DNA from: Halobaculum sp. MBLA0147
GTDB lineage: Archaea > Halobacteriota > Halobacteria > Halobacteriales > Haloferacaceae
Length of the DNA: 64,000 nt
Reading direction: 5' to 3'
NCBI RefSeq assembly: GCF_041361345.1
Contig: NZ_JBGKAD010000004.1
Location: 62,001-126,000 of the forward strand
The notes under the pieces were generated by a model. The model ran no database searches, was not told the DNA's origin, and saw nothing but the letters and a program-made list of their open reading frames with translations. Each line of letters opens with the position of its first letter. Within the stretch, counting starts at the first letter, position 1. Shown here in pieces: positions 1 to 64,000 of this stretch. The translations under genes were made by a program, and so were the position numbers.

Positions 1-1
1 C

Positions 2-346
2 GGCTCCCGCCCGACCGCACTGAACTGTCGAGAATCGATCTTCAGGGTCACGCTCGCCGTGGCTGCCGCTGAAACCGCCCTAGAAGCAATGCACGAAGAA
101 TTGCCTAACTGGGAAGTCGACGTTGACGAGTCGTCGACTCCACAGGTAGAACTGACCAAACAGACTGTCGCCCGCTCGCAGGCGCAAGCGCTTCATCGGG
201 TCCACGAAGCACTCGACGCGCAGATGGAAGTCGGCGCCGAAGCCGGAGCTGAGTACGTCGTGACTGGCGTCAAAGTAATTGCCGTCAGTGGGCCAGTCGC
301 AAAGCAAGAAGACGACTATCGAAACTCCCTCGACATCTCTGAGTGA
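2..346 (+). CDS. C-terminal part of a hypothetical protein (cut by left window edge)
   Basis: The frame is open from the first bases of the window, so this is probably the 3' end of a longer gene. A GTG at 59 is a possible start but nothing marks it as one, and the upstream residues read plausibly. The visible part is about 114 residues, acidic and mostly helical in character, with a GAEAGAEYVVTGVKVIAVSGP stretch near the end and no cysteine cluster or membrane segment after residue 20. It ends 12 nt before the transcription factor B gene, so the two may be co-transcribed. I do not recognise the family. Confidence 0.5.
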   Translation, partial: GSRPTALNCRESIFRVTLAVAAAETALEAMHEELPNWEVDVDESSTPQVELTKQTVARSQAQALHRVHEALDAQMEVGAEAGAEYVVTGVKVIAVSGPVAKQEDDYRNSLDISE

Positions 347-358
347 CCACTCCCCCCG

Positions 359-1309
359 ATGCACAGTCTCTCCCGACAGGACTCACCGGCCGCAGGGCTC
401 GACGCAGCCCAAGCAGACACGTGCGACGAGTGTGGCGGCACCATCGTGCAACAGGACGGCGACCTCCTGTGTGAGGAGTGTGGCCTCCTTATAACCGACA
501 CGCAGATCGACCACGGTCCTGAATGGAGGGCGTTTTCCTACGAAAAAGGCCAGTCCCGATCACGAACCGGCCCGCCAGTCACGCATACGTACCACGACAA
601 CGGATTCTCAACGAAGATCGGTGGTGATAGTGAAAAGATCGGCGGCGACCGGCCATCCGGCCACGAGCAGTTGTTCAAACGGCTCAACAAGGAGAACGAG
701 ACAGAAGAGAAGTTTGGGAACGGCGAGATCATTCGTATCAGCACGGCAGTCGGGTCGTCTGATGTCGTCACCGAGACGGCAGCCAAGCTTTTCAGCCAAT
801 TTCGAGACCAGAGTAACCTCAAAGGACGATCCATCGAAGCCTTCGCAACTGCAACGGTATGGGCCGCAACACGCATTCACGACGAACCGCTTGTGAAGTC
901 GCGGCTCAACCGCGTCGCCCGAATCTCAGAACAACGCTGGATGCGAGCGTATCGGGATCTCTCAGAAACGCTCTCAGTCGGAATCCCCCCAGTCAACCCA
1001 CAGCAACTACTCGGCCAGGCGCAGGAGATGGTCGGGTTCGGGATCGAGACTCGACAGTACGCAGAGTCGCTCATCGCAGAGTTTCCCGCTGCAAAAATGA
1101 CAGGCTCCCCGCGATCTATCGTGGCCGGAGCAGTGTACCTCGCCAGCCGTCTTGCATCACCGACAGAAACACTCACTCAGAGGGAAGTCGCCACCAGCAT
1201 GGATTGCTCCGCCACGACGGTTCGGAACTGGTACCGGAAGCTTCTGGCCAGCACAGGACGACAGGCAAAACTAGACAGAGAACAGACGACCATTCAGGTG
1301 TATGCCTGA
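359..1309 (+). CDS. tfb: Transcription initiation factor TFB (TFIIB-like)
   Basis: 316 residues with the full TFB layout. An N-terminal zinc ribbon uses C22, C25, C38 and C41. A B-reader/linker region follows, then two cyclin-like repeats at about residues 120-210 and 215-305; the second ends in a helix-turn-helix (REVATSMDCSATTVRNWYRKLL). TFB recruits RNA polymerase to a TBP-bound promoter and the second cyclin repeat reads the BRE next to the TATA box. Haloarchaea normally carry several divergent TFBs. The reader loop and linker contain an unusual repeated stretch (TKIGGDSEKIGGDR). Because about twenty genes on this replicon share a non-standard box at the TATA position, this TFB is a candidate for its dedicated reader; that link is inference. 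It overlaps the next gene by 8 nt. Confidence 0.93.
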   Translation: MHSLSRQDSPAAGLDAAQADTCDECGGTIVQQDGDLLCEECGLLITDTQIDHGPEWRAFSYEKGQSRSRTGPPVTHTYHDNGFSTKIGGDSEKIGGDRPSGHEQLFKRLNKENETEEKFGNGEIIRISTAVGSSDVVTETAAKLFSQFRDQSNLKGRSIEAFATATVWAATRIHDEPLVKSRLNRVARISEQRWMRAYRDLSETLSVGIPPVNPQQLLGQAQEMVGFGIETRQYAESLIAEFPAAKMTGSPRSIVAGAVYLASRLASPTETLTQREVATSMDCSATTVRNWYRKLLASTGRQAKLDREQTTIQVYA

Positions 1310-1751
1310 CCGCTCCCAGTCCGTCGTGGAGAAGATGAGGGCCGCCGTTTCAGAAGAGCTCACAGAAGCGGGGGGGAAGCAAGACACCGCCGGTGGAACA
1401 GACACCGGCAGCGACACCGTTGATCAACAGCAGGTGGCAACACAATCGACACTCCTCACTGGCGTTGCACGCGGTCTCCCGGGTGAATCCCCACCTGACC
1501 TTGCTGAGCACTACTATCTCAAAACGAGTTCGCCACTCCGCACTCCAACTCCAGTGAAACTCCTGTTCGGTGGGACTGCTCTCCTCATCGGCGTGTGGTA
1601 TACCTCCGTGTGGCTCAACCTCCCGACAGAGCCGTTCTATCTCATCGCTCTCGTTCTCGCTCCACTCCTCCTCGTCGCGATCGCCGTCGACATCAGTCTC
1701 CGCTGTGGAGGACTTCTGTTCCGACATACTGAGATCGGCGACACGGAGTAG
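1302..1751 (+). CDS. Small membrane protein, two predicted TM helices
   Basis: 149 residues. The first 90 are polar and probably cytoplasmic; they are followed by two hydrophobic segments (about residues 88-106 and 111-131) and a short polar tail. The start ATG lies inside the end of the TFB gene, giving an 8-nt overlap, so translation is probably coupled to TFB. I do not recognise a family and no catalytic motif is visible. The coupling suggests a gene that belongs with the TFB, perhaps an anchor or regulator, but this rests on position only. Confidence 0.7.
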   Translation: MPDRSQSVVEKMRAAVSEELTEAGGKQDTAGGTDTGSDTVDQQQVATQSTLLTGVARGLPGESPPDLAEHYYLKTSSPLRTPTPVKLLFGGTALLIGVWYTSVWLNLPTEPFYLIALVLAPLLLVAIAVDISLRCGGLLFRHTEIGDTE

Positions 1752-1763
1752 GCGCGAACAGCG

Positions 1764-1776
1764 TTTGTGCTGGCAG
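1764..1776 (+). promoter_or_regulatory. GTTTGTAC-CAG box (TTTGTGC-TGG-CAG)
   Basis: Copy 1 of the dispersed box. TTTGTGC starts 29 nt before the GTG start of the 640-residue protein at 1793, matching the TATA position of a leaderless transcript and supporting the GTG start over the ATG at 1808. Confidence 0.7.
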
Positions 1777-1792
1777 GTGACAGTGGACTTCG

Positions 1793-3715
1793 GTGTCCAC
1801 GGAAATCATGTCAACGACGAACACAGATTCGACAGCGCAGAGTCCCGCCTCAGATCAACCACACAGCGAGGCCAGCGCTCCAGACACGACCTCGGACGCT
1901 GTCTCCGAAGCAACCGGGTTCGTCGGCGATGCGGATACGCCGTTGGGGACGGCAGAGCAGGACTTCGACCAACCGGGCTACTTGCTGCCGGGCGACACCG
2001 TCGTCATCAACGGCACCATCCGTGGGACCGTTGTCGCAGACGACACCGACGACAGCGTCCTTAACGGCACACCGGTTCAGGTCGACACTCCGATTGCAGG
2101 CCCCGATCACATAGAACTCAAGCGCAACCCCACAGACATCAGCTCGTACATCGACGATGTCGACCAGGACGGGTATCGTGGCCGAGGAGTAACAATCACG
2201 AGTTTCGATGTCGAGCGTGGGGCAGCCCCGTCCCCAATTGACGAGGGACAAATCACAGCCGCCCACAACAGTCTCGTCCTCAAGTCTGATCACTTCGATT
2301 CCGTCGGCGTCACGCAAACCGCCTGGACGGTGCTCTTGACGGACTATCAACTCGACGGCGCCCGCCTAGAGCCGACAGACGTATCCACGCGGCGAAATCC
2401 ACGCCCCAACGGCTTTCTGCCAGTTGACTGGGACCCTACGAAGTCAGCAGTCGCTGATTCGCGGTACTTCGGAAGCGGTGTCGGCTCGAATCCCGACACC
2501 GTTGTCGCCGACGACACCGGGATCTCACACGGCGAGTGGGTCGTGGGCGATGATGGGCTGTATCCAACGCAGCACGCGATTCCCTCGCTCCGTGTCCCGT
2601 GGGAGTGGCTTGGCTTCGACCTTGACGACATCCAATCGCTCACCGACGACGACCGCCTGCTCCCTCACAAGTCAGCACCAACTGCAGCGACGGATCTGCT
2701 TCCGGGCGATGACTTCAGCCCGGACACGCTCGGTGTCGTCGACGCCCCACACCCGATGCAGGACGTGACCGAACTGACTGGTGTCGGGACGGCAACTGCC
2801 CACACGATGTCTGGCTACGCGGGACCGATCCACAACTCGACGCTCTCGCTCGACGAGATGCGTGAGTCCGAAGTGATCGATGTCGAAGAGGTTCCACGAG
2901 AAGAGTGGTCAGACGAGTACCGAGAGGCCGTTGAGGCTCACGACCCGAGTGACGCCCCTGACAGAATTGTCGGACAACAGGACCAAGAGTTGCTGAACAT
3001 CGGCGATCTCCCAGACTCCTTCCTCGCCGACTTCAGCGATGTCAGTAGTTCCTACCGTCGAACTGCCATCCGGCAGCTTCGGGGCGCACTGCGCCGCAAG
3101 CGCGATGTCGACGACATGCAGGACTTGGGCCTCCGCTTCTACGCCTCGGTTCACCGAGACACGCTCCGAAATCGGTTCGCCGAGCCGCTCGGCTACACGC
3201 GTGGTGCGTACCTCGAGCCGAATCCGGACACCGACGATGCGAGCCTCGTCGTGCACAACGCCGAAGACGATGACGAGATCAGTTGGATTGTCTCGAAAGA
3301 CGATCCACAGGTCCTCGCAGACATCCATTCACGAGTCGTCGAGGCACGCACGGACGACGACACCCCATCTCCGACGGTTGGAACAGACCAACAGTACCTT
3401 GATCCCTTGGTCACGCTTCGCGACGCCGACATCTGTGATGTCGTCGACGCAGTCGAGACCGCTGATGGGAAGCTGGCGCTGTTCAGCGAAGCAGACTGGC
3501 AACTGAGTGAGCAGGATCTCCACGCCGCTGACAACGTGAAGACACTCGTGAAGGAGTCGCCGTATCTCCAAACAGTGTCCGAGGGAACCGCAGAACTCAT
3601 CGACGCGCTCGCGAACGTCAACATCGAGTACGACCTCGCCCCCGTCGCGGCAGGCCCGGACACCATCGTGGTCAAGGATCGAACGTTCGACCTCTTCCTC
3701 ACACTGGTCCCCTAG
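1793..3715 (+). CDS. Large acidic hypothetical protein
   Basis: 640 residues from a GTG start chosen because a GTTTGTAC-CAG box begins 29 nt upstream; an ATG at 1808 is the alternative. The N-terminal 60 residues are low-complexity and acidic. The middle is rich in beta-type sequence (about residues 65-260), and a short LTGVGTATAHTM segment near residue 328 resembles a helix-hairpin-helix turn. No transmembrane segment, signal peptide or cysteine cluster is seen. It is the first gene downstream of the TFB pair to carry the shared box. I do not recognise the family; a structural search would be needed to assign a role. Confidence 0.75.
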   Translation: MSTEIMSTTNTDSTAQSPASDQPHSEASAPDTTSDAVSEATGFVGDADTPLGTAEQDFDQPGYLLPGDTVVINGTIRGTVVADDTDDSVLNGTPVQVDTPIAGPDHIELKRNPTDISSYIDDVDQDGYRGRGVTITSFDVERGAAPSPIDEGQITAAHNSLVLKSDHFDSVGVTQTAWTVLLTDYQLDGARLEPTDVSTRRNPRPNGFLPVDWDPTKSAVADSRYFGSGVGSNPDTVVADDTGISHGEWVVGDDGLYPTQHAIPSLRVPWEWLGFDLDDIQSLTDDDRLLPHKSAPTAATDLLPGDDFSPDTLGVVDAPHPMQDVTELTGVGTATAHTMSGYAGPIHNSTLSLDEMRESEVIDVEEVPREEWSDEYREAVEAHDPSDAPDRIVGQQDQELLNIGDLPDSFLADFSDVSSSYRRTAIRQLRGALRRKRDVDDMQDLGLRFYASVHRDTLRNRFAEPLGYTRGAYLEPNPDTDDASLVVHNAEDDDEISWIVSKDDPQVLADIHSRVVEARTDDDTPSPTVGTDQQYLDPLVTLRDADICDVVDAVETADGKLALFSEADWQLSEQDLHAADNVKTLVKESPYLQTVSEGTAELIDALANVNIEYDLAPVAAGPDTIVVKDRTFDLFLTLVP

Positions 3716-3730
3716 GGCCCTCCAGCAGTG

Positions 3731-3743
3731 TTTGTACTGCCAG
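3731..3743 (+). promoter_or_regulatory. GTTTGTAC-CAG box (TTTGTAC-TGC-CAG)
   Basis: Copy 2. TTTGTAC starts 25 nt before the ATG at 3756 and fixes that ATG as the start of the small membrane protein. Confidence 0.75.
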
Positions 3744-3755
3744 AGGCGGGTGAGC

Positions 3756-3944
3756 ATGGTTAATCAGTACGACGCCGTCTTGACGGCAGTCCCAGGAACG
3801 CTGATCGGTGGGATCGCAGGCCTCCCACTACTAGCAGGCGCATCACTGGAGACCGCAACCATCGCGAGCGCCGCACTGGCTGCGCTCCTCGTCGGCTACG
3901 CGCTGTTCGCAATCCCGCCCTGTGCTGGGAGTGATGTCCGGTGA
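3756..3944 (+). CDS. Small two-helix membrane protein
   Basis: 62 residues, almost entirely hydrophobic. Two glycine/alanine-rich segments (about residues 8-28 and 33-53) look like a transmembrane hairpin, followed by a short CAGSDVR tail. The ATG is placed by the GTTTGTAC-CAG box 25 nt upstream. Its stop overlaps the GTG start of the following gene by 4 nt (GTGA), so the two are translationally coupled. Small glycine-rich hairpins of this kind can be holin-like, toxin-like or structural; nothing here separates these possibilities. Confidence 0.65.
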   Translation: MVNQYDAVLTAVPGTLIGGIAGLPLLAGASLETATIASAALAALLVGYALFAIPPCAGSDVR

Positions 3945-4357
3945 GACGCGGAACGCCGACGCCGCCGACCAACCCGCCGGAACCATCTCACTATCACAGC
4001 GACTACGGCCATCCTGTTCCTGAAGAAGTGGAGGTCGAAGAACAGCGCCTCCACGAAGTCTGGCGGTGCGACTACGAACGGCGCCAACACCACTACTGCG
4101 AGGCAACCGCCTACGCACGGTACGCCCCGGTTGACGATCCGAACGAGGCACCTGCGTGCCCGGTCCTCGCAATCGAACACTGGGAGGCCGTCGAAGACAT
4201 GGACACGAGTGAATTCTGGGTGTGCGAACCGGCAGTTGAAGATGTGCTTCACCACGAGCCGAAGGATCAGATCACCATCGTCGGCGAGTGCCAGTGGTGC
4301 GAGCGGACTGTCGAAGTGACGTACGAATTCGATGAGATGTCGCCGTACTCAGTCTGA
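3941..4357 (+). CDS. Cysteine/histidine-rich hypothetical protein
   Basis: 138 residues beginning at a GTG that overlaps the previous stop. It has a proline-rich N-terminus, then a region rich in His, Cys and acidic residues; a C-terminal CQWCERTVEVTYEF segment looks like half of a zinc ribbon, with WRCDY and HYCEA as possible partners. A structural zinc site and a nucleic-acid or protein-binding role are likely but not shown. It follows a small membrane protein in a two-gene unit headed by a GTTTGTAC-CAG box. Family not recognised. Confidence 0.6.
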   Translation: MRRGTPTPPTNPPEPSHYHSDYGHPVPEEVEVEEQRLHEVWRCDYERRQHHYCEATAYARYAPVDDPNEAPACPVLAIEHWEAVEDMDTSEFWVCEPAVEDVLHHEPKDQITIVGECQWCERTVEVTYEFDEMSPYSV

Positions 4358-4375
4358 GGACACACTCACCGCGTT

Positions 4376-4391
4376 TCGCGAAGAACCCACA
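4376..4391 (+). repeat. CGAAGA-N-CCCAC intergenic motif, copy 1
   Basis: CGCGAAGAACCCACAA lies between the preceding stop and the GTTTGTAC-CAG box at 4407. Similar strings occur at about 14346, 21836, 26351, 35977 and 36907, each time between genes. Confidence 0.4.
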
Positions 4392-4406
4392 ACCGGGGAT
4401 CAGGTG

Positions 4407-4419
4407 TTTGTACTTCCAG
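4407..4419 (+). promoter_or_regulatory. GTTTGTAC-CAG box (TTTGTAC-TTC-CAG)
   Basis: Copy 3. TTTGTAC starts 25 nt before the ATG at 4432 of the first TGT-like gene. Confidence 0.75.
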
Positions 4420-4431
4420 GGAGGACACGAG

Positions 4432-5361
4432 ATGCCTGGACATGACGAGTACCGATTCCACGTGGCTCAGAAGGCAGTCGTGGATGTCTACGTCTCAGCC
4501 TCGAATGCCCGGATAGAGTGGCCTTACCGACTCGAAACCGTCGAGGAGGCCCGAGAATCAACTCGCCAGACGGCAGTAGAGTATATCCTCGACTCGGGCA
4601 TGGGCCACGGGACTGCCCCGGCAGAGATTCTCGACGAAGCGGAGCGCCGCGACGCTGACTACGTGATCCCGGACGACCAACTTGCCGACCGGGAGAAGGA
4701 TCTTGACAAAGACGCGATCCACACGACAGCTGACGAGACTGCTCGGTTCCTCGATGAAGCCGCGCGCCGGGATTTTGACGGGACGATTCTGATCCCGTTG
4801 CAGCCGCCCCACGATCACCACTACCGATACCTCTGTTCGCACTTCCCGCGGCAGGCTCAGCACACGCACTTCTGTGTCGGCGGGCTGAAGGGGGCTGCAC
4901 CCGAAGCGCAGATCACGGCAGTGCAGCGCCTGCGTGAGCTGGTCGGCTACGAGGCGTATCTCCACGGGCTTGGCTTCGGCGCTGGACGCGAAGTGGTCGA
5001 CGCGCTGCGAACGACGCCGCGGCTGCTCGACTCTGTCGACATTTCAACGCCACAACAGAACGCTCGCAACGGGAAATTCGCCGGCTCAGTCCGTGATCAA
5101 GTCAACTTTGGCCAACCGCAGAACACCGCGTCTTCAATCGAGATTGGTGCAGTTGGAACGGCAGAACTCGTGGGGATCGCACGGGCTCTCGCCCCGTCGC
5201 TCACTGACCCCCGGAATCTGAACGAGCCGATCAACGCGACAGCAGACGACGACACTCACACCATCACCGGCGAAGCAGACACCACATCGCCGCCGCCTGC
5301 AATCACCAGGCCGGACGACGGGACTGACCACCCATCAGCAGAGCAACTCAGTTCATTTTGA
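4432..5361 (+). CDS. TGT/DpdA-like transglycosylase, paralogue 1
   Basis: 309 residues. Several TGT-superfamily landmarks appear in order: a WPYRL motif (about 31-35), YILDSGM with D54-S55-G56 where TGT has its LDSG substrate-binding aspartate, an IPLQP segment, a GGL loop, a GLGFG phosphate-loop-like turn, and a VDISTPQQNARNG block. Lined up on the NARNG tail, D203 falls on the catalytic nucleophile of the FDCVLPTRNARNG block of true TGTs. The TGT zinc site (CxCxxC plus His) is absent. TGTs swap guanine for a 7-deazaguanine in tRNA; DpdA relatives do so in DNA. The C-terminal 60 residues are disordered and end in AEQLSSF, a weak PCNA-binding motif. It is first of three tandem paralogues. The fold assignment is by eye. 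Confidence 0.65.
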   Translation: MPGHDEYRFHVAQKAVVDVYVSASNARIEWPYRLETVEEARESTRQTAVEYILDSGMGHGTAPAEILDEAERRDADYVIPDDQLADREKDLDKDAIHTTADETARFLDEAARRDFDGTILIPLQPPHDHHYRYLCSHFPRQAQHTHFCVGGLKGAAPEAQITAVQRLRELVGYEAYLHGLGFGAGREVVDALRTTPRLLDSVDISTPQQNARNGKFAGSVRDQVNFGQPQNTASSIEIGAVGTAELVGIARALAPSLTDPRNLNEPINATADDDTHTITGEADTTSPPPAITRPDDGTDHPSAEQLSSF

Positions 5362-5377
5362 CCACTACATCAGGTGG

Positions 5378-5390
5378 TTTGTGCCTGCAG
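5378..5390 (+). promoter_or_regulatory. GTTTGTAC-CAG box (TTTGTGC-CTG-CAG)
   Basis: Copy 4. It starts 27 nt before the ATG at 5405 of the second TGT-like gene. Confidence 0.72.
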
Positions 5391-5404
5391 GAGAGGGCAG
5401 ACAG

Positions 5405-6331
5405 ATGAGCACACAAACTAACCTCTCACCAGAGATTTCCCCGGATACGCCAGGCGACACCGCGAGTGCGAACCCGCTTCCAACGAAGTCGGTCGCGAAC
5501 CGGCGGATGATCGCCTCCCGGTCGCAACTCACGGTGGCCGTGTCGAGCGGTCCAGACACCACGTACCAGTTCGAGCGTACCGGCGACTGGTGGCCGTACC
5601 GAGCGTTGTCGCTCCGCACCGCCATCGATCACCCACAGACGGTTACCCGGACAGCCAAGCAATCGCTCCGGTGGTTCCTCGTCGACACGCGCCCACCAGG
5701 GTATAGTCTCCCTGACGAACTCTTGGAGACAGCACAAACCTACAAGCCGTCACTGACAGTCCCCAACGGGAGATTCTCTGGCGGTCGCGACGCCGCGGCC
5801 TATCCGGTCGACATGGTAGACGCCTTCACACAGCCGTCAGCGCCGCGTCTCGCGCTTCCCATCCCACAACCAGTGGAGTACGTCGCGGCGACGGCTGCGA
5901 ACCAACTCGGCGCCAATACGCAGGCAGAGCCGATCGGTGAACGGTCCCGTCCCGCGGTCATCACGATCCAGTTCGATCCAGACGCCCACCAGTCAGGGAC
6001 AGAAGTCTGGGACGATGTACTCACGGTCGCCGAACAACTCCCTGTTGCGACGAACATCATCCTCCGGTTCCCCACAATCACCACAGAACTCGTCAGACGG
6101 CTTCGAGAGCCGCCGAGTCTCGTTGACGGGATCATCCTCCCACCGAACCCACAGGCGGACGTGAGGGCTCCAGCGACAGCGCAGACCGTGGCTGAGGAGT
6201 ACGACAGTGCGCTCGCAACCGACTCCTCGCCTGCGACACAACTCGCAGCCGATGTGGCCTTCCTGAGTGGGTCGCTAGTCGCGGACGACGCTGTTGAGGA
6301 GGCCCTCTCACACTCCGTGATCCCAGCGTAG
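5405..6331 (+). CDS. Degenerate TGT/DpdA-like protein, paralogue 2
   Basis: 308 residues. It shares the pattern of its two neighbours: WPYRA (about 62-66), FLVDTRPP with D94 where the others have LDSG or IDSD, a TYKPSLTVP stretch matching HADYIFP/RDADYVIP, and LPIPQP matching LIPLQP and PVIQP. The C-terminal half lacks a clear D-x-x-x-x-x-x-NARNG-type block, so the catalytic nucleophile seems to be lost. I read it as a probably inactive member of the same family, which could act as a non-catalytic partner in the way eukaryotic QTRT2 supports QTRT1. That role is inference, and the paralogy itself rests on short motifs and spacing. Confidence 0.5.
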   Translation: MSTQTNLSPEISPDTPGDTASANPLPTKSVANRRMIASRSQLTVAVSSGPDTTYQFERTGDWWPYRALSLRTAIDHPQTVTRTAKQSLRWFLVDTRPPGYSLPDELLETAQTYKPSLTVPNGRFSGGRDAAAYPVDMVDAFTQPSAPRLALPIPQPVEYVAATAANQLGANTQAEPIGERSRPAVITIQFDPDAHQSGTEVWDDVLTVAEQLPVATNIILRFPTITTELVRRLREPPSLVDGIILPPNPQADVRAPATAQTVAEEYDSALATDSSPATQLAADVAFLSGSLVADDAVEEALSHSVIPA

Positions 6332-6348
6332 CCAGTCCACGCAAGGAG

Positions 6349-6361
6349 TTTGTACATCCAG
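6349..6361 (+). promoter_or_regulatory. GTTTGTAC-CAG box (TTTGTAC-ATC-CAG)
   Basis: Copy 5. It starts 24 nt before the ATG at 6373. Confidence 0.75.
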
Positions 6362-6372
6362 CTTGGACTGAG

Positions 6373-7188
6373 ATGGCAGCAGTTCAGAACACACAGACGC
6401 AAGCAGCACAGCCTCGCCAGCCACCGTCGACCCAGTACACACGGCCAATCTCCGAGGTGGCGAACTTCCAGCCGACGCTGTCGCACCCGAAGAACATGGT
6501 GGGAGTGCCGCTCGCGATGCTCGCAGATGGGGCGACAGGTCCACTGATCCAGGCACATCTCGTTCGAGCAGCCGGAAAAGCCAAGCTCTCTGCGATCAGT
6601 CTCGGCCTCCTCACCCCCGATCGTGACCTGACTCCTGAGGCAGTCCAAGTGACCGCTGCGGGGGAGGCAGCCTACGGCAGCGTCGACGCAGCACTTGAGG
6701 AACTGAGTACCCTGCAGGGGTCTCGCAAGCGGTTCGTCGACGTCGCACAACCGTGGACGGCTCCACTCCAGCGAGCGCTCGCAACGCATCCGCTCGTCGG
6801 TGAACTCCTGACAGTCCTCCCACACTGTGACACGCCTCTTTCTCTGCCCCGACTGACGCAGGTGCTTGCAGCCACCGCGCCTGCACTCGTCGATGCCTGT
6901 CTCCTCGCTGACGACCGATCAGCCGCTACCGACCTCACAGAGATCGCAGTAGCTCCCACCGACCTCGACGCCGCGGGGACCGACACGCGCCTGCTGGACG
7001 TCGATGTGTATCAGTCGCAGACTGTCTCACACCTGAAGTCGATTCTGTGGCACGCTGGAGTTCTGACGAGCGCAGGGGCCGATACCAGCCAACTCACCCC
7101 TCACGATCAGATGTGGGCACTAGACAAGTCGACGGTGATCAACGACCTTCGTCGCACCACTACCGAACCAACGGAGGTGACCGTCTGA
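6373..7188 (+). CDS. Hypothetical protein, possible winged-helix domains
   Basis: 271 residues, alanine-rich and helical. Two stretches (about 40-105 and 220-265) have the spacing of winged-helix/HTH domains: a helix, a short turn, a recognition-like helix, and a terminal VTAAGEAAYGS-type segment typical of haloarchaeal HTH proteins. No enzyme motif is visible. The start is set by a GTTTGTAC-CAG box. The stop overlaps the next gene by one base (TGATG), and a GGAGGTGA Shine-Dalgarno sequence at 7173-7180 lies inside its 3' end, so it is translationally coupled to TGT-like paralogue 3 and probably works with it, for instance as a DNA-recognition partner. Confidence 0.55.
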   Translation: MAAVQNTQTQAAQPRQPPSTQYTRPISEVANFQPTLSHPKNMVGVPLAMLADGATGPLIQAHLVRAAGKAKLSAISLGLLTPDRDLTPEAVQVTAAGEAAYGSVDAALEELSTLQGSRKRFVDVAQPWTAPLQRALATHPLVGELLTVLPHCDTPLSLPRLTQVLAATAPALVDACLLADDRSAATDLTEIAVAPTDLDAAGTDTRLLDVDVYQSQTVSHLKSILWHAGVLTSAGADTSQLTPHDQMWALDKSTVINDLRRTTTEPTEVTV

Positions 7189-8114
7189 TGTTCGAGCGCG
7201 ACGCCCTCGAGAAGCAGAAGGTCATCGCGAAAAACACTCGCGTCACCATCTTCAGTGTCTCCTCATGGAGCCACTACGGGTATCCCTACCGCCTCGCCCA
7301 CGTCGGAAAGGTGTTCCCGAAGCTGCGAGAGTCGTGCTACGAACTAATGATCGACAGCGACGTGAGCGATCCCAGTGTGACGAACGACGACATCCTCGCC
7401 GACGCCGCCAAATACCACGCTGACTACATCTTCCCGAAGGACTACGCCGGCAAGCCAGAGGAAACGCTTGCGTCGCTAGAGAACTTCTTGAGCCAATACG
7501 AGTCACACACCGATGTGCACGGGAAGGTCGTGCCGGTGATCCAGCCGGACCACGCTCGTCACCTGAAGGCCCACAAGGGCTTCTACGACCAGTTCTCCCA
7601 TCTTGCACTCGGGGGGCTTCACGGGTTCACGCCAGAAGAGCAGGTCGCCATTATCAACGATGTCCGTGATGTCATCGGCCCACACAAACACCTGCACGCG
7701 TTCGGTGTCGGCACCTCACTCAAGCTGATTCGGGCGATTCGGAACCGAGATCCCTTCGTAGACTCCCTGGACTGTGCCACCGCCGAGAAGGCTGTGTTCA
7801 ACGGTGGCGTCGTCGACCGGCGTGGCAAGCAACAGCCGTTCGATCTCCCGAACGGTGACGGAGTCTCTGCCATCCGTGGCCAGTTCGCCAGCTCAATTCT
7901 CCTGATGCTCAACTACCTCGTCGGCCCAGATGTGAACACTGAGACACTCGAACAGGACTACGAGGAGAGCGACCTCAAGACCGTTCAGGAGATGGTCACA
8001 GACACCGATGTCCGGTCGCGCCACGACATCGAGTGGGAGGACGAGTTCACCGACACCGATACCGGCGAGACACCTGGGTCATCCGAGCGGACCACACTCG
8101 CCTCGTACGCCTGA
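7188..8114 (+). CDS. TGT/DpdA-like transglycosylase, paralogue 3 (DUF6610-like)
   Basis: 308 residues. Landmarks in order: GYPYRL (about 26-31), LMIDSD with D56, a HADYIFPKDY segment, PVIQP, GGLHG, FGVGTSLKLI and FVDSLDCATAEKAVFNG. The LDCATAEK-AVFNG block lines up with the FDCVLPTR-NARNG block of TGT, with D195 at the nucleophile position. From memory it resembles proteins filed as DUF6610, which belong to the TGT/DpdA superfamily. No zinc-binding cysteine set is present. The ATG is chosen because it overlaps the previous stop and follows a strong GGAGGTGA at 7173-7180. The conserved aspartates suggest an active enzyme acting on nucleic acid, with preQ0 or a relative from host archaeosine synthesis as the likely base; substrate and product are inferred. 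Confidence 0.65.
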   Translation: MFERDALEKQKVIAKNTRVTIFSVSSWSHYGYPYRLAHVGKVFPKLRESCYELMIDSDVSDPSVTNDDILADAAKYHADYIFPKDYAGKPEETLASLENFLSQYESHTDVHGKVVPVIQPDHARHLKAHKGFYDQFSHLALGGLHGFTPEEQVAIINDVRDVIGPHKHLHAFGVGTSLKLIRAIRNRDPFVDSLDCATAEKAVFNGGVVDRRGKQQPFDLPNGDGVSAIRGQFASSILLMLNYLVGPDVNTETLEQDYEESDLKTVQEMVTDTDVRSRHDIEWEDEFTDTDTGETPGSSERTTLASYA

Positions 8115-8161
8115 GCGTTTCTGCCGGCAGACATCAACGCCTGCACTCCAAAGACACACCC

Positions 8162-9154
8162 ATGACCAGCAATTCCTTCGCGCAGACAGAGACCGCAACC
8201 GGGTTTCCCGAGCCAGCCCACAGTCAAACCAGCGCCCTCCACGATCACTCAGTCGAAGACCATCCGCCAGCAATCGAGCCAGTCGAACACACATTGAAAG
8301 CATACATCGGCAGATTCGGAACTCCACGAGCCAGCACTGGAGTACCGGAAGACACGCATCCAGCTCTGGACTCACTGTTGAGCTTCTTCGCCGCTCGCGA
8401 CGCGTTCGCGTTTGCTTTTCCGACGACGAGGCCAACCGAGATCCCAACGTCCCAGTTCCTCGAACGAGAGGTATATCGGCTCATGCCCGACGATCCACTT
8501 GAAGAGTTCCCCGGTGCAAGGCGAGCAAAAGATACCGGAGAACGCCGCGACATCATTACGCGACGGCTTGAGTGGTATGGCCAGCAACTTGCAGGAACAC
8601 TCTCAGTTGAGTTCGCTGAAGACAAGATCTACCCGCTTCAAGACGGTGAGATCAGTACCGCCACTATCACAACAGCCTCGTCGTCGGTCACAGGGGTCTG
8701 CATCGACACTCCAGGGCGATATGATCATGCCGAGTGGCAAGACCCGAGAGAGTACGGATACGAACTCCCACTTGACGTGGCCACGTTCTCCTACACGTCT
8801 GACGGCACCAAAACACATTACCCGCTGATTCCTGTCTCCGGCGGGCTCACCTGTGGCTGCCCACGGAAGGCGCAGAGTCCAGCATCCGTAATCTGCAAGC
8901 ACGAGGTCGTCGCAGCACTCAAAGCAGGCGAGAACGGAATACTCCCAAATCCTGGCGGCCTCCATCCCCGAAAACTCCGGCTTATCGATCCCACCTACCT
9001 CAACCTGAATCTCACACCGTGGGAGGACGCGAGCACAAGAGCACTCCACGATGAGTGGTACGACCAAGATGCTGCACCCGCAACAGTGGTCACGCAAGCA
9101 ACTGGTCTCAATCGGTTATTCTCAGACCCAGCGCCTATCCCCACCGACATATAG
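8162..9154 (+). CDS. SWIM zinc-finger protein
   Basis: 330 residues. A SWIM-type zinc finger is clear: C231-x-C233-x11-C245-x-H247 (CGC...CKHEV). It is preceded by a beta-rich segment (about 165-228) that in SWIM proteins leads into the finger. SWIM domains bind DNA or protein and are common on haloarchaeal plasmids and beside transposase or recombination genes. The N-terminal 110 residues are polar and variable. The ATG at 8162 follows a stop-free stretch, but earlier in-frame codons have no promoter support. No GTTTGTAC-CAG box is present in the 47 nt after the TGT-like gene, so it may be transcribed with that gene. Confidence 0.7.
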   Translation: MTSNSFAQTETATGFPEPAHSQTSALHDHSVEDHPPAIEPVEHTLKAYIGRFGTPRASTGVPEDTHPALDSLLSFFAARDAFAFAFPTTRPTEIPTSQFLEREVYRLMPDDPLEEFPGARRAKDTGERRDIITRRLEWYGQQLAGTLSVEFAEDKIYPLQDGEISTATITTASSSVTGVCIDTPGRYDHAEWQDPREYGYELPLDVATFSYTSDGTKTHYPLIPVSGGLTCGCPRKAQSPASVICKHEVVAALKAGENGILPNPGGLHPRKLRLIDPTYLNLNLTPWEDASTRALHDEWYDQDAAPATVVTQATGLNRLFSDPAPIPTDI

Positions 9155-9189
9155 GGAACCGCCAACCGTCATCTACAGCGTCGGGAGTG

Positions 9190-11067
9190 CTACAACTGCT
9201 TGAGAGCATCCCTGATGTTCGCGAGTGATTTGTTGACTGCGTTCCACTGGTCGTGTTCTTTCGACATATCATCACGGAGTTGCTTGTAGTGCGCTGCGGC
9301 TTGCTGGAGCTGCTGGCGGCCAGCCTCACGGTCCCCACGTTCGAGTGCCTGGAATCCCTCAGCGGCAAGCTCTTGAGCCGTCTCAAGCCGTTCCTGGTCA
9401 ATTGAACCACCGCCCAGAAGACCCGTCCGCGAGTAGATGAACCCTACTGCGAACAGCAGAACACAGAGACCACCGAGAGTACCACCAATTGCGGCCAGTG
9501 GAAGTCCGTTTCCACTTGACGAAGAGCCCACAGTGGAGGAGGGTGTGCTCGCCGTCACTGACGGTGCAGGAGTCTCAGTCTGATTGGGTGAGACCGGTGA
9601 CAGGGTGTTTGTTGCCGTCTGAGTGTCCCTCGCCGTTTCCGAAGCCGTCGCATTCGGCTCAGGTGTTGCAGTCGGTGTCGGAGTGAACGGATCGGCCTCA
9701 GTTGGTGTCGGTGTCGGTGTCGGTGTCGATGTTTCGAGAGATTCAACTGTCACTGACCTGGTGGCAGATTGATTATCCACGCCCCCACGAACGACGAGTA
9801 AGTACTCACCAGGAGGGAGAGATGATGAGAGCGTTCCACTGACTCCCCCGGTCTGGTTGACTTGGACCTGTTCTTTGACGAGTGTCTCGTTCCCCTGTTG
9901 CAGCTCAACAGAGAGCGTCTCAGTCGGGGCATAGTTGGACTCAACAGTGTACCCCACTGAGGCCTCTGAGACCCGCGGTGTCACCGACAACCGCTGGGGC
10001 ACGATCCGGAACTCGATACTCCCCTCACCTCCCGTAGGGAAGTCCTCATGAAGCGCCCCGGCGTTCTCATCGATTTTCACCTCCGTAACCGTCCCATTCG
10101 GGTTCGCAGACAGGTTAGGGTTAAACGCATTTGGCTCTACGAGCAACCAATAGTGGTCAGACACCGGATCGTACACGACATCAGTTGCTGACGAGGAACG
10201 GGCTGATGTGCGAATCTCTGCAAACCCGAACTCTCCCGCACCGGGCCGCCGCGTTTCCCATCTAAACTCAGAGTTTCCTCCCTGAAGCAGCGACAGGAAG
10301 CGGTCAGTTTGATTTCCGCCGTTCCCTTCGTGTTGAACGAGACCGACCATCCCTGTCGCTTCCATCCGAATGGCGGCTAGACTGCCAGATGAAATTGGCC
10401 CACCAGCTCGGACCCGCCCTTGACGAACATATCGTTGCATCGGGACTCGATCATCGTCCACAAGAGATGATGGTGCCTGATACACACGCAGGCCACTGTA
10501 CGATCGGTGGCGGACGACAAGCGAAGCGTCGTCAAGTATGGTACCGTCTTGGCCAACACCTTCACGCAACTGGATCCGGTAGCCACTCCGGTCAAGGATG
10601 CCCAGAGAGCCGGCCTCGACTTCCATATCCCCGAACGACGGACCGACAATCCGATCACGCTCGTCAACTGGTCGTGACGTATTCTGGACCACTGAGATCG
10701 CCTCGTCTCGCTCATTCGTCGCGTAGGTGTTGACTTGGAGCGTGACCGTTGAGTCGTTGTCAGCTCCATCAGCAACCGAGACGTACGCGTGCAGTGACTT
10801 CTTCGGCCGCCCGATCTCCACGGTTGCGTTATCTGAGTCGCCAAGATCAACCGTGATATTCGCGACGTTGCCCTCCGTCACACGGGTGAGGTTGTACGGG
10901 ATGTGTGGCCGGTGGTCAGAAATCTGTGGTTGCGCCCCAATTCCACTGTCTCCACCCGAGCTACTAGCATCAGCACCGACCACCCCACTCCCGCCGAGGA
11001 CTGCAGCGGTCAGTGTGAGCACAGCGACGGTGATGATACTAGCGCGGGATAGTTGCTCCCGTCGCAT
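9190..11067 (-). CDS. BGTF-type surface protein with C-terminal membrane anchor
   Basis: 625 residues. Residues 1-32 are a signal peptide (RR near the start, hydrophobic core, then a glycine/serine-rich mature end). A beta-sandwich-like domain with VTEGNVANITVDLGDSDNATVEIG (about 55-80) resembles the repeated haloarchaeal surface domain called BGTF or DUF7827. A second beta domain follows (about 360-430), then a Thr/Pro/Ser-rich stalk (about 435-510), one transmembrane helix (about 515-538) and a cytoplasmic coiled coil of about 85 residues at the C-terminus. The topology is thus surface domain, glycosylatable stalk, anchor, inside coiled coil. It runs opposite to its neighbours and lacks the shared box. 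Its ligand is unknown. Confidence 0.7.
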   Translation of the reverse strand: MRREQLSRASIITVAVLTLTAAVLGGSGVVGADASSSGGDSGIGAQPQISDHRPHIPYNLTRVTEGNVANITVDLGDSDNATVEIGRPKKSLHAYVSVADGADNDSTVTLQVNTYATNERDEAISVVQNTSRPVDERDRIVGPSFGDMEVEAGSLGILDRSGYRIQLREGVGQDGTILDDASLVVRHRSYSGLRVYQAPSSLVDDDRVPMQRYVRQGRVRAGGPISSGSLAAIRMEATGMVGLVQHEGNGGNQTDRFLSLLQGGNSEFRWETRRPGAGEFGFAEIRTSARSSSATDVVYDPVSDHYWLLVEPNAFNPNLSANPNGTVTEVKIDENAGALHEDFPTGGEGSIEFRIVPQRLSVTPRVSEASVGYTVESNYAPTETLSVELQQGNETLVKEQVQVNQTGGVSGTLSSSLPPGEYLLVVRGGVDNQSATRSVTVESLETSTPTPTPTPTEADPFTPTPTATPEPNATASETARDTQTATNTLSPVSPNQTETPAPSVTASTPSSTVGSSSSGNGLPLAAIGGTLGGLCVLLFAVGFIYSRTGLLGGGSIDQERLETAQELAAEGFQALERGDREAGRQQLQQAAAHYKQLRDDMSKEHDQWNAVNKSLANIRDALKQL

Positions 11068-11148
11068 CTCTACCTCTCACTTACACTGATCACCCAGTTA
11101 AAGCCGTTGTATTGGGCACCTACCGCTCTCTTCACCCACCCGAAGGTG

Positions 11149-11161
11149 TTTGTGCTGCCAG
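11149..11161 (+). promoter_or_regulatory. GTTTGTAC-CAG box (TTTGTGC-TGC-CAG)
   Basis: Copy 6. It starts 50 nt before the ATG at 11199; an in-frame stop between them rules out a nearer start, so the transcript probably has a short leader. Confidence 0.65.
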
Positions 11162-11198
11162 GGGTAACTGAGCAGTGTAGCATACCATCCACCGACCT

Positions 11199-11672
11199 AT
11201 GTCTGAGTACTCGCCTCCGCCGTACTTCAAAGAAACCGATATCATCCCAGGTATCGGCCAAGAAGACCTCGTCGTCGCCTCGTTCCGCCATCGGCGTGAC
11301 TACGGCTTCATCATCGTCCGTAAGCACAAGGCCGCCCACGGGGGGTCGTTCTTCACTGTCGAAATCTGGACTGCACCATCGAAATCAGCGTTTGCGGAGT
11401 TCGAGTGTGCCCTCTCGTACGCCGCAGATCAGCCAGAGGTATCGATGATCCCATCAGTGGAAGCCGGCATCCGGGAAGCCGCCGAGGTCATCACCGTTGA
11501 CGAACGGACCGTTGAGTTTCCACACGACTCGGTCGTCCCGGACCTGCACACCGATGCCGAGTCTCCTCAGCCAGACACGTCTCTTTCACCTACCGAAGAC
11601 GATTCTGCTCCCGACACTCAGTCACAGCCAAATCCCGAAACAACCACGCAATCAACGTTGTCCGCCTTCTGA
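11199..11672 (+). CDS. Hypothetical protein ending in a PIP-box-like motif
   Basis: 157 residues. The first 105 form a compact alpha/beta domain with SFRHRRDYGFIIVRKHKAAHGGSF-type strands. The rest is a disordered acidic/proline tail that ends exactly in QSTLSAF (151-157), which fits the PCNA-interacting Q-x-x-L-x-x-F pattern. The layout of folded domain, flexible tail and terminal PIP box is typical of PCNA clients. A GTTTGTAC-CAG box lies 50 nt upstream. The protein is convergent with the gene at 11680, with only 7 nt between stops. The folded domain is not recognised. Confidence 0.65.
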   Translation: MSEYSPPPYFKETDIIPGIGQEDLVVASFRHRRDYGFIIVRKHKAAHGGSFFTVEIWTAPSKSAFAEFECALSYAADQPEVSMIPSVEAGIREAAEVITVDERTVEFPHDSVVPDLHTDAESPQPDTSLSPTEDDSAPDTQSQPNPETTTQSTLSAF

Positions 11673-11679
11673 TCACCCC

Positions 11680-12372
11680 TCAGTACGGGCAGACGTTCCG
11701 GAGTTGCTCCGTGAGCGGGCCCTCCTCAACCCGTCGCCCGAGCTGTCGGAGCCGACTACTCGGGAGCTCCTTAAATCGAAACACCATCGTCCCGGAAACG
11801 CACTCCTCCACGGTGAATGACTGGTTCCGGATCATCCCGGCCTTGCTCCCGTCTTCCGGGACATCGAGCAGCGTCATCGTTCGATCGAAGATATCGCGAA
11901 CGAGCCCGTCGTAGACGCTGACAACCTCTTCATCAGGCCGCCCGCTCTCCTCACGGATCATGTGTGTATCCTGGTCAGCCGTGTAGGCGTGGAGCGACAT
12001 CACGGCATCCGGGTGTGACGATGTTAGGTGATCGTCACACTCGTGACCAACCGGGACAGCCACTTCGCAGATCCCAGTCTCAAGATGCTCAACTTCCAGC
12101 TCAAGCATGTAGGACCCGAGCTGCCCCGGGTACCCACGGATGCCGATCGTCTCGACGACACCTGGTGTCCGTCGGGCCTCGAACACGTGCGACGCGCGGC
12201 ATTCACCAACATTGTCATCTGCAGTGACCGCACGAATCAACAACTCGTCGAACGCATCACGGTGCCCCGGCCCAAAGACGCGGTCAGCTGGACGCAACTC
12301 TGTCGGCTCCGGGAGATCTGTCTCAAGGTCGTGATCGGGGAGGGACTCAGACGTAGCCATTGATATCCTCAT
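11680..12372 (-). CDS. Hypothetical protein
   Basis: 230 residues from the ATG at 12372, chosen because a TTAAG-type TATA element (GTTAAG on the minus strand, 12394-12399) lies about 25 nt upstream; an ATG at 12360 is the alternative. The sequence is mixed alpha/beta and acidic, with scattered single cysteines (GECRAS, GICEVA, VEECVS, NVCPY), no membrane segment and no clear catalytic motif. It is transcribed toward the PIP-box protein at 11199 and away from the primase-polymerase. Family not recognised. Confidence 0.6.
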   Translation of the reverse strand: MRISMATSESLPDHDLETDLPEPTELRPADRVFGPGHRDAFDELLIRAVTADDNVGECRASHVFEARRTPGVVETIGIRGYPGQLGSYMLELEVEHLETGICEVAVPVGHECDDHLTSSHPDAVMSLHAYTADQDTHMIREESGRPDEEVVSVYDGLVRDIFDRTMTLLDVPEDGSKAGMIRNQSFTVEECVSGTMVFRFKELPSSRLRQLGRRVEEGPLTEQLRNVCPY

Positions 12373-12393
12373 CCGACAGTACAGTCGCGTCCC

Positions 12394-12399
12394 TCTTAA
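12394..12399 (-). promoter_or_regulatory. TATA-like box for the gene starting at 12372
   Basis: GTTAAG on the minus strand centred about 25 nt upstream of the ATG at 12372, the usual haloarchaeal spacing for a leaderless gene. Confidence 0.4.
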
Positions 12400-12602
12400 C
12401 GGTGCGGGAGAGGTCGCCCGTTGAGACTCACTCACCGATCAGGTGTCCCGGTGCCGCAGGCGCGTGGTTCGGCCACCGCACCACCAGATCGATCAGTGGC
12501 TTTTTGAAGCACCCCGTCTTCGTTTCTGGTGCTGCCTTAGTGACTGGCAGCAGCGGATCATCGGTCCACTTCCAATGTCATCTCACCGCGTGCAGGCCGG
12601 TC

Positions 12603-12641
12603 ATGGGTGTCACACACCCATACTCACCTGCACTTGTGAGT
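12603..12641. promoter_or_regulatory. Two adjacent inverted repeats upstream of the primase-polymerase
   Basis: ATGGGTGT / ACACCCAT (8-bp arms, 3-nt loop, 12603-12621) is directly followed by ACTCAC / GTGAGT (6-bp arms, 8-nt loop, 12622-12641). They end 7 nt before a strong TATA box. They could be an operator pair or part of a replication origin. The rest of the 315-nt gap (12373-12602) shows no gene. Confidence 0.5.
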
Positions 12642-12648
12642 GCGAGTG

Positions 12649-12657
12649 TTTATATAA
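12649..12657 (+). promoter_or_regulatory. TATA box of the primase-polymerase gene
   Basis: TTTATATAA, centred about 35 nt before the ATG at 12688. It is a standard TATA box, unlike the GTTTGTAC-CAG boxes in front of many neighbours. Confidence 0.65.
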
Positions 12658-12687
12658 CCAGCCGGGGCTGAAGCACTTCTCAGAACT

Positions 12688-13749
12688 ATGCCGCGAACAG
12701 ACACGATTCCCTCCGAACTCACAGACTTCGACCAGTGGGTCGCATGGTACGAGGAAGTTGAATGGACGAAGGGTGGCGAGACGAAGCACCGCCAGAAGGT
12801 CCCTGCTCAGCCTGATGGAAGCTTCGCCTCTGTCAGTGATCCTGAGTCCCACAGCACCTACGACGGCATCCTCACCGCACTCAACACTGACTCAGACCTG
12901 AGTGGACTCGGATTCGTCTTCACTGATGATGATCCGTTCACCGGTGTCGACCTCGACAAGTGCCGTGATCCCGAAACTGGCGAGATCGACGAGTGGGCCC
13001 TCGCAGTGATCAACGATCTCCGCTCGTACACAGAAGTGAGTCCGAGTGGGACCGGCCTCCACGTGTTGATCAAAGGCGAACTCCCCGACACGTGGGACAA
13101 CCGGAATGACGGCCTCGAGATCTACTCGCGTGACCGGTACTTCACCGTGACTGGAGAGACTGTCAATCTCGATGGTGAGCCGGTCGACTTCGCAGCGCCA
13201 GTCGCCCAGCGGCAGCAAGCACTCGAGGCGGTCCACGAGGAACACATCGGCACTACAACCTCGGACAGTCCAACCGTGGACTCGGCAGGGTCGGCAAACC
13301 TCCGGATCGACACCTCCGGTGTCAGTGGCCAACTGACCCTTCAGGAAACTGCTGACCGGCTCCTCCCGAAGGTGACGCTCAGCGATAATCCTTCCACCGA
13401 GATGACTCCAGCCGACAAGAGCATTCGAAACCAGGCGTTGAACGCCTCCAACGGTGACGTGTTCCGAGCGCTCTGGGCGGGTGATTGGCGAAGTGTGCCA
13501 GGAAAGTCGTATCCCTCGCAGAGCGAAGCCGACATCGCGCTCGCGAACATCCTCGCCTTCTATACAGGTGGTGACGCAGCACAGATGGACCGGCTCTTCC
13601 GGAATTCCGGGTTGATGCGTCGCAAGTGGGACGAAGTCCACTACCGGAACGGTTGTACCTACGGCGAGATGACGATCCGACACGCTATCGCCTACGTTGA
13701 TGAGGAGTACACGGGGACAGACGCATCCCAAGCCGAGGTGCTGGCATAG
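12688..13749 (+). CDS. Primase-polymerase (PrimPol-like, NrS-1 polymerase family)
   Basis: 353 residues. The N-terminal 160 match an archaeo-eukaryotic primase/PrimPol fold: GFVFTDDDPFTGVDLDKC with D88 and D90 as the metal-binding pair, then SPSGTGLHVLIKG with the conserved Ser/Gly/His (H125), then LEIYSRDRYFTVTG. This order is typical of the phage NrS-1-type polymerases found on haloarchaeal plasmids. The C-terminal region (about 255-345: YPSQSEADIALANILAFYTGGD, LFRNSGLMRRKW) is the helix-bundle domain found in the same family. The protein probably primes or initiates replication of this element. No helicase domain is fused. The start is supported by the TATA box at 12649, and the stop overlaps the next GTG start by one base. 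Confidence 0.85.
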   Translation: MPRTDTIPSELTDFDQWVAWYEEVEWTKGGETKHRQKVPAQPDGSFASVSDPESHSTYDGILTALNTDSDLSGLGFVFTDDDPFTGVDLDKCRDPETGEIDEWALAVINDLRSYTEVSPSGTGLHVLIKGELPDTWDNRNDGLEIYSRDRYFTVTGETVNLDGEPVDFAAPVAQRQQALEAVHEEHIGTTTSDSPTVDSAGSANLRIDTSGVSGQLTLQETADRLLPKVTLSDNPSTEMTPADKSIRNQALNASNGDVFRALWAGDWRSVPGKSYPSQSEADIALANILAFYTGGDAAQMDRLFRNSGLMRRKWDEVHYRNGCTYGEMTIRHAIAYVDEEYTGTDASQAEVLA

Positions 13750-14312
13750 TGACGGTCGCGACACCCCCAGGGCTCGTTCCAGAGAGTAGTACCATCCACG
13801 GCTGTCTTGTCGGCTGCGGTGACGCAAAAGCTGACGAAGCACGGCCAGCAGCTGAACTATACACGTCTCAGTATTTCCAAAAGAAGCGCGCGTTTGCCGA
13901 GAAGCTTGTTCCGCAGTATTGGATTCTCTCGGCGGAACACGGCGTCGTTGATCCAGCCACCGAGATTGAGCCGTACGACACTCGCGTCGGTGGCAACGAC
14001 TTTGACCGGCAGGCATTTCTCAGCACAGTCGCAGACGACATGGCGTCCCTCACAGACGACGACAGAGACCCAACCCGACTTATAGTACTCACTGGAGAGG
14101 ACTACCTGACTGCTCTGATAGATGCGCTCGCCCGGGCCGACACCGGACCTGGGGAAATCAAACTGGTAACACCGTTCAGACACGGGAGCTTCGAAGGCAT
14201 CGGGGACCAGATGAGCTACCTGAACGCCGCTCTAGAGGCAGGAGATCAGACGCTCCCTGTGGCAGACGCTCTTGATCACTCACCAGACCACCACCAAGTC
14301 ACGCTTGGGTAG
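13749..14312 (+). CDS. DUF6884 family protein
   Basis: 187 residues from a GTG that shares a base with the previous stop (TAGTG), so it is coupled to the primase-polymerase. It shows the DUF6884 signature: LVGCGDAKADEARPAAELYTS near the N-terminus, then YWILSAEHGVVDPATEIEPYDTRV (about 57-80), and a later TPFRHGSFEGIGDQMSYLNAAL. From memory, DUF6884 proteins have been linked to the TGT/DpdA superfamily and occur in 7-deazaguanine DNA-modification settings; I treat that link as suggestive. The C-terminal part contains VLTGEDYL and a Pro/His-rich end. Its place directly behind the replication primase, with three TGT-like genes 5-9 kb away, is what makes it interesting. Confidence 0.75.
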   Translation: MTVATPPGLVPESSTIHGCLVGCGDAKADEARPAAELYTSQYFQKKRAFAEKLVPQYWILSAEHGVVDPATEIEPYDTRVGGNDFDRQAFLSTVADDMASLTDDDRDPTRLIVLTGEDYLTALIDALARADTGPGEIKLVTPFRHGSFEGIGDQMSYLNAALEAGDQTLPVADALDHSPDHHQVTLG

Positions 14313-14345
14313 TCAGTCTGCCCGGGGGGCGGCGCCTTCCCGACA

Positions 14346-14361
14346 CGAAGAACCCACGAGA
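14346..14361 (+). repeat. CGAAGA-N-CCCAC intergenic motif, copy 2
   Basis: ACGAAGAACCCACGAG lies in the 52-nt gap between the convergent DUF6884 and RdfA-like genes, where a promoter is not expected; this favours a 3'-end role for the motif. Confidence 0.35.
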
Positions 14362-14364
14362 GAG

Positions 14365-15030
14365 TCACTCCTCACAGTCGCACAACGATCCACGGGCAAA
14401 CACGCGATCTGCGTTCGTTGATGTGCCACAGGCGGGACACTCGAGGCTCACGGAAACGTTCACCTCAATTTCCTCGTCAGGCGGTCCGAGATCGGTGCCG
14501 CCATTGATATGATAGGCAATCTTCTGTGCCATCTCGTCTTTCAACTCGTTCGTGCGTTCACGAGGCGCCGCCCGGTTCGCAGACCGCGTGTCAACCTCAA
14601 TATGGTCTCGAAGATGCTTGTGCACAGTCGTATGTGATACGAGGTATTCTCTGGCTCGTTCCGCCGAGAGTCCAGCTCGGTTGAGGAGCCCAGCAGACTC
14701 TGGAGAAACCGGCTCCCTCTGCGTGGTGAGATCCGTGTACAGTGTCTCAATATCAGGTTGGTGTACGTCTCCCCCAGTACTACCCACCAGGGTCTTCAGC
14801 GTCCACTTATTCAGATACTCAGCGATACGCCGAACCCCCATCCCATCATCGCGATCGGGATGAACCCCGGTGAATCGCTGCTGCAGATCTCGATTAACAG
14901 CCTCCAGAGATGGGAGACCCTCGACCGCTGACACCACACGGTCGACTTTGCAGCAACCAGCAGTGGCGTTACTGATCTTCACAGTAGGCGCATCCCGACC
15001 GACAGATGTAACGGTGCCGGTTTCCCACAT
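14365..15030 (-). CDS. RdfA-like (rod-determining factor) protein
   Basis: 221 residues from ATG 15030; a TTG 12 nt upstream is the alternative. The sequence follows the haloarchaeal RdfA pattern: CCKVDRVV near the start, GVRRIAEYLNKWTL, DIETLYTDLT, LNRAGLSAERAREYLVSHTTVHKHLRDHI. A C-terminal zinc module (CPACG ... CDC) follows, as in many plasmid copies. In Haloferax, RdfA is needed for rod shape and its gene lies beside an SMC-like gene; here the divergent neighbour is also an SMC-like gene, 45 nt away. Plasmid homologues are widespread, so a regulatory rather than shape role is possible. It lacks a GTTTGTAC-CAG box. Confidence 0.75.
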   Translation of the reverse strand: MWETGTVTSVGRDAPTVKISNATAGCCKVDRVVSAVEGLPSLEAVNRDLQQRFTGVHPDRDDGMGVRRIAEYLNKWTLKTLVGSTGGDVHQPDIETLYTDLTTQREPVSPESAGLLNRAGLSAERAREYLVSHTTVHKHLRDHIEVDTRSANRAAPRERTNELKDEMAQKIAYHINGGTDLGPPDEEIEVNVSVSLECPACGTSTNADRVFARGSLCDCEE

Positions 15031-15075
15031 CGCAGACCGCAACCTTTTGATTGGCCTAGCGCGTACCGAACCAGT

Positions 15076-16893
15076 ATGCCCACTGAGCAGTTACAAGTGC
15101 AAAATATCGCCGGGATCGAGTCTGCGTCTACTGGCGTCACACCTGGGCTGAATGCACTCCAAGCCCCAAACTGGTCAGGGAAATCATCATTCGTGAAAGC
15201 TCTCCGCGTCATCTACGGCGGCTACGAGCCTGACGAGCTATCGTCGTTTCTCACAAACGGGAAGGCAGAGGGGACAGTCCAATTCGGCGACGCGGCGGTC
15301 AAACTCTATCAGCGAGACGGGACAGTTGACGGAGTCGGCAACCACCGGGTGTCCGATGAGGCTGGCCAAGAGATGATCCGACTGTTCGCGATGATCTCTC
15401 GGGATAATCCCCTCCGTGCTGCTGTCGCTGCTGGAGACACTGACCTCCTCGAATACTTGCTGAATCCGCTCGACATCCAGGACCTTGACGAACAGATCGC
15501 TACCACCGAAGACCGGATCGAAACACTTGAACAACAAGTCGCTGAAGCCCGCGAAGCAAACGAACGACTCGCTCCACTCGAATCCGAGATTGCCGCAACC
15601 AAGTCCGAACTAGAGGCACTCCGTGACCAGCAAGACCAGCAGACAGACCTGAACATCGCTGATATCAAGCAGGAACTATCACGTCTCACCGACCGGCGCG
15701 ACACAAAGGAATCACGCATTGCTGAAATCGAAGCACGAATCGACCAACGGGAACAGAAACTCGCTGACCTCCGAGACAAGTTGGCCGACCATACTGTTCC
15801 AGACGAACCAGATCCAGAGTTCGATCCCGACGCCATCCAGACCACGATTGATAGTCTTCGAGCCAAACGCGAAGACCTCACGGGGGTTCAAGAGGCTATC
15901 ACCGGCCTGCGGTCTGACGCCGATAATGAGCTTGCTGAACACCTCCCCGACAGCCACTCAGGCTGCCTCTTGTGTGGAGATGATGACGCACCACTGTTGC
16001 CCGACACGACTGGCCTGTCCACGGCGGTCAATGCACTTGACGACCAGATCGCTGATCTTGAAACGGCACTTGATGACTACAAGACTGCCCAAGAGGCCTA
16101 CGAAAACGCACAAGAGCGACACAGCACTCTCACGGCCAGCATCGAAGAATCCGAACGAGAACTTGAACAGGATCAGGGGGCCCTCACTGAAGCAGAAGAC
16201 GACCTCGCTGATCTCAACGCGGAAATCGAAGAACTCGAAGACAAGGTCGCCAGTCACAGCGACTCAGACATCGCAGATACCGCAGCGAAGATCACCAAGC
16301 TCGAATCGACACTTGCCGATCTTGAAGAAGAGAAACAAGATGTCGACGACAAAGTCAGTCAACTCGAGACGCTCGAAGCTGACCTCGACAACGCCCAAAC
16401 GCGTCTCCAGCAGCTCCAGAACAGGCGAACACAGATCATCAACAGCTTCTGTGAAGAGTTCAGCGACGCGATCACCGAGCTCCAGACCATCTTCGAGCCC
16501 AACTTCGAGAACGCACAGTTCCACACCCAGCACGCAGATGGCGATCAAGACGCCGAAATCACTGGCCTCAACCTCGTTGTCACCCGCAACGGGACGACAC
16601 TCTCGCCAACTGACCTCTCTGAGAGCGAACGCACACTCCTCGCCATCATGGTCTGTCTCGCCGGCCGCCGTGCCTACGACGTTGCAGACTACGCTGACGT
16701 GATCGTCGTCGACGACGTCGGCGAACTCTCCGGACACCATCTGCACGCGCTCGCCGACTACCTCGCAGACCACGCCACTTACGCATTCATCACCGGCACA
16801 CCAGAGACAGAAGACCTCGGCGAGACAGTCCCCGACGTCAACCACCTCTCACCAGACCGCTGGGCGACAGTCTCCGCTGAATCCCCCGTCTAG
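15076..16893 (+). CDS. Archaea-specific SMC-related protein (Sph-like)
   Basis: 605 residues. Walker A is at APNWSGKS (30-37). Two long coiled-coil arms (about 135-285 and 320-455) flank a CxxC hook at C297-C300 (GCLLCGDD), like the zinc hook of Rad50. The ABC signature is near LSESERTLLAIMVCLAGRRAY and Walker B is at DVIVVDDVGEL. The full length and intact motifs point to an active ATPase. Such Sph proteins are haloarchaeal SMC/Rad50 relatives, probably bridging DNA. It is divergent from the RdfA-like gene with a shared 45-nt promoter region, a pairing also known from chromosomes. It probably acts in DNA organisation, partition or a linked regulatory system. Confidence 0.85.
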   Translation: MPTEQLQVQNIAGIESASTGVTPGLNALQAPNWSGKSSFVKALRVIYGGYEPDELSSFLTNGKAEGTVQFGDAAVKLYQRDGTVDGVGNHRVSDEAGQEMIRLFAMISRDNPLRAAVAAGDTDLLEYLLNPLDIQDLDEQIATTEDRIETLEQQVAEAREANERLAPLESEIAATKSELEALRDQQDQQTDLNIADIKQELSRLTDRRDTKESRIAEIEARIDQREQKLADLRDKLADHTVPDEPDPEFDPDAIQTTIDSLRAKREDLTGVQEAITGLRSDADNELAEHLPDSHSGCLLCGDDDAPLLPDTTGLSTAVNALDDQIADLETALDDYKTAQEAYENAQERHSTLTASIEESERELEQDQGALTEAEDDLADLNAEIEELEDKVASHSDSDIADTAAKITKLESTLADLEEEKQDVDDKVSQLETLEADLDNAQTRLQQLQNRRTQIINSFCEEFSDAITELQTIFEPNFENAQFHTQHADGDQDAEITGLNLVVTRNGTTLSPTDLSESERTLLAIMVCLAGRRAYDVADYADVIVVDDVGELSGHHLHALADYLADHATYAFITGTPETEDLGETVPDVNHLSPDRWATVSAESPV

Positions 16894-16902
16894 CTCCAAG
16901 CG

Positions 16903-16915
16903 TTTGTACACCCAG
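16903..16915 (+). promoter_or_regulatory. GTTTGTAC-CAG box (TTTGTAC-ACC-CAG)
   Basis: Copy 7. It starts 72 nt before the ATG at 16975, so the transcript would have a leader of about 45 nt. Confidence 0.6.
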
Positions 16916-16974
16916 AGACCAACGCACAGTTCGTTGAGTGACTACACACACAGAAACCACCGTCCGACACACCG

Positions 16975-17244
16975 ATGTCCACACACCAACCGCCTACCCG
17001 AGTAACACACGCCCGGATCGACGACCGACCGCTGACGCTCGTGACTAACGCTGTCGCCACCGTCGACGGAGCCTCAGCGTCACGGCCCGAGAACGCCGAC
17101 GACTTCGTCACTGTCGAATGCCCGGACGACAACGTCGAGTCCCTTGTAGCAGCCCTTGAAGACGAGCTTGGTAAAGCAGACACCGACACACCAGCCGCAG
17201 TCGCGGCTCAACGAGTCCGTGGGCACCTCTCGCGGCTTAGCTAA
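16975..17244 (+). CDS. Small acidic hypothetical protein
   Basis: 89 residues with no cysteine cluster or membrane segment except a single Cys in VECPDD. It has a beta-rich first half (THARIDDRPLTLVTNAVATVDG) and a helical second half (VESLVAALEDELGKAD ... RVRGHLSRLS). The shared box lies 72 nt upstream. Codon use is typical of the region. Family not recognised; such small proteins on plasmids are often regulators, but no evidence supports that here. Confidence 0.55.
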   Translation: MSTHQPPTRVTHARIDDRPLTLVTNAVATVDGASASRPENADDFVTVECPDDNVESLVAALEDELGKADTDTPAAVAAQRVRGHLSRLS

Positions 17245-17281
17245 CACCCACAGCAACACGCCTCTCCCCACCGAATGGTAG

Positions 17282-17294
17282 TTTCTACTGCCAG
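17282..17294 (+). promoter_or_regulatory. GTTTGTAC-CAG box variant (TTTCTAC-TGC-CAG)
   Basis: Copy 8, with C in place of G at position 4. It starts 31 nt before the ATG at 17313. Confidence 0.6.
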
Positions 17295-17312
17295 GTACAT
17301 CTGGAGCGCATC

Positions 17313-17555
17313 ATGACCGACACCTCCGACTCCACCGATAGTATCGACCGCGAAGCCGTCATCACCGTCGTGTCCGAGTTAGTCGCGCTAGAACGTGACC
17401 GCACCCTCGGATACGCCCCCGACGAGTTACACACCGACCCGAGGGACGTAATCGAAGAGGCGCTGGTCCTTCTCGACGACCTAGACACCGATCCCGATGA
17501 AGTGGTCTTCCCCGAGGATCAGGACCGTCTCGGGATTAGTTCGCCGTCTGAGTAG
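17313..17555 (+). CDS. Small acidic hypothetical protein
   Basis: 80 residues, strongly acidic. It has a central helical region (REAVITVVSELVALERDRTLG) and a second helix (DPRDVIEEALVLLDDL), then an acidic tail. No cysteines and no membrane segment. The start is supported by a box variant 31 nt upstream. The 219 nt between this gene and 17775 show no gene. The family is not recognised; acidic two-helix proteins can be DNA mimics or protein adaptors, which is speculation. Confidence 0.55.
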   Translation: MTDTSDSTDSIDREAVITVVSELVALERDRTLGYAPDELHTDPRDVIEEALVLLDDLDTDPDEVVFPEDQDRLGISSPSE

Positions 17556-17774
17556 CACCAGTCATCCGCCACCCCAGATGATTCCTTCTGATCACGGTGC
17601 CACACCGCATACAGGCTCGTCTCTCACCCCATACCCAGATACCGACGTGAGACACCTCACAAACCCGAAATATGCACAAAGCTAAGTGAGTGGGCCCCCT
17701 GTGTGTGAGTGAACGACAGGACCTCACAGCCCGTCGTGTAGCACCACTGAAACCCACCCGCTACACCAGTCATC

Positions 17775-18266
17775 ATGTCCACGCACTCCAACACACAGCC
17801 AGCCCAATCGCACGAGACGACACAGCCCACACCGATCGACAAGGACCTTCCACTGAGAAAGTCGCCGAGCGGTGATACCGGACCCATTACCGCCTACGAG
17901 GTGGCCACCAACAACCAGGCCGACCCAGACTACATAGTCACCGACGACTGGCCTGTCGGAGCCACAGTTGTTACCGAGGGGCCAGCCAAGCAGGGCGGAA
18001 AAGTCACCGAGGCCCGCATCCACGGCAATCAGCTTGAAGACTCAGACCGCGTGTACCTGATCGTCTCGCAGCCAGACGGTCACACACTCACAACCACTTT
18101 CGCGGCTGTCGACCGCGTAAACCCGTCTCACGTCTGCGGCTGCTCAAGCTGTGGCGCCATCTCCGACAAGACGTACCGATGCGAAAATTGCGACCGTGAT
18201 CTCGTCGAAGAGGGCAATTACCCCACATCCGAGACCGCACGATACCACACGACACATGAGCGCTGA
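17775..18266 (+). CDS. Zinc-ribbon hypothetical protein
   Basis: 163 residues. The central region (about 38-110) is beta-rich (GATVVTEGPAKQGGKVTEARIHG, DRVYLIVSQPDGHTL), like an OB or SH3-type barrel. It is followed by a zinc ribbon with CGCSSCG and CENCDRD (about 118-142). Barrel-plus-ribbon proteins often bind nucleic acid; this is an inference from composition. The next gene starts 11 nt before its stop, so the two form a unit. No shared box is seen directly upstream. Confidence 0.6.
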   Translation: MSTHSNTQPAQSHETTQPTPIDKDLPLRKSPSGDTGPITAYEVATNNQADPDYIVTDDWPVGATVVTEGPAKQGGKVTEARIHGNQLEDSDRVYLIVSQPDGHTLTTTFAAVDRVNPSHVCGCSSCGAISDKTYRCENCDRDLVEEGNYPTSETARYHTTHER

Positions 18267-18840
18267 ACCTGAACCCCGAGCAACGATGACGCCAGGCACC
18301 GACTCACCATCACGTGCCGAACAACTCGCTCACGGGCACGCACTCGAGGACGACTGCCCCGACACGCCGGTCGTCGTCACACGTGGTGTCGACATCGACC
18401 AACTCCCAGACAAGCCCACCCCTGCCGAACAGACGACCGCCAAACACACCACCACTGCCGTCTGGCGGCCCGATCAAGTGAACTACACGGACGACGCGCA
18501 ACTCCGGCTCACACACACCAGCGAAGCAGGGCGCGATCACCGGCTGGTCCTCACCCTGTCTGACCTGACCGATGTCGGCATCTACATCCCGGCTGACGGC
18601 CTCAACAGCGTCGCAGCACTCCACTACTGCAAGGATCTGCTTTCACTGTGTGAAGGAGTCACTGCCGCGAAGTACCATCCAGTCGACCACCTCGTCCGCA
18701 TCCAGTCATCAGACCTCCACGGACCGACCCCAGAGATCGTTGAAATCGTCGACAATCACAACCTCACCCGCGTCGCGACCGACACAGACGGCAACCAGGC
18801 CGCGTACTATTACACGCTCGCTCTCCAGCAGTTCGTCTAA
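18256..18840 (+). CDS. Hypothetical protein
   Basis: 194 residues. The start ATG lies inside the end of the zinc-ribbon gene (11-nt overlap), so translation is coupled. The first 70 residues are polar. The rest is alpha/beta with RLVLTLSDLTDVGIYIPADGLNSVAALHYCKDLLSL, followed by a C-terminal segment rich in aromatic residues (QAAYYYTLALQQFV). No catalytic motif was found. It ends 27 nt before the next box. Family not recognised. Confidence 0.6.
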   Translation: MSAEPEPRATMTPGTDSPSRAEQLAHGHALEDDCPDTPVVVTRGVDIDQLPDKPTPAEQTTAKHTTTAVWRPDQVNYTDDAQLRLTHTSEAGRDHRLVLTLSDLTDVGIYIPADGLNSVAALHYCKDLLSLCEGVTAAKYHPVDHLVRIQSSDLHGPTPEIVEIVDNHNLTRVATDTDGNQAAYYYTLALQQFV

Positions 18841-18867
18841 CGGGGGTCCGCCTTCCGAGATCAAGTG

Positions 18868-18880
18868 TTTTTGCCGCCAG
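18868..18880 (+). promoter_or_regulatory. GTTTGTAC-CAG box variant (TTTTTGC-CGC-CAG)
   Basis: Copy 9, divergent in the middle but with the same CAG spacing. It starts 26 nt before the ATG at 18894. Confidence 0.6.
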
Positions 18881-18893
18881 CCACGGGTGAAGC

Positions 18894-20204
18894 ATGTCGA
18901 AACGACAATCAAAGCTCAACTCCTATACGACAGACCCCACAGACCCGACGCCAGAACAGAACAGTGACGATACGGAGAATAACCCATCACCGGACAGGGA
19001 CCCGTATCGGAATGTCACGAGAGACGACCAGGTCTGTACCTACTTCGGGGACGATGGAACATCACCTGGCACCGCGCTCAACGCACTCCTCGACGATTCA
19101 GACCCGGTTATCGTCGACGTGCCACTCCCAACCCCGACCGGATTCACAGACATCACCATCCGGAAAGTTGCCGGACAGGGCGGATTCGGTGTACGTGACA
19201 TCGAGCAAGATCCCGAGGCCCTCCACCCACTCCTCTCGCGCCTCAAGGGCATCCCGGTGATCATCGAAGGCGGTGGGCAGCTCAGTCGAATGGACGACGA
19301 CCTGCGTGTCGGTGTCCTCTCTGATGCCTCCATCACCGACAACCGTCTACAGATCAGTTTCACACAAGTCAAACACAGTAGCAGCACACCCGGCCTAGAC
19401 AGCATCGAAGACAAAACCCGCAAGCTCGGCTCCTACAAGTTGTTCATCCCGACAACACTGTGGGACGCCGCGTGTCTCAGCCGTGCGATCCGCGATCTTC
19501 AATCAGAGCGCATCCCCACCCTGACAGCAAACGACGTCCGGGCGATGCGCGGTGGCGACAAGTACGAAGCAACTCTATCCGACCTATCGCCAGGTGACAG
19601 GCTGTCCACAGACGCATACGAAACCGACCTCATCGTCATCTCAGACACGACGCAGACCGACATCAGAGTCACAACCGCACGAGGAGAGCGGGTTCACCGG
19701 GTAACAACTGTGACCGTGACAAACCCTCGCGGTGGCTACTACCAGTTTGGCTGGCGCCGTCCAGGGCCGTACACCCATCCAACGTGCTACCTCTCGCGGT
19801 CACAAAATACGAAGCCAGCTCCGAACTCCCCATTCACCGCAGACCACACCTTCGCAGACTTCGACCCCGTTGCTGTCACGACTGGTGATGAGTATCCCAC
19901 CTACGTCCCAGTAGATACCGACCGTGAAGAGTCGCCGCTCCCATCGAAGTTCCGGACACAGAGCCTCACCGATCTGGACGGTATTGGCGAAAACACCATG
20001 CGGACAATCGTTCGAGAAGCGCCACGCTACGAGGACTACTCCCTCTCGTCGGCTCACGAACTGGCATACCTGCTCTTCGGCGACACGGACATCGACACAG
20101 AGCCGATTGAAGATGCGATCGATCGGACCAGTCGAAACGTGATGCTCCGCAGGAAGCTTCGCGACCTGTACCACGAGGATATCAAACCGAACGAAGCAGC
20201 GTGA
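18894..20204 (+). CDS. Hypothetical protein with N-terminal PIP box and C-terminal HhH-like domain
   Basis: 436 residues. The very N-terminus reads MSKRQSKLNSY; Q5-x-x-L8-x-x-Y11 fits a PCNA-interacting motif. Residues 60-240 form a mixed domain with a glycine-rich turn (VAGQGGFGVRD) and VIIEGGGQLSRMDDDLRVGVLSD. A beta-rich segment follows, then a C-terminal LTDLDGIGENTMRTIVREA stretch (about 357-376) that matches a helix-hairpin-helix DNA-binding turn. A terminal PCNA tether plus an HhH suggests a protein that works on DNA at the replication fork. No nuclease motif was recognised. The start is set by the box 26 nt upstream. Confidence 0.65.
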   Translation: MSKRQSKLNSYTTDPTDPTPEQNSDDTENNPSPDRDPYRNVTRDDQVCTYFGDDGTSPGTALNALLDDSDPVIVDVPLPTPTGFTDITIRKVAGQGGFGVRDIEQDPEALHPLLSRLKGIPVIIEGGGQLSRMDDDLRVGVLSDASITDNRLQISFTQVKHSSSTPGLDSIEDKTRKLGSYKLFIPTTLWDAACLSRAIRDLQSERIPTLTANDVRAMRGGDKYEATLSDLSPGDRLSTDAYETDLIVISDTTQTDIRVTTARGERVHRVTTVTVTNPRGGYYQFGWRRPGPYTHPTCYLSRSQNTKPAPNSPFTADHTFADFDPVAVTTGDEYPTYVPVDTDREESPLPSKFRTQSLTDLDGIGENTMRTIVREAPRYEDYSLSSAHELAYLLFGDTDIDTEPIEDAIDRTSRNVMLRRKLRDLYHEDIKPNEAA

Positions 20205-20282
20205 GCGGGCGTGACCCAAACCTCTTAGTCAGATCCTGTTGTACGCCCTCGCTGAACGCACTCCACCCAGCCCAAAGAGCCG

Positions 20283-20295
20283 TTTGTATCCTCAG
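20283..20295 (+). promoter_or_regulatory. GTTTGTAC-CAG box (TTTGTAT-CCT-CAG)
   Basis: Copy 10. It starts 42 nt before the ATG at 20325. Confidence 0.6.
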
Positions 20296-20324
20296 TGACG
20301 GATGGAGCAACGCGGTGAACACCC

Positions 20325-21815
20325 ATGCAAGCAGACAACGACACGACCGAGACTCCACGCACAGCCTCTCCAGCCACTACCACTGAGTTGGAGCATCTAC
20401 TGAGTGAAGCAGGAGAGATCTTCTTCTCTGGTCTCTCACAGGCGAAGACGACCATTCCAGGCCCGGCGAAGGAACGGATGGCGAGCGACCAGCCGCCAGC
20501 CGATGATGAGATCCGTTCATTCAAAGAGGCTGTCAGCCTCTTGCCACGCGCCGAGAAGTCTGATCTGCGCGCACACAATCCCTACGCGGACGCCGACGCG
20601 CCCCAGGAGCCGTCTCGGAAGGTCGCTGAGGAGATGGCGGGTCTCGACGTCGACGCACTCGAGGACGTCCTCGGGACGACCGTTGCACAGGCCGCCGCCG
20701 GAGAAGACGCTGCCGCGTGGCCAGAAGTCGACGGCCACGCCGACGTTGTCGACCCCCGTCGCCAACTTCTCGCCGCCCTCGGAGCAGACGTCAAGTTCCG
20801 CTGGCAGATCGCCTCCGATAGCTACGAACCCGGCGACATGGAGCGCTTCTATCTCCGGAAGCTCCGCGCGCTCCAGGGTCGTGGCTTCAACGATGCGTGG
20901 GGACGGATCGACTACCATGACTGGGGAGGGGCAGTTTCGATGACGACTGTCTACCCGTCGCTGCAGTTCTCTATCACGATCGGAGAGCAAGACATCAATC
21001 CCTCAGCCGTCGCCCCCGCCGCGACGCCACAGGAGAAGGGGGCATTCAGTCGCGCTCTGTCCATCGCAGATGTCGGCGACGACGATGAAATCAGTGTCCT
21101 GTACGGCGACGTGATGACGCATGACTATCGCGGAGCACAGACGATCAACGCCCAGCCGATCATTTACGTGCCTGCCACGGGGACTACCATCCCCCTGCCA
21201 CAGCCATCCTTCTCGCGTCGTCACCAGGGGAACTTCATGGACAGAGACCACGAGCGGTCGAACGACCGGAAGTCGCCACTGGAGTGGCACGAGTCCATCT
21301 TGGATCGACTGGAGAGCCTCACCGGCACTATCAACGGCGAGATCGTCCGCGCTCGTCTCTTGACCTTGGACTTCACTGAACTCCCCTTCCAGATCCGAGA
21401 CTTCTACCGGTACGCGGGCATTTCCTCGGAGAAGGTGATCGAACGGGCGACAACCACAGCTCGTGGCACTGCCGAGCCAGAATCCAAGCCATCCCTGTGG
21501 ACCCTGCAGGTGAGCCTGAAGGTCGCGCTCCTCAAGGAGTTCTCCGGCAACCGGAGTGGGCAGGCGTTCAAGCGATATCAACAGGTCGCCGGGAAGATGC
21601 TCCGAAACCCGGCCTCGCAGTTCAAGCTTATCGCTGAAGAGCACAACTACGCGACGGAGGACACCGCCGCCCCTGATCAGCAGACCGATGCAGGAGTCGA
21701 TACGACGGACCTCAACGACCTCACCGAGGTCGACATCGATCTCACGACCGCAGGCGCCGTCGAGCAGAACGTCCAGGAGGAACTCGCGGCATTCGGCAAC
21801 GGTGACTCTGCCTGA
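20325..21815 (+). CDS. Hypothetical protein with C-terminal PIP-box-like motif
   Basis: 496 residues. It has helical N-terminal regions (about 20-160), then a beta-rich core (FRWQIASDSYEP, WGGAVSMTTVYPSLQFSITIG, EISVLYGDVMTHDYRGAQ; about 170-300), a helical section (ESILDRLESLTG, SLKVALLKEFSGNRSGQAFKRYQQVAGKML) and a disordered acidic tail. The tail ends in QEELAAF (484-490) plus six residues, a fit to the PCNA-interacting pattern. It sits directly before the CobS-like ATPase gene, 88 nt away, each with its own box. I do not recognise the family; it may be a client or partner of the AAA+/VWA pair. Confidence 0.65.
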   Translation: MQADNDTTETPRTASPATTTELEHLLSEAGEIFFSGLSQAKTTIPGPAKERMASDQPPADDEIRSFKEAVSLLPRAEKSDLRAHNPYADADAPQEPSRKVAEEMAGLDVDALEDVLGTTVAQAAAGEDAAAWPEVDGHADVVDPRRQLLAALGADVKFRWQIASDSYEPGDMERFYLRKLRALQGRGFNDAWGRIDYHDWGGAVSMTTVYPSLQFSITIGEQDINPSAVAPAATPQEKGAFSRALSIADVGDDDEISVLYGDVMTHDYRGAQTINAQPIIYVPATGTTIPLPQPSFSRRHQGNFMDRDHERSNDRKSPLEWHESILDRLESLTGTINGEIVRARLLTLDFTELPFQIRDFYRYAGISSEKVIERATTTARGTAEPESKPSLWTLQVSLKVALLKEFSGNRSGQAFKRYQQVAGKMLRNPASQFKLIAEEHNYATEDTAAPDQQTDAGVDTTDLNDLTEVDIDLTTAGAVEQNVQEELAAFGNGDSA

Positions 21816-21835
21816 GAAGACCGGCCATCTTCTCA

Positions 21836-21852
21836 CCGAAGATCCCACAGAG
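21836..21852 (+). repeat. CGAAGA-N-CCCAC intergenic motif, copy 3
   Basis: ACCGAAGATCCCACAGAG, about 40 nt upstream of the box at 21877 and just after a stop codon. Confidence 0.4.
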
Positions 21853-21876
21853 AGAGTGTCACTCCCTCGCGCAGAA

Positions 21877-21889
21877 TTTGTACCAGCAG
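21877..21889 (+). promoter_or_regulatory. GTTTGTAC-CAG box (TTTGTAC-CAG-CAG)
   Basis: Copy 11. It starts 26 nt before the ATG at 21903; an AGGAG also lies about 12 nt before the start. Confidence 0.75.
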
Positions 21890-21902
21890 GAGAGCGTGAC
21901 CC

Positions 21903-23675
21903 ATGTCGAGTACAACCGCCAGCAGCGGCATTGAGCCGACTCTGAGCCGTGTGATCGAACACTTCGCCAAGATCCGTCTGCAGCAGGCTGAAGGAGCCTT
22001 GCCACTTGGTGAAGTGACGGCCGATGCAGTGGCCGTGATTGAACGCTCGCCGGAAAACATCCGCAAGCTCATCGAGAAGGACAATCGCATCACCGTGCGA
22101 GACGGCAACATCATCTCCGTTTCCGTGGTGGGCCAGACGCCTCAAATCGTCCGTGAGTACCTCGGCGAGAGTGTCAACACCCTCGACACCGAGCAGCTGA
22201 TCCCCGACGATGCACAGCTTCCGGCCGGCACGCTCGACAGTTTCAACTCGTACGAGGAGATCGCACAGGAGTCGGATGCCGTCCTATTCGAGACGATTCT
22301 CAGCCGCGTCGACGACCTCGCCAGCGATCCCTCCTACGACTTCGACTTCCTCACCGAAGCAGAACAGGAAGACCTTGAAGAGGCAGACGAATTCGACTCT
22401 GCACTTCGCGTCGTCCATACCGACCACGCGGACATCGCCGACCTGTCGCCGACGCTGACCACGTCGAAAGCAAAGAAACTCCAGAACAGTATCGACACGG
22501 ACGCACAGTTCGACATGTCCCACGTAGCCGACCTGAAGCAAGCCGCCGAGAAACGACGGCCGTCAGTCCCGGATGTTGTTGCCGACACAATCGAACCACT
22601 CGACAACGCAGACGACCCGCACAGAAGGGCCGCCGCCACAGTCACCGACATCGAGGAAGAGAGCAGTTCAGTCGGCCTTCCGAAGGCCTCCACAGACACC
22701 TCGGTGCGTGCGGACATGCCCGAGGCCGTGTACACCACCGTCGGCACAGACCGGACCGAAGGGGAACGTCGAACGAACCTCACTGTACTCGAGGACAAAG
22801 ACTACGACCGCATTCCGGCGCCAGCGCCGAAGGCCAGTCGCGGCCAGCCGGAGATTCCCGTTGACGACGACGGCGACCCGGTTCCACCGGCGGTCCCGAC
22901 CGATCCGGAACTCGGTGTGCCGGTGGACGAGTTCGTCGCGAACAAACTCGGCCGCGACACGCCTATCCGCCTAGTCGGCCCACACGGAGCGGGGAAGAAC
23001 TACCTGCTGAAGTGGATCGCCTTCCAGACGAATCGTGGCTATCGAAGTATCGACGTCGACAAAGCCACGGTGCCGGACGACCTGTTCGGCCCGCGATCAC
23101 TCGACGAAGACGGTGTCGTTGTCTCTCGCGACGGCCCAGTGAAGCGAGGCCTCCTGAACGGCGACCTCGTCGTCATCAACGAGTTCCCCGTGATGCAGAG
23201 TGGTGCTGCAATCGCGCTCCACCGGCTCCTGAACGAAGGCCAACTGCTGATCAAGTCGCACGGTGACCTGGTGGAGCCGCACAGAGAAGCACGAATCGCC
23301 ATCACGATGAACCCGCCGACGCGGGAGTACCAGGGGTCCGAAGAGATGAACGCAGCAACGCGAGACCGGTTCGCAACCGCGCACGTCCCTTACCTGCAGG
23401 ACGTACAGCGCGAGGCAGACGTGCTCGAACGACAGTTGCCAGTCGGCGCGCGGCGCGTGGACCGCGACACGATCGAGAACATCGTCGAGTTCGCCCACCG
23501 AACGCGGACGAACGACCGAATGCCAACGCTCTCAACGCGGTCGCTGACGGTTCTCCTCGAAAACGTGATCGACGGGGTGACACCGCAGGCCGCGGTGAAG
23601 AACCAGTTGCGGGCTGTCGCTGGTCCCCGCCAGAACCCCGAGGAGCACTTCGAGGCCGTCGAGAGTACGGTCTAG
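21903..23675 (+). CDS. CobS/MoxR-like AAA+ ATPase with altered Walker motifs
   Basis: 590 residues. The first 330 are a helical, acidic extension. A dynein/MoxR-type AAA+ domain follows: Walker A GPHGAGKN at 359-366, Walker B LVVINE with N426-E427, a sensor segment IAITMNPPTREYQGSEEMNAATRDRFA with the arginine finger region, then the C-terminal lid. Two changes stand out: the Walker A Thr/Ser after the lysine is Asn, and the Walker B Asp is Asn. MoxR/CobS ATPases work with VWA partners, and a CobT-like VWA gene lies 2.7 kb downstream. In aerobic cobaltochelatase this pair drives metal insertion; virus and plasmid copies have unknown substrates. ATP hydrolysis may be weak, so it could act mainly by nucleotide binding. 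Confidence 0.8.
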   Translation: MSSTTASSGIEPTLSRVIEHFAKIRLQQAEGALPLGEVTADAVAVIERSPENIRKLIEKDNRITVRDGNIISVSVVGQTPQIVREYLGESVNTLDTEQLIPDDAQLPAGTLDSFNSYEEIAQESDAVLFETILSRVDDLASDPSYDFDFLTEAEQEDLEEADEFDSALRVVHTDHADIADLSPTLTTSKAKKLQNSIDTDAQFDMSHVADLKQAAEKRRPSVPDVVADTIEPLDNADDPHRRAAATVTDIEEESSSVGLPKASTDTSVRADMPEAVYTTVGTDRTEGERRTNLTVLEDKDYDRIPAPAPKASRGQPEIPVDDDGDPVPPAVPTDPELGVPVDEFVANKLGRDTPIRLVGPHGAGKNYLLKWIAFQTNRGYRSIDVDKATVPDDLFGPRSLDEDGVVVSRDGPVKRGLLNGDLVVINEFPVMQSGAAIALHRLLNEGQLLIKSHGDLVEPHREARIAITMNPPTREYQGSEEMNAATRDRFATAHVPYLQDVQREADVLERQLPVGARRVDRDTIENIVEFAHRTRTNDRMPTLSTRSLTVLLENVIDGVTPQAAVKNQLRAVAGPRQNPEEHFEAVESTV

Positions 23676-23691
23676 CCACCACGCACCACAG

Positions 23692-24495
23692 ATGGCACTC
23701 GACGGCTTCAGACTCCCAAGAGCGAGCGAGCACGCGACACAGGTAGACGACCGATCAGCGTCGGTCCCCATCGACATCCCCCCTCGGCAGTATAGCCACG
23801 CGGTGCGCCAGCGGCTCCCCGACCACGAGACGTACGTCGAGCCGTTCTTCGAATTCGGGACGCTCGCGTTCGCGAAAGAACCCGCACGCAACACGGTCGT
23901 GAACGACATTCAAGGCGACATCCCCCAGCTGTTTCGGGCCATCCGTGCCAACCGGGACGGGGTCATAGCGGCACTCACGGAGTTTTCCAAACTCTCCTAT
24001 CGTCGCCTCTGGTCTGCCTACCAGCAACGCCGTCGTCCGGCCGATCAAACCGACAGAGCAGCAGCCTTCACGTATCTCGTCTCCCCAGCGCTCTGGACCG
24101 CCGACACCATCACCAAGAAAATGGCCGACAGAGCAGTCACGGACCTCACACGGCAGATTCACTCTGATTCGATCATCGTCGAGTCGTGTTCGACGACCGC
24201 TCTGTTCAACCGATACGCTGGCTCAGAATCGCTGTTTTTCCTCGTCCCACCGTTCCACGGCCCCTCGTTCGGACATCCGCTTCCAGACGAGTACGACACC
24301 GGGTTCTGGGACAACGTGTGCTTCTGGTTCAACGGTGACGAAGCCGATCCGTCTTTGGCGATGCTCACACCGTTTGAGAACGACGCGCTCGATTTCCACC
24401 ACCAAGAACACCTGAACGAACACGGACTCATCCTCACGACGAACTTCCGAGAGCAACAAACGTCCAGCCAACAATCCCTGTCCTCCCATGCCTGA
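23692..24495 (+). CDS. Degenerate D12-class (Dam-like) adenine methyltransferase
   Basis: 267 residues. The YVEPFFEFGTLAFAKEPARNTVVNDIQGDIPQLFRAIR segment (about 48-86) matches motif I/II of D12-class N6-adenine methylases, where EPFAGGGALFF and NDIN are expected; the glycines of the SAM loop are replaced by FEF. The catalytic DPPY is replaced by V-P-P-F (185-188). The protein is therefore probably not an active methylase. It overlaps the intact Dam-like gene by 8 nt, so it is probably made with it, perhaps as a specificity or regulatory subunit. It ends in SQQSLSSHA, a broken PIP-like motif. The inactivity is inferred from the missing residues. Confidence 0.65.
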   Translation: MALDGFRLPRASEHATQVDDRSASVPIDIPPRQYSHAVRQRLPDHETYVEPFFEFGTLAFAKEPARNTVVNDIQGDIPQLFRAIRANRDGVIAALTEFSKLSYRRLWSAYQQRRRPADQTDRAAAFTYLVSPALWTADTITKKMADRAVTDLTRQIHSDSIIVESCSTTALFNRYAGSESLFFLVPPFHGPSFGHPLPDEYDTGFWDNVCFWFNGDEADPSLAMLTPFENDALDFHHQEHLNEHGLILTTNFREQQTSSQQSLSSHA

Positions 24496-25348
24496 GACAC
24501 CGCCACCATTCCCGTATCCAGGCTCCAAGTCGGCCTACACCGACGAGATCGTCGAGAAGGTTCCACAACATACACACTTCGTCGATCCATTCGTCGGGGC
24601 AGGGGGAGTCCCGCTGGCACTTCCGCGCCCTCCAGGCATCACCTATCTTGCCGACGCGGACGCAGACTTGATTCACTGTCTCAAGACCATCCGGGATCAT
24701 CCCGACGAACTGATCAGCCGTCTCAAGCAGTATCCGTACGCTCGCGAGACGTATCGGCGCGCTCAGGAAGTGATCTTCGAGACGACACCATCCAGCCGTG
24801 GGATAGACCGCGCTGCCCTGTACTACTTCCACCGGCGCGCTGCCTTCGCCGGAGCTGACGGGGAAGATGCTGGCTTCCGTGCCACTGCAGACGGCCGCCG
24901 GAACGCAGCCCGGCAGTACTGGAACTCGCTCGATCGACTCCACCCGATCAGTGCCCGCCTCCAGAACACGACGCTACGGGCTCAAGACTGGCGAGCGACG
25001 CTGGCTGCGGTCCCAGACGAGGGCCACACCGTGGTGTTTGTCGATCCACCGTATCGAGGCACAGCCGACCACTACACGATCCAGACCGCTGACGGCCGCA
25101 CAGCCTCTGACATCGACCACACCACACTCTTTTCGAAACTCGATGCACTCGCTACACGAACTAACGTGGACATCCTCCTAACACTTGATCGGGACACGCC
25201 ACAGTTGGAAAATAAATGGACCCGGTTCTCTCTCGGCCAGACTGAGAATACTTCTGGATCTTCAGCCCAACGCTCAGATGTGCTATTAACATCGTTCACC
25301 CCAGATACAGGGACTTCCCCTAGCCCTTCTCTTGCTCACTGGGCCTGA
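24488..25348 (+). CDS. dam: DNA adenine methylase, D12 class (Dam-like)
   Basis: 286 residues. FPYPGSKSAYTDEIVEKV at the N-terminus is motif X, FVDPFVGAGGVPLAL (about 31-45) is the SAM-binding motif I, and FVDPPYRG carries the catalytic DPPY at 186-189. These are the key residues of N6-adenine methylases of the Dam family, which methylate adenine in short palindromes; the target site cannot be read from the sequence. No restriction endonuclease gene lies nearby, so it is an orphan methylase, useful for protection from host restriction or for marking replicated DNA. It overlaps the degenerate paralogue by 8 nt. Confidence 0.88.
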   Translation: MPETPPPFPYPGSKSAYTDEIVEKVPQHTHFVDPFVGAGGVPLALPRPPGITYLADADADLIHCLKTIRDHPDELISRLKQYPYARETYRRAQEVIFETTPSSRGIDRAALYYFHRRAAFAGADGEDAGFRATADGRRNAARQYWNSLDRLHPISARLQNTTLRAQDWRATLAAVPDEGHTVVFVDPPYRGTADHYTIQTADGRTASDIDHTTLFSKLDALATRTNVDILLTLDRDTPQLENKWTRFSLGQTENTSGSSAQRSDVLLTSFTPDTGTSPSPSLAHWA

Positions 25349-25353
25349 GAGGG

Positions 25354-25366
25354 TTTGTACCACCAG
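25354..25366 (+). promoter_or_regulatory. GTTTGTAC-CAG box (TTTGTAC-CAC-CAG)
   Basis: Copy 12. It starts 24 nt before the ATG at 25378, directly after the methylase stop. Confidence 0.75.
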
Positions 25367-25377
25367 AAGTGATTGGC

Positions 25378-26331
25378 ATGTCGCAGGCAACACTCACAGG
25401 TGTTGATGGACAACTGTCATCCCACGAGTCTCACGGCCTCCACGACTACCTCGAGTCTGAACTCACATCCGACGAACTCGCCCAGTTGCGCGAAGCACGA
25501 TGTGTCGATCCCATCGTGACTAGCCTCCCACCGCAAGGAGATGTTGCTCCCCCAGACCCAGACAAGGTCAGCGGGACGATCAAGATCAAGCCGATCCTCG
25601 AAGCGCGGACCAGCCGCGCAACGAAGCCACAAGAGAAGTGGCACGAACCGCTTCCGAGCCGTGTCACACTCACCGAGCTGGTATACACGCTCTCGACAGC
25701 CACACTGACAACTGCTCCAATCGTTTCACAGGCCACAGTTTCCCTCCTCAGCCGGAGTCTCCTCACGATAGATGCACCGCTGACACCGGAACTGACAGAC
25801 ATGATCGGCCGCAGCGCGAAGCTCTCGCCGGAAGCAGCCACCACTCGGCCTCACGAGCCTTCAGACTCGGAAGTCAACTGGGGCTACCTCGGAGACGTCA
25901 ACGGTGAACCACGGTCAATTCCAACGCGCAACGATGGGACACCCACCCTCCCGCCAGAGGTCAAACCGATCTCCATCGAGACTGCGCTCACAAATCTCAG
26001 GGGAACCGGGGGGCATCGCATCTCACCGAGCGAGATGGACTGTCCGACATTCGAAGAGACCGCACAGACAGCCGTTGCGCTTGCTGAACTACTGATGGAC
26101 ATCCGGACAGCAACACTCGTTCGCGGCCCGCTCGCCGATCTCTGTGATGACCTCGGCATTGAGGTAGGCCCGTTCATCACGGATCTCGACGACGAACTCC
26201 AACAAGCCGTCCAGTCGAGTGGGGACTCCGGGACAACAGAAGCCAGCGCAACATCCGCTGACGCCTGCGGCGACGGCGATGGTGGTAGTGAGACTGAGTC
26301 CAGCGAGCAAACCGGTCTCGCGAGTTTCTGA
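25378..26331 (+). CDS. Hypothetical protein with C-terminal PIP box
   Basis: 317 residues; the ATG at 25378 is preferred over an in-frame GTG at 25369 because the box lies 24 nt upstream. The body is helical with a conserved-looking SGTIKIKPILEARTSR (about 60-75) and TFEETAQTAVALAELLMDIRTATLVRG (about 226-252). A low-complexity acidic tail ends exactly in QTGLASF (311-317), fitting Q-x-x-L-x-x-F of PCNA-binding peptides. The terminal position and flexible tail are typical of PCNA clients. No enzymatic motif was found. It lies between the methylase pair and the CobT-like gene. Confidence 0.65.
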   Translation: MSQATLTGVDGQLSSHESHGLHDYLESELTSDELAQLREARCVDPIVTSLPPQGDVAPPDPDKVSGTIKIKPILEARTSRATKPQEKWHEPLPSRVTLTELVYTLSTATLTTAPIVSQATVSLLSRSLLTIDAPLTPELTDMIGRSAKLSPEAATTRPHEPSDSEVNWGYLGDVNGEPRSIPTRNDGTPTLPPEVKPISIETALTNLRGTGGHRISPSEMDCPTFEETAQTAVALAELLMDIRTATLVRGPLADLCDDLGIEVGPFITDLDDELQQAVQSSGDSGTTEASATSADACGDGDGGSETESSEQTGLASF

Positions 26332-26350
26332 GCAGTAGGCTTTCTTTTCC

Positions 26351-26367
26351 CGAAGAGTCCACAGAGC
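26351..26367 (+). repeat. CGAAGA-N-CCCAC intergenic motif, copy 4
   Basis: CCGAAGAGTCCACAGAGC, 46 nt upstream of the box at 26397 and 20 nt after a stop codon. Confidence 0.4.
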
Positions 26368-26396
26368 GAGAGCCACCCCACTCCGTCGTCTGAATG

Positions 26397-26409
26397 TTTG
26401 TACCTCCAG
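26397..26409 (+). promoter_or_regulatory. GTTTGTAC-CAG box (TTTGTAC-CTC-CAG)
   Basis: Copy 13. It starts 24 nt before the ATG at 26421. Confidence 0.75.
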
Positions 26410-26420
26410 AGGTGACCGAG

Positions 26421-29060
26421 ATGAGTACCAACCTCCAGCCGTCGCGAGCGACGGAGAAACTCCAGCCGTCCCCGACGGAGCTCCGGTCAGGCAGCGAGCG
26501 TCGCCGCAAGCTGCAGACCTACGTTGAGGGACTGCTCCCGGCCGACGTGAGGGCCAACGTCGACGTTGAACTCCACGAGCAAATCCCGACGGCCGCGGTC
26601 GTCCCAACGAGCGACGACGCCGTCACCCATGCTGAAAACGGGCTCCCAGAGGAGGCCGCCCGCCAACTCGACACGGACACCGACGCCGATTTCAAGATCA
26701 TCATCACCGCTCGTGAGATTCCACTCGAGAATACGCCTTTCGACGATCAGGCCACCGTCGACCGTGCGTTCCAGTTCGGCGCTGCACTCCACGAAGTCCT
26801 CCACATCCTCAAAACCGCGAGCGGCCGCCAAGCCGAACTCGTCGACGATCAGGTAGCCGACCAGCACCAACCATACGTCAACCGCCTGCTAAACCTGATC
26901 GAGGACAGCGCCATCGAATACGAAGCCCGCGAGATCGACGACTTCACCGAAACCGCCGGCAATCGCCTTACGCTTACACAGTCGATTCTCCGGGAGTCTG
27001 TCGACACTGTCAATCCAGATGATCCGATCACGCTCGGGTTCCGTCGCGCCATCGACGAGGCACTCCTCGATATGCTCCTGTTCAATAGGGGGAAATTCCG
27101 GGCACTGATGAACCCGAGCGACGACCGCGTTCAGTTCCAGAACGCGGACGTTCGAACGGCGTTTCTCGCCATCTCGAAGGAACTCGCCAGCTTCGCACGA
27201 GAGGTCCGTACCTACCGGTCCGTCGGGGACGGCGTCCACGACCACGACAAGACGGCGTCGATTGACCGCGCACAGGCCGTGATCGACTTCTTCCAAGGCA
27301 CCATCAAGCCACGGCTCGAAGACCTCAGCGACACCACTGACTCAGAAAGTCACCAACAACAGACACAATCGCCACAGTCACACCAGGACGCGCACGAGTC
27401 GGTGACACAGCAGGCAACCGACCGGCCGACCGTGATCGAGCCGGACACATCCGACACCGCCGAGACTGACGAAAGCGACGCCGATGATCAGGAGAGTGCT
27501 GATTCGGAAGACGTGGCGACCGACACGTCTGCGGCAGAGAGCGGTCGCGACGGCGACGCGAGCGCGTCCATCGCGTCCGACCAGTCCGACCAGTCTGCGG
27601 CAGGTAGCGACGGTGCAGCACAGGCACGCGACACCACAGAAGGCGACGGTAGCGACCCCAGTGGCGACCGGTCGAGTGAACAGGAGGCCGACCGCGGCGA
27701 CAGCAAGAGCGAAACGGCACAGACACCTGCTGATAGCGGCACAGACCCGACCGACGCGTCACCCGACCAGGACTCCCAAAGTGAGTCTGGAAGCCAGCAG
27801 GCGTCGCTCACGGCGTTCAACGCTGACGCCAGTGACTCCGATGCCGACACCCGCGACAACCAGGAGAGTGCTGACAGTGCGTCCACCAGTGAAGCAGGCA
27901 GTGAGTCGGACAGCCAGTCTGACACACCTGATCACCAAGATGGCGACGCCGACAGCGATGAGTCTGGGTCGGCGTCCGCGGATCAGGCAAGAGAGTCGTC
28001 ACCACAGCCCGACACAGAGGCGACAAGTGAAGCCCCCGACGCAGGTGACGACGACCACACGTCCGACGAGAAAGCGCCCAACGAGTCGAGCGCAGCGGAC
28101 TCCGAGTCGGCTCAAGACACGACTCCAGCACACGACGCGACGCCGAGCGACGTGGACCTCTCACACGACGCCGACGCTGTCGACCGCGAACAGGATCGAG
28201 CGGCACCGGCACTGAGCCGCGTGGAAGACGAGATCAGCCGGCTCGACGCTGAACTGGACCGCGACGAACACGCCGACCTCTCGAACGGGCAAGGCGGCTA
28301 CGGCGACATTGAGGAGATTTCAGTCCTCCCGGAGCCACCGCGTACCACTGGCACAGTCCCCTCCTGGGACGAGATCCAGCAAGAGAAGGATCGCGTCGCC
28401 GACCGGCTCGCCAACGCGCTCCGACTCTCACAACCAGACGACACTCGTCGCGGCGTATCGACAGGAACACTCGACACGACGGCAGTCCACAAAGTCGGCA
28501 CCGGACAAACCGGCATCTTCGCGAGAGATATGCCGGGCGAGGACAAAGAGTACGTCCTCACGCTGGTTCTTGACCGCAGTGGCTCAATGGGGGGCAGAAC
28601 CAACAGCCTGATCGGCACGGCAGTGCGCGCTGTCGGGCTCTTCGCAGCCGCCGCAGAGGAACTCGCGATGGACGTCGCGATCATCGACTTCTACGACGAG
28701 GAGGCCCGGCTCATCAAGCCTGTCGCGACCGATCTCGAGTACGTTCACGACCGCCTTCTCACCGACGAGACAAGTGGTGGAACGCCGCTCTCGGACGCGC
28801 TCGAACTCGCAGTCGCGCACACACGAAGCCAGCAGAAAGAACCACTCGTCGTCTCCGTGACCGACGGAGCGCCAGCAAGCAACAGCGACTGCATCGATGT
28901 CATCAAATCCGCACGGCTCCCGGTCGCCGGCATCCGCATTGGTGCCGAAGCAGCCGATGACCGCCTTGCAGAGGCGTTCGTCGAACACACGTGCCTTCCA
29001 TCGGGGGACAACCTCGTCGACACGCTCGACCGATTTGCGGCCAGTCTGACCGGCCTCTGA
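26421..29060 (+). CDS. CobT-like VWA protein with long acidic linker
   Basis: 879 residues. The N-terminal domain (about 10-300) resembles CobT-type proteins and holds an HEVLH motif (H124, E125, H128) near helices suited to metal or structural roles. A very acidic Ser/Asp/Gln-rich linker spans about 305-620 and contains QASLTAF (460-466), a PIP-box-like motif. The C-terminal von Willebrand A domain has a full MIDAS: D718-R-S720-G-S722, T788 and D815. VWA proteins of this kind pair with MoxR/CobS ATPases, here the gene at 21903. In cobaltochelatase they form the chaperone part; homologues on viruses and plasmids have unknown targets. The PIP motif suggests recruitment to the replisome, which is inference. 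Confidence 0.8.
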   Translation: MSTNLQPSRATEKLQPSPTELRSGSERRRKLQTYVEGLLPADVRANVDVELHEQIPTAAVVPTSDDAVTHAENGLPEEAARQLDTDTDADFKIIITAREIPLENTPFDDQATVDRAFQFGAALHEVLHILKTASGRQAELVDDQVADQHQPYVNRLLNLIEDSAIEYEAREIDDFTETAGNRLTLTQSILRESVDTVNPDDPITLGFRRAIDEALLDMLLFNRGKFRALMNPSDDRVQFQNADVRTAFLAISKELASFAREVRTYRSVGDGVHDHDKTASIDRAQAVIDFFQGTIKPRLEDLSDTTDSESHQQQTQSPQSHQDAHESVTQQATDRPTVIEPDTSDTAETDESDADDQESADSEDVATDTSAAESGRDGDASASIASDQSDQSAAGSDGAAQARDTTEGDGSDPSGDRSSEQEADRGDSKSETAQTPADSGTDPTDASPDQDSQSESGSQQASLTAFNADASDSDADTRDNQESADSASTSEAGSESDSQSDTPDHQDGDADSDESGSASADQARESSPQPDTEATSEAPDAGDDDHTSDEKAPNESSAADSESAQDTTPAHDATPSDVDLSHDADAVDREQDRAAPALSRVEDEISRLDAELDRDEHADLSNGQGGYGDIEEISVLPEPPRTTGTVPSWDEIQQEKDRVADRLANALRLSQPDDTRRGVSTGTLDTTAVHKVGTGQTGIFARDMPGEDKEYVLTLVLDRSGSMGGRTNSLIGTAVRAVGLFAAAAEELAMDVAIIDFYDEEARLIKPVATDLEYVHDRLLTDETSGGTPLSDALELAVAHTRSQQKEPLVVSVTDGAPASNSDCIDVIKSARLPVAGIRIGAEAADDRLAEAFVEHTCLPSGDNLVDTLDRFAASLTGL

Positions 29061-29062
29061 CG

Positions 29063-29542
29063 ATGCTCCGCGAAGCCTCTCTCGCTGCCGACACCGTGGA
29101 ACAGGCCGACGCCGACTGGTGGACCGACCTAGACGCACCAATCGCAGTGGTCAGTACTCCAGATCGCCTCGCAGCAGTGCGGCCATTCCCAGACTCGGTC
29201 GCACCAGAGATCACAACCTGGTGTATCAACGAGTACCTCAACCAGTCAAGCACTGAGCCAGTCGCGACGACGGTCCTCTTGCTCGAGAAACGCGGGGTCT
29301 TCCAGCGCCACCAACCGCTGTATCGGGCGACAGAGGCGACACGTGACGGCGGGACCGTGATCCACTCTGCGCCCAACTTCACCCCTGAATCGAAAGCTGC
29401 CACACCCGTCGATCAGGTGGTCGCAGGCTACGAGTCCGAGGACCGCTACGTCCGCACACGATACCGAGTGGCGACTCTAGACACCTCTGCACAGGAAGGC
29501 TCTACCACGCTTGCTGAGTTTTCTGCTGCCACCGACGGCTGA
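29063..29542 (+). CDS. Hypothetical protein
   Basis: 159 residues, starting 2 nt after the CobT-like stop, so it is very probably co-translated. It looks like a compact alpha/beta domain: VVSTPDRLAAVRPFPDSVAPEITTWCINEYL, then a beta strand region (TTVLLLEKRGVFQRHQPLYRAT). The C-terminal STTLAEFSAATDG contains S-x-x-L-x-x-F, a PIP-like motif lacking the glutamine. Position suggests a role tied to the VWA/AAA+ pair. Family not recognised. Confidence 0.6.
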   Translation: MLREASLAADTVEQADADWWTDLDAPIAVVSTPDRLAAVRPFPDSVAPEITTWCINEYLNQSSTEPVATTVLLLEKRGVFQRHQPLYRATEATRDGGTVIHSAPNFTPESKAATPVDQVVAGYESEDRYVRTRYRVATLDTSAQEGSTTLAEFSAATDG

Positions 29543-29549
29543 AGCTCGT

Positions 29550-30467
29550 ATGGCAACACAGCACCACTCCGCTGCCTCCCACGCGTTCACCAACTCATGG
29601 CGATGGCCGACAAGCTTCGAAACATGGGTTCGAGAGAATCTCCCAGAGGGGAAAACGCTCAACGTCGCCGCAGGCCTCTCGCCGGTGGGCGACGTTCGTG
29701 TTGACCTGCAGACACCAGCCGAGATCATCAACTCGCTCGATGACGACGACCGCGTCACCGACCACGATGTTCGCGAGGTCGCAGCCGACGTGATCGCGCC
29801 CGACGCACCGCTGACCGATCCGGTCAGACAGCTTCTGGACGCAGAGACGCCACACGACTGCGGGGCCAAGGAAGCGCTCGACACGGCACCGACCATCCGC
29901 GCAGATATCTTCAAGCCGGCCCTCCCACTCGCCGATGACGCATTTTCAGGGACCGTCGCCGATCCGCCGTGGAAAGACCTCACAGCGGAAGAGGAGCAGG
30001 CGCTCGTCGACGAGCTCGTCCGAGTCACCAAGCCCGGTGGAACGCTCATGTTGAACGCGTGGTTCCTGCCGACGCATCGCTGCGTGACGATCGACGAGGT
30101 GTTCCTTCGTGCAGATACCGACCGGCATCAACACGGCACACCGTCCGCAAGCTTCGCCGCGGTCGCGACAGTCCACGCCTCTCACGCCGAGGCCGTCGCG
30201 GCTGGGACGGTCCTCTCCCCTGGCGTTGAACACTGTCCGGACATCGAGGACTTTCGCGATCGGGCCGCGATCAACCTCGCTACCGATCTGCACGTGCGTG
30301 GCAATATCTCTCCCGAAGCAGTCCGGCTCACGCCACTCGTCGACGACACCACCGCCTGTCCACAGTGTGGTGAGACCGACCTACGCCTCGGAAGAGGACC
30401 AACAGGCCTTGACCTCCTCCACGTCCTTCAGGACGTGGAATCCGACCTTCAGATTTCCGCCAAGTGA
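29550..30467 (+). CDS. DPPW-type SAM-dependent methyltransferase with zinc ribbon
   Basis: 305 residues. A class I methyltransferase fold is indicated by LNVAAGLSPVGDVRVDL (SAM-binding region, about 37-53), AFSGTVADPPWKDL with DPPW at 138-141 (the catalytic motif of N6-adenine or N4-cytosine amino-methylases of the MT-A70 kind), and ELVRVTKPGGTLMLNAWF (about 158-175). A C-terminal zinc half-ribbon CPQCG is near residue 273. The target could be DNA or RNA adenine. The last 20 codons run into a 9-bp palindrome (30418-30439) that may belong to an inserted element, so the native C-terminus may have been replaced. It is 7 nt downstream of the previous gene. Confidence 0.75.
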   Translation: MATQHHSAASHAFTNSWRWPTSFETWVRENLPEGKTLNVAAGLSPVGDVRVDLQTPAEIINSLDDDDRVTDHDVREVAADVIAPDAPLTDPVRQLLDAETPHDCGAKEALDTAPTIRADIFKPALPLADDAFSGTVADPPWKDLTAEEEQALVDELVRVTKPGGTLMLNAWFLPTHRCVTIDEVFLRADTDRHQHGTPSASFAAVATVHASHAEAVAAGTVLSPGVEHCPDIEDFRDRAAINLATDLHVRGNISPEAVRLTPLVDDTTACPQCGETDLRLGRGPTGLDLLHVLQDVESDLQISAK

Positions 30468-30737
30468 GGCGTTCGAGGTTCCAACCCGCACTCGGAGGGA
30501 ACCGGCGACACACCGGAGGAACTCTCGTTTGTCTCCCTCGTAGGGCTGTGGCCCGGCCAATGAGGCCCCATCGGACTCCGTGTCATCGCCGTGCGAACCA
30601 CCGCCGGTTCGCCACCCCTTGTGGTTCGGGGACGGCCTCTCACCGAGTCCGTAGCAACCGAATTAACGGGGCCACAGTCATAAACCCATTGACAAACGAG
30701 CCAGGTGTCCGCTTGACCCCCGCCTGAAGACGGGGGT
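30418..30737. mobile_element. Candidate non-autonomous IS200/IS605-type (PATE-like) element
   Basis: A perfect hairpin TCCACGTCC-TTCA-GGACGTGGA (30418-30439) stands at the left and ACCCCCG-N8-CGGGGGT (30716-30737) at the right, each preceded by TTGAC (30409-30413 and 30713-30717). About 250 nt between them have no convincing gene. Subterminal palindromes without terminal inverted repeats are the mark of IS200/IS605 elements, and palindrome-associated elements of this kind are known in haloarchaea. The left end lies inside the 3' end of the methyltransferase gene. The assignment is by structure only. The gap between genes here is 30468-30897. Confidence 0.35.
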
Positions 30738-30870
30738 ATGCGCTCGTATCTTTATCAGGCATCGGCCAGCCACTCACTGTACGTGTGCACAGGTTGCGAG
30801 TTCCCTGCTCGCGCGTCTGAACTCGACACGAGCGACCCCCCAGAAGATGATACTCCCTAGCACCGGAACG

Positions 30871-30883
30871 TTTGTACGACCAG
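30871..30883 (+). promoter_or_regulatory. GTTTGTAC-CAG box (TTTGTAC-GAC-CAG)
   Basis: Copy 14. It starts 27 nt before the ATG of a 21-codon ORF at 30898 and about 190 nt before the PCNA start at 31067. Confidence 0.7.
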
Positions 30884-30897
30884 ATGAAGGTGAGCCG

Positions 30898-30963
30898 ATG
30901 GACAGACTGACAGGCATGCCGCCGCCGCACCACACCCCGCGCTCCAAGCCGATGTCCCTCTAG
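30898..30963 (+). CDS. Possible 21-residue leader peptide or microprotein
   Basis: A 21-codon ORF begins with ATG exactly 27 nt after the start of a GTTTGTAC-CAG box and ends 12 nt before the next box (30976). Its peptide is rich in Pro, His and Arg. Two boxes flank it before the PCNA gene, so it may be a true small protein, an upstream ORF that tunes PCNA expression, or a remnant. Its length gives no statistical support. Confidence 0.3.
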   Translation: MDRLTGMPPPHHTPRSKPMSL

Positions 30964-30975
30964 CGCTCACACGAG

Positions 30976-30988
30976 TTTGTGCGTGCAG
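30976..30988 (+). promoter_or_regulatory. GTTTGTAC-CAG box (TTTGTGC-GTG-CAG)
   Basis: Copy 15. It starts 19 nt before an in-frame ATG at 30995 and 91 nt before the ATG at 31067 of the PCNA gene. Confidence 0.65.
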
Positions 30989-31066
30989 AGGTGGATGGAC
31001 CGACCGTCGGGGCAACCCCGAAAACCACTGTGCCTGTGCAGGCTCACAGGCGATGTTCGATTTTCC

Positions 31067-32224
31067 ATGTCCGCAAACGCCAACTCCGACAGCACCGACG
31101 CCGAGACCAACAATGCCGACACCGACGCCGACAGCGGTGGCCCGACGATGACGATCCACGGTGAGAGTAGTGACGACGCTGAGAACCAGACCGAAGCCAA
31201 CGAAGCCGCTTCCGATGGTGCCGATGCCGAATCCAGCGCCAATGCGGAGGCCAACGAAGCAGTCGACGAAGCGGCAGATGCGGACGCAGACGCCGCAGAT
31301 GTCGATGCCGACACGAGTGCCAGCTCCGATGTCGAGGCCAGTGGCGCCGACAGTGATGCCGGTACCGAGGACGTCGCCGACGCAGCAGACGCCGAGGAAG
31401 GAAGTGAGGCCGCGGAGAACGCCGGTGGCGACACTGAGGATGACGAGGAGGATGGGATCGACACGAACGCCGTCCCGTCCGACGACGTGCATGTCGTGGC
31501 CGACGCATCGCTTCTTCGCGACTTCCTGGGTGTCGCGTCGGCAATCGACGACGAAACACGCCTCCTCGTCCGAGAGGACGGCATCCACATCAAACTCGTC
31601 GATCCCGCGAGCGTCGCAATGGCAGACGCCACACTCCGGCGGTCCAGCCTTGAGAACTTCTCGCCGTCCGTCGGAACGATCGCAGTCGACCTCGATCGAC
31701 TCCAGAGCTACCTGAAGACTGCAGACAGCAACGACCTCGTCGATCTTCACTACGACAGCGACACGCGGAAGCTGGAGATCAACGCCGGTGGGATGCACTT
31801 CTCGATGGGGACCATCCAGCCGGAGTCGCTTCAAGAGATTCCTGAGATCCCGGAGCTGGAGTTGCCGACAACCGCTACCGTGGACAAGAGCGTGTTCAGC
31901 CGTGGACTGAGCGCCGCAGACCTCACCAGCGACTACGTCTCGCTGGCCGGCGACCCTGACGAGAACACGTTCGTGGTCTCCGCGTCTGGCGACACCGACG
32001 ACATGCGGTTCGAAATCGACGCAGATCGCGCCGAAGCGCTGGACCTCGACGAGACGGAAGCGCTGTTCGCGCTGGAGTACCTCAAGGAAGTCGAGAGTGG
32101 CCTCCCGAGCGGCGACCTGACCATTCGGACGGGCGACGACTTCCCGACCAAGATCTCCGTGGACACGGACGCCATCAACGCTCTCTACATGGTAGCACCG
32201 CGAATCGATCCGGACGACGCCTGA
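31067..32224 (+). CDS. pcn: PCNA sliding clamp with acidic N-terminal extension
   Basis: 385 residues from ATG 31067; an in-frame ATG at 30995, 19 nt after a box, would add 24 basic residues. From about residue 141 the sequence is a complete PCNA: VVADASLLRDFLGVASAIDDETRLLVREDGIHIKLVDPASVAMADATL opens domain 1, IAVDLDRLQSYLKTA and LEINAGGMHFSMGTI follow, the interdomain linker carries the IPEIPELELP stretch, and MVAPRIDPDDA ends it. Residues 1-138 are an Asp/Ala/Glu repeat with almost no basic residues, absent from ordinary PCNA. PCNA rings tether polymerases, nucleases and methylases to DNA. Many proteins of this window carry matching PIP motifs. The extension may steer partner choice or keep the clamp from host complexes; this is inference. 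Confidence 0.88.
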   Translation: MSANANSDSTDAETNNADTDADSGGPTMTIHGESSDDAENQTEANEAASDGADAESSANAEANEAVDEAADADADAADVDADTSASSDVEASGADSDAGTEDVADAADAEEGSEAAENAGGDTEDDEEDGIDTNAVPSDDVHVVADASLLRDFLGVASAIDDETRLLVREDGIHIKLVDPASVAMADATLRRSSLENFSPSVGTIAVDLDRLQSYLKTADSNDLVDLHYDSDTRKLEINAGGMHFSMGTIQPESLQEIPEIPELELPTTATVDKSVFSRGLSAADLTSDYVSLAGDPDENTFVVSASGDTDDMRFEIDADRAEALDLDETEALFALEYLKEVESGLPSGDLTIRTGDDFPTKISVDTDAINALYMVAPRIDPDDA

Positions 32225-32255
32225 CGCTCCCCGCACACCTACTTATTGATTCACA

Positions 32256-32516
32256 ATGTCAACAGAGTGGAAGCAAACTCACAGCGTCACGTGCGTCTTG
32301 TGCGGTGGGCTGGCAGACGAACGCCGCACACAGAAAATCGAGCCGAAAAACCTCACCGGAGCAGACGAAGTCAGGCGCCCCGAGGAAACTCAACTGATCC
32401 GGGACATCGCAGACGCAGTAGGCAGTGGCGAAGCACATCCCGAATGCTTCACCAAGGTGAGGGAGGCTGAACTTGATCCGACAGGAGTAGATCTGGAACC
32501 GCGCGAGCATCGGTGA
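32256..32516 (+). CDS. Small zinc-binding protein
   Basis: 86 residues. CVLCGG near residue 14 and HPECF near residue 62 give a C-x2-C ... H-x2-C set suited to one zinc ion. The first residues (MSTEWKQTHSVTC) lead straight into the finger, and the rest is acidic. It lies 31 nt after PCNA with no box of its own, so it may be on the PCNA transcript. Such small haloarchaeal zinc proteins are very common and poorly understood; function unknown. Confidence 0.6.
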   Translation: MSTEWKQTHSVTCVLCGGLADERRTQKIEPKNLTGADEVRRPEETQLIRDIADAVGSGEAHPECFTKVREAELDPTGVDLEPREHR

Positions 32517-32604
32517 AAACGACTGACGAACTCGTCTGTACGCGAATTCAATTCTGGTCCTCGTGGCCGGTATGGCTCGGTTCGATTCCGGGCAGGACAT
32601 TTGT

Positions 32605-33219
32605 ATGGCTTCCCAGCCTCACCACACGTTCAAGACGCTGCCAAAGGCGTTGAAAACCGAAGATCCAGACGTAGTGCATTCACAACTGATCGCCGCGCTC
32701 GCCGATCCGTGGGAAGTCGGCGAAATCGAATTTCGAGACAACTCACATATCGAACGCGATCGGCGCCCACTCGCGAACTTTCCTGCGCCGCTGGTAGCAA
32801 CGACCGTCACCAACCCCGACACAGATGCATTCATTAGAGTTGACCCGTACGACCACCGGCCAGCGGGCTGGGAAGACCCGCTGTTTCTCGGCCAACGCGT
32901 TCTCGCAGCGCAGCCGGACACAGACACTGAACCACAGTATCTGACAGCGCCAAACCCAACCCACCCAGACATCAATCAGTGCGACGTCGTCCCCACCGAA
33001 AGCCATGCAGAGCTCATAGCACGCACTGCACGCTCAACGGTCCACACACTCCCTGACGAAGTGAAACAGAACGACGCAGAACAACCGATTTACAACCGGC
33101 CACCGTACGTGATCCCAGAGCCGATCAACGCACTTCGGACTGCGGTCGCTGCAGCGAACGAACATGCCAAAGATGAGTCAATCCAATCCGAACAAGTAAG
33201 CTTCAAGAGGTTCTGCTGA
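32605..33219 (+). CDS. Hypothetical protein ending in a PIP-box-like motif
   Basis: 204 residues from ATG 32605 (in-frame ATG 32572 and GTG 32563 are alternatives; none has a clean promoter). The protein is polar with several Pro-rich loops (PTHPDINQCDVVPTESHAELIARTARSTVHTLPDEV) and a helical C-terminal part (PEPINALRTAVAAANEHAKDES). It ends in QVSFKRFC, where Q197-x-x-F200-x-x-F203 fits a PCNA-interacting motif with one extra Cys. It follows the PCNA gene and its small zinc neighbour, which supports a link to the clamp. Family not recognised. Confidence 0.6.
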   Translation: MASQPHHTFKTLPKALKTEDPDVVHSQLIAALADPWEVGEIEFRDNSHIERDRRPLANFPAPLVATTVTNPDTDAFIRVDPYDHRPAGWEDPLFLGQRVLAAQPDTDTEPQYLTAPNPTHPDINQCDVVPTESHAELIARTARSTVHTLPDEVKQNDAEQPIYNRPPYVIPEPINALRTAVAAANEHAKDESIQSEQVSFKRFC

Positions 33220-33314
33220 AGACCAGATATAAAAGGTGGCATACAAATGCTAGACTCGCCTAACAATCAAGGTAGTGGACCTCTACCGGCAAACCAATTC
33301 CGGGACATCCAGCA

Positions 33315-34064
33315 ATGACTAACTCTGATCCGACTCAAGATTCCAACACAACAGTAAACTTCGGCGTGTCATTGATCTTTCTGATTTCTAGTGTTCTTTT
33401 TATGGTCTATGCTAGATCAGTGATTCTGCCAGAGCTTACCTACATCATCAATACAGCACCCGGTTTCACTTTTCCAGTTATTCTAATAGCAGGGGCTGCC
33501 CGCATTATGACCAGAATCATGCCCGTTCTCCTGTTCGGGATCTTTTTGATTACGAATCCACTCACAAGGAGATTCCTAGAAAGAGTCCCCTCTGCAGTCG
33601 AATCTGCGGCAACTAGTAATCTTGGTTGGTGGCTTCCATCTCTTCCAACTCCCCTGCCAGACAAAGAGGCTAACAACTCTTCATCGGGGTGGATTGAACG
33701 AGAGTACCCGCCGACTGCCTTCGGGTTCCAGAAGCGAACATGGACCATTGACAAAAGTGGTAGTGGGAAGAACTACCATGACAAATGTCTCAATTGTGGA
33801 AATTATACATACCACGGCGTTGAGAACCACTACGCACGGGAATTTGTGATCAGCGGGGTGCCAATCTGGCGAGACTCAGATGCTTCTGGATGGACAACTG
33901 AATGCCAAAAGTGTCATGAAGCAGATCTCGCAACGTATATTTCCCGAGCTGATAGCAACGAGCCGTGGAATCAGGACCAGGTGAGACCCCCAACTGACAA
34001 CCCTGATCAAGAAGTAACTCCAGACAAGTCTAAAAACACCGATCAAGAAACGAACCACAACTGA
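33315..34064 (+). CDS. Membrane protein with cytosolic Cys4 zinc module (paralogue of 62687 gene)
   Basis: 249 residues. Hydrophobic segments at about 17-33, 49-63 and 68-82 suggest two or three transmembrane helices. The soluble part holds CLNCGNYTYHGVENHYAREFVISGVPIW ... TTECQKC (about 156-201), a C-x2-C ... C-x2-C zinc site with a long conserved insert. The same module occurs in the gene at 62687 (CINC ... GVEHRYSKELVVAGFPLL ... VECDKC). Codon use here is clearly more AT-rich than in the flanking genes, a sign of recent arrival. A two-helix protein follows 3 nt downstream. The function is unknown; an exclusion or defence role is possible but unsupported. Confidence 0.65.
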   Translation: MTNSDPTQDSNTTVNFGVSLIFLISSVLFMVYARSVILPELTYIINTAPGFTFPVILIAGAARIMTRIMPVLLFGIFLITNPLTRRFLERVPSAVESAATSNLGWWLPSLPTPLPDKEANNSSSGWIEREYPPTAFGFQKRTWTIDKSGSGKNYHDKCLNCGNYTYHGVENHYAREFVISGVPIWRDSDASGWTTECQKCHEADLATYISRADSNEPWNQDQVRPPTDNPDQEVTPDKSKNTDQETNHN

Positions 34065-34067
34065 CGA

Positions 34068-34274
34068 ATGACCCCAACCACAAGAATCCGCTTGGTAGGA
34101 GGTATCGCAGTTGGAGTAATCGGTATTATCAACGTCTACCTGCTGTGGGCAGTCTCCTTCGGAGTAGTACAATCGCCACTTCTCAGCTCTGGCATTTCAC
34201 TGTTCTCACTGGCATCTTTACTCATCTCCCCATTTTACATTGCTGCAAAAGTGGACTCAGAGTGTCCCAAATAG
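34068..34274 (+). CDS. Small two-helix membrane protein
   Basis: 68 residues, starting 3 nt after the previous stop. Two hydrophobic segments (about 9-30 and 37-58) form a likely hairpin, with a short polar tail ending DSECPK. It is AT-rich like its partner at 33315. A similar small two-helix protein (62466) accompanies the paralogous zinc-module gene at 62687, so the two-gene arrangement seems to be conserved, though gene order is reversed. Function unknown. Confidence 0.6.
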   Translation: MTPTTRIRLVGGIAVGVIGIINVYLLWAVSFGVVQSPLLSSGISLFSLASLLISPFYIAAKVDSECPK

Positions 34275-34417
34275 TGGTTTAAACGTTTGATTGGGGCGCT
34301 TCCCCACAGACTCAAGTCAGCTGACACTCCCTTCCGAAAGTCGGACCCCAGATCCAGTATAGCAATATACAGTTTCCAACAAGAGCTCACAGAAGGAGGG
34401 CACATACGCCAGCAGCG

Positions 34418-34430
34418 TTTGTACCTCCAG
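34418..34430 (+). promoter_or_regulatory. GTTTGTAC-CAG box (TTTGTAC-CTC-CAG)
   Basis: Copy 16. It starts 24 nt before the ATG at 34442. Confidence 0.75.
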
Positions 34431-34441
34431 GTTTTTGTGAG

Positions 34442-35281
34442 ATGTCAGAAGCGACGCCAAACCAAGCGCAGGCGCCACTAACCAGCTACAAAGGCAACCG
34501 AACGCCTACAACCGGCAACACGTTCGAGTCGCCGGACGACGACGAACTCGAACACGTTATCGCCCCCGACTGGATGTACCCGTACGACGTCAACGACATC
34601 GAGGGGATTCACGAACTCAGACGCCGGATTCGCGACGCCGAAGAAGCGCTGAATGGGCTCAAAGCCTGGACCGAACTGATCAAAGACCACATCACGTTCG
34701 GCAATTCTGGAAAGGTCGGCAAGACCGTCGGTATTTACAATCTGAATACTGCACACGACTGCGTCAATCGAGGCACCGACTACTGCCAGGTGGGACCCGA
34801 TGAGTGCTACGCCGTTCGTGCCGAACACCGTCAGGTGCATCCGATCCACTACCGCCGACGCCAAGAGATCATATGGGACCACATCGACGCAAGCACGTTC
34901 GCCACTGCGTTCAAACGGATCGTCCGGCGGAAGCGAAACCGGGTTGATGCCCTACGAATCCCCCAGAGCGGCGACTTTCGCCACCAGCACGACCTACTGA
35001 AAGCCGAAGAAATCGCGCGGATTCTGCAACCGCAGTACAAAGTGTACACCTACACCGCGTCGACGTGGCTGGACCTGAGCGAAGCCGATGCACTCACGGT
35101 CAACGCTTCAAACGAACATGCAGCCGGCGCCGATCGACGATTCATCGTCGTCGAGGACACCGAAGACATCCCCCAGAACGGCATTCAGTGTCCGAAAGAC
35201 CTGACCGACGACATCTGGTGTGGGCAGTGTCAACTCTGTCTCGACTCCGATGCAGGTGATATCTACACAAAGAAGATCTAG
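34442..35281 (+). CDS. gp88-like cysteine-rich protein with N-terminal PIP box, copy 1
   Basis: 279 residues. The core matches phage gp88 proteins: VGIYNLNTAHDC ... DYCQVGPDECYA, RRRQEIIWDHID, ALRIPQSGDFRHQHDLLKAEEIARIL and YKVYTYTAST. Three cysteines in the first cluster (DC, YC, ECYA) and four in the C-terminal region (QCP ... WCGQCQLC) suggest one or two Fe-S clusters. The layout recalls radical SAM enzymes with an extra C-terminal cluster, although the classic CxxxCxxC is absent. The N-terminus carries Q10-A-P-L13-T-S-Y16, a PIP-box-like motif. It is about half identical to the gene at 36039. The reaction is unknown; in phages, gp88 genes lie among replication and DNA-modification genes. 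Confidence 0.7.
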   Translation: MSEATPNQAQAPLTSYKGNRTPTTGNTFESPDDDELEHVIAPDWMYPYDVNDIEGIHELRRRIRDAEEALNGLKAWTELIKDHITFGNSGKVGKTVGIYNLNTAHDCVNRGTDYCQVGPDECYAVRAEHRQVHPIHYRRRQEIIWDHIDASTFATAFKRIVRRKRNRVDALRIPQSGDFRHQHDLLKAEEIARILQPQYKVYTYTASTWLDLSEADALTVNASNEHAAGADRRFIVVEDTEDIPQNGIQCPKDLTDDIWCGQCQLCLDSDAGDIYTKKI

Positions 35282-35295
35282 ACCACGTCAAAGTG

Positions 35296-35308
35296 TTTGT
35301 TTTCCCAG
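35296..35308 (+). promoter_or_regulatory. GTTTGTAC-CAG box variant (TTTGTTT-TCC-CAG)
   Basis: Copy 17. It starts 75 nt before the ATG at 35371; an ATG at 35312 opens only a 14-codon ORF. Confidence 0.5.
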
Positions 35309-35370
35309 AGAATGGTTGGGGTGGCCGCACCCCTGGATAGGTATCGAGCAAGTTAATCGACATTACAAAT

Positions 35371-35775
35371 ATGACCACTGAACACATTGCCACGGCAGGC
35401 AACACGCCAGAAGTATCGAATCCAGATGAGCTAGAGACGGCCCTCGACGAGTTCACACTGCTCGTCGGCCCACATGCCTCAGACACCAACATCCAAGTGA
35501 AGCGTGGGAAACTGCACGTGGCCGGAAATGGGTATCTTCGACCAGTCCATCACCCGACTACCGAGGCTGAGCACAGAGACCCGTACGCAGATCCAGACTG
35601 GAAGGAGTTCACCGAGAAGGTGACACCCCACATCAATACGCCTCTCAAGATCAGGACTGTGGCACACACCAAATTCCGCTGGAAACCAGGAGCCGAGGTG
35701 CTCACCTTGTCGCCAGACGGGACGTTGACGCGGCTTAAGCTGGGAGAAACCGAAGAACAGGTCTTGGTTGAGTAG
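35371..35775 (+). CDS. Hypothetical protein
   Basis: 134 residues between the two gp88-like genes. It is alpha/beta without cysteines: LETALDEFTLLVGPHASDTNIQVKRGKLHVAGNGYLRPVHHP, then FTEKVTPHINTPLKIRTVAHTKFRWKPGAEVLTLSP. The beta-rich pattern with an N-terminal helix could be a small barrel or clamp-binding domain, but no family is recognised. A variant box lies 75 nt upstream. The 263 nt from 35776 to 36038 hold only the intergenic motif and the next box. Confidence 0.55.
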   Translation: MTTEHIATAGNTPEVSNPDELETALDEFTLLVGPHASDTNIQVKRGKLHVAGNGYLRPVHHPTTEAEHRDPYADPDWKEFTEKVTPHINTPLKIRTVAHTKFRWKPGAEVLTLSPDGTLTRLKLGETEEQVLVE

Positions 35776-35976
35776 AGCCCAGATCCACTCTCCCCCATCA
35801 CGTCAGAGAGAGTCGACTATCAAAAAGGACGAATTAGACCTAGACACCCGACAAGTAGGCCAATCCATTGGGAACTTCGAGACGATAGGTATCACTGAAG
35901 AATACATACTGGTATCACAAGACCACTACCGTCTATCAGAGGAAGAAGTAGGGTTCGTGCTTGTGTGCACGGTTCC

Positions 35977-35994
35977 ATGCACGAAGATCCCACA
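35977..35994 (+). repeat. CGAAGA-N-CCCAC intergenic motif, copy 5
   Basis: CACGAAGATCCCACAGAG, about 33 nt upstream of the box at 36010. Confidence 0.4.
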
Positions 35995-36009
35995 GAGTGT
36001 GTAGAGGGG

Positions 36010-36022
36010 TTTGTACTCACAG
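36010..36022 (+). promoter_or_regulatory. GTTTGTAC-CAG box (TTTGTAC-TCA-CAG)
   Basis: Copy 18. It starts 29 nt before the ATG at 36039. Confidence 0.75.
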
Positions 36023-36038
36023 TTGAGGGTGAGTAGTC

Positions 36039-36887
36039 ATGCCTGCAGAGCCTAGCTCCCAGACATCGTTTACCCAATTCTCTCAAGACGGGACACTGCC
36101 CTCGTCTGGACACGAATACGATCCGCCTGATGACAGTGAACTGTCGAAGACGATCGCTCCAGACTGGCTGTATCCGTGGCCTGTGGAGGAAGTCAATGGC
36201 ATCCACGAACTTCGTGCTCGCATCCGCGACGCAGAAGCAGCAGTAAATCCCCTCACTGAGTGGACGGAAATCCTCAATGACCACCTGAATTTCGGCAACA
36301 ACGGCAAGCTCTCGGACCAAATCGGTGTCTTCAACTTCAACTCGGCGACAGACTGTCTGAATCTCGGGACCGACCGCTGCCAAGTCTCAGAAGGGGACTG
36401 TTACGCGAAGAACAACGAGCGGTTTCCTAACGCGCTATCGTACCGTCGCCGACAAGAAATCGTGTGGGATCATCTTGACCCGGCCACGTTCGCTGACGCC
36501 TTCGACCGTGTAGCACGCCGAAAGCGGACAGACGTATCCATCTTGCGGCTCTCGCAGTCCGGCGACTTCCGGAACAGACACGATGTGCTGAAGGCGGAAG
36601 CGATCGCCAACATCCTCGCTCCACAGTACGACGTGTACACCTACACAGCTTCCAGCTGGCTCCCATTCGACGAGACAGACACGCTAACTGTGAACGCTTC
36701 CAATCCGAACATCGACAGCGCAGACCGTCGGTTCGTCGTCGTCGACGACGTCGAATCCATCCCGGAGGATGGAATTCGATGCCCCGAAGACCTATCTGAC
36801 GGTGAAGTTGAGTGCGGCCAATGCAGGCTCTGTATCGACAAAGACGCTGGTAACGTGTACATTCAGAACCTCTACGCGGACGACTGA
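36039..36887 (+). CDS. gp88-like cysteine-rich protein with N-terminal PIP box, copy 2
   Basis: 282 residues, paralogue of the gene at 34442, with the same blocks: FNFNSATDC ... DRCQVSEGDCYA, YRRRQEIVWDHLD, ILRLSQSGDFRNRHDVLKAEAIANIL, YDVYTYTASS, and the C-terminal CGQCRLC. The cysteine spacing is kept in both copies, so a metal or Fe-S cluster is likely functional. Its N-terminus has Q8-T-S-F11-T-Q-F14, again a PIP-box-like motif although the surrounding N-terminal sequence differs from copy 1; this argues that PCNA binding is selected. The two copies may form a heteromer or act on different substrates. Confidence 0.7.
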   Translation: MPAEPSSQTSFTQFSQDGTLPSSGHEYDPPDDSELSKTIAPDWLYPWPVEEVNGIHELRARIRDAEAAVNPLTEWTEILNDHLNFGNNGKLSDQIGVFNFNSATDCLNLGTDRCQVSEGDCYAKNNERFPNALSYRRRQEIVWDHLDPATFADAFDRVARRKRTDVSILRLSQSGDFRNRHDVLKAEAIANILAPQYDVYTYTASSWLPFDETDTLTVNASNPNIDSADRRFVVVDDVESIPEDGIRCPEDLSDGEVECGQCRLCIDKDAGNVYIQNLYADD

Positions 36888-36906
36888 ACGACAGTCTCTT
36901 TGATCG

Positions 36907-36922
36907 AAGAGCCCACGATGGA
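36907..36922 (+). repeat. CGAAGA-N-CCCAC intergenic motif, copy 6
   Basis: TCGAAGAGCCCACGATGG, about 20 nt after the stop of the second gp88-like gene, with no GTTTGTAC-CAG box after it. Confidence 0.35.
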
Positions 36923-37126
36923 GGAGTGCGGTGCCAATACGACCGACGAGGAGGGCGGTGTCCACCAGTTCCCCCTGCTGGAGACGAGCCCTCTCGCGGC
37001 GTACCTCAGCTGAGTGATGTCGGGTTGCCGGCACCAGAGGAATTCATCGCCCACGGGATAAAGCCACCGCCCTCACCTCCCTGTCGTTTAAGTGGGCCAC
37101 ACCAGTAGTTGCTGGTGGAGATAGAT

Positions 37127-37585
37127 ATGGTCCCTCCAAGCTCTTCGACACAGCGATCGCCGGCTGCAGAGTCTGTCTCGGTTCCTGCACAGGCGGATTT
37201 CGACCAGTTCTTTCGAGACGACCTCCTCGCACAGTGGGAGATTCCTACCGCGCGGGCGCTGGCAGCACGGGTCGCCGAGGAACTCGCCACGCGGCTCTCG
37301 GACCCCACGCGGCTGTCAGTCGAGATCATCCAGGCAGCGCCTGTTGCCTTCGAACAGGCCTTCCTTGAGCTGGCCTCGGTACCGATGCTCCCTGAAGTGG
37401 CTGCAGTTGCTCGCGAACAACTCCGGGACCGGGCCGTGACCGTCCTCAGTGGGCACGAACTCGGCACCGGCTCCGAGTTCCTGTTTTCCGTCACAGAAGT
37501 GCTCACGCAGGAGTTCCTCAACGAACTCCAGCGTGCCTTCGACGCCCGGTTCTCACCAGTCGTCGGTCCCCAGGACAGCCAGTGA
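37127..37585 (+). CDS. Helical hypothetical protein with canonical PIP box
   Basis: 152 residues. Near the N-terminus Q22-A-D-F25-D-Q-F28-F29 is the best PCNA-interacting motif in the window, with both aromatic residues. The rest is helical with an ARALAARVAEELATRL segment and repeated LxxE/LxxA heptads, so it may be a helical bundle. The ATG at 37127 follows a GGTGGAG Shine-Dalgarno-like sequence (37114-37120); a TTTAAG TATA-like element lies about 40 nt upstream. It lacks the shared GTTTGTAC-CAG box. Family not recognised. Confidence 0.65.
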   Translation: MVPPSSSTQRSPAAESVSVPAQADFDQFFRDDLLAQWEIPTARALAARVAEELATRLSDPTRLSVEIIQAAPVAFEQAFLELASVPMLPEVAAVAREQLRDRAVTVLSGHELGTGSEFLFSVTEVLTQEFLNELQRAFDARFSPVVGPQDSQ

Positions 37586-37589
37586 ACTA

Positions 37590-37611
37590 CCACGGGCGCG
37601 GTGGCCCGTGG
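37590..37611. terminator. Hairpin between convergent genes
   Basis: CCACGGGC / GCCCGTGG with a 6-nt loop, 5 nt after the stop at 37585 and 32 nt before the end of the convergent lipoprotein gene. It may serve as a bidirectional transcription stop or an RNA stability element. Confidence 0.45.
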
Positions 37612-37642
37612 CTACCCGTGGATTAATAGAAAAGCGTCGTCG

Positions 37643-38896
37643 CTAGTTGATCTGGTCCGTCACCAGCACCACTTTGTCGTCGATGGAGACCCGGATCTCG
37701 ACCGACAAGGTCTGGATCACGAACAGATCACCAGTCACGGGACTCCCCACGGACAAGCGTGGGTTGAGCTCCTCATCAGTGACTGCGATGTAGATGCGCT
37801 CACCGGGTTCGATCGCTTGGTCAATCGTCACCGTCTTCTGGATACTCTCGACAGCGAACGTGATCTCGGCGCCTGCCGGGATAGTGTTGTTCCCACGGAG
37901 CGTCGCTTCGATCTGGCCGTTCCGGAGTTGCGTCTCGAAGCTCGAACTCCGAGCCTCGGCACTCTCGTACCAGTTGGGCTCAGAGACCGTCGTCTCGTTG
38001 ATATCGCGGAAGGTCGTTACCCCCTTCTGCTGATAGATGGTCTCCCCTGCCACGTTTGCGAACCCGGCAGCGTATTCGAACTGCTTGATGACGCCGTCTT
38101 CGGTCACGTACATCTCGATCACCAACTGCGAGAGATTGAGTCGATCAACGCCGGTCAACTCTCCACTCAGCTTCGGGAGGCTCCTGTTCGCGACGCCACT
38201 GTACACGATCACAGTCTCACCGTCGAACGTCCGTGTAGTCTGGGCCGTCAGATCCACATGCTGGGCAAGCGCATACATCTCCTCAGCCCGGGGGTAGGCC
38301 TCATGCGGGTAGACGACTCTATACGGGTACGCCCACTCTTCGGTGAGCGATCCATCATTCAAGACATCGCGGACACCAACTGTCCGGCGGTTCGGCGCGT
38401 AGCCCCGGAAATCAGCGTCACCGAGCAACTGCTTTTCGCCGTCGACCACGACCTCACCTTCCTCCAGTGCGACCTGGTGGGTGAAATTGTACTCGTACGG
38501 CCCGTCTCCAGTGATGTCCTCCCGCGTGGCATGTCGCGTGAAGTTGTCTGCGTTCTGAATACGCTGGTTGTGTGTCGCGAAGAGATTCCGCGTCACGCCG
38601 TCTTTACTCGCGCCGGCCGGGAACGACACATCGGCGAATGGACCGCTACTCGTGTCTGCACTTGACGGCGTCGCTGTTGACGTCGAAGTAGCCGTGGCCG
38701 TTCCACCGGCACTCCCGGTGCTCGATGACGACGATGACGTGGTCGTAGCTGACGCTGCTGTACTAGCAGGAGTCTGTGATTGTGCCGGGGCAGTACTCGT
38801 ACTGGTCTCGGCCGGCCCACCTGCAGGGCCACCGAGCCCACAGCCTGCCAGAAGGACACAGGCCGCGAGCGCAAGAGCTTGAACAGTGGTTCGCAT
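37643..38896 (-). CDS. Haloarchaeal lipoprotein (DUF7537-like)
   Basis: 417 residues from the ATG at 38896, chosen because it gives a clean lipoprotein signal: MRTTVQALALAACVLLAGC with lipobox LAGC, cysteine at 19. A Ser/Thr/Gly/Ala-rich linker (about 25-85) follows. A domain then begins VSFPAGASKDGVTRNLFATHNQRI, similar in style to DUF7537 lipoproteins (PGxSxDGV ... AH). The remainder is beta-rich. It should be anchored on the outer face of the membrane. The C-terminal 120 residues look like a separate beta-sandwich with an ITFAVES strand. Ligand unknown. It belongs to the accessory part, without the shared box. Confidence 0.7.
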   Translation of the reverse strand: MRTTVQALALAACVLLAGCGLGGPAGGPAETSTSTAPAQSQTPASTAASATTTSSSSSSTGSAGGTATATSTSTATPSSADTSSGPFADVSFPAGASKDGVTRNLFATHNQRIQNADNFTRHATREDITGDGPYEYNFTHQVALEEGEVVVDGEKQLLGDADFRGYAPNRRTVGVRDVLNDGSLTEEWAYPYRVVYPHEAYPRAEEMYALAQHVDLTAQTTRTFDGETVIVYSGVANRSLPKLSGELTGVDRLNLSQLVIEMYVTEDGVIKQFEYAAGFANVAGETIYQQKGVTTFRDINETTVSEPNWYESAEARSSSFETQLRNGQIEATLRGNNTIPAGAEITFAVESIQKTVTIDQAIEPGERIYIAVTDEELNPRLSVGSPVTGDLFVIQTLSVEIRVSIDDKVVLVTDQIN

Positions 38897-39023
38897 GGAC
38901 ACACATCGATACCGCGGTACCGCACAAAAACGTGTGGATACCACCTCACGTGTTCGTCGGAATAAGAGGCGTATACGCCCCGAAACAGCAGAACAGCCCC
39001 TGACAGTTTCGGCGTCGAACAAC

Positions 39024-40850
39024 TTAAGACTCGCCGAGACTCCCAGTCGACGACGACGAGTATACGTCCTCACCAACAGACGACACCGCGTCACGGAGAC
39101 TCTCGACGTTGTCCTCCAGCCTCTCTGGCTCAGGATCGCTCTCTGAGAGGAGTGATTTCAGTGCGTCCATCTCCTGCTTGACTGTCTCAAGTGTCTGGTC
39201 TGCGACCTCGTCGGAGTACTCAGACAGAGACTCCTCAGCATCAGCGATCAAGTCACGAGCCTCCCCACGCAGCTTGATCAACCGCTTCTCGCGCGCGTCC
39301 TCCTCAGCGTGGATCTCTGCCTGTCGCTTCAATTCCTCGATCTTCTCCTGTGACAGCCCCGTCCGACCCTCAACGTCGACAGAGGAGCTGTTGCTCGTCG
39401 CACGGTCAGTAGCAGTGACGTTCAACAGGCCGTCGTGATCGATCCGCATCGTGACCTCGATTCTGGGGTCACCCGCAGGCTGTGGTTCAATCCCGGTGAG
39501 CCGGAACTGGGCGAGCAACTCGTTGTTGTCGACCATTTCAGCTTCGCCCTGATACACCTGAATCGAGACACTTGTCTGGTTGTCCGAAGCCGTCGTGAAC
39601 ACTCGCGTCCGCTCAGTAGGATATGACTTCCCAGATTCAATGATCGGTTTGAACACACCGCCTTCCTCGGCAACACCGATACTGAGCGCGAGGTTGTCGA
39701 CAAGTACGATATCTTCAGTCTTGTCGTCCAACGTTCCGCCGTGGATAGCGGCACCTTTGGCAACAGCGCGTTCTGGGTCCTCAAGCTGTGGCTCGGTCCC
39801 GATGACATCTTCGATCAGGTCCTGTACTTGCGGCATCCGCGACGCCCCTCCGACGAGCAAGACATCATCGACATCGTCGGTGTTACCGTTTACACCGGTT
39901 CGAATCGCTTTCTGGATCGGGTCACGGGTTTCCTCAAGGAGATGCGAGGTGACGGTCTGGAATTCTTCACGGGTGACATCAATCTCGACAGTCTTGACAT
40001 TATTCTCCTCACCCGCCAACCTAATGAATGGAACTGATACTGTCGCCTTCTTATTTGACGCGAGTTGATGCTTCGTCTCTTTCACTGCTTTGCGGAGTTG
40101 CTGTTCAGTCCCGAGCCCAGCATCGTCATCGCTCTCTTTGAGGAGATCGTGTTCCCTAAGATATTGTCTGTCCCTCGGCGGATCACCGTACTTTTCCTCG
40201 ATCCTCTCTCTGATGTACTTTTTGAACTCGTCAGTCCAGTCTTCGCCACCAAGATCCTTGTTCCCCGTTGTCGCCGTAACCTCGAAGACACCACCGCCAG
40301 CCTTCACCATCGAGAGGTCAAACGTCCCCCCACCAAGGTCGAACACAAGCAGATTCTTCGATTCGTTCGAGTCACGGTCATACCCGTAACTAAGAGCCGC
40401 AGCGGTCGGCTCGGGCAGCAGCCGCTGGACGTCAATCCCGGCGATTTCGGCAGCGTCCTTGGTTGCCTTCTTTTGATTGTCGCTCCAGTACGCTGGGACC
40501 GTGATCACTGCCTGCTCAAACTCTTCGTTGTGGGTCTCACCACACTCACTCATCACCGTCTTCAAGATGTCAGCAGACACCTGTTCAGGCCGCAACTCGT
40601 TCCCGCCTGCCTCAACACGGATGTCGTCACCCATCTGCCGCTTAATCTCAGCGACAGTGTTCTCGGGATCGCTGTTCTGCTGCGAAAGAGCTGCATTACC
40701 GACCGTGACATCCTCACCGGCGTAATGAACGACAGAGGGAGTCTGTTCCTCCCCTTCACGATTGCGGACGATATCTGCCTGCTGCGATGAATCATACACC
40801 GCCAGCAAGGTGTTTGTCGTACCCAGATCTACGCCAACAGTCGTGCTCAT
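39024..40850 (-). CDS. dnaK: Hsp70 chaperone DnaK
   Basis: 608 residues from ATG 40850, which has a TTTAAC box about 27 nt upstream; an in-frame ATG at 40859 is less likely. It is a full-length Hsp70: VGVDLGTTNTLLAVYD (phosphate 1), VITVPAYWSDNQKKATKDAAEIAGIDVQRLLPEPTAAALSYGYD, LLVFDLGGGTFDLSMV (phosphate 2), VLLVGGASRMPQVQDLI (adenosine loop), then the substrate-binding domain. The C-terminal lid is short and lacks a DnaK-typical glycine-rich tail. Neither DnaJ nor GrpE is present in the window, so it would depend on host co-chaperones or act alone. It may be an extra, element-specific copy; chromosomal dnaK operons normally contain the partners. Confidence 0.93.
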   Translation of the reverse strand: MSTTVGVDLGTTNTLLAVYDSSQQADIVRNREGEEQTPSVVHYAGEDVTVGNAALSQQNSDPENTVAEIKRQMGDDIRVEAGGNELRPEQVSADILKTVMSECGETHNEEFEQAVITVPAYWSDNQKKATKDAAEIAGIDVQRLLPEPTAAALSYGYDRDSNESKNLLVFDLGGGTFDLSMVKAGGGVFEVTATTGNKDLGGEDWTDEFKKYIRERIEEKYGDPPRDRQYLREHDLLKESDDDAGLGTEQQLRKAVKETKHQLASNKKATVSVPFIRLAGEENNVKTVEIDVTREEFQTVTSHLLEETRDPIQKAIRTGVNGNTDDVDDVLLVGGASRMPQVQDLIEDVIGTEPQLEDPERAVAKGAAIHGGTLDDKTEDIVLVDNLALSIGVAEEGGVFKPIIESGKSYPTERTRVFTTASDNQTSVSIQVYQGEAEMVDNNELLAQFRLTGIEPQPAGDPRIEVTMRIDHDGLLNVTATDRATSNSSSVDVEGRTGLSQEKIEELKRQAEIHAEEDAREKRLIKLRGEARDLIADAEESLSEYSDEVADQTLETVKQEMDALKSLLSESDPEPERLEDNVESLRDAVSSVGEDVYSSSSTGSLGES

Positions 40851-40874
40851 ACCCACCATAAACCCCCGTCAACT

Positions 40875-40880
40875 GTTAAA
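40875..40880 (-). promoter_or_regulatory. TATA-like box of dnaK
   Basis: TTTAAC on the minus strand, centred 27 nt upstream of the ATG at 40850. It is consistent with a leaderless transcript. Confidence 0.5.
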
Positions 40881-40906
40881 CATACCGCTAGCAGGTACCT
40901 GACTGG

Positions 40907-41338
40907 CTACTCAGCGATCAGTGGGTGCCACGTCTGAAACGCGTGGCGGGCGTGTGCCTCGAAGAGCGAGGGAGACCGATCGAACAGAATCTCTGGCAAC
41001 TCCACCCGCTGGATTTCTCCGATCGGTGAATCGATCGCAACAGGTAGACAGATCCCACGCTGCGACTCAATCACCCTAGCATTGGTTATGCCACTGAGAG
41101 GCTCATCTGGCCCCTCATACTCCGGCGGGAGAGACGGCAGTTCAAGACTATTATCGATGAATCGCTCCCATCGAATAGCCCACAACACCACAGGCTCAGG
41201 CGGCCCCTCCGCAGCGTTATTGAGAAGTTCGAACTCAAGTGCTACTGGGATTTCCGGGCTGCGAGCGCGATCAGGAGGCACACCCATCACCTCAATCGGT
41301 GTATCAATCGGGCTAGAGGGGGCATCACGCTCTGGCAT
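40907..41338 (-). CDS. Hypothetical protein
   Basis: 143 residues, proline- and glutamate-rich, with no signal peptide, cysteine cluster or long hydrophobic stretch. It contains LEFELLNNAAEGPPEPVVLWAIRWERFID in the middle and a C-terminal SPSLFEAHARHAFQTWHPLIAE. The beta-strand pattern suggests a small immunoglobulin-like or barrel fold. The gene is 57 nt upstream of dnaK on the same strand but dnaK has its own TATA box. Family not recognised. Confidence 0.6.
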   Translation of the reverse strand: MPERDAPSSPIDTPIEVMGVPPDRARSPEIPVALEFELLNNAAEGPPEPVVLWAIRWERFIDNSLELPSLPPEYEGPDEPLSGITNARVIESQRGICLPVAIDSPIGEIQRVELPEILFDRSPSLFEAHARHAFQTWHPLIAE

Positions 41339-41434
41339 AGCTCTCTGACACTGATATACAGTGACGCATGGATTAAAACACCAACGAATACCTCACGCAC
41401 CCCCCATCTTTCACCAGAACACCAGACCCCGTGG

Positions 41435-41440
41435 CTTATC
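41435..41440 (+). promoter_or_regulatory. TATA-like box of the gene at 41465
   Basis: CTTATC centred about 28 nt before the ATG at 41465, the spacing expected for a leaderless gene. Confidence 0.4.
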
Positions 41441-41464
41441 AGGAGAGCCGCGGTATACCCCGGT

Positions 41465-41752
41465 ATGACGGAGCTTGATACCGTCGACTTCAGAATCGAA
41501 GCGCCAGACAATACGGAGACAACAGTGACCGTCCCAGAGGATACCATTCCGAAGTTCACTGATGTCGGCGAAACGCAAGCAGAGTATGCCGGTCGTGAGC
41601 TCTTTCTCGCTCTCGCAGCAACAGCCGGCCAAATGCGTGATGAACTAGGCGACGACATCCGCCCCGGCGAAGAAGCTGCGGTCGAAAAATTCGAGGAACT
41701 CCTCAGCGAGCAGGAAGACACATCCATTGACGACCTGCTCTCCGCTGAGTAG
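41465..41752 (+). CDS. Small acidic hypothetical protein
   Basis: 95 residues. An N-terminal beta strand region (DTVDFRIEAPDNTETTVTVPEDTIPKF) is followed by two helices (GRELFLALAATAGQMRDEL and EEAAVEKFEELLSEQ). The acidic tail ends DDLLSAE. There are no cysteines. It is the first gene of a + strand group (41465-43236) without GTTTGTAC-CAG boxes. The next gene begins 39 nt downstream. Family not recognised. Confidence 0.6.
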   Translation: MTELDTVDFRIEAPDNTETTVTVPEDTIPKFTDVGETQAEYAGRELFLALAATAGQMRDELGDDIRPGEEAAVEKFEELLSEQEDTSIDDLLSAE

Positions 41753-41791
41753 GCCACCTTCCAGAGACATCTGGTCACGACCAGCCGACAC

Positions 41792-42532
41792 ATGTCAACC
41801 ACAACGATTTCACTCCCGCCGTTCGATCAGACCTGTTCAGAATCGTGCCCCCACCACGGGTGTGACCTCACGATCAAATCACACGAGTACGACTCGGGGA
41901 CGAGTCGGGTCACTGCAACGATCTCAGCCGAATCAATCGACGATAGACACAGCTGGACGTTCGCAGTTGCCGATCCCGAGACGGCCACCGTGAACCCAAC
42001 CACCGACCCAGAAGGTATCCCAGACTGTGTTACTGACGCACTCTCGGTCGCAGGCTACACGTACGAAGCAAGCGATTTCTCAGGGATCACAGGGCGCGCG
42101 CATCACAGGCGTGTAGCCTTGACACAACTGAGCCTCGCGATGAGTCACATCACCGATGTAGACTCCCGTCATATCGACCGGGCAGAAATCGTGTTCGACA
42201 GCGCACGCACCACCGCTGAGATACTCCACGCCATCGAGTGGAGTTGTACTGGAGATATCGATACGATCAACACTGCGTTCCAGCAGCGACTTGCTGACGA
42301 ACACCCGGACGGCTGGTCTGGACTACGGTCACTCGCACCCAACGTGTACGCAGCTGGGTTGCTAGCATACATCCACACCAACGCTGACACCCCCGATAGT
42401 GCACTCGCTACAACTGATTATAACCACGACCCAGTACCGGAAGACACGATCATAGAGATGGTGAATCGAGACGATATCGGAATCCTCGCCCACGTCATGA
42501 ACGAGGACAAACACTACACTGAATTCATATGA
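41792..42532 (+). CDS. Hypothetical protein with N-terminal Cys/His cluster
   Basis: 246 residues. The N-terminus has DQTCSESCPHHGCDL (about 12-26), a C-x3-C-x4-C cluster with two histidines that could bind a metal. The pattern resembles a radical SAM CxxxCxxC but the spacing does not fit, so I do not call it that. The rest is helical, with an AHHRRVALTQLSLAMSHI segment and an NVYAAGLLAYIHTNAD helix. The stop overlaps the next ATG by 4 nt, so the two are translationally coupled. Family not recognised. Confidence 0.6.
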   Translation: MSTTTISLPPFDQTCSESCPHHGCDLTIKSHEYDSGTSRVTATISAESIDDRHSWTFAVADPETATVNPTTDPEGIPDCVTDALSVAGYTYEASDFSGITGRAHHRRVALTQLSLAMSHITDVDSRHIDRAEIVFDSARTTAEILHAIEWSCTGDIDTINTAFQQRLADEHPDGWSGLRSLAPNVYAAGLLAYIHTNADTPDSALATTDYNHDPVPEDTIIEMVNRDDIGILAHVMNEDKHYTEFI

Positions 42533-43236
42533 AAAGACCCCAAGAGACCCGTGTGGTTGAGATCGCTGATCAGATCGTTGATCATCTCGACACAGAGGGG
42601 CCGCATCTCGTCCTCAAGCGGTTCGACAGCGAACTTGTCGTCTCGCACCACCGGCAAAACGGGAACGGTGAAAATTACTGGTTCAGCATCACGTCACCGG
42701 ACACCAAGACCAGACGTACCCACCTTCACTACCAGCCACCAGACGACCTAACAGTCCTTCCGCTGGAGGTCGAAGCGACGCTTGAGGCCGAGGGGTACAC
42801 GGTCACCAATACCTCTGATACCGGGTCACTCCTGACCGACCTCGAGACGATTAGCGCCGACAACCCCATCCCCGCAGAAACAATCGTAGCAATCCTCGAG
42901 ATCGCTAACGACTTCCCAGGAACGATCGAAACCTACACCGACATACTGGTGCGAGCGCAAGGCAGGCTCCTCAAGGGCCTCGCCGAAGGCATCGAACTCC
43001 GGCTCTTAGAAGAAGCAACAGATGGAGAAGTATGGGATACACTTGACCAGCTTTGTGACGTCCTCAGCGGGAAGACAGGCAACGCCATTGACTCACTCGC
43101 CACTGTCTCAGACGAACAGTGGACCTCCATCATTGAAGCCGTCTACAACCAGCACCCTGGTGCCCGCAACTACGTCACATCGCGCCTCGAAGATATCCCC
43201 GACCCTGCAGACCCCTACTTCGTCGCCCTAGAGTAG
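42529..43236 (+). CDS. Hypothetical helical protein
   Basis: 235 residues, overlapping the previous stop by 4 nt (ATGA). The first third is alpha/beta with a basic/aromatic patch (LVVSHHRQNGNGENYWFSITSP). The rest is helical: AETIVAILEIANDFPGTIETYTDILVRAQGRLLKGLAEGIELRLLEE and WTSIIEAVYNQHPGARNYVTSRLE. No catalytic motif is recognised. The tight coupling suggests that it forms a complex with the product of 41792. Confidence 0.6.
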   Translation: MKRPQETRVVEIADQIVDHLDTEGPHLVLKRFDSELVVSHHRQNGNGENYWFSITSPDTKTRRTHLHYQPPDDLTVLPLEVEATLEAEGYTVTNTSDTGSLLTDLETISADNPIPAETIVAILEIANDFPGTIETYTDILVRAQGRLLKGLAEGIELRLLEEATDGEVWDTLDQLCDVLSGKTGNAIDSLATVSDEQWTSIIEAVYNQHPGARNYVTSRLEDIPDPADPYFVALE

Positions 43237-43307
43237 ACTAGCCCACCCCTGAAAGGGAGGTTTCCGCCTTGCTCCGCCATGAGATACACCTGATCATCGG
43301 TTAGATC

Positions 43308-43517
43308 TCAGTCATCTTTCGGACTTTTCCTACCAATCTTTTGGAAGGTACCGAGCACCTCAGTCCAAACGAGAGATATCCCCATGACTACAGCCCCCCC
43401 GACGGCTGCGCCCAACAACACAGTGGCCGATGTCTCAAGGTTGAACAATACCCCCAGCACCCAACTACTGACAGCCCCCGAAGACGCAGACAACAGCATA
43501 AGTTTGTATATCTCCAT
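43308..43517 (-). CDS. Small two-helix membrane protein
   Basis: 69 residues from the ATG at 43517. Two hydrophobic segments (about 5-25 and 30-52, the latter glycine-rich: VLLGAAVGGAVVMGISLV) are followed by a basic tail (FQKIGRKSPKDD). An in-frame extension to 43580 exists but has a less typical sequence. It is isolated between unrelated genes. Function unknown. The 308 nt from 43518 to 43825 contain AT-richer sequence and one arm of an imperfect inverted repeat but no convincing gene. Confidence 0.5.
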   Translation of the reverse strand: MEIYKLMLLSASSGAVSSWVLGVLFNLETSATVLLGAAVGGAVVMGISLVWTEVLGTFQKIGRKSPKDD

Positions 43518-43755
43518 ACAGTGTTGTTTATTGCCTCGCCCGGATAAGACCCCCGGTCGAACTTCACACCCCTGAAACAACGAGGCTTATCACGATGAGA
43601 ATGAGGTTGAAAGTCCCGTGCCGCCCACCAACTTTCCCATACACTGTTAGGTGAGTAATTGTCGGGTGAAGTCATAGAGTGGTTTCAAGGATGATTTGAG
43701 CGCTTCTTTTTTGCCGGATTTCCGGCAGACACGTTGCCCAAGCTGAAACTCCCTG

Positions 43756-43810
43756 AAGTAGGGTGTGAGCCTACCTTTGGAGACACCCCTGATGCGACGA
43801 GAGCCACCGT
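43756..43810 (+). repeat. Left arm of a long imperfect inverted repeat
   Basis: AGTAGGGTGTGAG ... GGAGAC ... ATGCGACGAGAGCCAC. The reverse complement of 44119-44176 reads GGTAGGGTGTGAG ... GGAGAC ... ATGTGGCAAGAGCCAC. The arms are about 55 nt long and share an exact 12-mer, GTAGGGTGTGAG. Confidence 0.5.
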
Positions 43811-43825
43811 CACACCAGCGACACG

Positions 43826-43999
43826 TCAACCCTTATAAATAAACTCTGCCGTGTCATGCCCTTCGTCGGGCCAGCGACCATTGTAGGCGGCACCCATACA
43901 GTCTTTATCGCCCTCATGACTTTTGAAATCTGATTCACTCACGCTCGGATCCGCTTGCATAAGCCGCGACCTACATCCGCCGCATAGTGGGACTCCCAT
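43826..43999 (-). CDS. Small zinc-finger protein
   Basis: 57 residues from the ATG at 43999, chosen because a CTTATATT TATA box on the minus strand lies about 26 nt upstream. CGGC (C6-x2-C9) with H28 and C34 can form one zinc site. Small proteins of this form are typical of haloarchaea and have been tied to biofilm, stress and regulation, but this one cannot be assigned. The reading frame stays open to 44131, so a longer 101-residue form is possible. It lies between the two arms of an imperfect inverted repeat. Confidence 0.6.
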   Translation of the reverse strand: MGVPLCGGCRSRLMQADPSVSESDFKSHEGDKDCMGAAYNGRWPDEGHDTAEFIYKG

Positions 44000-44022
44000 A
44001 ATATCCGATAGATGTGAGGCCA

Positions 44023-44029
44023 ATATAAG
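44023..44029 (-). promoter_or_regulatory. TATA box of the small zinc-finger gene
   Basis: CTTATAT on the minus strand, about 26 nt upstream of the ATG at 43999. Confidence 0.5.
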
Positions 44030-44118
44030 ATTTTCGCTCTTCCGTAGCGGGGTGAATACGCTGATGGATACCTGTACATCAACACCCGGGAGAACCACCG
44101 TCACGCCAGCGACCAGTG

Positions 44119-44176
44119 GCTCTTGCCACATTGAGGCGTCTCCTAAGACAGACTCACACCCTACCTCAGAGCGCTC
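44119..44176 (-). repeat. Right arm of a long imperfect inverted repeat
   Basis: Inverted partner of 43756-43810. In addition, ACCGTCAC-x-CCAGCGAC occurs as a direct repeat at about 43804 and 44095, so the region has been rearranged or duplicated. Confidence 0.5.
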
Positions 44177-44269
44177 CAGCTACGCAAGCGCGTCCGGCGC
44201 AAACCCGGCGAAGAACCGCTCAAAACCATCCTCGACCCTGCGCTATGACGCCACCAAAATACTCTACCA

Positions 44270-44626
44270 ATGAGCGTTTTCCACACGCGTGACGACGCAG
44301 ATCGCGAGCGACACGTACGTCACCGCTGTATGTGATCCGTCAGCGACCGTCTCAGCGCGAGCGGCGTGCGTAGGACTCGTCCGACAGGCCCCACACGTTC
44401 TCGCGTGGAACGTCGTGGCTACGGCTGCGAGCGTCTTCGTCTGTATCACGATCACGGTATCACGTGGCGTCGACGCGGCACGAATCCCGCGGTGGCCGTA
44501 CACCGTACTGGTCCCGCCGACGATTGGCGTGGAACAGCAACCAGTCCGTTCCAGCGTGCAGTTAGCGAGAACAGCGTTCCAGATCACCCGCCACTTGAAG
44601 TACTGTTCACCTCAGACGGGCGTTGA
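44270..44626 (+). pseudogene. Possible broken gene with an in-frame stop
   Basis: The frame opens with ATG 44270 (MSVFHTRDDADRERHVRHRCM), meets a TGA after 21 codons, and continues open for about 95 codons to a stop at 44626 with a GC-rich, Arg/His-rich reading (RGYGCERLRLYHDHGITWRRRG). The codon pattern looks coding, unlike that of the other frames, which suggests a gene broken by one nonsense change. No family is recognised. It could also be chance in GC-rich DNA. The wider gap 44000-44670 holds nothing else apart from the repeat arm. Confidence 0.25.
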
Positions 44627-44670
44627 AATAGGAAACCAACGCTGTCACGATTAACTCCCGCCAGCGTCAG

Positions 44671-45222
44671 TTAGTATCTACTGAGGTCCCAGGTTTGGAA
44701 CACCTGATTGACATCGTCCAGATTCGCGAGGCCAGCGATAAGAAGAGCAGCGTACCAGTCAGACGGGGAGACACTCTTGCCTACACGAGACTCAAAGTGT
44801 CGCTGCCCACGGTCAAGCAGCTCGTCGAGATTGTCTGAAGTGCTGATCGTCTTTCCGGACCGCCCCTGTTGGACTCCCTTCCGTGCGAGAAAGTAGGAGA
44901 GCTCACCATCCTCATCATCAACCGCGCTGGGAACGGCCTCCTGAGCCAGATCTGATGGGGCGACATCTAGGCTATCAAACTGCTCATCTACCGACTCACC
45001 GAACTCAGCAGCCCCATCAGTGCTACTCGCAGGAGATTGACTCCCAGTGCCAGTCCCGGACGCCACGTCTGGTTCTCTGGGAGACGGTGCCTCCTCACCG
45101 CCAGAACTCACCGTAGAGGGACTAGACGGCTTCTCGCCATCAGGCTCCATCGGAGCGAAGGGGTCGGATGGGCTCTCATCATCATCATCAGTCCCCTGCG
45201 CTTCCTGGTCATTACCACTCAT
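44671..45222 (-). CDS. Putative ParB-like partner of ParA
   Basis: 183 residues. The first 110 are disordered, rich in Ser/Pro/Asp/Gly. The C-terminal 70 (LSYFLARKGVQQGRSGKTISTSDNLDELLDRGQRHFESRVGKSVSPSDWYAALLIAGL) look like a small helical DNA-binding domain. Its start overlaps the parA stop by 4 nt (ATGA), the usual arrangement for a partition adaptor. Haloarchaeal plasmid partition adaptors are very divergent from bacterial ParB, so the call rests mainly on context. The centromere-like site was not identified. Confidence 0.55.
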   Translation of the reverse strand: MSGNDQEAQGTDDDDESPSDPFAPMEPDGEKPSSPSTVSSGGEEAPSPREPDVASGTGTGSQSPASSTDGAAEFGESVDEQFDSLDVAPSDLAQEAVPSAVDDEDGELSYFLARKGVQQGRSGKTISTSDNLDELLDRGQRHFESRVGKSVSPSDWYAALLIAGLANLDDVNQVFQTWDLSRY

Positions 45223-46136
45223 GCGACCACCTCAGATCCCAGGTATTTTTGAATCCGATCATAGTAAGGTGGAGTCTCAGTGTCTACCTCACGGTCAGAC
45301 AGGTTGGCCTTGCGCTCGAGGTACGCAGCGAGGATGTCATACCGGTCTGCAGTCCGTTCGTGCTTCTCACCACCGTGGCCATCGGCGATCACACTTCGAA
45401 GGGACCCGCCCCCGTTAGCCATCTTCTCAAGAGTCGCCCGGTCACCAATAGCGATGGGGGTCGTGTACTCGTCACTGTCGATGATCCGAGCCGCAATCTT
45501 ACACTCTTGAACCGAAGAATAGTCGACCATATTTGGGACAAGTGCAGACACAGTCATAGAGATCCCCAAGTCGGACTCAATGCCGTTCAGGCTCTCGCGA
45601 ATCCCTCCAACGGAGGACTGTCCCTTCTCAGACACGGTAAATGGGACTACAACGTTCTGAGAAGCAGCAAGAGCCTGGTTGAGCTTCAGGTTAGCTGAGC
45701 CATCAACGTCGTAGATGATCACATCATACTCGGTGTGAAGCCTCTCCCGTGCAATCTGATCGCGGAGCTGCACACAAGGTTCAAACTCCCTTCCCTCCAT
45801 CTGCGCCATACTTTCGGCCTTTCGATAGTAGCTTTCAAAATTGCTATCATTCACGTGCCGAGGGAGGAGGTCGAATCCCTCCTCTTCCTGCGCTACGACG
45901 ATATCAGTGAGAGAGGCATCAGAGCCCAGTCCCATAATGATCTTCGAGAGACATGGATGCTGTTGGTCCTTGGCCCACTCAACGTCCCCAAGGAACCAGG
46001 TAGCACTCACATTCTGTGAGTCCAGATCGACAAGAAGTACATCATGGCCAGCATCGGCGTGAGCACGAGCCAGATTGATAGCAGTTGTTGTTTTGCCAGT
46101 ACCGCCAGCCTCCGTCGGGATGGAGTATGTCAGCAT
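45219..46136 (-). CDS. parA: ParA-family partition ATPase
   Basis: 305 residues. The deviant Walker A is EAGGTGKTTTAINLA (about 9-23), the form usual in haloarchaeal plasmid ParA proteins, where the signature lysine of bacterial KGGxGKT is replaced by alanine. Then come DVLLVDLDSQNVSATWFLG (Walker A', about 34-52) and YDVIIYDVDGSANLKLNQAL (Walker B, about 138-157). ParA binds DNA non-specifically in its ATP form and moves plasmid copies via the adaptor protein. A GAGGTGA Shine-Dalgarno sequence ends 6 nt before the ATG. This gene argues that the window belongs to a replicon rather than a chromosome. Confidence 0.88.
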   Translation of the reverse strand: MLTYSIPTEAGGTGKTTTAINLARAHADAGHDVLLVDLDSQNVSATWFLGDVEWAKDQQHPCLSKIIMGLGSDASLTDIVVAQEEEGFDLLPRHVNDSNFESYYRKAESMAQMEGREFEPCVQLRDQIARERLHTEYDVIIYDVDGSANLKLNQALAASQNVVVPFTVSEKGQSSVGGIRESLNGIESDLGISMTVSALVPNMVDYSSVQECKIAARIIDSDEYTTPIAIGDRATLEKMANGGGSLRSVIADGHGGEKHERTADRYDILAAYLERKANLSDREVDTETPPYYDRIQKYLGSEVVA

Positions 46137-46673
46137 TGGTTCACCTCAGGTAGGAACACCCAAGAAGTCCGGCACTATCACACACTGCTGTGTGATACGG
46201 CCACATCTTGGCTGTTCCCATCCTGGTTTGGCCGACGTGAACCACCATCTTAAACCCTCGTAAGACACTAATCAACTCCCTGATCAGACAGAAGTACATC
46301 AAAGACTGGAGACAGTTGTAGACCTCAACACTGTAAGTAGTGCAACTAGTACGCGGCTTACACCCACTGGTTCCTCAAGACTAACAATATTATTCACCTG
46401 CTAGAATACCCCGTTGCTGTAGACCGGCTAAACAGTGTACCACGGTGATTAGAGTCAATGATTACACGTAACAAGTCAGCTTAGCGGGAGAATCGGATTA
46501 GGCGTTCTAACTGCCTGAAAGACGGAATTATTGGATTTCTCGGTCGAACCCTCGTGTTCTCTTTATATGTGGCTAGCGGGAGGGGTTTTATACTGGGGGA
46601 CCGTTTCAATCGTCCTCATAGCGCCCAGAAAACCTTCGATAACAAGAGCAGAGGAGATCGAGGATGTTCGTGG
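46137..46673. other. 537-nt gap upstream of parA, no gene assigned
   Basis: AT-richer than its surroundings, with a TTTATAT TATA-like box at about 46561-46567 and TTTTATAC at 46583-46590, both on the + strand. An ORF from 46567 runs antisense into the metallo-beta-lactamase gene and is not convincing. As the flank of parA it is a reasonable place for a centromere or origin, but I found no clear iterons. Confidence 0.3.
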
Positions 46674-48950
46674 CTACAGTGAACATTCGTTTTCGGTAAG
46701 AACCCACAGAAGAGCGTCCACCAACACCGCTTCAGCATCAGTCGGTGTCTCGTCACTCCGCTCGACGATCCCCGCTACCTGCGTAGCGTACGGCTCGAAC
46801 TGTGGATACTCAAGCACGTTTGCGTCCTCCCGATCTGTGAACTCCGTCCACTGCCTGATCACCTGATCATCGACAACGCTCCGGATGAGAGGGGCAAGGA
46901 CAGCAATATCGTCTGTCTCTCCGCCGAGATTGGCCAAGGCAGATGCCAAGGGTGGTGAGACCGTCACCTCGACAGGAGTCTCGCGAGCCTCGGGATCGAC
47001 CGTTCCACGGACCACACCACCAAGGTACTCCCGCAGAGCCTCCTCGCACGCATCAGCCACAGATGAGGGCTCACGCCTGGCGAGGAACAACGGCCCGACG
47101 AGATCCAACTGTGAAGTTAATTCGGGTGGTGCATCTCCCTCGTCTGAATGTGTAGGTGGATTTGGATGCTTGTCGGTGTCGGCAGGTTCCCCGCTCCCTA
47201 CCGTCGACGCGGAGTCCGTCGCGGCCGCTGAGGACCCTTCAGCAGGCTCGCTTGGTGTATCAACCTCAGGTGCCGGATCGCCGCCCGCATCGTCTGTGAC
47301 CGCTGTCCCACCGTCGCTGGCAGCTTCGGCTTCCCCACCGCTCGCTGCTGGAGACTCGGCTTCGGGATCTGCGGATGGCTCGTCACTCACCGACTGGTCG
47401 TCCTCACTGAGCTGGTCGCGAGCAGCCTCGATTTGGTCGACCAACTCGTCGATACTGCGATCAGTCCCAGCTGCCAGTTTGCGGATGTACGGGTCAACAT
47501 CGTCAGAGTCGGCTTGGATACCGACATCCAACCGGCTCACGTTTCTGGGCTGTTCTCCGTCGCGGTTGTTTTGCTCATCAGTAGTCATCGGCTGGTCTGT
47601 CGCGAACTCTGTATGTGTCTGGTCACGCTGCGCTTCCCCGACGGGAAGGACACGTCGCGTCTCGCGCTCGCTGATCTCGTCCCACACGGAGACATCTCGA
47701 TCCCGCCAGTCTTCGGGAGCCACGCGGTCAGTCGGGTCGACTGTCGTGTCAGTGTCGTGTGTGCGCGAGTGCAGCCCTTTTCCCATCCACCGCGGGTACT
47801 GCCACTGCCCGTTCTCGACGAGTGTATAGACCTCTGCATCGTGAGCGCTCCAGAAGATCGAGTCGAACCGTTCGAACTCACTCCCACCGCGCCGGAGGTG
47901 TGTCCCGACAGTATGGACTGGTTGCAGGGTATCGATTAGCTCGCCAATCGCCTCCGTCGTCGGATGCGTCGCAATCCGGGCATCGGTAACTGGCGTCCCC
48001 ACGACATCTGCTACGCGCGAACTGTAGTCGGGGAACTGATAGACGACACTACCGTCACGCCTGTCCGGCGTGTCGACGTAGTTCAACACAGCATTTGCAG
48101 AGCCGCCCCGACCGTCCGCAGGCGCCGCAAGGGTGATCTGGCCCTCATCAACAACGTCCTCGGGGTCACCGAACACAGGAACCGTTTCAACACCCGCGCC
48201 GATTCTCTCTGTCGCGCCGAGTAACTTCCCGACGCGGCCGACGGCCGTCGTCGAGACATCTATCGCAAGCTCCTCAGACACGCGCGCGATCTGCGACCCC
48301 ACTTGTGCCCCCAACGGCCCGGGAACCGGGACGACAACGCGATTCCCGTCTGCGGCTGCCGCCAGCATCTGTCCGACCGTGCTCCCAGCCGACCGCTGGA
48401 TATCACAGTCACCCGTCGCGACGCTCGCGAACAGAATATCGATCTCCAACTTCTCCAGTTCGGATACTGGCAGTGGTGGTTGCCCACCGAGTGGCGTCGG
48501 TGTCCAGTCGCCAACAACCAAGATCGTCGTCGCGTCTTGGACGCCAGTGACCCGGATCAAGAACCCAACTGCACCAGGAGCGTGACCACTCGGCACAGGT
48601 GCAATCGCAACGTGATTCCCGAAGTGCACCCAGTCGCGGAGTCCAACAATCCACTCGGATCGCAACTCGCCGTGACTCGAGCGATCATACGCGATCGGGA
48701 GCAGATCAGCAGTAGTCGGACTCGTAAACACCCGAGTGTCGGGACCAGCAACATCACCGATGCTATAGTAGTGATCGGCGTGAGCGTGGGTGAGCAGGAT
48801 GCCGTCAACCGACCGCTGGGGGACGCGCTCTGTCTCGAATCCGAACCCTGGGTCAACGAGGAACTCCGTCTCCTCATCAAGCACACTGATGCAAAGCCGG
48901 AACGATTGATTCCCCTCGCCAGGGTTGAGAGGTTGGAACTCAATATCCAT
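46674..48950 (-). CDS. Metallo-beta-lactamase-fold hydrolase (possible beta-CASP type) with disordered insert
   Basis: 758 residues. The N-terminal domain has the MBL signature TH55-A-H57-A-D59-H60, then SGHAPGAVGF supplying the next histidine, and VVGDWTPTP supplying the bridging Asp. Residues 180-330 are like a beta-CASP insertion (DGNRVVVPVPGPLGAQVGSQIARVSEELAIDV), and a THLRRGGS histidine near 350 may complete the site. This order suggests an RNase J/CPSF-type nuclease, but other MBL hydrolases are possible. An acidic disordered stretch (about 540-645) precedes a helical C-terminal domain of about 110 residues with no known match. It lies next to the partition genes. Confidence 0.7.
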   Translation of the reverse strand: MDIEFQPLNPGEGNQSFRLCISVLDEETEFLVDPGFGFETERVPQRSVDGILLTHAHADHYYSIGDVAGPDTRVFTSPTTADLLPIAYDRSSHGELRSEWIVGLRDWVHFGNHVAIAPVPSGHAPGAVGFLIRVTGVQDATTILVVGDWTPTPLGGQPPLPVSELEKLEIDILFASVATGDCDIQRSAGSTVGQMLAAAADGNRVVVPVPGPLGAQVGSQIARVSEELAIDVSTTAVGRVGKLLGATERIGAGVETVPVFGDPEDVVDEGQITLAAPADGRGGSANAVLNYVDTPDRRDGSVVYQFPDYSSRVADVVGTPVTDARIATHPTTEAIGELIDTLQPVHTVGTHLRRGGSEFERFDSIFWSAHDAEVYTLVENGQWQYPRWMGKGLHSRTHDTDTTVDPTDRVAPEDWRDRDVSVWDEISERETRRVLPVGEAQRDQTHTEFATDQPMTTDEQNNRDGEQPRNVSRLDVGIQADSDDVDPYIRKLAAGTDRSIDELVDQIEAARDQLSEDDQSVSDEPSADPEAESPAASGGEAEAASDGGTAVTDDAGGDPAPEVDTPSEPAEGSSAAATDSASTVGSGEPADTDKHPNPPTHSDEGDAPPELTSQLDLVGPLFLARREPSSVADACEEALREYLGGVVRGTVDPEARETPVEVTVSPPLASALANLGGETDDIAVLAPLIRSVVDDQVIRQWTEFTDREDANVLEYPQFEPYATQVAGIVERSDETPTDAEAVLVDALLWVLTENECSL

Positions 48951-49201
48951 TCATCCGTGCCTCCTCGCCAGATCAATGAAAATGGGTGTCCGGATAGCGG
49001 TGCCAACAGCTGACAGCAGACCATCGAACACCAGATACTGACAAGCTAGGTTCACAGTACGTAGTCACCGGTCCACGGGTTTAATTCCGGTGGAGGCACA
49101 CACCGAGTGACCGCACTCGCCACCAGTCGTGACCACGACGCCGTGAAAGACGTCAGGTGGCCATCACGGACAGGGCATAGCCAAGAGGAACCCATCACTC
49201 A

Positions 49202-49230
49202 CCCCGTCCAAAACCCATATTTGGACGGGG
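49202..49230. promoter_or_regulatory. 11-bp perfect palindrome overlapping a promoter
   Basis: CCCCGTCCAAA / TTTGGACGGGG with a 7-nt loop. The CATATTT inside the right arm is centred 27 nt before the GTG start at 49247, so the TATA element lies within the palindrome. This is a good operator candidate. Confidence 0.55.
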
Positions 49231-49246
49231 AAACACGCTTCCAGAC

Positions 49247-49582
49247 GTGAGTAAGCAAGACACCAAAGAAAGGGGTTTCTCTCGCGATCAGACTCCTAGC
49301 ACGCCCCTCCCCGTGAGGATTCCAGTCGACTGTCACGACCTCGCACTGATTGACCACGCGAACCGCAACACGCTCCATATAGTGTATATGCGGTCGTTCA
49401 CCTATGCGCCGGAACACGGGCCAGATGGGACATCACGAGCGGGAACAGCGATGACAATGTGTGGTCCCCCGCAACCAGGATCACTCCATCCGTTGACCAA
49501 CCCTCCAGAGGTTGACAATCTCGATGACCAGTTCTGCGGAGGGTGTTGTCGCTCGTTCAAATCAACCTACGGCCAACTCTGA
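49247..49582 (+). CDS. Small cysteine-rich hypothetical protein
   Basis: 111 residues from a GTG start that fits the TATA-like element inside the upstream palindrome. It has an AMTMCGPPQPGSLHPL segment and a C-terminal DQFCGGCCRSF, so C ... C-x2-C can bind zinc. The next gene (49598) has the same layout (NCSSVSMAH ... YNWCKTCAPDL), and the two are probably related small metal-binding proteins in one unit. The palindrome suggests autoregulation or repression by a dimeric factor. Function unknown. Confidence 0.55.
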   Translation: MSKQDTKERGFSRDQTPSTPLPVRIPVDCHDLALIDHANRNTLHIVYMRSFTYAPEHGPDGTSRAGTAMTMCGPPQPGSLHPLTNPPEVDNLDDQFCGGCCRSFKSTYGQL

Positions 49583-49597
49583 ACCGAGTATATAGTC

Positions 49598-49849
49598 ATG
49601 AGCAGCAAGCGAACCGGAACTGAATCAAACACAGAAGGCCCGTGGGATCTCCCCGAGCGTCCAGGCCCGACACACAAGCGTTCACACGTCGTTGTGAACG
49701 GCTCTACCCGTCATATCGACGCCAATTGCTCAAGTGTGTCAATGGCTCACGAGACAGAGACACGGCCCCTCCACGAGACTGATCTCGACGACACAGACTA
49801 CAACTGGTGTAAGACGTGTGCCCCGGATCTTGCCGCGCACGAAGGGTAG
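49598..49849 (+). CDS. Small cysteine-rich hypothetical protein
   Basis: 83 residues. RSHVVVNGSTRHIDANCSSVSMAHE leads to a C-terminal DLDDTDYNWCKTCAPDLAAHE. A C ... C-x2-C plus histidines set makes a zinc site likely. It starts 15 nt after the previous stop. The pattern His-x-Asp ... Cys ... Trp-Cys-x2-Cys recurs in small haloarchaeal plasmid proteins. It lies 12 nt before the box that serves the radical SAM gene. Function unknown. Confidence 0.6.
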   Translation: MSSKRTGTESNTEGPWDLPERPGPTHKRSHVVVNGSTRHIDANCSSVSMAHETETRPLHETDLDDTDYNWCKTCAPDLAAHEG

Positions 49850-49861
49850 TTCGCCAGAACG

Positions 49862-49874
49862 TTTGTCCCAGCAG
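49862..49874 (+). promoter_or_regulatory. GTTTGTAC-CAG box (TTTGTCC-CAG-CAG)
   Basis: Copy 19. It starts 47 nt before the ATG at 49909 and lies 13 kb from the nearest other copy. Confidence 0.55.
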
Positions 49875-49908
49875 GATCAGGTGACTGATAGCCCAGTCCA
49901 CGACACCC

Positions 49909-50982
49909 ATGTCCGACCCAACCGCCCCCACGACAGGAACAGATCCAACGAAGACACTTCTCAGTGAGTCGAGTCTCAACGACAAGGACCTGTGTGACTA
50001 CGTGGTGAACGTCGCTACGGGTTGTCGTCACGGCTGTAAGTTCTGCTACGTACCAGCAACTCCGAACATCCGAGCCCGGCCAGAGATGCTGTCAGAGAAA
50101 GCAGGCGTCGAGAACCCTCAAGGCGAGTGGGGAGAGTACGTCCTATATCGCGACGGCCTCGGAGAGAGACTTGCCGACCATCTGGACCGGAAGCGAACCT
50201 GGAGAGAAACAACTGGTGGGCAAGGAATCGTCGGGGTCAGCTTCAGCACTGATTGCTACATGGACGGGAGAGCTGGCAAGATCACTCGAAACGTCGTTGA
50301 AGCACTCACCAGCCGGGGGCTGTACACCCGAATTCTCACGCGAAACCCGATCCTCGCACTACAAGATCAAGACGTGATCGTCGACGCAGAGGAATACGTG
50401 ACGATCGGCTCGTCGATTCCAACCCTAGACGCTGAACTCTCACAGGCCATTGAGCCCAGCGCGCCAGCCCCGCAGCAGCGTCTCCGAGGCCTCCAGAAGT
50501 GGAACGATCTCGGGGTGACCACGTTCGTTTCGATGTCACCGACATACCCAACCCACACGAAAGCCGACCTCAGAGAGGTCTTGGAGGCAATTCAGACCGT
50601 GGACCCAGACGTCGTCTTCCACGAACCAATTAATCCACGAGCCGGAAATTTCGACCTTACTGTCCAGGCAGCTGCTGACGCCGGCCTGGAGACCCTCGCG
50701 TCAGAACTGAAGCAGTTGGAGGATCGGAGTCAATGGGTCGAGTACGCGGTTGACCACTTCCGAGCGGTCCAGTCACTAGCAGCAGAACTTGATATTGATG
50801 TGCACCTATGGCCCGACGATCAACTTCTGTCGTATCTCGACGACGGTAACACGCAGGAGTGGCTCGCCACGTGGAAGGCCCGACAATCGCCAGAAGACTT
50901 TGCTGACCGGCCATCACCCGACACTGAGCCACCTGCTCTTCCTACCTCTCCCCATCGATCCACATCTCTCACGGAGTTTTGA
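49909..50982 (+). CDS. Radical SAM protein (SPL/photolyase-like group)
   Basis: 357 residues. CRHGCKFCYV (about 39-48) is the radical SAM C-x3-C-x2-C cluster, with VVNVATG before it. ERL...W, GVSFSTDCYM, RGLYTRILTRNP, VTIGSSIPT and FVSMSPTYP follow, as in the spore-photoproduct-lyase/Rv2578c-like group of radical SAM proteins. It binds a 4Fe-4S cluster and cleaves SAM to a radical; the substrate is unknown. The tail is disordered and ends STSLTEF, a PIP-like motif lacking the glutamine. A GTTTGTAC-CAG box 47 nt upstream places it in the same expression class as the core genes, so a DNA substrate is possible. Confidence 0.82.
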   Translation: MSDPTAPTTGTDPTKTLLSESSLNDKDLCDYVVNVATGCRHGCKFCYVPATPNIRARPEMLSEKAGVENPQGEWGEYVLYRDGLGERLADHLDRKRTWRETTGGQGIVGVSFSTDCYMDGRAGKITRNVVEALTSRGLYTRILTRNPILALQDQDVIVDAEEYVTIGSSIPTLDAELSQAIEPSAPAPQQRLRGLQKWNDLGVTTFVSMSPTYPTHTKADLREVLEAIQTVDPDVVFHEPINPRAGNFDLTVQAAADAGLETLASELKQLEDRSQWVEYAVDHFRAVQSLAAELDIDVHLWPDDQLLSYLDDGNTQEWLATWKARQSPEDFADRPSPDTEPPALPTSPHRSTSLTEF

Positions 50983-51142
50983 GCCGATTTGGCGCTGAGG
51001 CCCCACGCCATCGCTGTAAACCCTGTTCAATGGCACTCACTAGGGATTACCGCCCCAATATCGGTGGTTTTAACCGGTGGAACGAAGTGTCATTCTCTGT
51101 ACCGACCCCGCACACAGCCGCAATAGGGGCGGCAAAAAAGCA

Positions 51143-52342
51143 ATGACAACGACTCAGTTAGCTCGCGGACTCGCAAGTGACGAAGACGCACAGACCACCA
51201 CCGAAGCCGCACTCACAGCGGCTACAGACGGCGCACCAGACGCTCCACCAACGCTAGCACTAGCATTTGTCGACGCCGGCTACGATGTCAGTGTCGTCCA
51301 GAAGACGCTCACAGAGAACCTCCCTGCCGTGACGCCACTCATCGGCGCGACGACCGCTGGAGAGTTCATCGATGGCACTGTCGAAGAGGGTGGCATAGTT
51401 GTCGCACTCATTCACTCGGACGATCTTGAGGTCGCGACAGCGTTGATCGAAGATGTCGGAGACGATGTGATCGGGACAACAGCCGCGATCGCCGATGAAC
51501 TCCCGGCAGCTGAAGACCTCCCGCACGAGCACACAGTCGCCATCAACCTGCACGACGGCCTGTCGGGTGCTGGGGAGCAGATCACCCTCGCCCTCTCACA
51601 ACAACTCGGCAACGTGCCGATGGCCGGCGGAAGCGCTGGCGATGGCCTTCAGTTGAGTGAAACAACCGTCTTCACCGGAGACACGGTCTCGTCAACCGGA
51701 CTCGCCGTCGCCCTTCTGAATAGCCCACAGCCGTTCGGTGTGGCGAGTAACCACGGTCACGAGCCGATCTCCGACGAACTCGAGGTCACGAGCGCCGACG
51801 GGAACACTGTACATGAACTCAACGGCGAACCGGCCTTCGACGTGTATCGCGAGGAGGTGCAGGATCTCGCGATGGATTGGCACGAGATCAACGTCAACGA
51901 CCTGACCGCAGGCTCCGAGGAGTTCAACGACCTGTTGACTCGGTTCGAATTCGGCGTCCCGACGACTGACGGTGACCTGAAGATCCGCTGGCCGGGGCTG
52001 ACCGAGACTCCCGACGGAAGCATCCAGTTCGCGACAAGTATTCCAGAGGGTACCACCGTGCGTGTGTGCTACAGCCCGCTCGACGAACAAGTCCCGGCTG
52101 CACGTGAGGCCACCGCAGCGGCGGCAGACACACTTGAGACAGATCCCGGTGGCGCACTCGTGTTCGAGTGCTTCTGCCGACAACTCATGCTTGGCGACGA
52201 CTTCGTCGACGCAGTCGATGCCGTCAGCCAGGAAGCAGGTGTCCCCCTCGCCGGGCTCGAAACCTACGGCGAGGTCTCGATGAACAGAGACGACACGTCA
52301 GGATACCACAACGCGACGACGTCCGTCCTACTGCTCCCCTAA
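51143..52342 (+). CDS. FIST-domain sensor protein
   Basis: 399 residues. An N-terminal FIST domain (about 25-200) has ALAFVDAGYDVSVV, PLIGATTAGEFIDGTVEEGGIVVALI and NVPMAGGSAGDGLQLSETTVFTGDTVSSTGLAVALL. A FIST_C domain (about 225-385) has FDVYREEV, IRWPGLTETPDGSIQFATSIPEGTTVRVC and GALVFECFCRQLMLGDDF. FIST proteins bind small ligands, possibly amino acids, and often work in signal transduction. There is no kinase or methyl-accepting domain, so it would act as a stand-alone sensor. A TTTTAAC element lies about 70 nt upstream. The small gene 2 nt downstream is probably its partner. Confidence 0.82.
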   Translation: MTTTQLARGLASDEDAQTTTEAALTAATDGAPDAPPTLALAFVDAGYDVSVVQKTLTENLPAVTPLIGATTAGEFIDGTVEEGGIVVALIHSDDLEVATALIEDVGDDVIGTTAAIADELPAAEDLPHEHTVAINLHDGLSGAGEQITLALSQQLGNVPMAGGSAGDGLQLSETTVFTGDTVSSTGLAVALLNSPQPFGVASNHGHEPISDELEVTSADGNTVHELNGEPAFDVYREEVQDLAMDWHEINVNDLTAGSEEFNDLLTRFEFGVPTTDGDLKIRWPGLTETPDGSIQFATSIPEGTTVRVCYSPLDEQVPAAREATAAAADTLETDPGGALVFECFCRQLMLGDDFVDAVDAVSQEAGVPLAGLETYGEVSMNRDDTSGYHNATTSVLLLP

Positions 52343-52344
52343 CC

Positions 52345-52575
52345 ATGCCCGAAACAACACAGATCACCGACGACGACCTCGTCGAGGGCCTTGCCGGGTC
52401 ACTCGGCGAGGACAAAGCGAGCGAACTCGTGTCGACCGCGAAGACTGAAGCCGGCGTTCACGGGACCGCGCACGCAAAAGACGACGCGATGGACGTGCTC
52501 GATGCCGTCGGCGAGATCGCAGACTCACGGCTCGCGTCTGTTGCAGCCAACTCTACGAAGACCCAGCTGCGCTAG
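52345..52575 (+). CDS. Small helical protein in the FIST operon
   Basis: 76 residues, starting 2 nt after the FIST stop. It has three helical stretches (DDLVEGLAGSLGEDKASELVSTAKTEAG, AKDDAMDVLDAVGEIADSRLASVAANS) and ends TKTQLR. It is acidic and has no cysteine. It is almost certainly co-translated with the FIST protein and may be its output adaptor. Family not recognised. Confidence 0.6.
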   Translation: MPETTQITDDDLVEGLAGSLGEDKASELVSTAKTEAGVHGTAHAKDDAMDVLDAVGEIADSRLASVAANSTKTQLR

Positions 52576-52583
52576 TCCGGAAC

Positions 52584-52721
52584 CTACCCGGCGAGCGCAG
52601 CGTTCGCGATCTGCTTCGCCTGCTTCACTGCATCGGGGTCCTCGGTCTCGACCGCTCGCGCGATTATTTCTAGCTCATCACGGGTCAACTGTGCGCCGTC
52701 CTCTGTGACGTACTCTGGCAT
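52584..52721 (-). CDS. 45-residue small protein behind structured leader
   Basis: 45 residues, acidic and helical (LTRDELEIIARAVETEDPDAVKQAKQIANAAL), with a start ATG at 52721. The reading frame has typical haloarchaeal codon use, and the sequence looks like a helix-loop-helix small regulator or antitoxin-like protein. It is preceded, 7 nt upstream of the ATG, by a structured leader (52729-52785) that also precedes the zinc protein starting at 53299. It is convergent with the FIST operon, 8 nt from its stop. Confidence 0.6.
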   Translation of the reverse strand: MPEYVTEDGAQLTRDELEIIARAVETEDPDAVKQAKQIANAALAG

Positions 52722-52728
52722 CACTGAT

Positions 52729-52785
52729 CACTCCCCTCTCGGGGAAGCCCACCCGTGGAGTTGCACCACAGTGCGCTATCGTGGG
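52729..52785 (-). ncRNA. Structured mRNA leader, copy 1
   Basis: Read on the minus strand it ends CCCC-GAGA-GGGG-AGUG a few bases before the ATG at 52721: a hairpin with a GNRA-type loop whose 3' arm overlaps a Shine-Dalgarno-like sequence. Upstream lie GCAC/GUGC and CCCAC/GUGGG pairings. About 46 of 55 positions match copy 2 (53306-53360). Confidence 0.6.
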
Positions 52786-53093
52786 TTGACACGATTCACA
52801 CACCGGATACAGCTGAAGACGTTCGTAGCAAACTCTACATCGGGGACATCGTTCTCGAGTGCTCTAAACGAATGCCTACAGTGAACGCAGATGAATCCAT
52901 ATGTGGCCTGAGGAGGACCCCCGCCGAACCTGTGAAGTTCCAGAGGTAATAACTGGTGATGAGTCACTCGATACACAGAATGCCCATCGACAGACAGGGG
53001 GAAGTTTTGGGCTTCGTCCCCGCCTGCAGTAGGGGCAGAGGACTCACCAAGCCGGGTGGAAATCGAACCTAGGTCAGGGGACTTGTTAGTCAT
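52776..53093 (-). CDS. Zinc-ribbon small protein
   Basis: 105 residues from the ATG at 53093, which overlaps the stop of the upstream gene (ATGA). A C-terminal zinc ribbon has CVHCRHSF and CIRCVN (about 71-100), two CxxC knuckles. The N-terminal part is polar (KSPDLGSISTRLGESSAPTAGGDE), with a HSVYRVTHHQLLPLELHRF strand region. Its 3' end overlaps the first bases of leader copy 1. It is the second gene of a two-gene unit with 53090-53299. Function unknown; small zinc ribbons often bind nucleic acid. Confidence 0.6.
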   Translation of the reverse strand: MTNKSPDLGSISTRLGESSAPTAGGDEAQNFPLSVDGHSVYRVTHHQLLPLELHRFGGGPPQATYGFICVHCRHSFRALENDVPDVEFATNVFSCIRCVNRVNPR

Positions 53094-53299
53094 GCTGTCC
53101 ACTCATTATCGCAGGTTTCAGCACGGCACCGGTACTGTTCAACGTAAGTGGGAGCTCCAACTCCGACACTAGGCCCACCAAACCTGTACTCGCCGACGAA
53201 CTCCCCGATACAGCCGCACTCAGGACAAATGTCCCGGCTGTCGGCAGAGTCGTTTGATCCTGTGTCTCCGCTCTCGCTTGGGCTTGCGTTCCGTCTCAT
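53090..53299 (-). CDS. Zinc-ribbon small protein behind structured leader
   Basis: 69 residues from the ATG at 53299, chosen because the conserved leader ends 6 nt upstream with a Shine-Dalgarno-like GGGAGTG. It has CPECGCIGEFVGEYRF (about 26-41) and CRAETCDNEW near the end, forming a four-cysteine ribbon. A polar SESGDTGSNDSADS tract precedes the first knuckle. It is translationally coupled to the next zinc protein by a 4-nt overlap. Function unknown. Confidence 0.65.
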   Translation of the reverse strand: MRRNASPSESGDTGSNDSADSRDICPECGCIGEFVGEYRFGGPSVGVGAPTYVEQYRCRAETCDNEWTA

Positions 53300-53305
53300 T
53301 GCCAG

Positions 53306-53360
53306 CACTCCCTCTCGGGACACCCACCCACGGAATTGCACCGTGGTGCGCTAGCGTGGG
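53306..53360 (-). ncRNA. Structured mRNA leader, copy 2
   Basis: Minus-strand leader with CCC-GAGA-GGG-AGUG near the ATG at 53299, a GCACC/GGUGC hairpin and a CCCAC/GUGGG pairing. Compared with copy 1, base changes in the arms keep the pairing (GCACcacaGTGC versus GCACCgtGGTGC, as read on the + strand). Confidence 0.6.
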
Positions 53361-53395
53361 CAGTTAACGGCACCTATCTGAACCGGCTCGCCGCC

Positions 53396-55255
53396 TCAGT
53401 CTGCTATCGCACCTCCGGCCGAAGCAGAACTGTCCCGGCGTTCGTACTGAATCTCAAAGCCGTTGTCGCGGATCTCGATCAGTCGATCAGAGAAATCGGC
53501 AGCTTCGTCGTCGGTCAGGCACAGGATGTGAGTCCCAGAGTCGGTATCAAAGGCGTCGGTCCCGGTCCCGTGCATCAGCCGGCCAACACGCTGGGTCTCT
53601 TGGCGCCGTGACGACCCCTGACACTGAGCTTCGATAGCCCAGTCGAGATCAGGAATCGACAGTCCTTCGTCGGCAACGCGAGACACGACGGCAACTGGAT
53701 TGTTTTCGATCAACTCGCTCCGCTCGTCGTCCGGCGTCTCCCCACTCACGAACGGGACATCGAGCCGATCAGCGAGTCGCTGGCCATCCTCCAAGGTCTC
53801 GGCGAAGACGATCCCTTTCCCCGGCTTCCGGTCTGCCAGACGGACCACATCGTCGAACTTCTGCTTCTGGGTCCGGTACCGATAGACTAGAATATCTGGC
53901 ATCGTGATCCAGCCCTCCTCGACGAGTTCCAGCCAGTCCACCGACACGGGGACGCCTGTGAGCGCGAAGATGTAGCTCTCACGGCCATCCTCCCGACACG
54001 GCGAGGCCGTCAAGCCGAGCCGATAGTCCGTATCAAGCAACGCCAGTTCGCTGAACTTGTCCGCCGCGATGTGGTGAGCTTCGTCGAAGATGACCACCTT
54101 TGGAGCGTCGTCACCGCGGAACTCAGAGATGTTATCACTCCGGCAGAGATATTGATAGGTCTCGACGGTCCACTCCTCGGGGTCGGTAACCATCTCTTCA
54201 ATGTCCGTCTCCCACTGTTGTTTCAGTGTCCGATTCGGGACGACCACCAACTTCTCGCCGATGATGCGATCGCCCATGACCAAGCCAGTGAACGTCTTCC
54301 CAGCGCCCATCGGCCAGGGAAGCGTCACCTGGCCCCACTCCTGCCACTGATCCCAGGCCTCTTGCTGGTAGGGCCGGAGGTCAACCCCACCCGATGCCCC
54401 TCTGATGTCCTCGGGATCGATTTGCTCAGGCGAGAACGGAAGGTTTCCGCCGTCGATCAACTCCGCGATGACATCGAACGTGGAGTCATCAGAGACACGA
54501 ATTGTCGTCTCGTCGACCCGCTCTTCAGCTTCATCCTCAAACGATGACTGCGCGCGATCAGCATCAGCCTCAGATTGGAACTGAAGCAGGTCCCCATCAA
54601 TACGGACATCCTCGTAGTCGGGTTGTAAGTCAATCCGCTCGCGGAGTTCCTGCGGGAGATCGTCGAACAGTCCGATCAACTCGTCGACACGGTACTCGCG
54701 ATAAGCTGGCCCCTTGTGGTGGAGGTGCCCGACTGCAAGGTCCAGAAACCGTGGGACGATCAGACGGTAGTCCCCGTCAGGGCTCTGAGGCGGCGCGAAA
54801 TAGTACGGCTTCGAGGCGAATCCCTCAACATCCTCCTGGTCAAACGACGATAACTCAAGATGGTTCGAGAGTGCTGTTGCGACCTCCGACTGAGCACGGT
54901 AGTCACTCGGGAAATACAAATTCAGATTGCCGGGCTGATCACGGGCTAACTCGTCGCACTCATTAAGTGCCTCGCGGGCAGTCGGGCGTGAAACATCAAA
55001 ATAGTCTGCCACACCTTTGACAGTCAGGTAGGGGCGTGGGACTGCCTCAAGCCGCTGCAGAAGGTCAGTCTCACTGATCGTCCGCCCCGCCTGCGCGTAG
55101 CATGAACCACATACAGCTATAGGTTTTAGCCCCCCATCGGCGCTGGGATCGTTCATCACCTCGAAATCGTCAGTGACGGGAGAAGCACCACACTGCCCGC
55201 ACTCTGATGCTCGCGACAGGACGAGGGAAGCGACCTCGTCATCAACTTCAGCCAT
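53396..55255 (-). CDS. SF2 helicase (XPB-like core) with N-terminal zinc ribbon and HTH
   Basis: 619 residues from ATG 55255, which has a CTTTAAG TATA box 28 nt upstream. A zinc ribbon uses C19, C22, C49 and C52. A helix-turn-helix follows (YLTVKGVADYFDVSRPTAREAL, about 76-97). The helicase core has RPYQQEAWDQW, Walker A PMGAGKT, VVVPNRTL (Ia), FDEAHH (II), LTASPC (III), then GIVFAETLEDGQRLAD, VSRVADEGLSIPD and QRVGRLMHG (VI). The core resembles XPB-type and DEAD/H helicases of phage and plasmid defence or repair systems. The zinc/HTH head may bind a specific DNA site. It could aid replication, transcription or repair; the target is unknown. Confidence 0.82.
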   Translation of the reverse strand: MAEVDDEVASLVLSRASECGQCGASPVTDDFEVMNDPSADGGLKPIAVCGSCYAQAGRTISETDLLQRLEAVPRPYLTVKGVADYFDVSRPTAREALNECDELARDQPGNLNLYFPSDYRAQSEVATALSNHLELSSFDQEDVEGFASKPYYFAPPQSPDGDYRLIVPRFLDLAVGHLHHKGPAYREYRVDELIGLFDDLPQELRERIDLQPDYEDVRIDGDLLQFQSEADADRAQSSFEDEAEERVDETTIRVSDDSTFDVIAELIDGGNLPFSPEQIDPEDIRGASGGVDLRPYQQEAWDQWQEWGQVTLPWPMGAGKTFTGLVMGDRIIGEKLVVVPNRTLKQQWETDIEEMVTDPEEWTVETYQYLCRSDNISEFRGDDAPKVVIFDEAHHIAADKFSELALLDTDYRLGLTASPCREDGRESYIFALTGVPVSVDWLELVEEGWITMPDILVYRYRTQKQKFDDVVRLADRKPGKGIVFAETLEDGQRLADRLDVPFVSGETPDDERSELIENNPVAVVSRVADEGLSIPDLDWAIEAQCQGSSRRQETQRVGRLMHGTGTDAFDTDSGTHILCLTDDEAADFSDRLIEIRDNGFEIQYERRDSSASAGGAIAD

Positions 55256-55279
55256 ACTCCAAAGGCAGTTCCACACCCA

Positions 55280-55286
55280 CTTAAAG
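55280..55286 (-). promoter_or_regulatory. TATA box of the SF2 helicase gene
   Basis: CTTTAAG on the minus strand, centred 28 nt upstream of the ATG at 55255; it supports that start over an in-frame ATG at 55276. Confidence 0.55.
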
Positions 55287-55401
55287 CTTTCACGACTGAA
55301 ACCCGCTGTTTCACCATAGAAACGCCCCGGTTTCAGTATTCAAAGTCGCCTGACAACAACCGAACCAAAGCATTACTGTCGACGCTCCCGTTGACCTGGG
55401 C

Positions 55402-55899
55402 ATGGACGACGACCCCCTCGACTTTGACACAACAGAATATAAACCACCAACTGATGTGGCCGACATACTTGCTCAGTTCCGAAATAACGCTGTGTACTCT
55501 GAGGCCGATACCACACAGATTGGCGGCGCGATTGAGCGAACTCAGGGCTCTGTCCGGATTAGTGAGAGGTCAATCGGAGAACAGACGACAAGACAGCCCG
55601 GAGTCCTGCTGATCAGTGCAACTGGGAATGAATGGGAACTCGCTGGTACCCTGATTCTGCACTATATTAGCATGTACGGGCAACCAAACGAGCTGTACGC
55701 CGACCGCGAACACGATCATGGGGGACAAGCCGTTGAGGTAGACGACATCACAGCAGGGTGGGCAGATCCGGACCATGAGAGCGGTCTTGAAGCTTTCCAC
55801 CAAGGAAGAGAAGCCTACGCCGAATCTGATGAGATCGACATTTCCACGCTCGAAGAACTCACGCGACGAGCAGGCGACACGTTCATCGCCGAAAACTGA
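55402..55899 (+). CDS. Hypothetical protein
   Basis: 165 residues. A polar N-terminus (MDDDPLDFDTTEYKPPTDV) is followed by alpha/beta sequence with QPGVLLISATGNEWELAGTLILHYISMYGQPNELYADRE and an acidic helical tail (SESGLEAFHQGREAYAESDEIDISTLEELTRRAG-like). There are no cysteines. It is divergent from the helicase with 146 nt between starts. Family not recognised. Confidence 0.6.
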   Translation: MDDDPLDFDTTEYKPPTDVADILAQFRNNAVYSEADTTQIGGAIERTQGSVRISERSIGEQTTRQPGVLLISATGNEWELAGTLILHYISMYGQPNELYADREHDHGGQAVEVDDITAGWADPDHESGLEAFHQGREAYAESDEIDISTLEELTRRAGDTFIAEN

Positions 55900-56006
55900 T
55901 CCCGACCGTCTACTGGGTATCGCACGTCGTATGAACGGTGAACAACGAGACATACCACCAGACCTGATCAGAACTGCTATCTGTATCGACTCCCTGTCGG
56001 GGACTG

Positions 56007-56138
56007 ATGCGAGACGACAGTTCCGATCTGAATGTCCCTGATGTCTGGGCCGAAGCCGCCGAAAAAGAAGGCATAACATCCTTCGAGTACGCGGTGGACC
56101 AGCTCCGACTCAATCCGGCCCCCTCACAAGAAGAGTAG
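56007..56138 (+). CDS. Possible 43-residue small protein
   Basis: 43 codons (MRDDSSDLNVPDVWAEAAEK ... SFEYAVDQLRLNPAP). The sequence is acidic and helical, like other small proteins here. A second ORF (55932-56042, 36 codons) overlaps its start in another frame and may be its frame-shifted upstream part. No promoter is evident. It is a tentative call. Confidence 0.35.
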   Translation: MRDDSSDLNVPDVWAEAAEKEGITSFEYAVDQLRLNPAPSQEE

Positions 56139-56216
56139 CCGCTGTAGCACGATACAGACTAGGACTCGATGTCGCCGTGCCAGCCACCGCTGGAGAGATC
56201 GTGTGGAGACCGTCTT

Positions 56217-56474
56217 TCACTTCTTGTTATTAAGTCCGAGTGCCCGTTTCGCGGCTCGGATCAGGCTTCGCAATTCAAGCGTTGTCACCGCGATCCCCTC
56301 CTCAGTCTGGTGCGGCGTCGGGTAATCGTCGGCATCGGCTTCGCGTCCCTCAAGCGATGCTGACACAGCCTCAGTCCCGTCACTAACTGACATTGAGTCG
56401 ATCTGGACAGTATCTTCGTCGTCTTGGGTTCGTGATTCAATCGCAGGCGAGTCAGAGTCGTCTTCAAGATCCAT
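56217..56474 (-). CDS. Small acidic hypothetical protein
   Basis: 85 residues from ATG 56474 (another ATG directly precedes it at 56477). It has an acidic, polar N-terminus and a C-terminal helix (TTLELRSLIRAAKRALGLNNKK) with a basic end. No cysteine and no membrane segment. The separation into an acidic disordered region and a basic helix suggests a protein- or nucleic-acid-binding adaptor, which is a guess. Family not recognised. Confidence 0.5.
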   Translation of the reverse strand: MDLEDDSDSPAIESRTQDDEDTVQIDSMSVSDGTEAVSASLEGREADADDYPTPHQTEEGIAVTTLELRSLIRAAKRALGLNNKK

Positions 56475-56555
56475 CATGTTTCAAGGTCTGGTGGGCTCCG
56501 TCTTGGTCCTTCTGCATAGGAGCCCACGTGTCTCAAAGCGTGACCACCACCCGAA

Positions 56556-56861
56556 TCAGGCGACAACTCCCAGTCCCAGAACACCTAGCCCGCAGAGCGA
56601 TGCGATCAACAGCCCAGATCCGTACAGGATAGCAGCTTGTTCACGAGATACATTGCCGATGAGCAGCGGATTCCCACTGCTGCGATCATCTTCCGTCGCC
56701 TTCGCCGAATAAACCCCATACCCGAGTGATGCGATGCCTCCGACCACGAGGTTGAGCAACCCAAACAGCTGGAGCCGACCAGGCAGAAACACAACAAGAC
56801 TGGTGGACCCGACTCCCAATACACCGCCATAGAGGGCCACCGCACGTACACGTCGGATCAT
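56556..56861 (-). CDS. Small membrane protein, three hydrophobic segments
   Basis: 101 residues from ATG 56861; a GTG at 56900 would add 13 residues. Hydrophobic segments lie at about 8-26 (VALYGGVLGVGSTSLVVFL), 31-51 (LFGLLNLVVGGIASLGYGVY) and 78-100 (AILYGSGLLIASLCGLGVLGLG). A short polar loop (ATEDDRSSGN) separates the second and third. There is no enzyme motif. Its neighbours give no functional hint. Confidence 0.55.
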   Translation of the reverse strand: MIRRVRAVALYGGVLGVGSTSLVVFLPGRLQLFGLLNLVVGGIASLGYGVYSAKATEDDRSSGNPLLIGNVSREQAAILYGSGLLIASLCGLGVLGLGVVA

Positions 56862-57032
56862 ATTCGAGGCTACGTTTCTGGTCGGAAAATCGTTCCCCAC
56901 CGACCCTCACTACTAACCAACACATCGCAGGCGAGGAGGGGGTTGTTGGTTAGCGGGAACCCGGTCCAGCTGCTCACGGGAGTTTGCCCTGGCCCGGTAC
57001 CAACAGCCTCACCCGTAGGAAGCCCACCAACT

Positions 57033-57887
57033 TCACTTCCGCGGTGTAAGATCGAAACCACGTAGAGCGGTACAGACCTCTAGATTCGCAATTCCCCAGC
57101 AGATACTCGCCAGAACTGCACTCTCGGTGAGCCCAGGGAGTCTGCTAGCGGCCTGGCTCAACGACCCCCCATCGATGCCAACACGATTGTGCTCAGAAGC
57201 AGGTACTCCAAGAAACGGGTACACGTACCCGATTGCCTGCGCGACTGGGATACGAGTGCCTTGGACGCGGGGTTTCCCACCGATAACGAGATCGTCGATA
57301 GACTGGTCCGTTTCCCCACCCTCGCGTAGGTGCTCTATCCAACTCTCGGAACCGATCGTACGGCGAACATCACGCTGACTACCGATCCAGTTGTCGGAAG
57401 CCGTGATTGGAGGCTCGACGAGCACCGACACCAGATCCGAGAACGATGTGATCGAATGCTTGTTGGGTTCCACCTGATCTCGCGAGTAGACGACAACCGG
57501 AGCCCTACCTCGATCCGTCGTCAGATCGTCCCCGAGTATCAGATCTTCACAGCCTGTCCCCTGGACGGGTTGTGAGAGGGTAATAACGCGCCATCCATCG
57601 AGCGGGCTTGAAGAGCTCTGAGTTCGTCTCCAGCCGTGGCCAACAACGATTGCGTCCCGCCAAGCAACCAGACACTCCTGTTTGTCTGCTGCTTCAGGTG
57701 GGAAGAACTCTGAGAACACCGCCCCCTCTGACTGAGTGTGAGTGATTACTGCTGAAGCCGGAGTGTCTTTGAGAGGGTCTATGGCCTCAATATCACCATC
57801 CGTGGGTAGGTCAACGACGGCACGAGGATCTTCGCGCACGACGACTCCACCTTCTTCGACCTCGAATCCAGATTGGAACTGGCCCAT
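57033..57887 (-). CDS. Protein with C-terminal DUF433 domain
   Basis: 284 residues from ATG 57887, which has a TTATAT box 27 nt upstream. The C-terminal 80 residues match a DUF433 domain: LVIGGKPRVQGTRIPVAQAIGYVYPF, then LTESAVLASICWGIANLE. DUF433 is a small HTH-like module often found as the antitoxin of DUF5615 (PIN-like) toxins. Here it is fused to an N-terminal 200-residue region with no recognisable toxin motif (DAIVVGHGWRRTQ, VVVYSRDQ). No DUF5615 gene is adjacent. It could be a stand-alone regulator or an antitoxin-like fusion. Confidence 0.6.
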   Translation of the reverse strand: MGQFQSGFEVEEGGVVVREDPRAVVDLPTDGDIEAIDPLKDTPASAVITHTQSEGAVFSEFFPPEAADKQECLVAWRDAIVVGHGWRRTQSSSSPLDGWRVITLSQPVQGTGCEDLILGDDLTTDRGRAPVVVYSRDQVEPNKHSITSFSDLVSVLVEPPITASDNWIGSQRDVRRTIGSESWIEHLREGGETDQSIDDLVIGGKPRVQGTRIPVAQAIGYVYPFLGVPASEHNRVGIDGGSLSQAASRLPGLTESAVLASICWGIANLEVCTALRGFDLTPRK

Positions 57888-57910
57888 ACCACACCGTAGA
57901 ACATCCACTC

Positions 57911-57916
57911 ATATAA
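57911..57916 (-). promoter_or_regulatory. TATA box of the DUF433 gene
   Basis: TTATAT on the minus strand, centred 27 nt upstream of the ATG at 57887. Confidence 0.5.
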
Positions 57917-58101
57917 CACCTCAAACTGGGATGGGAAAGCCATCAAGTAATATATTCTAGTTTGTGTAGCGGAATATAGAAGATGGGTGTTGATGCCTCA
58001 TATGACTCGCAGGCATATTCAATGGGGGATACCCCCTGAAGCACGCCAACAAAGAAACCCACACCAGAGAGATTCTCACAAGCACACTCTCCCCCGGCAA
58101 A

Positions 58102-58827
58102 ATGGTTATCAGCATCAGATCCATTTTTGATCGTGTGAACCACGATCAGGCTCCGACAGGCTTGAGTCCGCAAGCAGTCTCGCCACAGACAGTCGCAACT
58201 GATGGAGGCCACCACCAACAAAGCCCGGCAGCAGGTGACCTGTCACCTGCGATTGAGACAGTGATCACGAGGATGCGGCCAAGCGATCGGGACGCCGTTC
58301 AACAACTCTGGGACGACCGATTCGGGTTCGATCCAGAGACATCCCCCACGTGGCTCTCTGCTGCCGTCGATCCCAACAACACTGCCGGCATCTTTGTCGG
58401 ACGGAGTCCATCTACAGGAGTGGAGGGCTTCATCTGTCTTGACCTGACGGACGGTACGTGGACCGAAGACTACTGTAGCAATCACCTGTCGCTTACGGAG
58501 GCCGATACGTACCTCACCGTCCATATGCTGGCTGTTGCGGAACAGTCCGAACGACAGGGGATTGGCCGTCGCCTCCTGGCTCACGCCATCAACGTAGCGG
58601 AATCGGCCGGAGCAACCGGCATTGCTGCGACCCTCTGGCACCACCCCGGCCGCGATGCACGATCGCTGTGTAAGCAGGCCGGGTTCGATACCGTAGCAAC
58701 CGTGTCAGAATTCTACGACGATCGTCCAGAGTGCCCCGAATGTACCAACGAGTGTTCCTGTACTGCCTCAGTCGTGTACAAACCGGTTGATCACTCGAAG
58801 AGAGTGAAAGACGGAAGTCTCAGGTGA
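58102..58827 (+). CDS. GNAT-family N-acetyltransferase
   Basis: 241 residues. The first 50 are polar and variable. A GNAT domain follows: TRMRPSDRDAVQQLWDDRFGF, then LTVHMLAVAEQSERQGIGRRLLAHAINVAESAG (about 136-172) with the acetyl-CoA pyrophosphate loop Q-x-x-G-x-G/A, and ARSLCKQAGFDTVATVSEFYDD near the end. A C-terminal cluster CPECTNECSC (about 212-221) is unusual for GNATs and may bind zinc. The acceptor substrate is unknown. It is convergent with the rhodopsin gene, with a short GATGGG/CCCATC inverted repeat at the junction. Confidence 0.8.
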   Translation: MVISIRSIFDRVNHDQAPTGLSPQAVSPQTVATDGGHHQQSPAAGDLSPAIETVITRMRPSDRDAVQQLWDDRFGFDPETSPTWLSAAVDPNNTAGIFVGRSPSTGVEGFICLDLTDGTWTEDYCSNHLSLTEADTYLTVHMLAVAEQSERQGIGRRLLAHAINVAESAGATGIAATLWHHPGRDARSLCKQAGFDTVATVSEFYDDRPECPECTNECSCTASVVYKPVDHSKRVKDGSLR

Positions 58828-58848
58828 TGGGACCCCATCCGGAGAGCG

Positions 58849-59580
58849 TCACTGCGTAGCAGATGCGTCTCCGTCACTCGCTACGAACCGGTCTACGACA
58901 CCAGCCGTGTTCACCACGATGGCGATCATTCCGACCTTCGCAGTGACGTCAAGGTATGTGATGATCACAGCTGTCGTGACGATGTCCGTCAATCCGAGCG
59001 CAGCCGGACTCACCGCCCAGACGATCGGATACACGAACCACAACACACCGATCAGGTTCCGCAGTTTCGCGAACAGCGCGTACTGGTCGCGCGTGCGGCT
59101 CTTGGCAGACTCCGTCAGTGGGCCGAACAGGTAGTACACCAACCCGAGATACGCGGCCGTCGACAGCACGAACCCGACCCACACGAAGATGCCCGTCACC
59201 AGCAGCGCTCCAAACCCGATCAGGATCATCAGCAGATCCGCGAGGATTGCGCCGACAACCTCTCGCTGAGACGCCCCGCCAGCGTACGCAATGAACCCGA
59301 TGATCAACGGTGTCGACAGCGCCCAGTCGAGGTACCGGATCGACTCGACGTAGGTACCGTTCTGGGTGAAGTCACCGACCCCGAGTGTCATCACGAAGTA
59401 GGCGACAGCCGCGACACCGACGAGCCCCGCCAACATCCCGTACCCACGGGCGTCGAACGGCGCGTCATCGCCACGCCCGAATCGCCACCCAACGAGGGTT
59501 GTCGCCAGCCCGAGCGTCATCAGTACTGTTCCCAGCCCGTACACCAGCGGTCGCGTTAGCGTGAGTCCAAGGATACTCAT
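58849..59580 (-). CDS. sop2: Sensory rhodopsin (SRII-type)
   Basis: 243 residues with seven transmembrane helices. The retinal-binding lysine is K215 (LDVTAK). The counter-ion region RYLDW has R82 and D85, but the proton-donor position 96 is Phe, so it is a sensor rather than a pump. GPLTESAKSR in the E-F loop resembles SRII of Natronomonas. The gene lies 15 nt downstream of a transducer gene on the same strand, the normal htr-sop order. SRII mediates avoidance of blue-green light by activating its transducer. An SRI-type or middle-rhodopsin assignment cannot be excluded from the sequence alone. Confidence 0.88.
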   Translation of the reverse strand: MSILGLTLTRPLVYGLGTVLMTLGLATTLVGWRFGRGDDAPFDARGYGMLAGLVGVAAVAYFVMTLGVGDFTQNGTYVESIRYLDWALSTPLIIGFIAYAGGASQREVVGAILADLLMILIGFGALLVTGIFVWVGFVLSTAAYLGLVYYLFGPLTESAKSRTRDQYALFAKLRNLIGVLWFVYPIVWAVSPAALGLTDIVTTAVIITYLDVTAKVGMIAIVVNTAGVVDRFVASDGDASATQ

Positions 59581-59595
59581 GTCTGATCACCTCTG

Positions 59596-61911
59596 TCAGT
59601 CGTCGTCTGTGGCCGCCACCTGGTTGTCTGCGAGTGTATGGGCGTCCCCCGCCCCACGGTCGTCGCCACGCACGGAGAACTGAGCGAGCGAGTCTTGCAG
59701 TGTCTGTGCCTCATCTCGGAGCTGCCGAGCGCGTTCGGTGACCGACGACACAGCTTCAGACTGTTGGACCGTCGCGGACGTAACACTCTCTGCTTCTTCC
59801 GCAGTTGCTTCTCCGAGTGTTCGGACTTCGTCGACAGTCGCGGACGCCGTCTGTGTTGACTGAGCCTGATCCTCTGTCGCACTACTGATCTCCGTTACAC
59901 TCTGGTCCGTCTCTTCGATCCGAGTGGCGATCGTCTCGAGTTCCGAGAGCGTGTCCTCAACGGTCGCAGACGCCGCCGTCACCTCGTCTTGGGCGTCGAG
60001 GACCTCTGTGACTGCAGCGTCCGTCTGAGCTTGCACAGCATCGATCTGCGCCTCGATTTCGTCAGCAGACTGCTTCGTCTCCTCGGCGAGGTCTTTCACC
60101 TCGTCTGCGACGACAGCAAAGCCCTGACCGGCATCCCCGGCACCGCCGTCGCCACCAGCACGGGCTGCCTCGATGGAGGCATTCAGCGCCAACAGGTTCG
60201 TCTCATCTGCGATGTCCCCGATCAGGTCCGCCACTTCTCCAATCTCCTCCATATCCTCGTCAAGTTGCTCAATCGTCTCAGCTGTCTCGGAGATCACCTC
60301 AACGACGCGGTCGATCTGCTCGATCGCCTCGCCGGCTGACTCCGCGCCGGCCGCGGCCGCCGAGGCTGCCTCTGACGACGTCGCCGACACGTCGTTACTG
60401 GAGGCGGCGATCTCTTCGGCCGTCGCAGACAGGCTCTCGATTTCTGCCCCGAGGTCTTGGAGCTGGGTGGTTTGCTCGTCGACGTCATCGGAGATCTCCG
60501 CAATCGCGGTCGAGACACTTTCAGCGGCCTCAGACGCCTCCGCAGCCTCCGTCGTGACGACCTCTGCACTCTCCGAGACGTTCGCTGCGAACTCGTCAAG
60601 CGCTTGGATGGACTCTTCGAATTCGGTGAGGACCTCATTTACCTCTGTCGCGACATCTTGCATCACCTTCCGACGGCCCTCCGTCTCGAGTCGACGAGTC
60701 AGGTTGCCTTCACTGACATCATCAAGAACGATTGCGTACTCGGCAGCTGTCTGTCGGAGGTCTGTCGTCAGTTCCTCGGCCTCCTGTTGTGCCTCTTCAG
60801 CCTCTGCACGAGCCGTCTCCACCTCGCTGATTCGATCTTGGAGGCTCGTCCGCATCGTATCCAGCGACGCGTACAGGTCACCAAACTCGTCTGTCCGACG
60901 GCTGGAGAGATCCACGTCCAGGTTACCACCAGCCATCTCTTCAGCCTGTGCGCGCAACTGGCGGAGTCGGATGACCGTCGAGGAACCCACAGTGCCACCG
61001 ACAATCGCGAGGCCAGTCAGGCCGAGCAGGATACCACCGAGGATCGTCGCCTGGACGTTCTGGGCGATGCCAAGTGCAGCCGCTCGCGGCTCGTGCACCA
61101 TCACAGTGTACTCAGCGTCGGGAACCGTCGCGAACGCCATGAACATCTCCTCTTGCTCCCCGTGGTGGGACATCGTCATCGTCATCACACCACCCGATTG
61201 CTCACCGCTCGCGACGGCCGGGATCGTACCGCCCATTTTCCCGTGGGTCGAGCCAACCCGGTCGGTCATTGACGCACCAACGATCTCTCGCGACGAATCC
61301 ACGAGAACGATGTTCCCATCGGTCGAACTCCCGGTGAGGTCGCCAATGAACTTCGAAGGACGTACATACGTCACAACTGCGGCGTCTGCGCCATCCACTG
61401 GTGCAACGAGAGCCAGAACGTCACGGTCCACAAACGGAACACCCACGAGCTCCGAGTGACCAACCTCGCCAGTCGGCGTGGCTCCTGCAGTCTGTTGAAT
61501 CGCAGGTCCAGCGTCTCCGACCGTCTGACCGGCACCAACAGCAGCAACGGATTCGGGTGTGTCACTCAATCGGACGTACTGAACAGCGACAACTCCATCG
61601 CCAAGCCCGCCTGCCTCCAACTCGCGTAGTCGTTGCCGAACTTCACTTGCACTTCCGGAGGATGCAGCCGTTGAGGCAGCCACGCTCCGCGTTTGTGCCT
61701 CTACCTTGCTAAACCACGTGCCAACTGCCTCGCCAGTCTGTGTCGCGTCCGTCCGGAGCGTGTCGGTGGCAGACTCCCGGACAGCATCCGTCGTCTCAGC
61801 TGTCGAGATGACTGCATACCCGCTCACAACACCGATCACGAGCACGAACGCGAGCCCGAGTTTCAGAGCATAGCTTTGCCTGAGTGTCTTGATCGCGGTG
61901 CGAACAACCAT
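59596..61911 (-). CDS. htr2: Sensory rhodopsin transducer (HtrII-like MCP)
   Basis: 771 residues. TM1 is at about 18-38, a large extracellular sensor domain at about 40-285 ([32 protein letters not shown]; dCache-like), and TM2 at about 288-312. Two HAMP modules follow ([16 protein letters not shown] and [16 protein letters not shown]). The methyl-accepting coiled coil has its signalling tip at [23 protein letters not shown], the highly conserved CheA/CheW-binding hairpin. The extracellular domain makes it similar to Halobacterium HtrII, which also senses serine, so it may combine light and chemical signals. It heads a two-gene operon with the rhodopsin. Confidence 0.9.
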
Positions 61912-62096
61912 ACTCAGACAGTATCAATCTCCTCACGAGTATAGTAGTAATGGTATGAAACCGCCGTGTGAACGCCTCACACCCATAAAATCACCGAGTG
62001 CGTGCAACCCGGTTACTTTGCTGTGTCCCAGGTTGCACCGAATCCACACAAGGGGGACAGCCCTCACTTCAAATCGTTGCCCAACAGCACAGAAAA

Positions 62097-62109
62097 TTTG
62101 TACACGCAG
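62097..62109 (+). promoter_or_regulatory. GTTTGTAC-CAG box (TTTGTAC-ACG-CAG)
   Basis: Copy 20. It starts 43 nt before the ATG at 62140. Confidence 0.6.
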
Positions 62110-62139
62110 CGGGTACCTGCCGCGTACCCAGGAGAAGAT

Positions 62140-62448
62140 ATGTCACCCGACGATTCACCACCAGAAAACGCAGAGATTCGTCTCGAAATAAAGGACACCA
62201 GAAAGGGCCATCTCCTCGCATACGCCGACATCGACGCAGACAAGGGAATGCGATCCATGACCGACCGCGAACGGGAAGCCCACGCTGATCTCGGGAACCT
62301 GATCGGCAAATTTGATGAAGAGGCAGTGTCGCCTGGAGTTGTCGGGTACGTGATCGAGAATACTGAAGACGGCCTCGTGATCGAGTGGACATCCGAAGAA
62401 GCCGAAAAGGCAGCGCACACTCAAGGCAGTAACAGCACTACAGACTAA
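62140..62448 (+). CDS. Small acidic hypothetical protein
   Basis: 102 residues from ATG 62140, which follows a good AGGAG Shine-Dalgarno sequence (62130-62134) and a GTTTGTAC-CAG box 43 nt upstream. It has a beta-rich first part (AEIRLEIKDTRKGHLLAYADIDAD), a helix (TDREREAHADLGNLIGKFDEEA) and a strand pair (GVVGYVIENTEDGLVIEW). It is very acidic. No cysteines. It may be a DNA-mimic or adaptor protein, which is speculation. It is the last gene in the window with the shared box. Confidence 0.6.
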   Translation: MSPDDSPPENAEIRLEIKDTRKGHLLAYADIDADKGMRSMTDREREAHADLGNLIGKFDEEAVSPGVVGYVIENTEDGLVIEWTSEEAEKAAHTQGSNSTTD

Positions 62449-62465
62449 CACTAACTACAACAAGA

Positions 62466-62690
62466 ATGATAGAACTCAATCTAGAAGACGTGGATTCTTT
62501 TCATATAGAACTGATCCTGACTACAGTATTTTTCTGTTTAGCATTGTTCGCTATTGGAGCGTTCGTGGGTGGGGACATAACCATCTTTTTTAAGTGGTTA
62601 GCACTGTTCACACCTCCGCTGCTCCTGATCTTGGCCATGTTCTACATCACCCCAAGCAACAACTTCGGGGGAGGTGGCTGGAACCAGTGA
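62466..62690 (+). CDS. Small two-helix membrane protein
   Basis: 74 residues with hydrophobic segments at about 15-34 and 40-60 and a glycine-rich tail (NNFGGGGWNQ). It is AT-rich like the next gene, whose GTG start overlaps its stop (GTGA). It is the counterpart of the 68-residue protein at 34068 beside the paralogous zinc-module gene. Function unknown. Confidence 0.6.
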   Translation: MIELNLEDVDSFHIELILTTVFFCLALFAIGAFVGGDITIFFKWLALFTPPLLLILAMFYITPSNNFGGGGWNQ

Positions 62691-63280
62691 CAACAAACAC
62701 CACCGATGACTCGGAGGGTGCCCAGATCGCTGTCATGTTCGTACTGCCCTTCATGGCATATGCTTCTTTACTCCTGTCCAGACTTTTAAAGGGCGTATTT
62801 TCTATCTTTGCGTCCATCTCTCAGAGTGAGTTTAGGCTTTTTCTAACCAGTGCTGCTGGGCTTGTGGTTGGCGCCATGATTGGCGGTCTATTACTCAGAG
62901 TACCTGGCCGCAGACCGCTTGGCGGGCTGGCGCTTACCCTCAGGCTCCTCGCGAACGCGCACCGATATCCGGCAACCAAGTTTGGGCAAGCCACTCGAAC
63001 AACAACTAACGACTTTGACCGCCTCCCCCCAGAGGACTGGTGTATTAACTGCAACGCATCAGGTGATTACGTTTCAGGAGTTGAGCACCGCTACAGCAAA
63101 GAGCTTGTAGTAGCAGGCTTCCCTCTACTGACTCTCGAGGAAGGACGAATCGTCGAGTGTGACAAGTGCGCCGCCGCAGACGACGTAGAGTACAGTCTCC
63201 GAGCCAATACCAACGAGATCCCCTACAACACAGGCGGTACAACCGTCAAACCAGACCGAGTCGTCGAGGAAGAGACCTAG
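62687..63280 (+). CDS. Membrane protein with cytosolic Cys4 zinc module (paralogue of 33315 gene)
   Basis: 197 residues from a GTG overlapping the previous stop. Hydrophobic segments at about 13-38 and 50-70 are followed by a soluble part with DWCINCNASGDYVSGVEHRYSKELVVAGFPLL and IVECDKC (about 122-165). Cysteine spacing, GVE-x-x-Y and the GFPL/GVPI turn match the gene at 33315. Both copies sit in AT-richer DNA with a small two-helix protein next to them, so this looks like a mobile two-gene module. The stop overlaps that of the convergent gene at 63277 by 4 nt. Function unknown. Confidence 0.65.
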   Translation: MTTNTTDDSEGAQIAVMFVLPFMAYASLLLSRLLKGVFSIFASISQSEFRLFLTSAAGLVVGAMIGGLLLRVPGRRPLGGLALTLRLLANAHRYPATKFGQATRTTTNDFDRLPPEDWCINCNASGDYVSGVEHRYSKELVVAGFPLLTLEEGRIVECDKCAAADDVEYSLRANTNEIPYNTGGTTVKPDRVVEEET

Positions 63281-63792
63281 TCTCTATACTCAGACCGCTC
63301 ATCCTCTGCCACCTGGGAAGCAATTTCCAGCTCACGAATCTGTTTGATACTCTCTCTGTACTGAGTATGAATCCGCCGCGTCATCCAGATATCCCACGTC
63401 CCGAGGGCTATGAAGACTCCACCGAGGAAGAGGCCTCTACTAGGTGGCAAAAGAAACGACCCAGACCCCCAACTGAAGTAGTACAGAGCCGGGAAGAAGA
63501 GCCCACATCCGGTGAGGAACAATACTCCCCCCTGTGAGTATCGTCGAAGTGTTGTCACGCGGTTGGTAGTGCTTTCTTGCTCACATCGCGAGTGAAGTCC
63601 GGGAGTAAACCGGTGATAGAGGCCCAGGCCAACCCAAATGGCACCAACCAGGGCACTGAACTCTGGCCCGATTATCAAGTTCGTAGAGGAGAACAGATAC
63701 TGAACAATAGAGATAGAAACAACAGAAATTCCACCAATGATGAGGATTCGAGCGATCGCATTATCCAGTCGACTTATCGTCGGATTGGCCAT
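63277..63792 (-). CDS. Membrane protein, four predicted TM helices
   Basis: 171 residues from the ATG at 63792, which has a CTTATTG element about 29 nt upstream. Hydrophobic segments lie at about 15-33, 44-60, 88-108 and 115-135, followed by a helical cytosolic tail (TRRIHTQYRESIKQIRELEIASQVAEDERSEYRD). A loop with RCEQESTTNR lies between helices 2 and 3. It is AT-richer than the core genes and convergent with the zinc-module gene. The family is not recognised; the tail could be a short coiled coil. Confidence 0.6.
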   Translation of the reverse strand: MANPTISRLDNAIARILIIGGISVVSISIVQYLFSSTNLIIGPEFSALVGAIWVGLGLYHRFTPGLHSRCEQESTTNRVTTLRRYSQGGVLFLTGCGLFFPALYYFSWGSGSFLLPPSRGLFLGGVFIALGTWDIWMTRRIHTQYRESIKQIRELEIASQVAEDERSEYRD

Positions 63793-64000
63793 CCCTGTGT
63801 GAGTGAAGATGTTCAAACAATAAGAACCTGCCGGGAGGGCGCTCTGCTGCCGCCAGGCCGACATGGCGATCGCAAGGACCCCACCGACCCCCGAGCGCCA
63901 CGGCGATCGCTACAGGTACTCGAGTGCCGACACCAAACTGGTCACTATAGAGGAGAGTAACTAGCGACCCGAGAATGCAGACCCGGCCCCACAAGCTCAG
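63761..64000 (-). CDS. Possible partial membrane protein at the right window edge
   Basis: A minus-strand frame is open from the window edge to a stop at 63761. It begins with hydrophobic sequence (VCILGSLVTLLYSDQFGVGTRVPVAIAVALG) and then becomes polar and Arg/His-rich after a run of five G bases near 63884. In the +1 frame from that run the hydrophobic character continues, so either a frameshift has occurred or the C-terminus is simply different. The 5' end is outside the window. Confidence 0.3.
   Translation of the reverse strand: MSLWGRVCILGSLVTLLYSDQFGVGTRVPVAIAVALGGRWGPCDRHVGLAAAERPPGRFLLFEHLHSHRDGQSDDKSTG
63818..63824 (-). promoter_or_regulatory. TATA-like box of the gene at 63792
   Basis: CTTATTG on the minus strand, about 29 nt upstream of the ATG at 63792. 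Confidence 0.4.

Follow-up and report, generated by a model that had tools for sequence, protein, structure and literature searches.

Genes and features of the locus

The window, a stretch of 64,000 nucleotides from Halobaculum sp. MBLA0147, lies on a 226-kb plasmid (C4) which encodes its own PCNA sliding clamp and also its own Orc1/Cdc6 and RPA. The features are collected in Table 1, and genes are referred to by their first coordinate. A sequence-only reading of this DNA had listed nine proteins with a strict PCNA-binding motif (PIP box); all nine motifs were found, in plausible genes and at the same positions. The four weaker endings that it had noted (4432, 23692, 29063 and 49909) were recovered as well and two more were added (7188 and 24488), the glutamine or the aromatic residue being missing from several of the weak motifs. 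Its statement that the motifs are mostly terminal or in disordered tails holds for eight of the nine; the motif of 37127, the weakest of the set, is the exception.

The clamp gene proposed at 31067 was borne out by a full-length PCNA match. Using phmmer, residues 174-413 of P0001 were aligned with Haloferax volcanii PCNA (3hi8) at E 6.5e-43; similarity to solved PCNAs was clear over the full two-domain clamp, and the inter-domain loop IPEIPELELP and the C-terminus MVAPRID were alignable. The Pfam PCNA_N score was 17 bits, short of the gathering cut-off of 20.3.

Table 1. Motif carriers and associated genes in the window
Feature	Coordinates	Strand	Motif and position	Supporting detail
TGT/DpdA-like paralogue	4432..5361	+	AEQLSSF, C-terminus (weak)	25% identity to 7188, E 8e-25
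TGT/DpdA-like protein	7188..8114	+	RTTLASYA, C-terminus (weak)	PF01702 20.4 bits, below cut-off
Conserved family	8162..9154	+	no PIP	adjoins VWA gene in relatives; homologues in 15/46 module loci
Orphan, disordered tail	11199..11672	+	QSTLSAF, last 7 aa	
DUF6884 (DpdC-associated) protein	13749..14312	+	ends QVTLG	94.6 bits (cut-off 30)
Orphan	18894..20204	+	QSKLNSY, N-terminal, aa 5	
Conserved module protein	20325..21815	+	QEELAAF, 6 aa from C-terminal end	phrog_13083
MoxR/CobS-like AAA ATPase, module partner of VWA protein	21903..23675	+		AAA_5 60.4 bits (cut-off 22); phrog_249 E 8.9e-31; synteny
D12-class adenine DNA methyltransferase-like	23692..24495	+	QQSLSSHA, C-terminus (weak)	PF02086 21.2 vs 22 bits
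D12-class adenine DNA methyltransferase	24488..25348	+	SPSLAHWA, C-terminus (weak)	PF02086 88.8 bits
Orphan, disordered tail	25378..26331	+	QTGLASF, last 7 aa	
VWA protein, 879 aa	26421..29060	+		N-terminal HExxH domain, ~300-aa acidic linker, C-terminal VWA; VWA_2 36.4 bits
Linker PIP codons of VWA protein	27798..27818	+	QASLTAF, aa 460-466	alignment
Protein with motif-like end	29063..29542	+	STTLAEF, C-terminal	G001 homologue HVTLGDF at aligned C-terminus
PCNA sliding clamp, 385 aa	31067..32224	+		long acidic N-terminal extension before clamp domain
Near-orphan	32605..33219	+	QVSFKRF, 1 aa from end (ends QVSFKRFC)	
GP88 family protein	34442..35281	+	QAPLTSY, N-terminal, aa 10	PF17338 31 bits (cut-off 24.4)
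GP88/DUF7227 paralogue	36039..36887	+	QTSFTQF, N-terminal, aa 8	DUF7227 20.3 bits, below cut-off
Protein with internal motif	37127..37585	+	QADFDQFF, aa 22, non-terminal	
Radical SAM protein	49909..50982	+	STSLTEF, C-terminus (weak)	PF04055 39.9 bits; matrix score 6.8

Motif counts and background

Genes were called using a separate codon model for each replicon. The pattern Q-x-x-[LIMF]-x-x-[FYW] was scored at termini, the usual site of PIP boxes (PMC2737543), or in disordered segments, and about 1.7 Mb of the same genome served as background. The chromosome is designated C1, and C5 is a control plasmid of similar GC and glutamine content.

The terminal motif was present in 14 of 199 C4 proteins, against 2.16 expected from shuffling of the termini only (maximum 8, n=500), while the reversed motif, counted as a control, was found four times. 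Within the region of the strict motifs 7 of 43 proteins carried it (0.51 expected). The comparison with unrelated host termini that the sequence-only reading had called for left C4 in excess: the counts were 14/723 on C1, where the top-scoring proteins are mostly known clamp clients, and 3/177 on C5 (1.95 expected), which shows no excess.

A motif matrix was trained only on the linker motifs of VWA-protein homologues. It selected 17/199 C4 proteins and 20/1047 elsewhere (odds ratio 4.8, p = 1.2e-5), and recovered the known clamp clients PolB, RFC-L, Nre and UDG on the chromosome, which served as positive controls, and photolyase on C3.

The VWA protein and its module

The linker motif of the VWA protein was found in 26 of 26 homologues, with 0.07 expected by shuffling, or in 27 of 27 examined when QTTLGAF of G001 is counted; the rest of the linker is unalignable around it. 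H124, E125 and H128 of the N-domain HExxH are invariant in 18 of 18 sequences, and the MIDAS DxSxS of the VWA domain reads LDRSGSM or LDRSxSM in all nine sequences of alignment A2. A fold search with the N-domain (VIA-align) gave only weak zincin rows, Z 4-5.5, among unrelated helical proteins, and Foldseek returned no significant match for it.

The AAA_5 ATPase gene lies beside the VWA gene, and synteny of the module (PCNA, the 20325 family, the MoxR-type ATPase and the VWA protein) extends across 46 loci; about 40 haloarchaeal replicons have the module. The 20325 family was found on 27 plasmids and at 36 genome loci. Its motif is retained as QETLGGF (G001) and QKKLLNF (KK48) and is missing from most homologues; Foldseek gave no significant match for the protein. 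Viral relatives of the ATPase/VWA pair are annotated as cobalamin chelatase CobS/CobT. The curated cobaltochelatase model TIGR02442 scored 40 bits of the 779 required. The invariant clamp tag in the VWA linker counts against a cobalamin chelatase role for the plasmid pair. In HVTV-1 and HCTV-16 the CobT-like proteins were without a comparable linker motif.

DNA-modifying and other carriers

Both TGT-like proteins fell below the Pfam TGT gathering score of 26.3 bits (18.3 and 20.4). D56, D85, G142-G143 and D195 are invariant in their alignment (A5) and probably correspond to TGT catalytic residues. Homologues end in QSGIQSY, QAGFATF and, twice, QKSISDY. The QVTLG ending of the DUF6884 protein is matched in its homologues by full PIP boxes (QGSLTDY, QSTLESFE, QADLGGF, and QIGFDDF in the C6 copy). 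No preQ0 gene could be confirmed on C4. Methyltransferases on PCNA plasmids end in QTGFDEFA, QVGFDEFA and QAELSKFG and those of KK48 in QETLTEF, QQHLTNFA and QTSLSHF, the last belonging to the KK48-plasmid homologue of 24488. Some DNA-modifying enzymes on such plasmids lack the motif. PADLOC reported methylase and SMC-like matches and nothing else.

The two gp88-like paralogues do each carry an N-terminal motif, as had been noted; a homologue common to both genes (L094/L146) has QSRIGTF at aa 4, and no GP88 homologues were found in viral contigs. Homologues of 18894 and 25378 were absent from 242 genomes, those of 11199 among 381 genomes were limited to marginal, interrupted matches, and the genome search with 32605 also gave marginal matches only. 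Viral contigs held no useful homologues of these four, which are candidate PIP proteins by enrichment and position alone.

Interpretation

The C4 motifs are read as genuine PIP boxes because of their enrichment, their conservation in relatives of most identifiable carriers and the recovery of known clients by the matrix. At the level of sequence this identification, made in the earlier reading, is well supported, the exceptions being 37127 and most homologues of 20325. The C4 carriers, mainly DNA-modifying enzymes and the AAA/VWA module, would thus be proteins that dock on a sliding clamp, probably the co-encoded PCNA, a reading to which we assign a probability of about 0.7. Against it count the four orphans, the incomplete weak motifs, the absence of the box from most of the 20325 family, the untagged modification enzymes on such plasmids, the sub-threshold TGT scores and the untagged viral CobT-like proteins. 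The motifs, their enrichment and conservation and the module synteny are observations; we infer clamp binding, the choice of clamp and all catalytic roles of the carriers.

The boxes that would let these proteins dock are terminal or, in the VWA protein, in the disordered linker. One class of clients would comprise the TGT/DpdA-like base exchangers, the DUF6884 family and adenine or N4/N6 methyltransferases, which may act on daughter strands just behind the fork, like PCNA-recruited eukaryotic DNMT1. The other would be the module, with the CobT-like HExxH-VWA protein and its ATPase brought to the fork, where the pair could remodel or cleave DNA-bound proteins. This suggests a coupling of DNA modification and protein remodelling to the plasmid replication fork.

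It was proposed earlier that the carriers, mostly unknown proteins, form a clamp-loaded complex. That goes too far, as many are identifiable: the TGT/DpdA-like proteins, the DNA methyltransferases, the DUF6884 partner family and the CobT-like VWA protein. Each PCNA subunit has one pocket; a single multi-protein complex was therefore rejected, and the carriers would be competing or successive clients.

The boxes might be real and yet dock on the chromosomal PCNA of the host; the plasmid would then use the host clamp, with its own copy as a regulator, competitor or mixed-ring subunit. The C4 motif does resemble those of the host clients PolB (QTGLGDWG) and RFC-L (QSGLTDFV), and for motif-bearing TGT-like or methylase genes in haloarchaeal genomes a nearby plasmid PCNA was shown for some, not all. 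This is unlikely given that the motif is enriched on the replicon that bears a PCNA, and that a PCNA gene was counted inside the retrieved slice at 27 of the 46 module loci. Far less probable is that most motifs are chance look-alikes from Q-, S- and T-rich disordered tails. C4 is indeed richer in glutamine than the chromosome (3.7% vs 2.0%), the orphan motifs are beyond a check by conservation, and look-alikes occur inside folded regions too: the N-terminal KSRFASW of Dam homologues was rejected as a PIP box, sitting within a conserved FPYPGGKSRFASW segment. Pure chance as a general explanation is nevertheless contradicted by the 14 motifs observed against 2.2 by local shuffles, by C5, which is of similar composition, by the 26/26 linker motif and by independent terminal PIPs in different families; it could still apply to 37127 and some weak endings. 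Binding to another hub protein is the least credible alternative: short linear motifs are degenerate, but this one is the established PIP consensus, the linker-trained matrix recovers known clamp clients and the clamp is encoded on the same replicon.

The plasmid CobS/CobT-like pair may be a clamp-tethered remodelling or protease machine of the fork and not a B12 enzyme, beside a base-modifying suite that marks new DNA; we offer this tentatively, at slightly less than even odds. The CobST pairs of tailed viruses may have the same fork role. If the carriers do dock as proposed, DNA modification in mobile replicons would be tied to the replication clamp that they themselves encode, so that protective marks could precede cutting of new strands by restriction enzymes. 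The clamp role also provides a direct test for the function of the widespread 'CobS/CobT' pairs, and the PIP tag a simple handle for finding more clamp clients in archaea.

Comparison with known systems

Eukaryotic DNMT1 is a DNA methyltransferase tethered to PCNA through a PIP box; C4 differs in that its modification enzymes are several and unrelated, share a single archaeal replicon and have mostly C-terminal tags. The DNA-protein crosslink protease SPRTN, like the VWA protein, combines an HExxH domain with a PIP box, whereas the plasmid protein has a CobT-like VWA architecture and an AAA partner, its protease activity being putative. Archaeal PCNA clients (PolB, RFC-L, Fen1, NreA and NucS) have the motif, the terminal site and, as predicted here, clamp dependence in common with the C4 carriers (PMC2737543, PMC4929162). 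The C4 carriers differ in being encoded on a plasmid and in comprising DNA-modifying enzymes and an AAA/VWA pair in place of core replication or repair proteins. The 7-deazaguanine modification systems of phages and islands (DpdA, DpdC; PMC6884629, PMC11888242) co-encode TGT-like and DUF6884 proteins as C4 does, but the C4 sequences are distant from them, scoring short of the Pfam TGT cut-off, and have homologues with C-terminal clamp tags. Finally, viral CobS/CobT (PMC8651126) and MoxR/VWA systems place an AAA_5 ATPase beside a CobT-like VWA protein, as on C4, and the CobT of HVTV-1 shares with the plasmid protein the HExxH ... NxxED.AIE N-domain, the acidic linker and the VWA domain. The plasmid pair is set apart from the viral ones examined, which are without the tag, by its invariant linker clamp tag and its PCNA neighbour.

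Motif enrichment on C4

The 226.5-kb contig C4, one of six in this haloarchaeal genome (the window is its bases 62001-126000), encodes its own Orc1/Cdc6, ParA and PCNA and, from base 1 onward, an RPA homologue with an adjoining DNA-binding protein. C4 is a replicon or plasmid that may have viral ancestry; relatives of its AAA/VWA module were found on plasmids typed as non-mobilizable. The C4 PCNA retains the pocket-forming loop and the C-terminus.

Genes were called separately for each replicon, and all nine PIP-box-like motifs named in the sequence-only reading were located where it had placed them. Terminal motifs (Q-x-x-[LIMF]-x-x-[FYW]) were present in 14/199 C4 proteins, compared with 2.16 when only the termini were shuffled (maximum 8 in 500) and 4 proteins for the reversed motif. 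The region of the motif cluster by itself gave 7/43 (0.51 shuffled), and control plasmid C5, of similar composition, 3/177. The equal frequency elsewhere that would have refuted the sequence-only reading was not seen on the chromosome (C1), where 14 of 723 proteins carried the motif.

Coordinates of features (window positions unless a contig or accession is given)
Location	Feature	Observation
359-1309	TFIIB-like factor	ending QTTIQVYA, possible PIP by matrix score
12688-13749	NrS-1 primase-polymerase helicase-binding domain	
15076-16893	Rad50/SMC-like ATPase	LmuB (Lamassu-type) similarity (PADLOC)
21903-23675	MoxR/CobS-like AAA	
26421-29060 (+)	VWA protein	linker QASLTAF
31067-32224 (+)	plasmid PCNA	acidic N-terminal extension, roughly 145 aa; N-termini also longer in relatives on L080, L081 and L086
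58849-61911	rhodopsin gene adjoining HAMP/MCP transducer	plasmid-borne
G000:C1:1671209-1671451, C1:1671736-1672326	second chromosomal PCNA-like gene (316-aa frame)	adjoins 196-aa protein ending QARVTDF
G000:C6:65307-68164	weak DUF6884 match, ending QIGFDDF	beside 720-aa unknown ending QQGLGDY
NZ_CP129994 336-352 kb (L127)	KK48 plasmid, at least five DNA methyltransferases and TGT-like gene clustered	C-terminal PIP boxes on several

Conservation of the motif

On sequence grounds, the VWA protein is the strongest case for conservation. Its homologues could be aligned over the N-terminal and VWA domains; the acidic linker between them could not be aligned, and only a single island within it, Q-x-[STAR]-[LIF]-x-x-F, was shared. 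The island was present in 26/26 homologues, a few of them closely related (0.07 expected by shuffling), and the haloarchaeal genome G001 carried a further linker copy, QTTLGAF. A motif matrix was built from the linker motifs only, apart from hand-set weights for Y/W (position 7) and M (position 4) that follow the published consensus. It favoured C4 termini over those of C1, C3 and C5 (odds ratio 4.8, p = 1.2e-5). Its matches included a photolyase on C3, and recovery of the chromosomal PolB, RFC large subunit, Nre and uracil-DNA glycosylase served as a positive control; NreA requires its PIP for function (PMC4929162).

Motifs recurred among DNA-modifying proteins. TGT-like homologues of other haloarchaea ended in QSGIQSY, QAGFATF and QKSISDY, and the window copies had weaker endings (RTTLASYA, 7188; AEQLSSF, 4432). 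Homologues of DUF6884, a family associated with DpdC in 7-deazaguanine islands (PMC11888242), ended in QGSLTDY (G001), QSTLESFE (G143, adjoining a TGT-like gene) and QADLGGF (G044, TGT-like gene in the same region); a marginal match on C6, in the genome that carries C4, ended in QIGFDDF, and the window copy stops at QVTLG. Methyltransferases had C-terminal QTGFDEFA, QVGFDEFA and QAELSKFG on PCNA plasmids, QETLTEF, QQHLTNFA and QTSLSHF on the plasmid of Salinibaculum KK48 (other KK48 methyltransferases lacked the motif), and QLDLTQF in an N4/N6 methylase of C4 outside the window.

The Haloplanus ruber GP88 homologue began with QSRIGTF despite an otherwise different N-terminus, and the G001 homologue of unknown protein 29063 retained HVTLGDF. 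Outside C4, the 20325 family kept the motif only in G001 and KK48; a Q-rich helix ended most homologues. Proteins 11199, 18894, 25378 and 32605 are orphans, and their motifs are candidate PIP boxes.

Proposed mechanism

Most likely, the motif-bearing proteins use their PIP boxes to dock on a sliding clamp, and the PCNA encoded on C4 is the probable partner. For the DNA-modifying enzymes this would mean working in the wake of the fork; for the AAA/VWA pair it would mean remodelling bound proteins or cleaving them. The clamp docking of the sequence-only reading is kept as probable, and its clamp-loaded complex is not: a PCNA subunit offers a single pocket (PMC2737543), so clients would compete or hand off. 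No prior report of clamp-docked clients on haloarchaeal plasmids was found in the open-access literature.

The AAA/VWA module and viral CobS/CobT

Scanning genomes for the 20325 family yielded 36 loci, which shared the gene order 20325, AAA, VWA with 11 plasmid regions. PCNA lay within the fetched slice in 27/46 module loci, a few of which represent the same plasmid fetched twice. Identity to the window copies was mostly 25-55%, which indicates an old module. The HExxH residues of the VWA N-domain were invariant in 18 sequences and the predicted domain (pLDDT 83.5) gave only weak zincin matches, so it is kept as a hypothetical protease.

In haloviruses L182, L183 (HVTV-1) and L184 (HCTV-16), a C-terminal [VIL]Lx[FYW]-COOH was common to PolB, RFC large subunit, N6A and C5 methyltransferases and unknown proteins (5 in L182, 0.25 expected); this ending may be a clamp-tag variant found only in the HVTV-1/HCTV-16 viruses.

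The AAA of the module belongs to phrog_249; its VWA partner is weakly similar to viral CobT. The equivalent pair of HVTV-1 and HCTV-16, annotated CobS/CobT (or AAA/VWA), has the same HExxH ... NxxED.AIE N-domain as the plasmid pair, and an acidic linker too, but lacks the linker PIP. Viral CobST has been read as boosting cobalamin (PMC8651126). The NCBI cobaltochelatase model scored 40 on the plasmid family (cut-off 779), and the invariant clamp tag of this family, as judged from its sequences, points to the fork instead of a cobalamin role.

Follow-up and report, generated by a model that had tools for sequence, protein, structure and literature searches.

Within the 64,000-nt stretch of Halobaculum sp. 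MBLA0147 DNA analysed here (the window), two small genes on the minus strand are preceded by the same leader, and the locus raises the question of what this leader does. An initial annotation had read it as a translational switch or RNA thermometer; RNA thermometers are a general class of elements with a hairpin near the ribosome-binding site.

A leader repeated within one gene cluster

On the minus strand the order is a helicase gene, copy A of the leader, a 69-aa protein, a 105-aa protein, copy B and a 45-aa protein. The helicase (superfamily 2, ResIII / ERCC3-like; 53396..55276) lies upstream on the same strand and ends 35 nt ahead of copy A. Over part of its length it gave PADLOC matches to PbeA, and over 77% of its length it shares 44.5% identity with a helicase region carried by Halobacterium salinarum plasmids, where the downstream neighbourhood is unlike that of the window; a protein scan of the genome contig collection confirmed no relatives. 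The first small gene (53090..53299) encodes a 69-aa CxxC protein with no match in Pfam, NCBIfam, PHROG or PADLOC. The second also encodes a CxxC protein (105 aa; 52776..53093); its start overlaps the stop of the 69-aa gene, and its own stop codon (52776-52778) falls within copy B. Behind copy B lies the gene of an acidic 45-aa protein (52584..52721), whose relatives were absent from the 381 class genomes other than its own. Protein searches found no relatives for any of the three small genes.

The repetition that had been described was confirmed: the 38-nt cores of copy A (53323-53360, minus) and copy B (52748-52785, minus) are identical at 31 of 38 positions, leaving 7 substitutions, and in shuffles of the window the chance expectation for the two-copy pattern was 0. 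Each core is followed by 2 nt, a GAGA hairpin and an ATG. The hairpins are real, TCCC-GAGA-GGGA at 53309-53320 (minus; predicted fold, -6.0 kcal/mol) and TCCCC-GAGA-GGGGA at 52732-52745 (minus; predicted fold, -9.7 kcal/mol), and the leader ends where it had been said to end, 6-7 nt ahead of the ATG, with the common GTG ending 6 nt before the start codon in copy A and 7 nt before it in copy B. The reported overlap with the ribosome-binding sequence was also borne out, GGAG lying within or adjoining the 3' arm; behind copy A, this arm takes in part of a Shine-Dalgarno-like GGGAG.

The reading frames that run into the two cores resemble each other. From the helicase stop TGA (53396-53398), 14 in-frame open codons lead to ...VNCPR-TAG, ending within copy A, and copy B is entered by the upstream gene's ...VNPR-TAG. 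This likeness may have arisen by chance or may reflect a shared origin.

The core folds as an acceptor stem stacked on a T-arm

Each core has the layout 5 bp, 9-nt connector, 6 bp and 7-nt loop, with the two 3' strands contiguous. In the sequence of copy A (minus), an acceptor-like stem joins CCCAC (53356-53360) to GTGGG (53323-53327), the connector GCTAGCGCA occupies 53347-53355, and the T-stem, defined by comparing the pairing of the two copies, joins CCACGG (53341-53346) to CCGTGG (53328-53333) around the loop TGCAATT (53334-53340). The corresponding parts of copy B (minus) are CCCAC (52781-52785) and GTGGG (52748-52752), the connector GATAGCGCA (52772-52780), the T-stem CTGTGG (52766-52771) with CCACGG (52753-52758), and the loop TGCAACT (52759-52765).

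Between the copies, both partners have changed in a compensatory way at two pairs of the T-stem (core columns 15-20 with 28-33), and one partner has changed at another; the T-stem abuts the outer CCCAC/GTGGG helix without a gap. All 11 pairs of the acceptor-like stem and of the T-arm with its 7-nt loop are kept in both copies; with the 7 substitutions placed randomly, full pairing with at least two double changes has a probability of ~0.0015. This two-helix layout is that of an acceptor stem stacked on a T-arm. The free-energy z-scores of the single copies were unremarkable (-0.5 to -2.0), and the fold would therefore have been missed by folding energy alone.

Two pairings had been singled out in the initial annotation, and they fared differently. 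The outer CCCAC/GTGGG pairing is present in both copies and covaries across the wider family described below. The inner hairpin (GCAC/GTGC and GCACC/GGTGC), said to keep pairing despite changes, was not upheld: it has one varying position, on one side only, and pairs in both copies because little in it varies. Among 26 relatives, 70% of its cells pair, which is no better than in shuffles.

A family of elements across haloarchaea

A first covariance model, built from the two window copies alone and applied at E<=0.1, found relatives in 99 of 391 genomes of the haloarchaeal class; further homologues with covariation, whose absence would by the initial annotation have spoken against it, do exist. 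With a refined model, relatives were found in 227 of the 391 genomes (E<=0.01) and 10 full-length copies in this genome (E<=0.1). Copy A scored 59.9 bits with model R1 and 55.3 bits with model R2, and copy B 59.7 and 50.2 bits. In a draw of 236 genomes from the phylum, 22 genomes matched (E<=0.001), all 22 of the same taxonomic order, and the genomes outside that order gave no match at this threshold. Searching the window with filters off revealed no element beyond copies A and B.

The relatives read CCCACGNTGGCGYACGGCGGTTCGAYTCCGYCGGTGGG, with a tRNA T-loop that in most of them is the canonical TTCGAYT. In an alignment of 26 sequences, built from model matches and thus biased towards the model fold, pairing holds in 100% of the cells, double changes occur at 8 of the 11 pairs, and none of 500 shuffles reached the observed score. 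Counts of copies given below refer to 137 distinct copies, that is, 143 model matches less three duplicate loci removed by hand and three identical by key; they are the top-scoring places together with this genome's own, not all matches.

Exact DNA patterns and patterns with up to 3 mismatches recovered only copies A and B from the 391 class genomes. Eight pattern matches in the genome contig collection were all bacterial and close to the number expected by chance, as estimated from pattern length, and were dropped. A plasmid DNA search gave no match and a phage search no meaningful match. The window had 0 Rfam matches above the gathering cut-off, and 0 in the element region even at E<=5. A true tRNA gene was considered and rejected, ARAGORN reporting 0 genes in the window.

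Integration often takes place at tRNA 3' ends, and the two window copies bracket a two-gene unit, as they would if the core were an att-like recombination or integration site, derived from the 3' end of a tRNA gene and duplicated with cassette-like genes. The compensatory changes, however, fall at RNA pairs, no conserved DNA extends beyond the minihelix, and both the orientation and the distance to an ATG or to 5S rRNA are fixed across the 137 copies. We regard such an origin as very improbable.

At least five of these elements, half of the ten found in this genome, lie on the 226.5-kb contig to which the window belongs: those at G000:C4:8403, 26508 and 27713 (L052 and L049 among them) and those of the window.

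The same element precedes 5S rRNA

Directly upstream of 5S rRNA lie 29 of the 137 distinct copies, and these 5S-associated elements are found by the two-copy window model itself (e.g., L032 at 40.4 bits). To avoid model bias, we located 30 5S loci with Rfam and applied a plain pairing rule in a model-independent test. At 22 of the 27 evaluable loci (3 of the 30 were not evaluable), a perfect T-arm and acceptor stop exactly 3 nt short of the Rfam 5S start, compared with 14 of 1800 random places. Four of the five misses (L166, L172, L173 and L174) show, by eye, a GGTTCGA T-loop at the right place, and L177 is without it.

In H. volcanii, tRNase Z processes a t-element that lies directly upstream of 5S rRNA, according to the passages of PMC4326828 that cite Hoelzle 2008 and 2012, and the t-element of Hoelzle et al. 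also appears in passages of PMC4946936, PMC3296008 and PMC7714728. The 5S-associated copies correspond to this published, tRNase Z-cleaved t-element. The window copies resemble it in that a tRNA-like minihelix would stand just ahead of a mature RNA 5' end, with identical strand and 3'-side geometry: in the relatives, 2 nt separate the end of the T-arm/acceptor stack from the 5S-like start, and both GAGA hairpins start at +3 after the helix, the same 2-nt offset as at the 5S loci. They differ in preceding protein genes and in having TGCAAYT and TAGCG where the 5S elements have TTCGAYT and TGGCG, and their cleavage is predicted. This genome has an RNase Z gene (343.6 bits, against a cut-off of 292.95).

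The 5S association weighs on the thermometer reading, in which the ribosome-binding site is masked by the GAGA hairpin until a signal opens it, with the core as sensor. As in RNA thermometers, the window hairpin is near the ribosome-binding site; its 3' arm holds part of GGGAG(TG), and the GGG of GGGAGTG is paired in the predicted fold. Yet the same core stands ahead of 5S rRNA, an untranslated RNA, and its fold is a T-arm/acceptor minihelix, which would be a substrate for a processing enzyme and not a melting hairpin. The distance between core and hairpin is fixed, as expected of a processed end, and the GAGA stem of copy B (5 bp, 4 of them G-C) was judged too stable for ordinary melting. The elements, moreover, lie between operon genes, and the downstream genes are unrelated, a context of processing instead of sensing; nothing was found that points to temperature, salt or metal sensing. 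We conclude that an RNA thermometer is unlikely, and that an added translational effect of the GAGA hairpin is possible. What holds of the switch or thermometer proposal is a conserved structured leader; the mechanism does not fit an element that also stands ahead of 5S rRNA.

Elements between protein-coding genes

An ORF (first ATG with at least 45 codons) begins within 70 nt downstream of 93 of the 137 copies, as against 22% at random places, and 15 of the 137 have neither 5S rRNA nor an ORF. The distances from element to ATG cluster at 20-30 nt; they are approximate because the ORF rule sometimes takes an out-of-frame ATG. In 75 of the 93, a same-strand upstream ORF ends no more than 60 nt away (30% at random), sometimes abutting the element, and no AT-rich promoter-like zone was seen upstream of the 93 gene-associated copies. 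Close upstream ORF ends and the lack of an AT-rich promoter signal together indicate that the elements are mostly intercistronic. Some operons hold several of them (e.g., L125 and L131). The main texts of PMC8303175 and PMC10134880, which concern haloarchaeal processing sites, mention neither tRNase Z nor tRNA-like structures.

A hairpin of -2 kcal/mol or better follows the element in 74 of 80 leaders, 13 of the 93 being too short to be counted. The analysis of hairpin position and Shine-Dalgarno motifs left out 17 of the 93 leaders as too short. An offset of exactly 2 nt between the helix and the start of the hairpin was seen in 26 of 70 cases, compared with 12.7% in shuffles (binomial p 1.8e-7). 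Shine-Dalgarno-like motifs lie 3-13 nt before the ATG in 46 of 76 leaders, and at least 3 nt of the motif are paired in 41 of these 46, a generous count in which GGGG was taken as Shine-Dalgarno-like; this pairing is also in line with the thermometer reading. At L048, in this genome, a canonical element is followed by the identical TCCCCGAGAGGGGA hairpin.

At another locus of this genome (L054:1501-1549, C2), the connector of the t-element holds the whole CCCC-GAGA-GGGG hairpin, which occurs inside elements as well as after them. Four loci (L028:1539-1640; L043, minus, after 1501; L084; L091) have a second conserved stem-loop, with the loop CTTTCCT, ~40-60 nt downstream of the element, and an ORF start ~105-114 nt after the element. 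Such loci may hold a longer leader made of two parts, or else a small RNA.

The genes downstream of the elements are unrelated to one another. By a regular-expression label for an N-terminal motif, 57 of the 93 ORFs resemble exported proteins; scanned examples matched TafE/TafA fimbrial models (below the curated cut-off), DUF1102 or a SipW-type signal domain, and others were plasmid or unknown small proteins. This content bears on a further alternative, that the element is a tRNA mimic through which a bound protein, whether an aminoacyl-tRNA synthetase, a ribosomal protein or an elongation factor, exerts feedback control, much as at the E. coli thrS operator. The T-arm mimicry beside a start codon is clear, but the element lacks both an anticodon and the arm that would carry one, it is also found ahead of 5S rRNA, and the downstream genes that were scanned are of fimbrial-like, plasmid or unknown type, not genes for synthetases or ribosomal proteins. 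We find feedback control of this type quite improbable.

The window copies are a divergent variant

Both window copies have the loop TGCAAYT and the connector TAGCG. A TGCAA loop occurs in 0 of the 135 other copies, TTCGACT or TTCGATT being present in 127 of the 137, and the connector GG is missing from only two other copies, both with shortened connectors. The combination of a canonical T-loop (TTCRANY) with a connector GG is nearly universal in the relatives here and is not given as a defining trait in the passages of the texts cited; it is absent from the window copies (2/137), which have TGCAATT and TGCAACT with AG. With this non-canonical loop and connector, we term the window copies a divergent variant that would work like a t-element, as distinct from proven members of the class of tRNase Z substrates.

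We take the loop changes to be U55 to G and G57 to A in tRNA numbering. The T-loop is often needed by tRNA enzymes, and G18 contacts U55 in tRNA. In both copies G/U has jointly become A/G, which hints at a co-changed contact between the D-like connector and the T-loop; this G18-55/G19-56-like contact was judged from a tabulation of loops and connectors, an antiparallel pair count being no test of a parallel contact. The change was possibly a single event, since copies A and B are related.

Given the deviant loop and connector, the window copies could be poor or altered substrates. Carried further, this would make them decayed: once-cleaved t-elements whose recognition was lost with the T-loop U55 to G and connector G to A changes, and which now serve as a spacer or Shine-Dalgarno hairpin. 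The deviant residues are indeed confined to the two window copies among the 137. Against decay, 11 of 11 pairs survive 7 substitutions, the loop change is common to both copies, and the spacing to the hairpin and the ATG is kept; we likewise think decay unlikely.

A different T-loop variant, ATCGTTC, was seen at L043, L050, L109, L163 and L167, where loop positions 1 and 5 are swapped from T/A to A/T. It looks as if a T54-A58-type contact covaries.

A proposed role in RNA processing

We consider it likely that the window copies are divergent t-elements, tRNA-like minihelices that serve as intercistronic RNA-processing signals. The haloarchaeal family to which they belong probably marks RNA for cutting by tRNase Z. 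In the model that we propose, the helicase gene would be co-transcribed with the small-protein genes, and each minihelix would have a short connector where a tRNA has its D and anticodon arms. The stacked T-arm and acceptor would be recognised by tRNase Z, which would cleave 2 nt beyond the helix on its 3' side. In tRNA numbering, cleavage by this enzyme falls 13 nt past the T-loop; here, 11 paired nucleotides plus 2 nt place the predicted cut 13 nt from the T-loop, as in tRNA. The predicted sites lie between 53321 and 53320 (copy A) and between 52746 and 52745 (copy B), and cutting there would parallel the making of the 5S rRNA 5' end. The mRNA released downstream would have the first paired base of the GAGA hairpin as its 5' end, its translation would rely on the neighbouring Shine-Dalgarno sequence, and the 5'-terminal hairpin could protect the processed mRNA, tune initiation, or both. 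Co-transcription, tRNase Z cleavage (possibly with RNase P on the 5' side), protection and the function of both divergent copies are what we infer from the arrangement. A 5' cut by RNase P at copy B would damage the upstream mRNA, since the copy contains the upstream gene's stop codon.

Comparable arrangements exist in organelles. Mitochondrial transcripts are punctuated by tRNAs (Ojala 1981, as cited in a passage of PMC10941002): tRNA structures lie there, too, between the genes of a polycistronic RNA, and cutting would free the mRNAs. The present element differs in being archaeal and a minimal tRNA-like element, with no true tRNA gene and with cutting that is predicted. tRNA-like structures at the ends of plant mitochondrial mRNAs, linked to PRORP cleavage in the same passages of PMC10941002, are alike in that an mRNA end is set via tRNA-processing enzymes; PRORP acts there, whereas here a 3'-side cut by tRNase Z is predicted to make a 5' end.

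A broader reading, on which we are evenly divided, is that tRNA-like minihelices are a general, horizontally spread punctuation of mRNA in Halobacteria, with tRNase Z cutting each downstream cistron into its own mRNA with a 5' hairpin, and with the window as a variant in which the D-like/T-loop contact has co-changed. The punctuated operons would comprise fimbrial-like, SipW-type export, plasmid and viral genes. If this is true, many archaeal mRNAs owe their form to a housekeeping tRNA enzyme, tRNA mimics split operons as in mitochondria, and every new 5' end bears a protective or regulatory hairpin. Unequal expression within haloarchaeal operons could then be explained, exact and testable cleavage positions would follow for hundreds of genomes, and a missing RNA family would be supplied, the window copies being without an Rfam match.

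Two IMG/VR viral contigs have t-elements between genes (L144:6237-6276; L145, minus, near 5355-5405), right after a stop codon and ~15 nt ahead of an ATG. Haloarchaeal viruses seem to use t-elements too.
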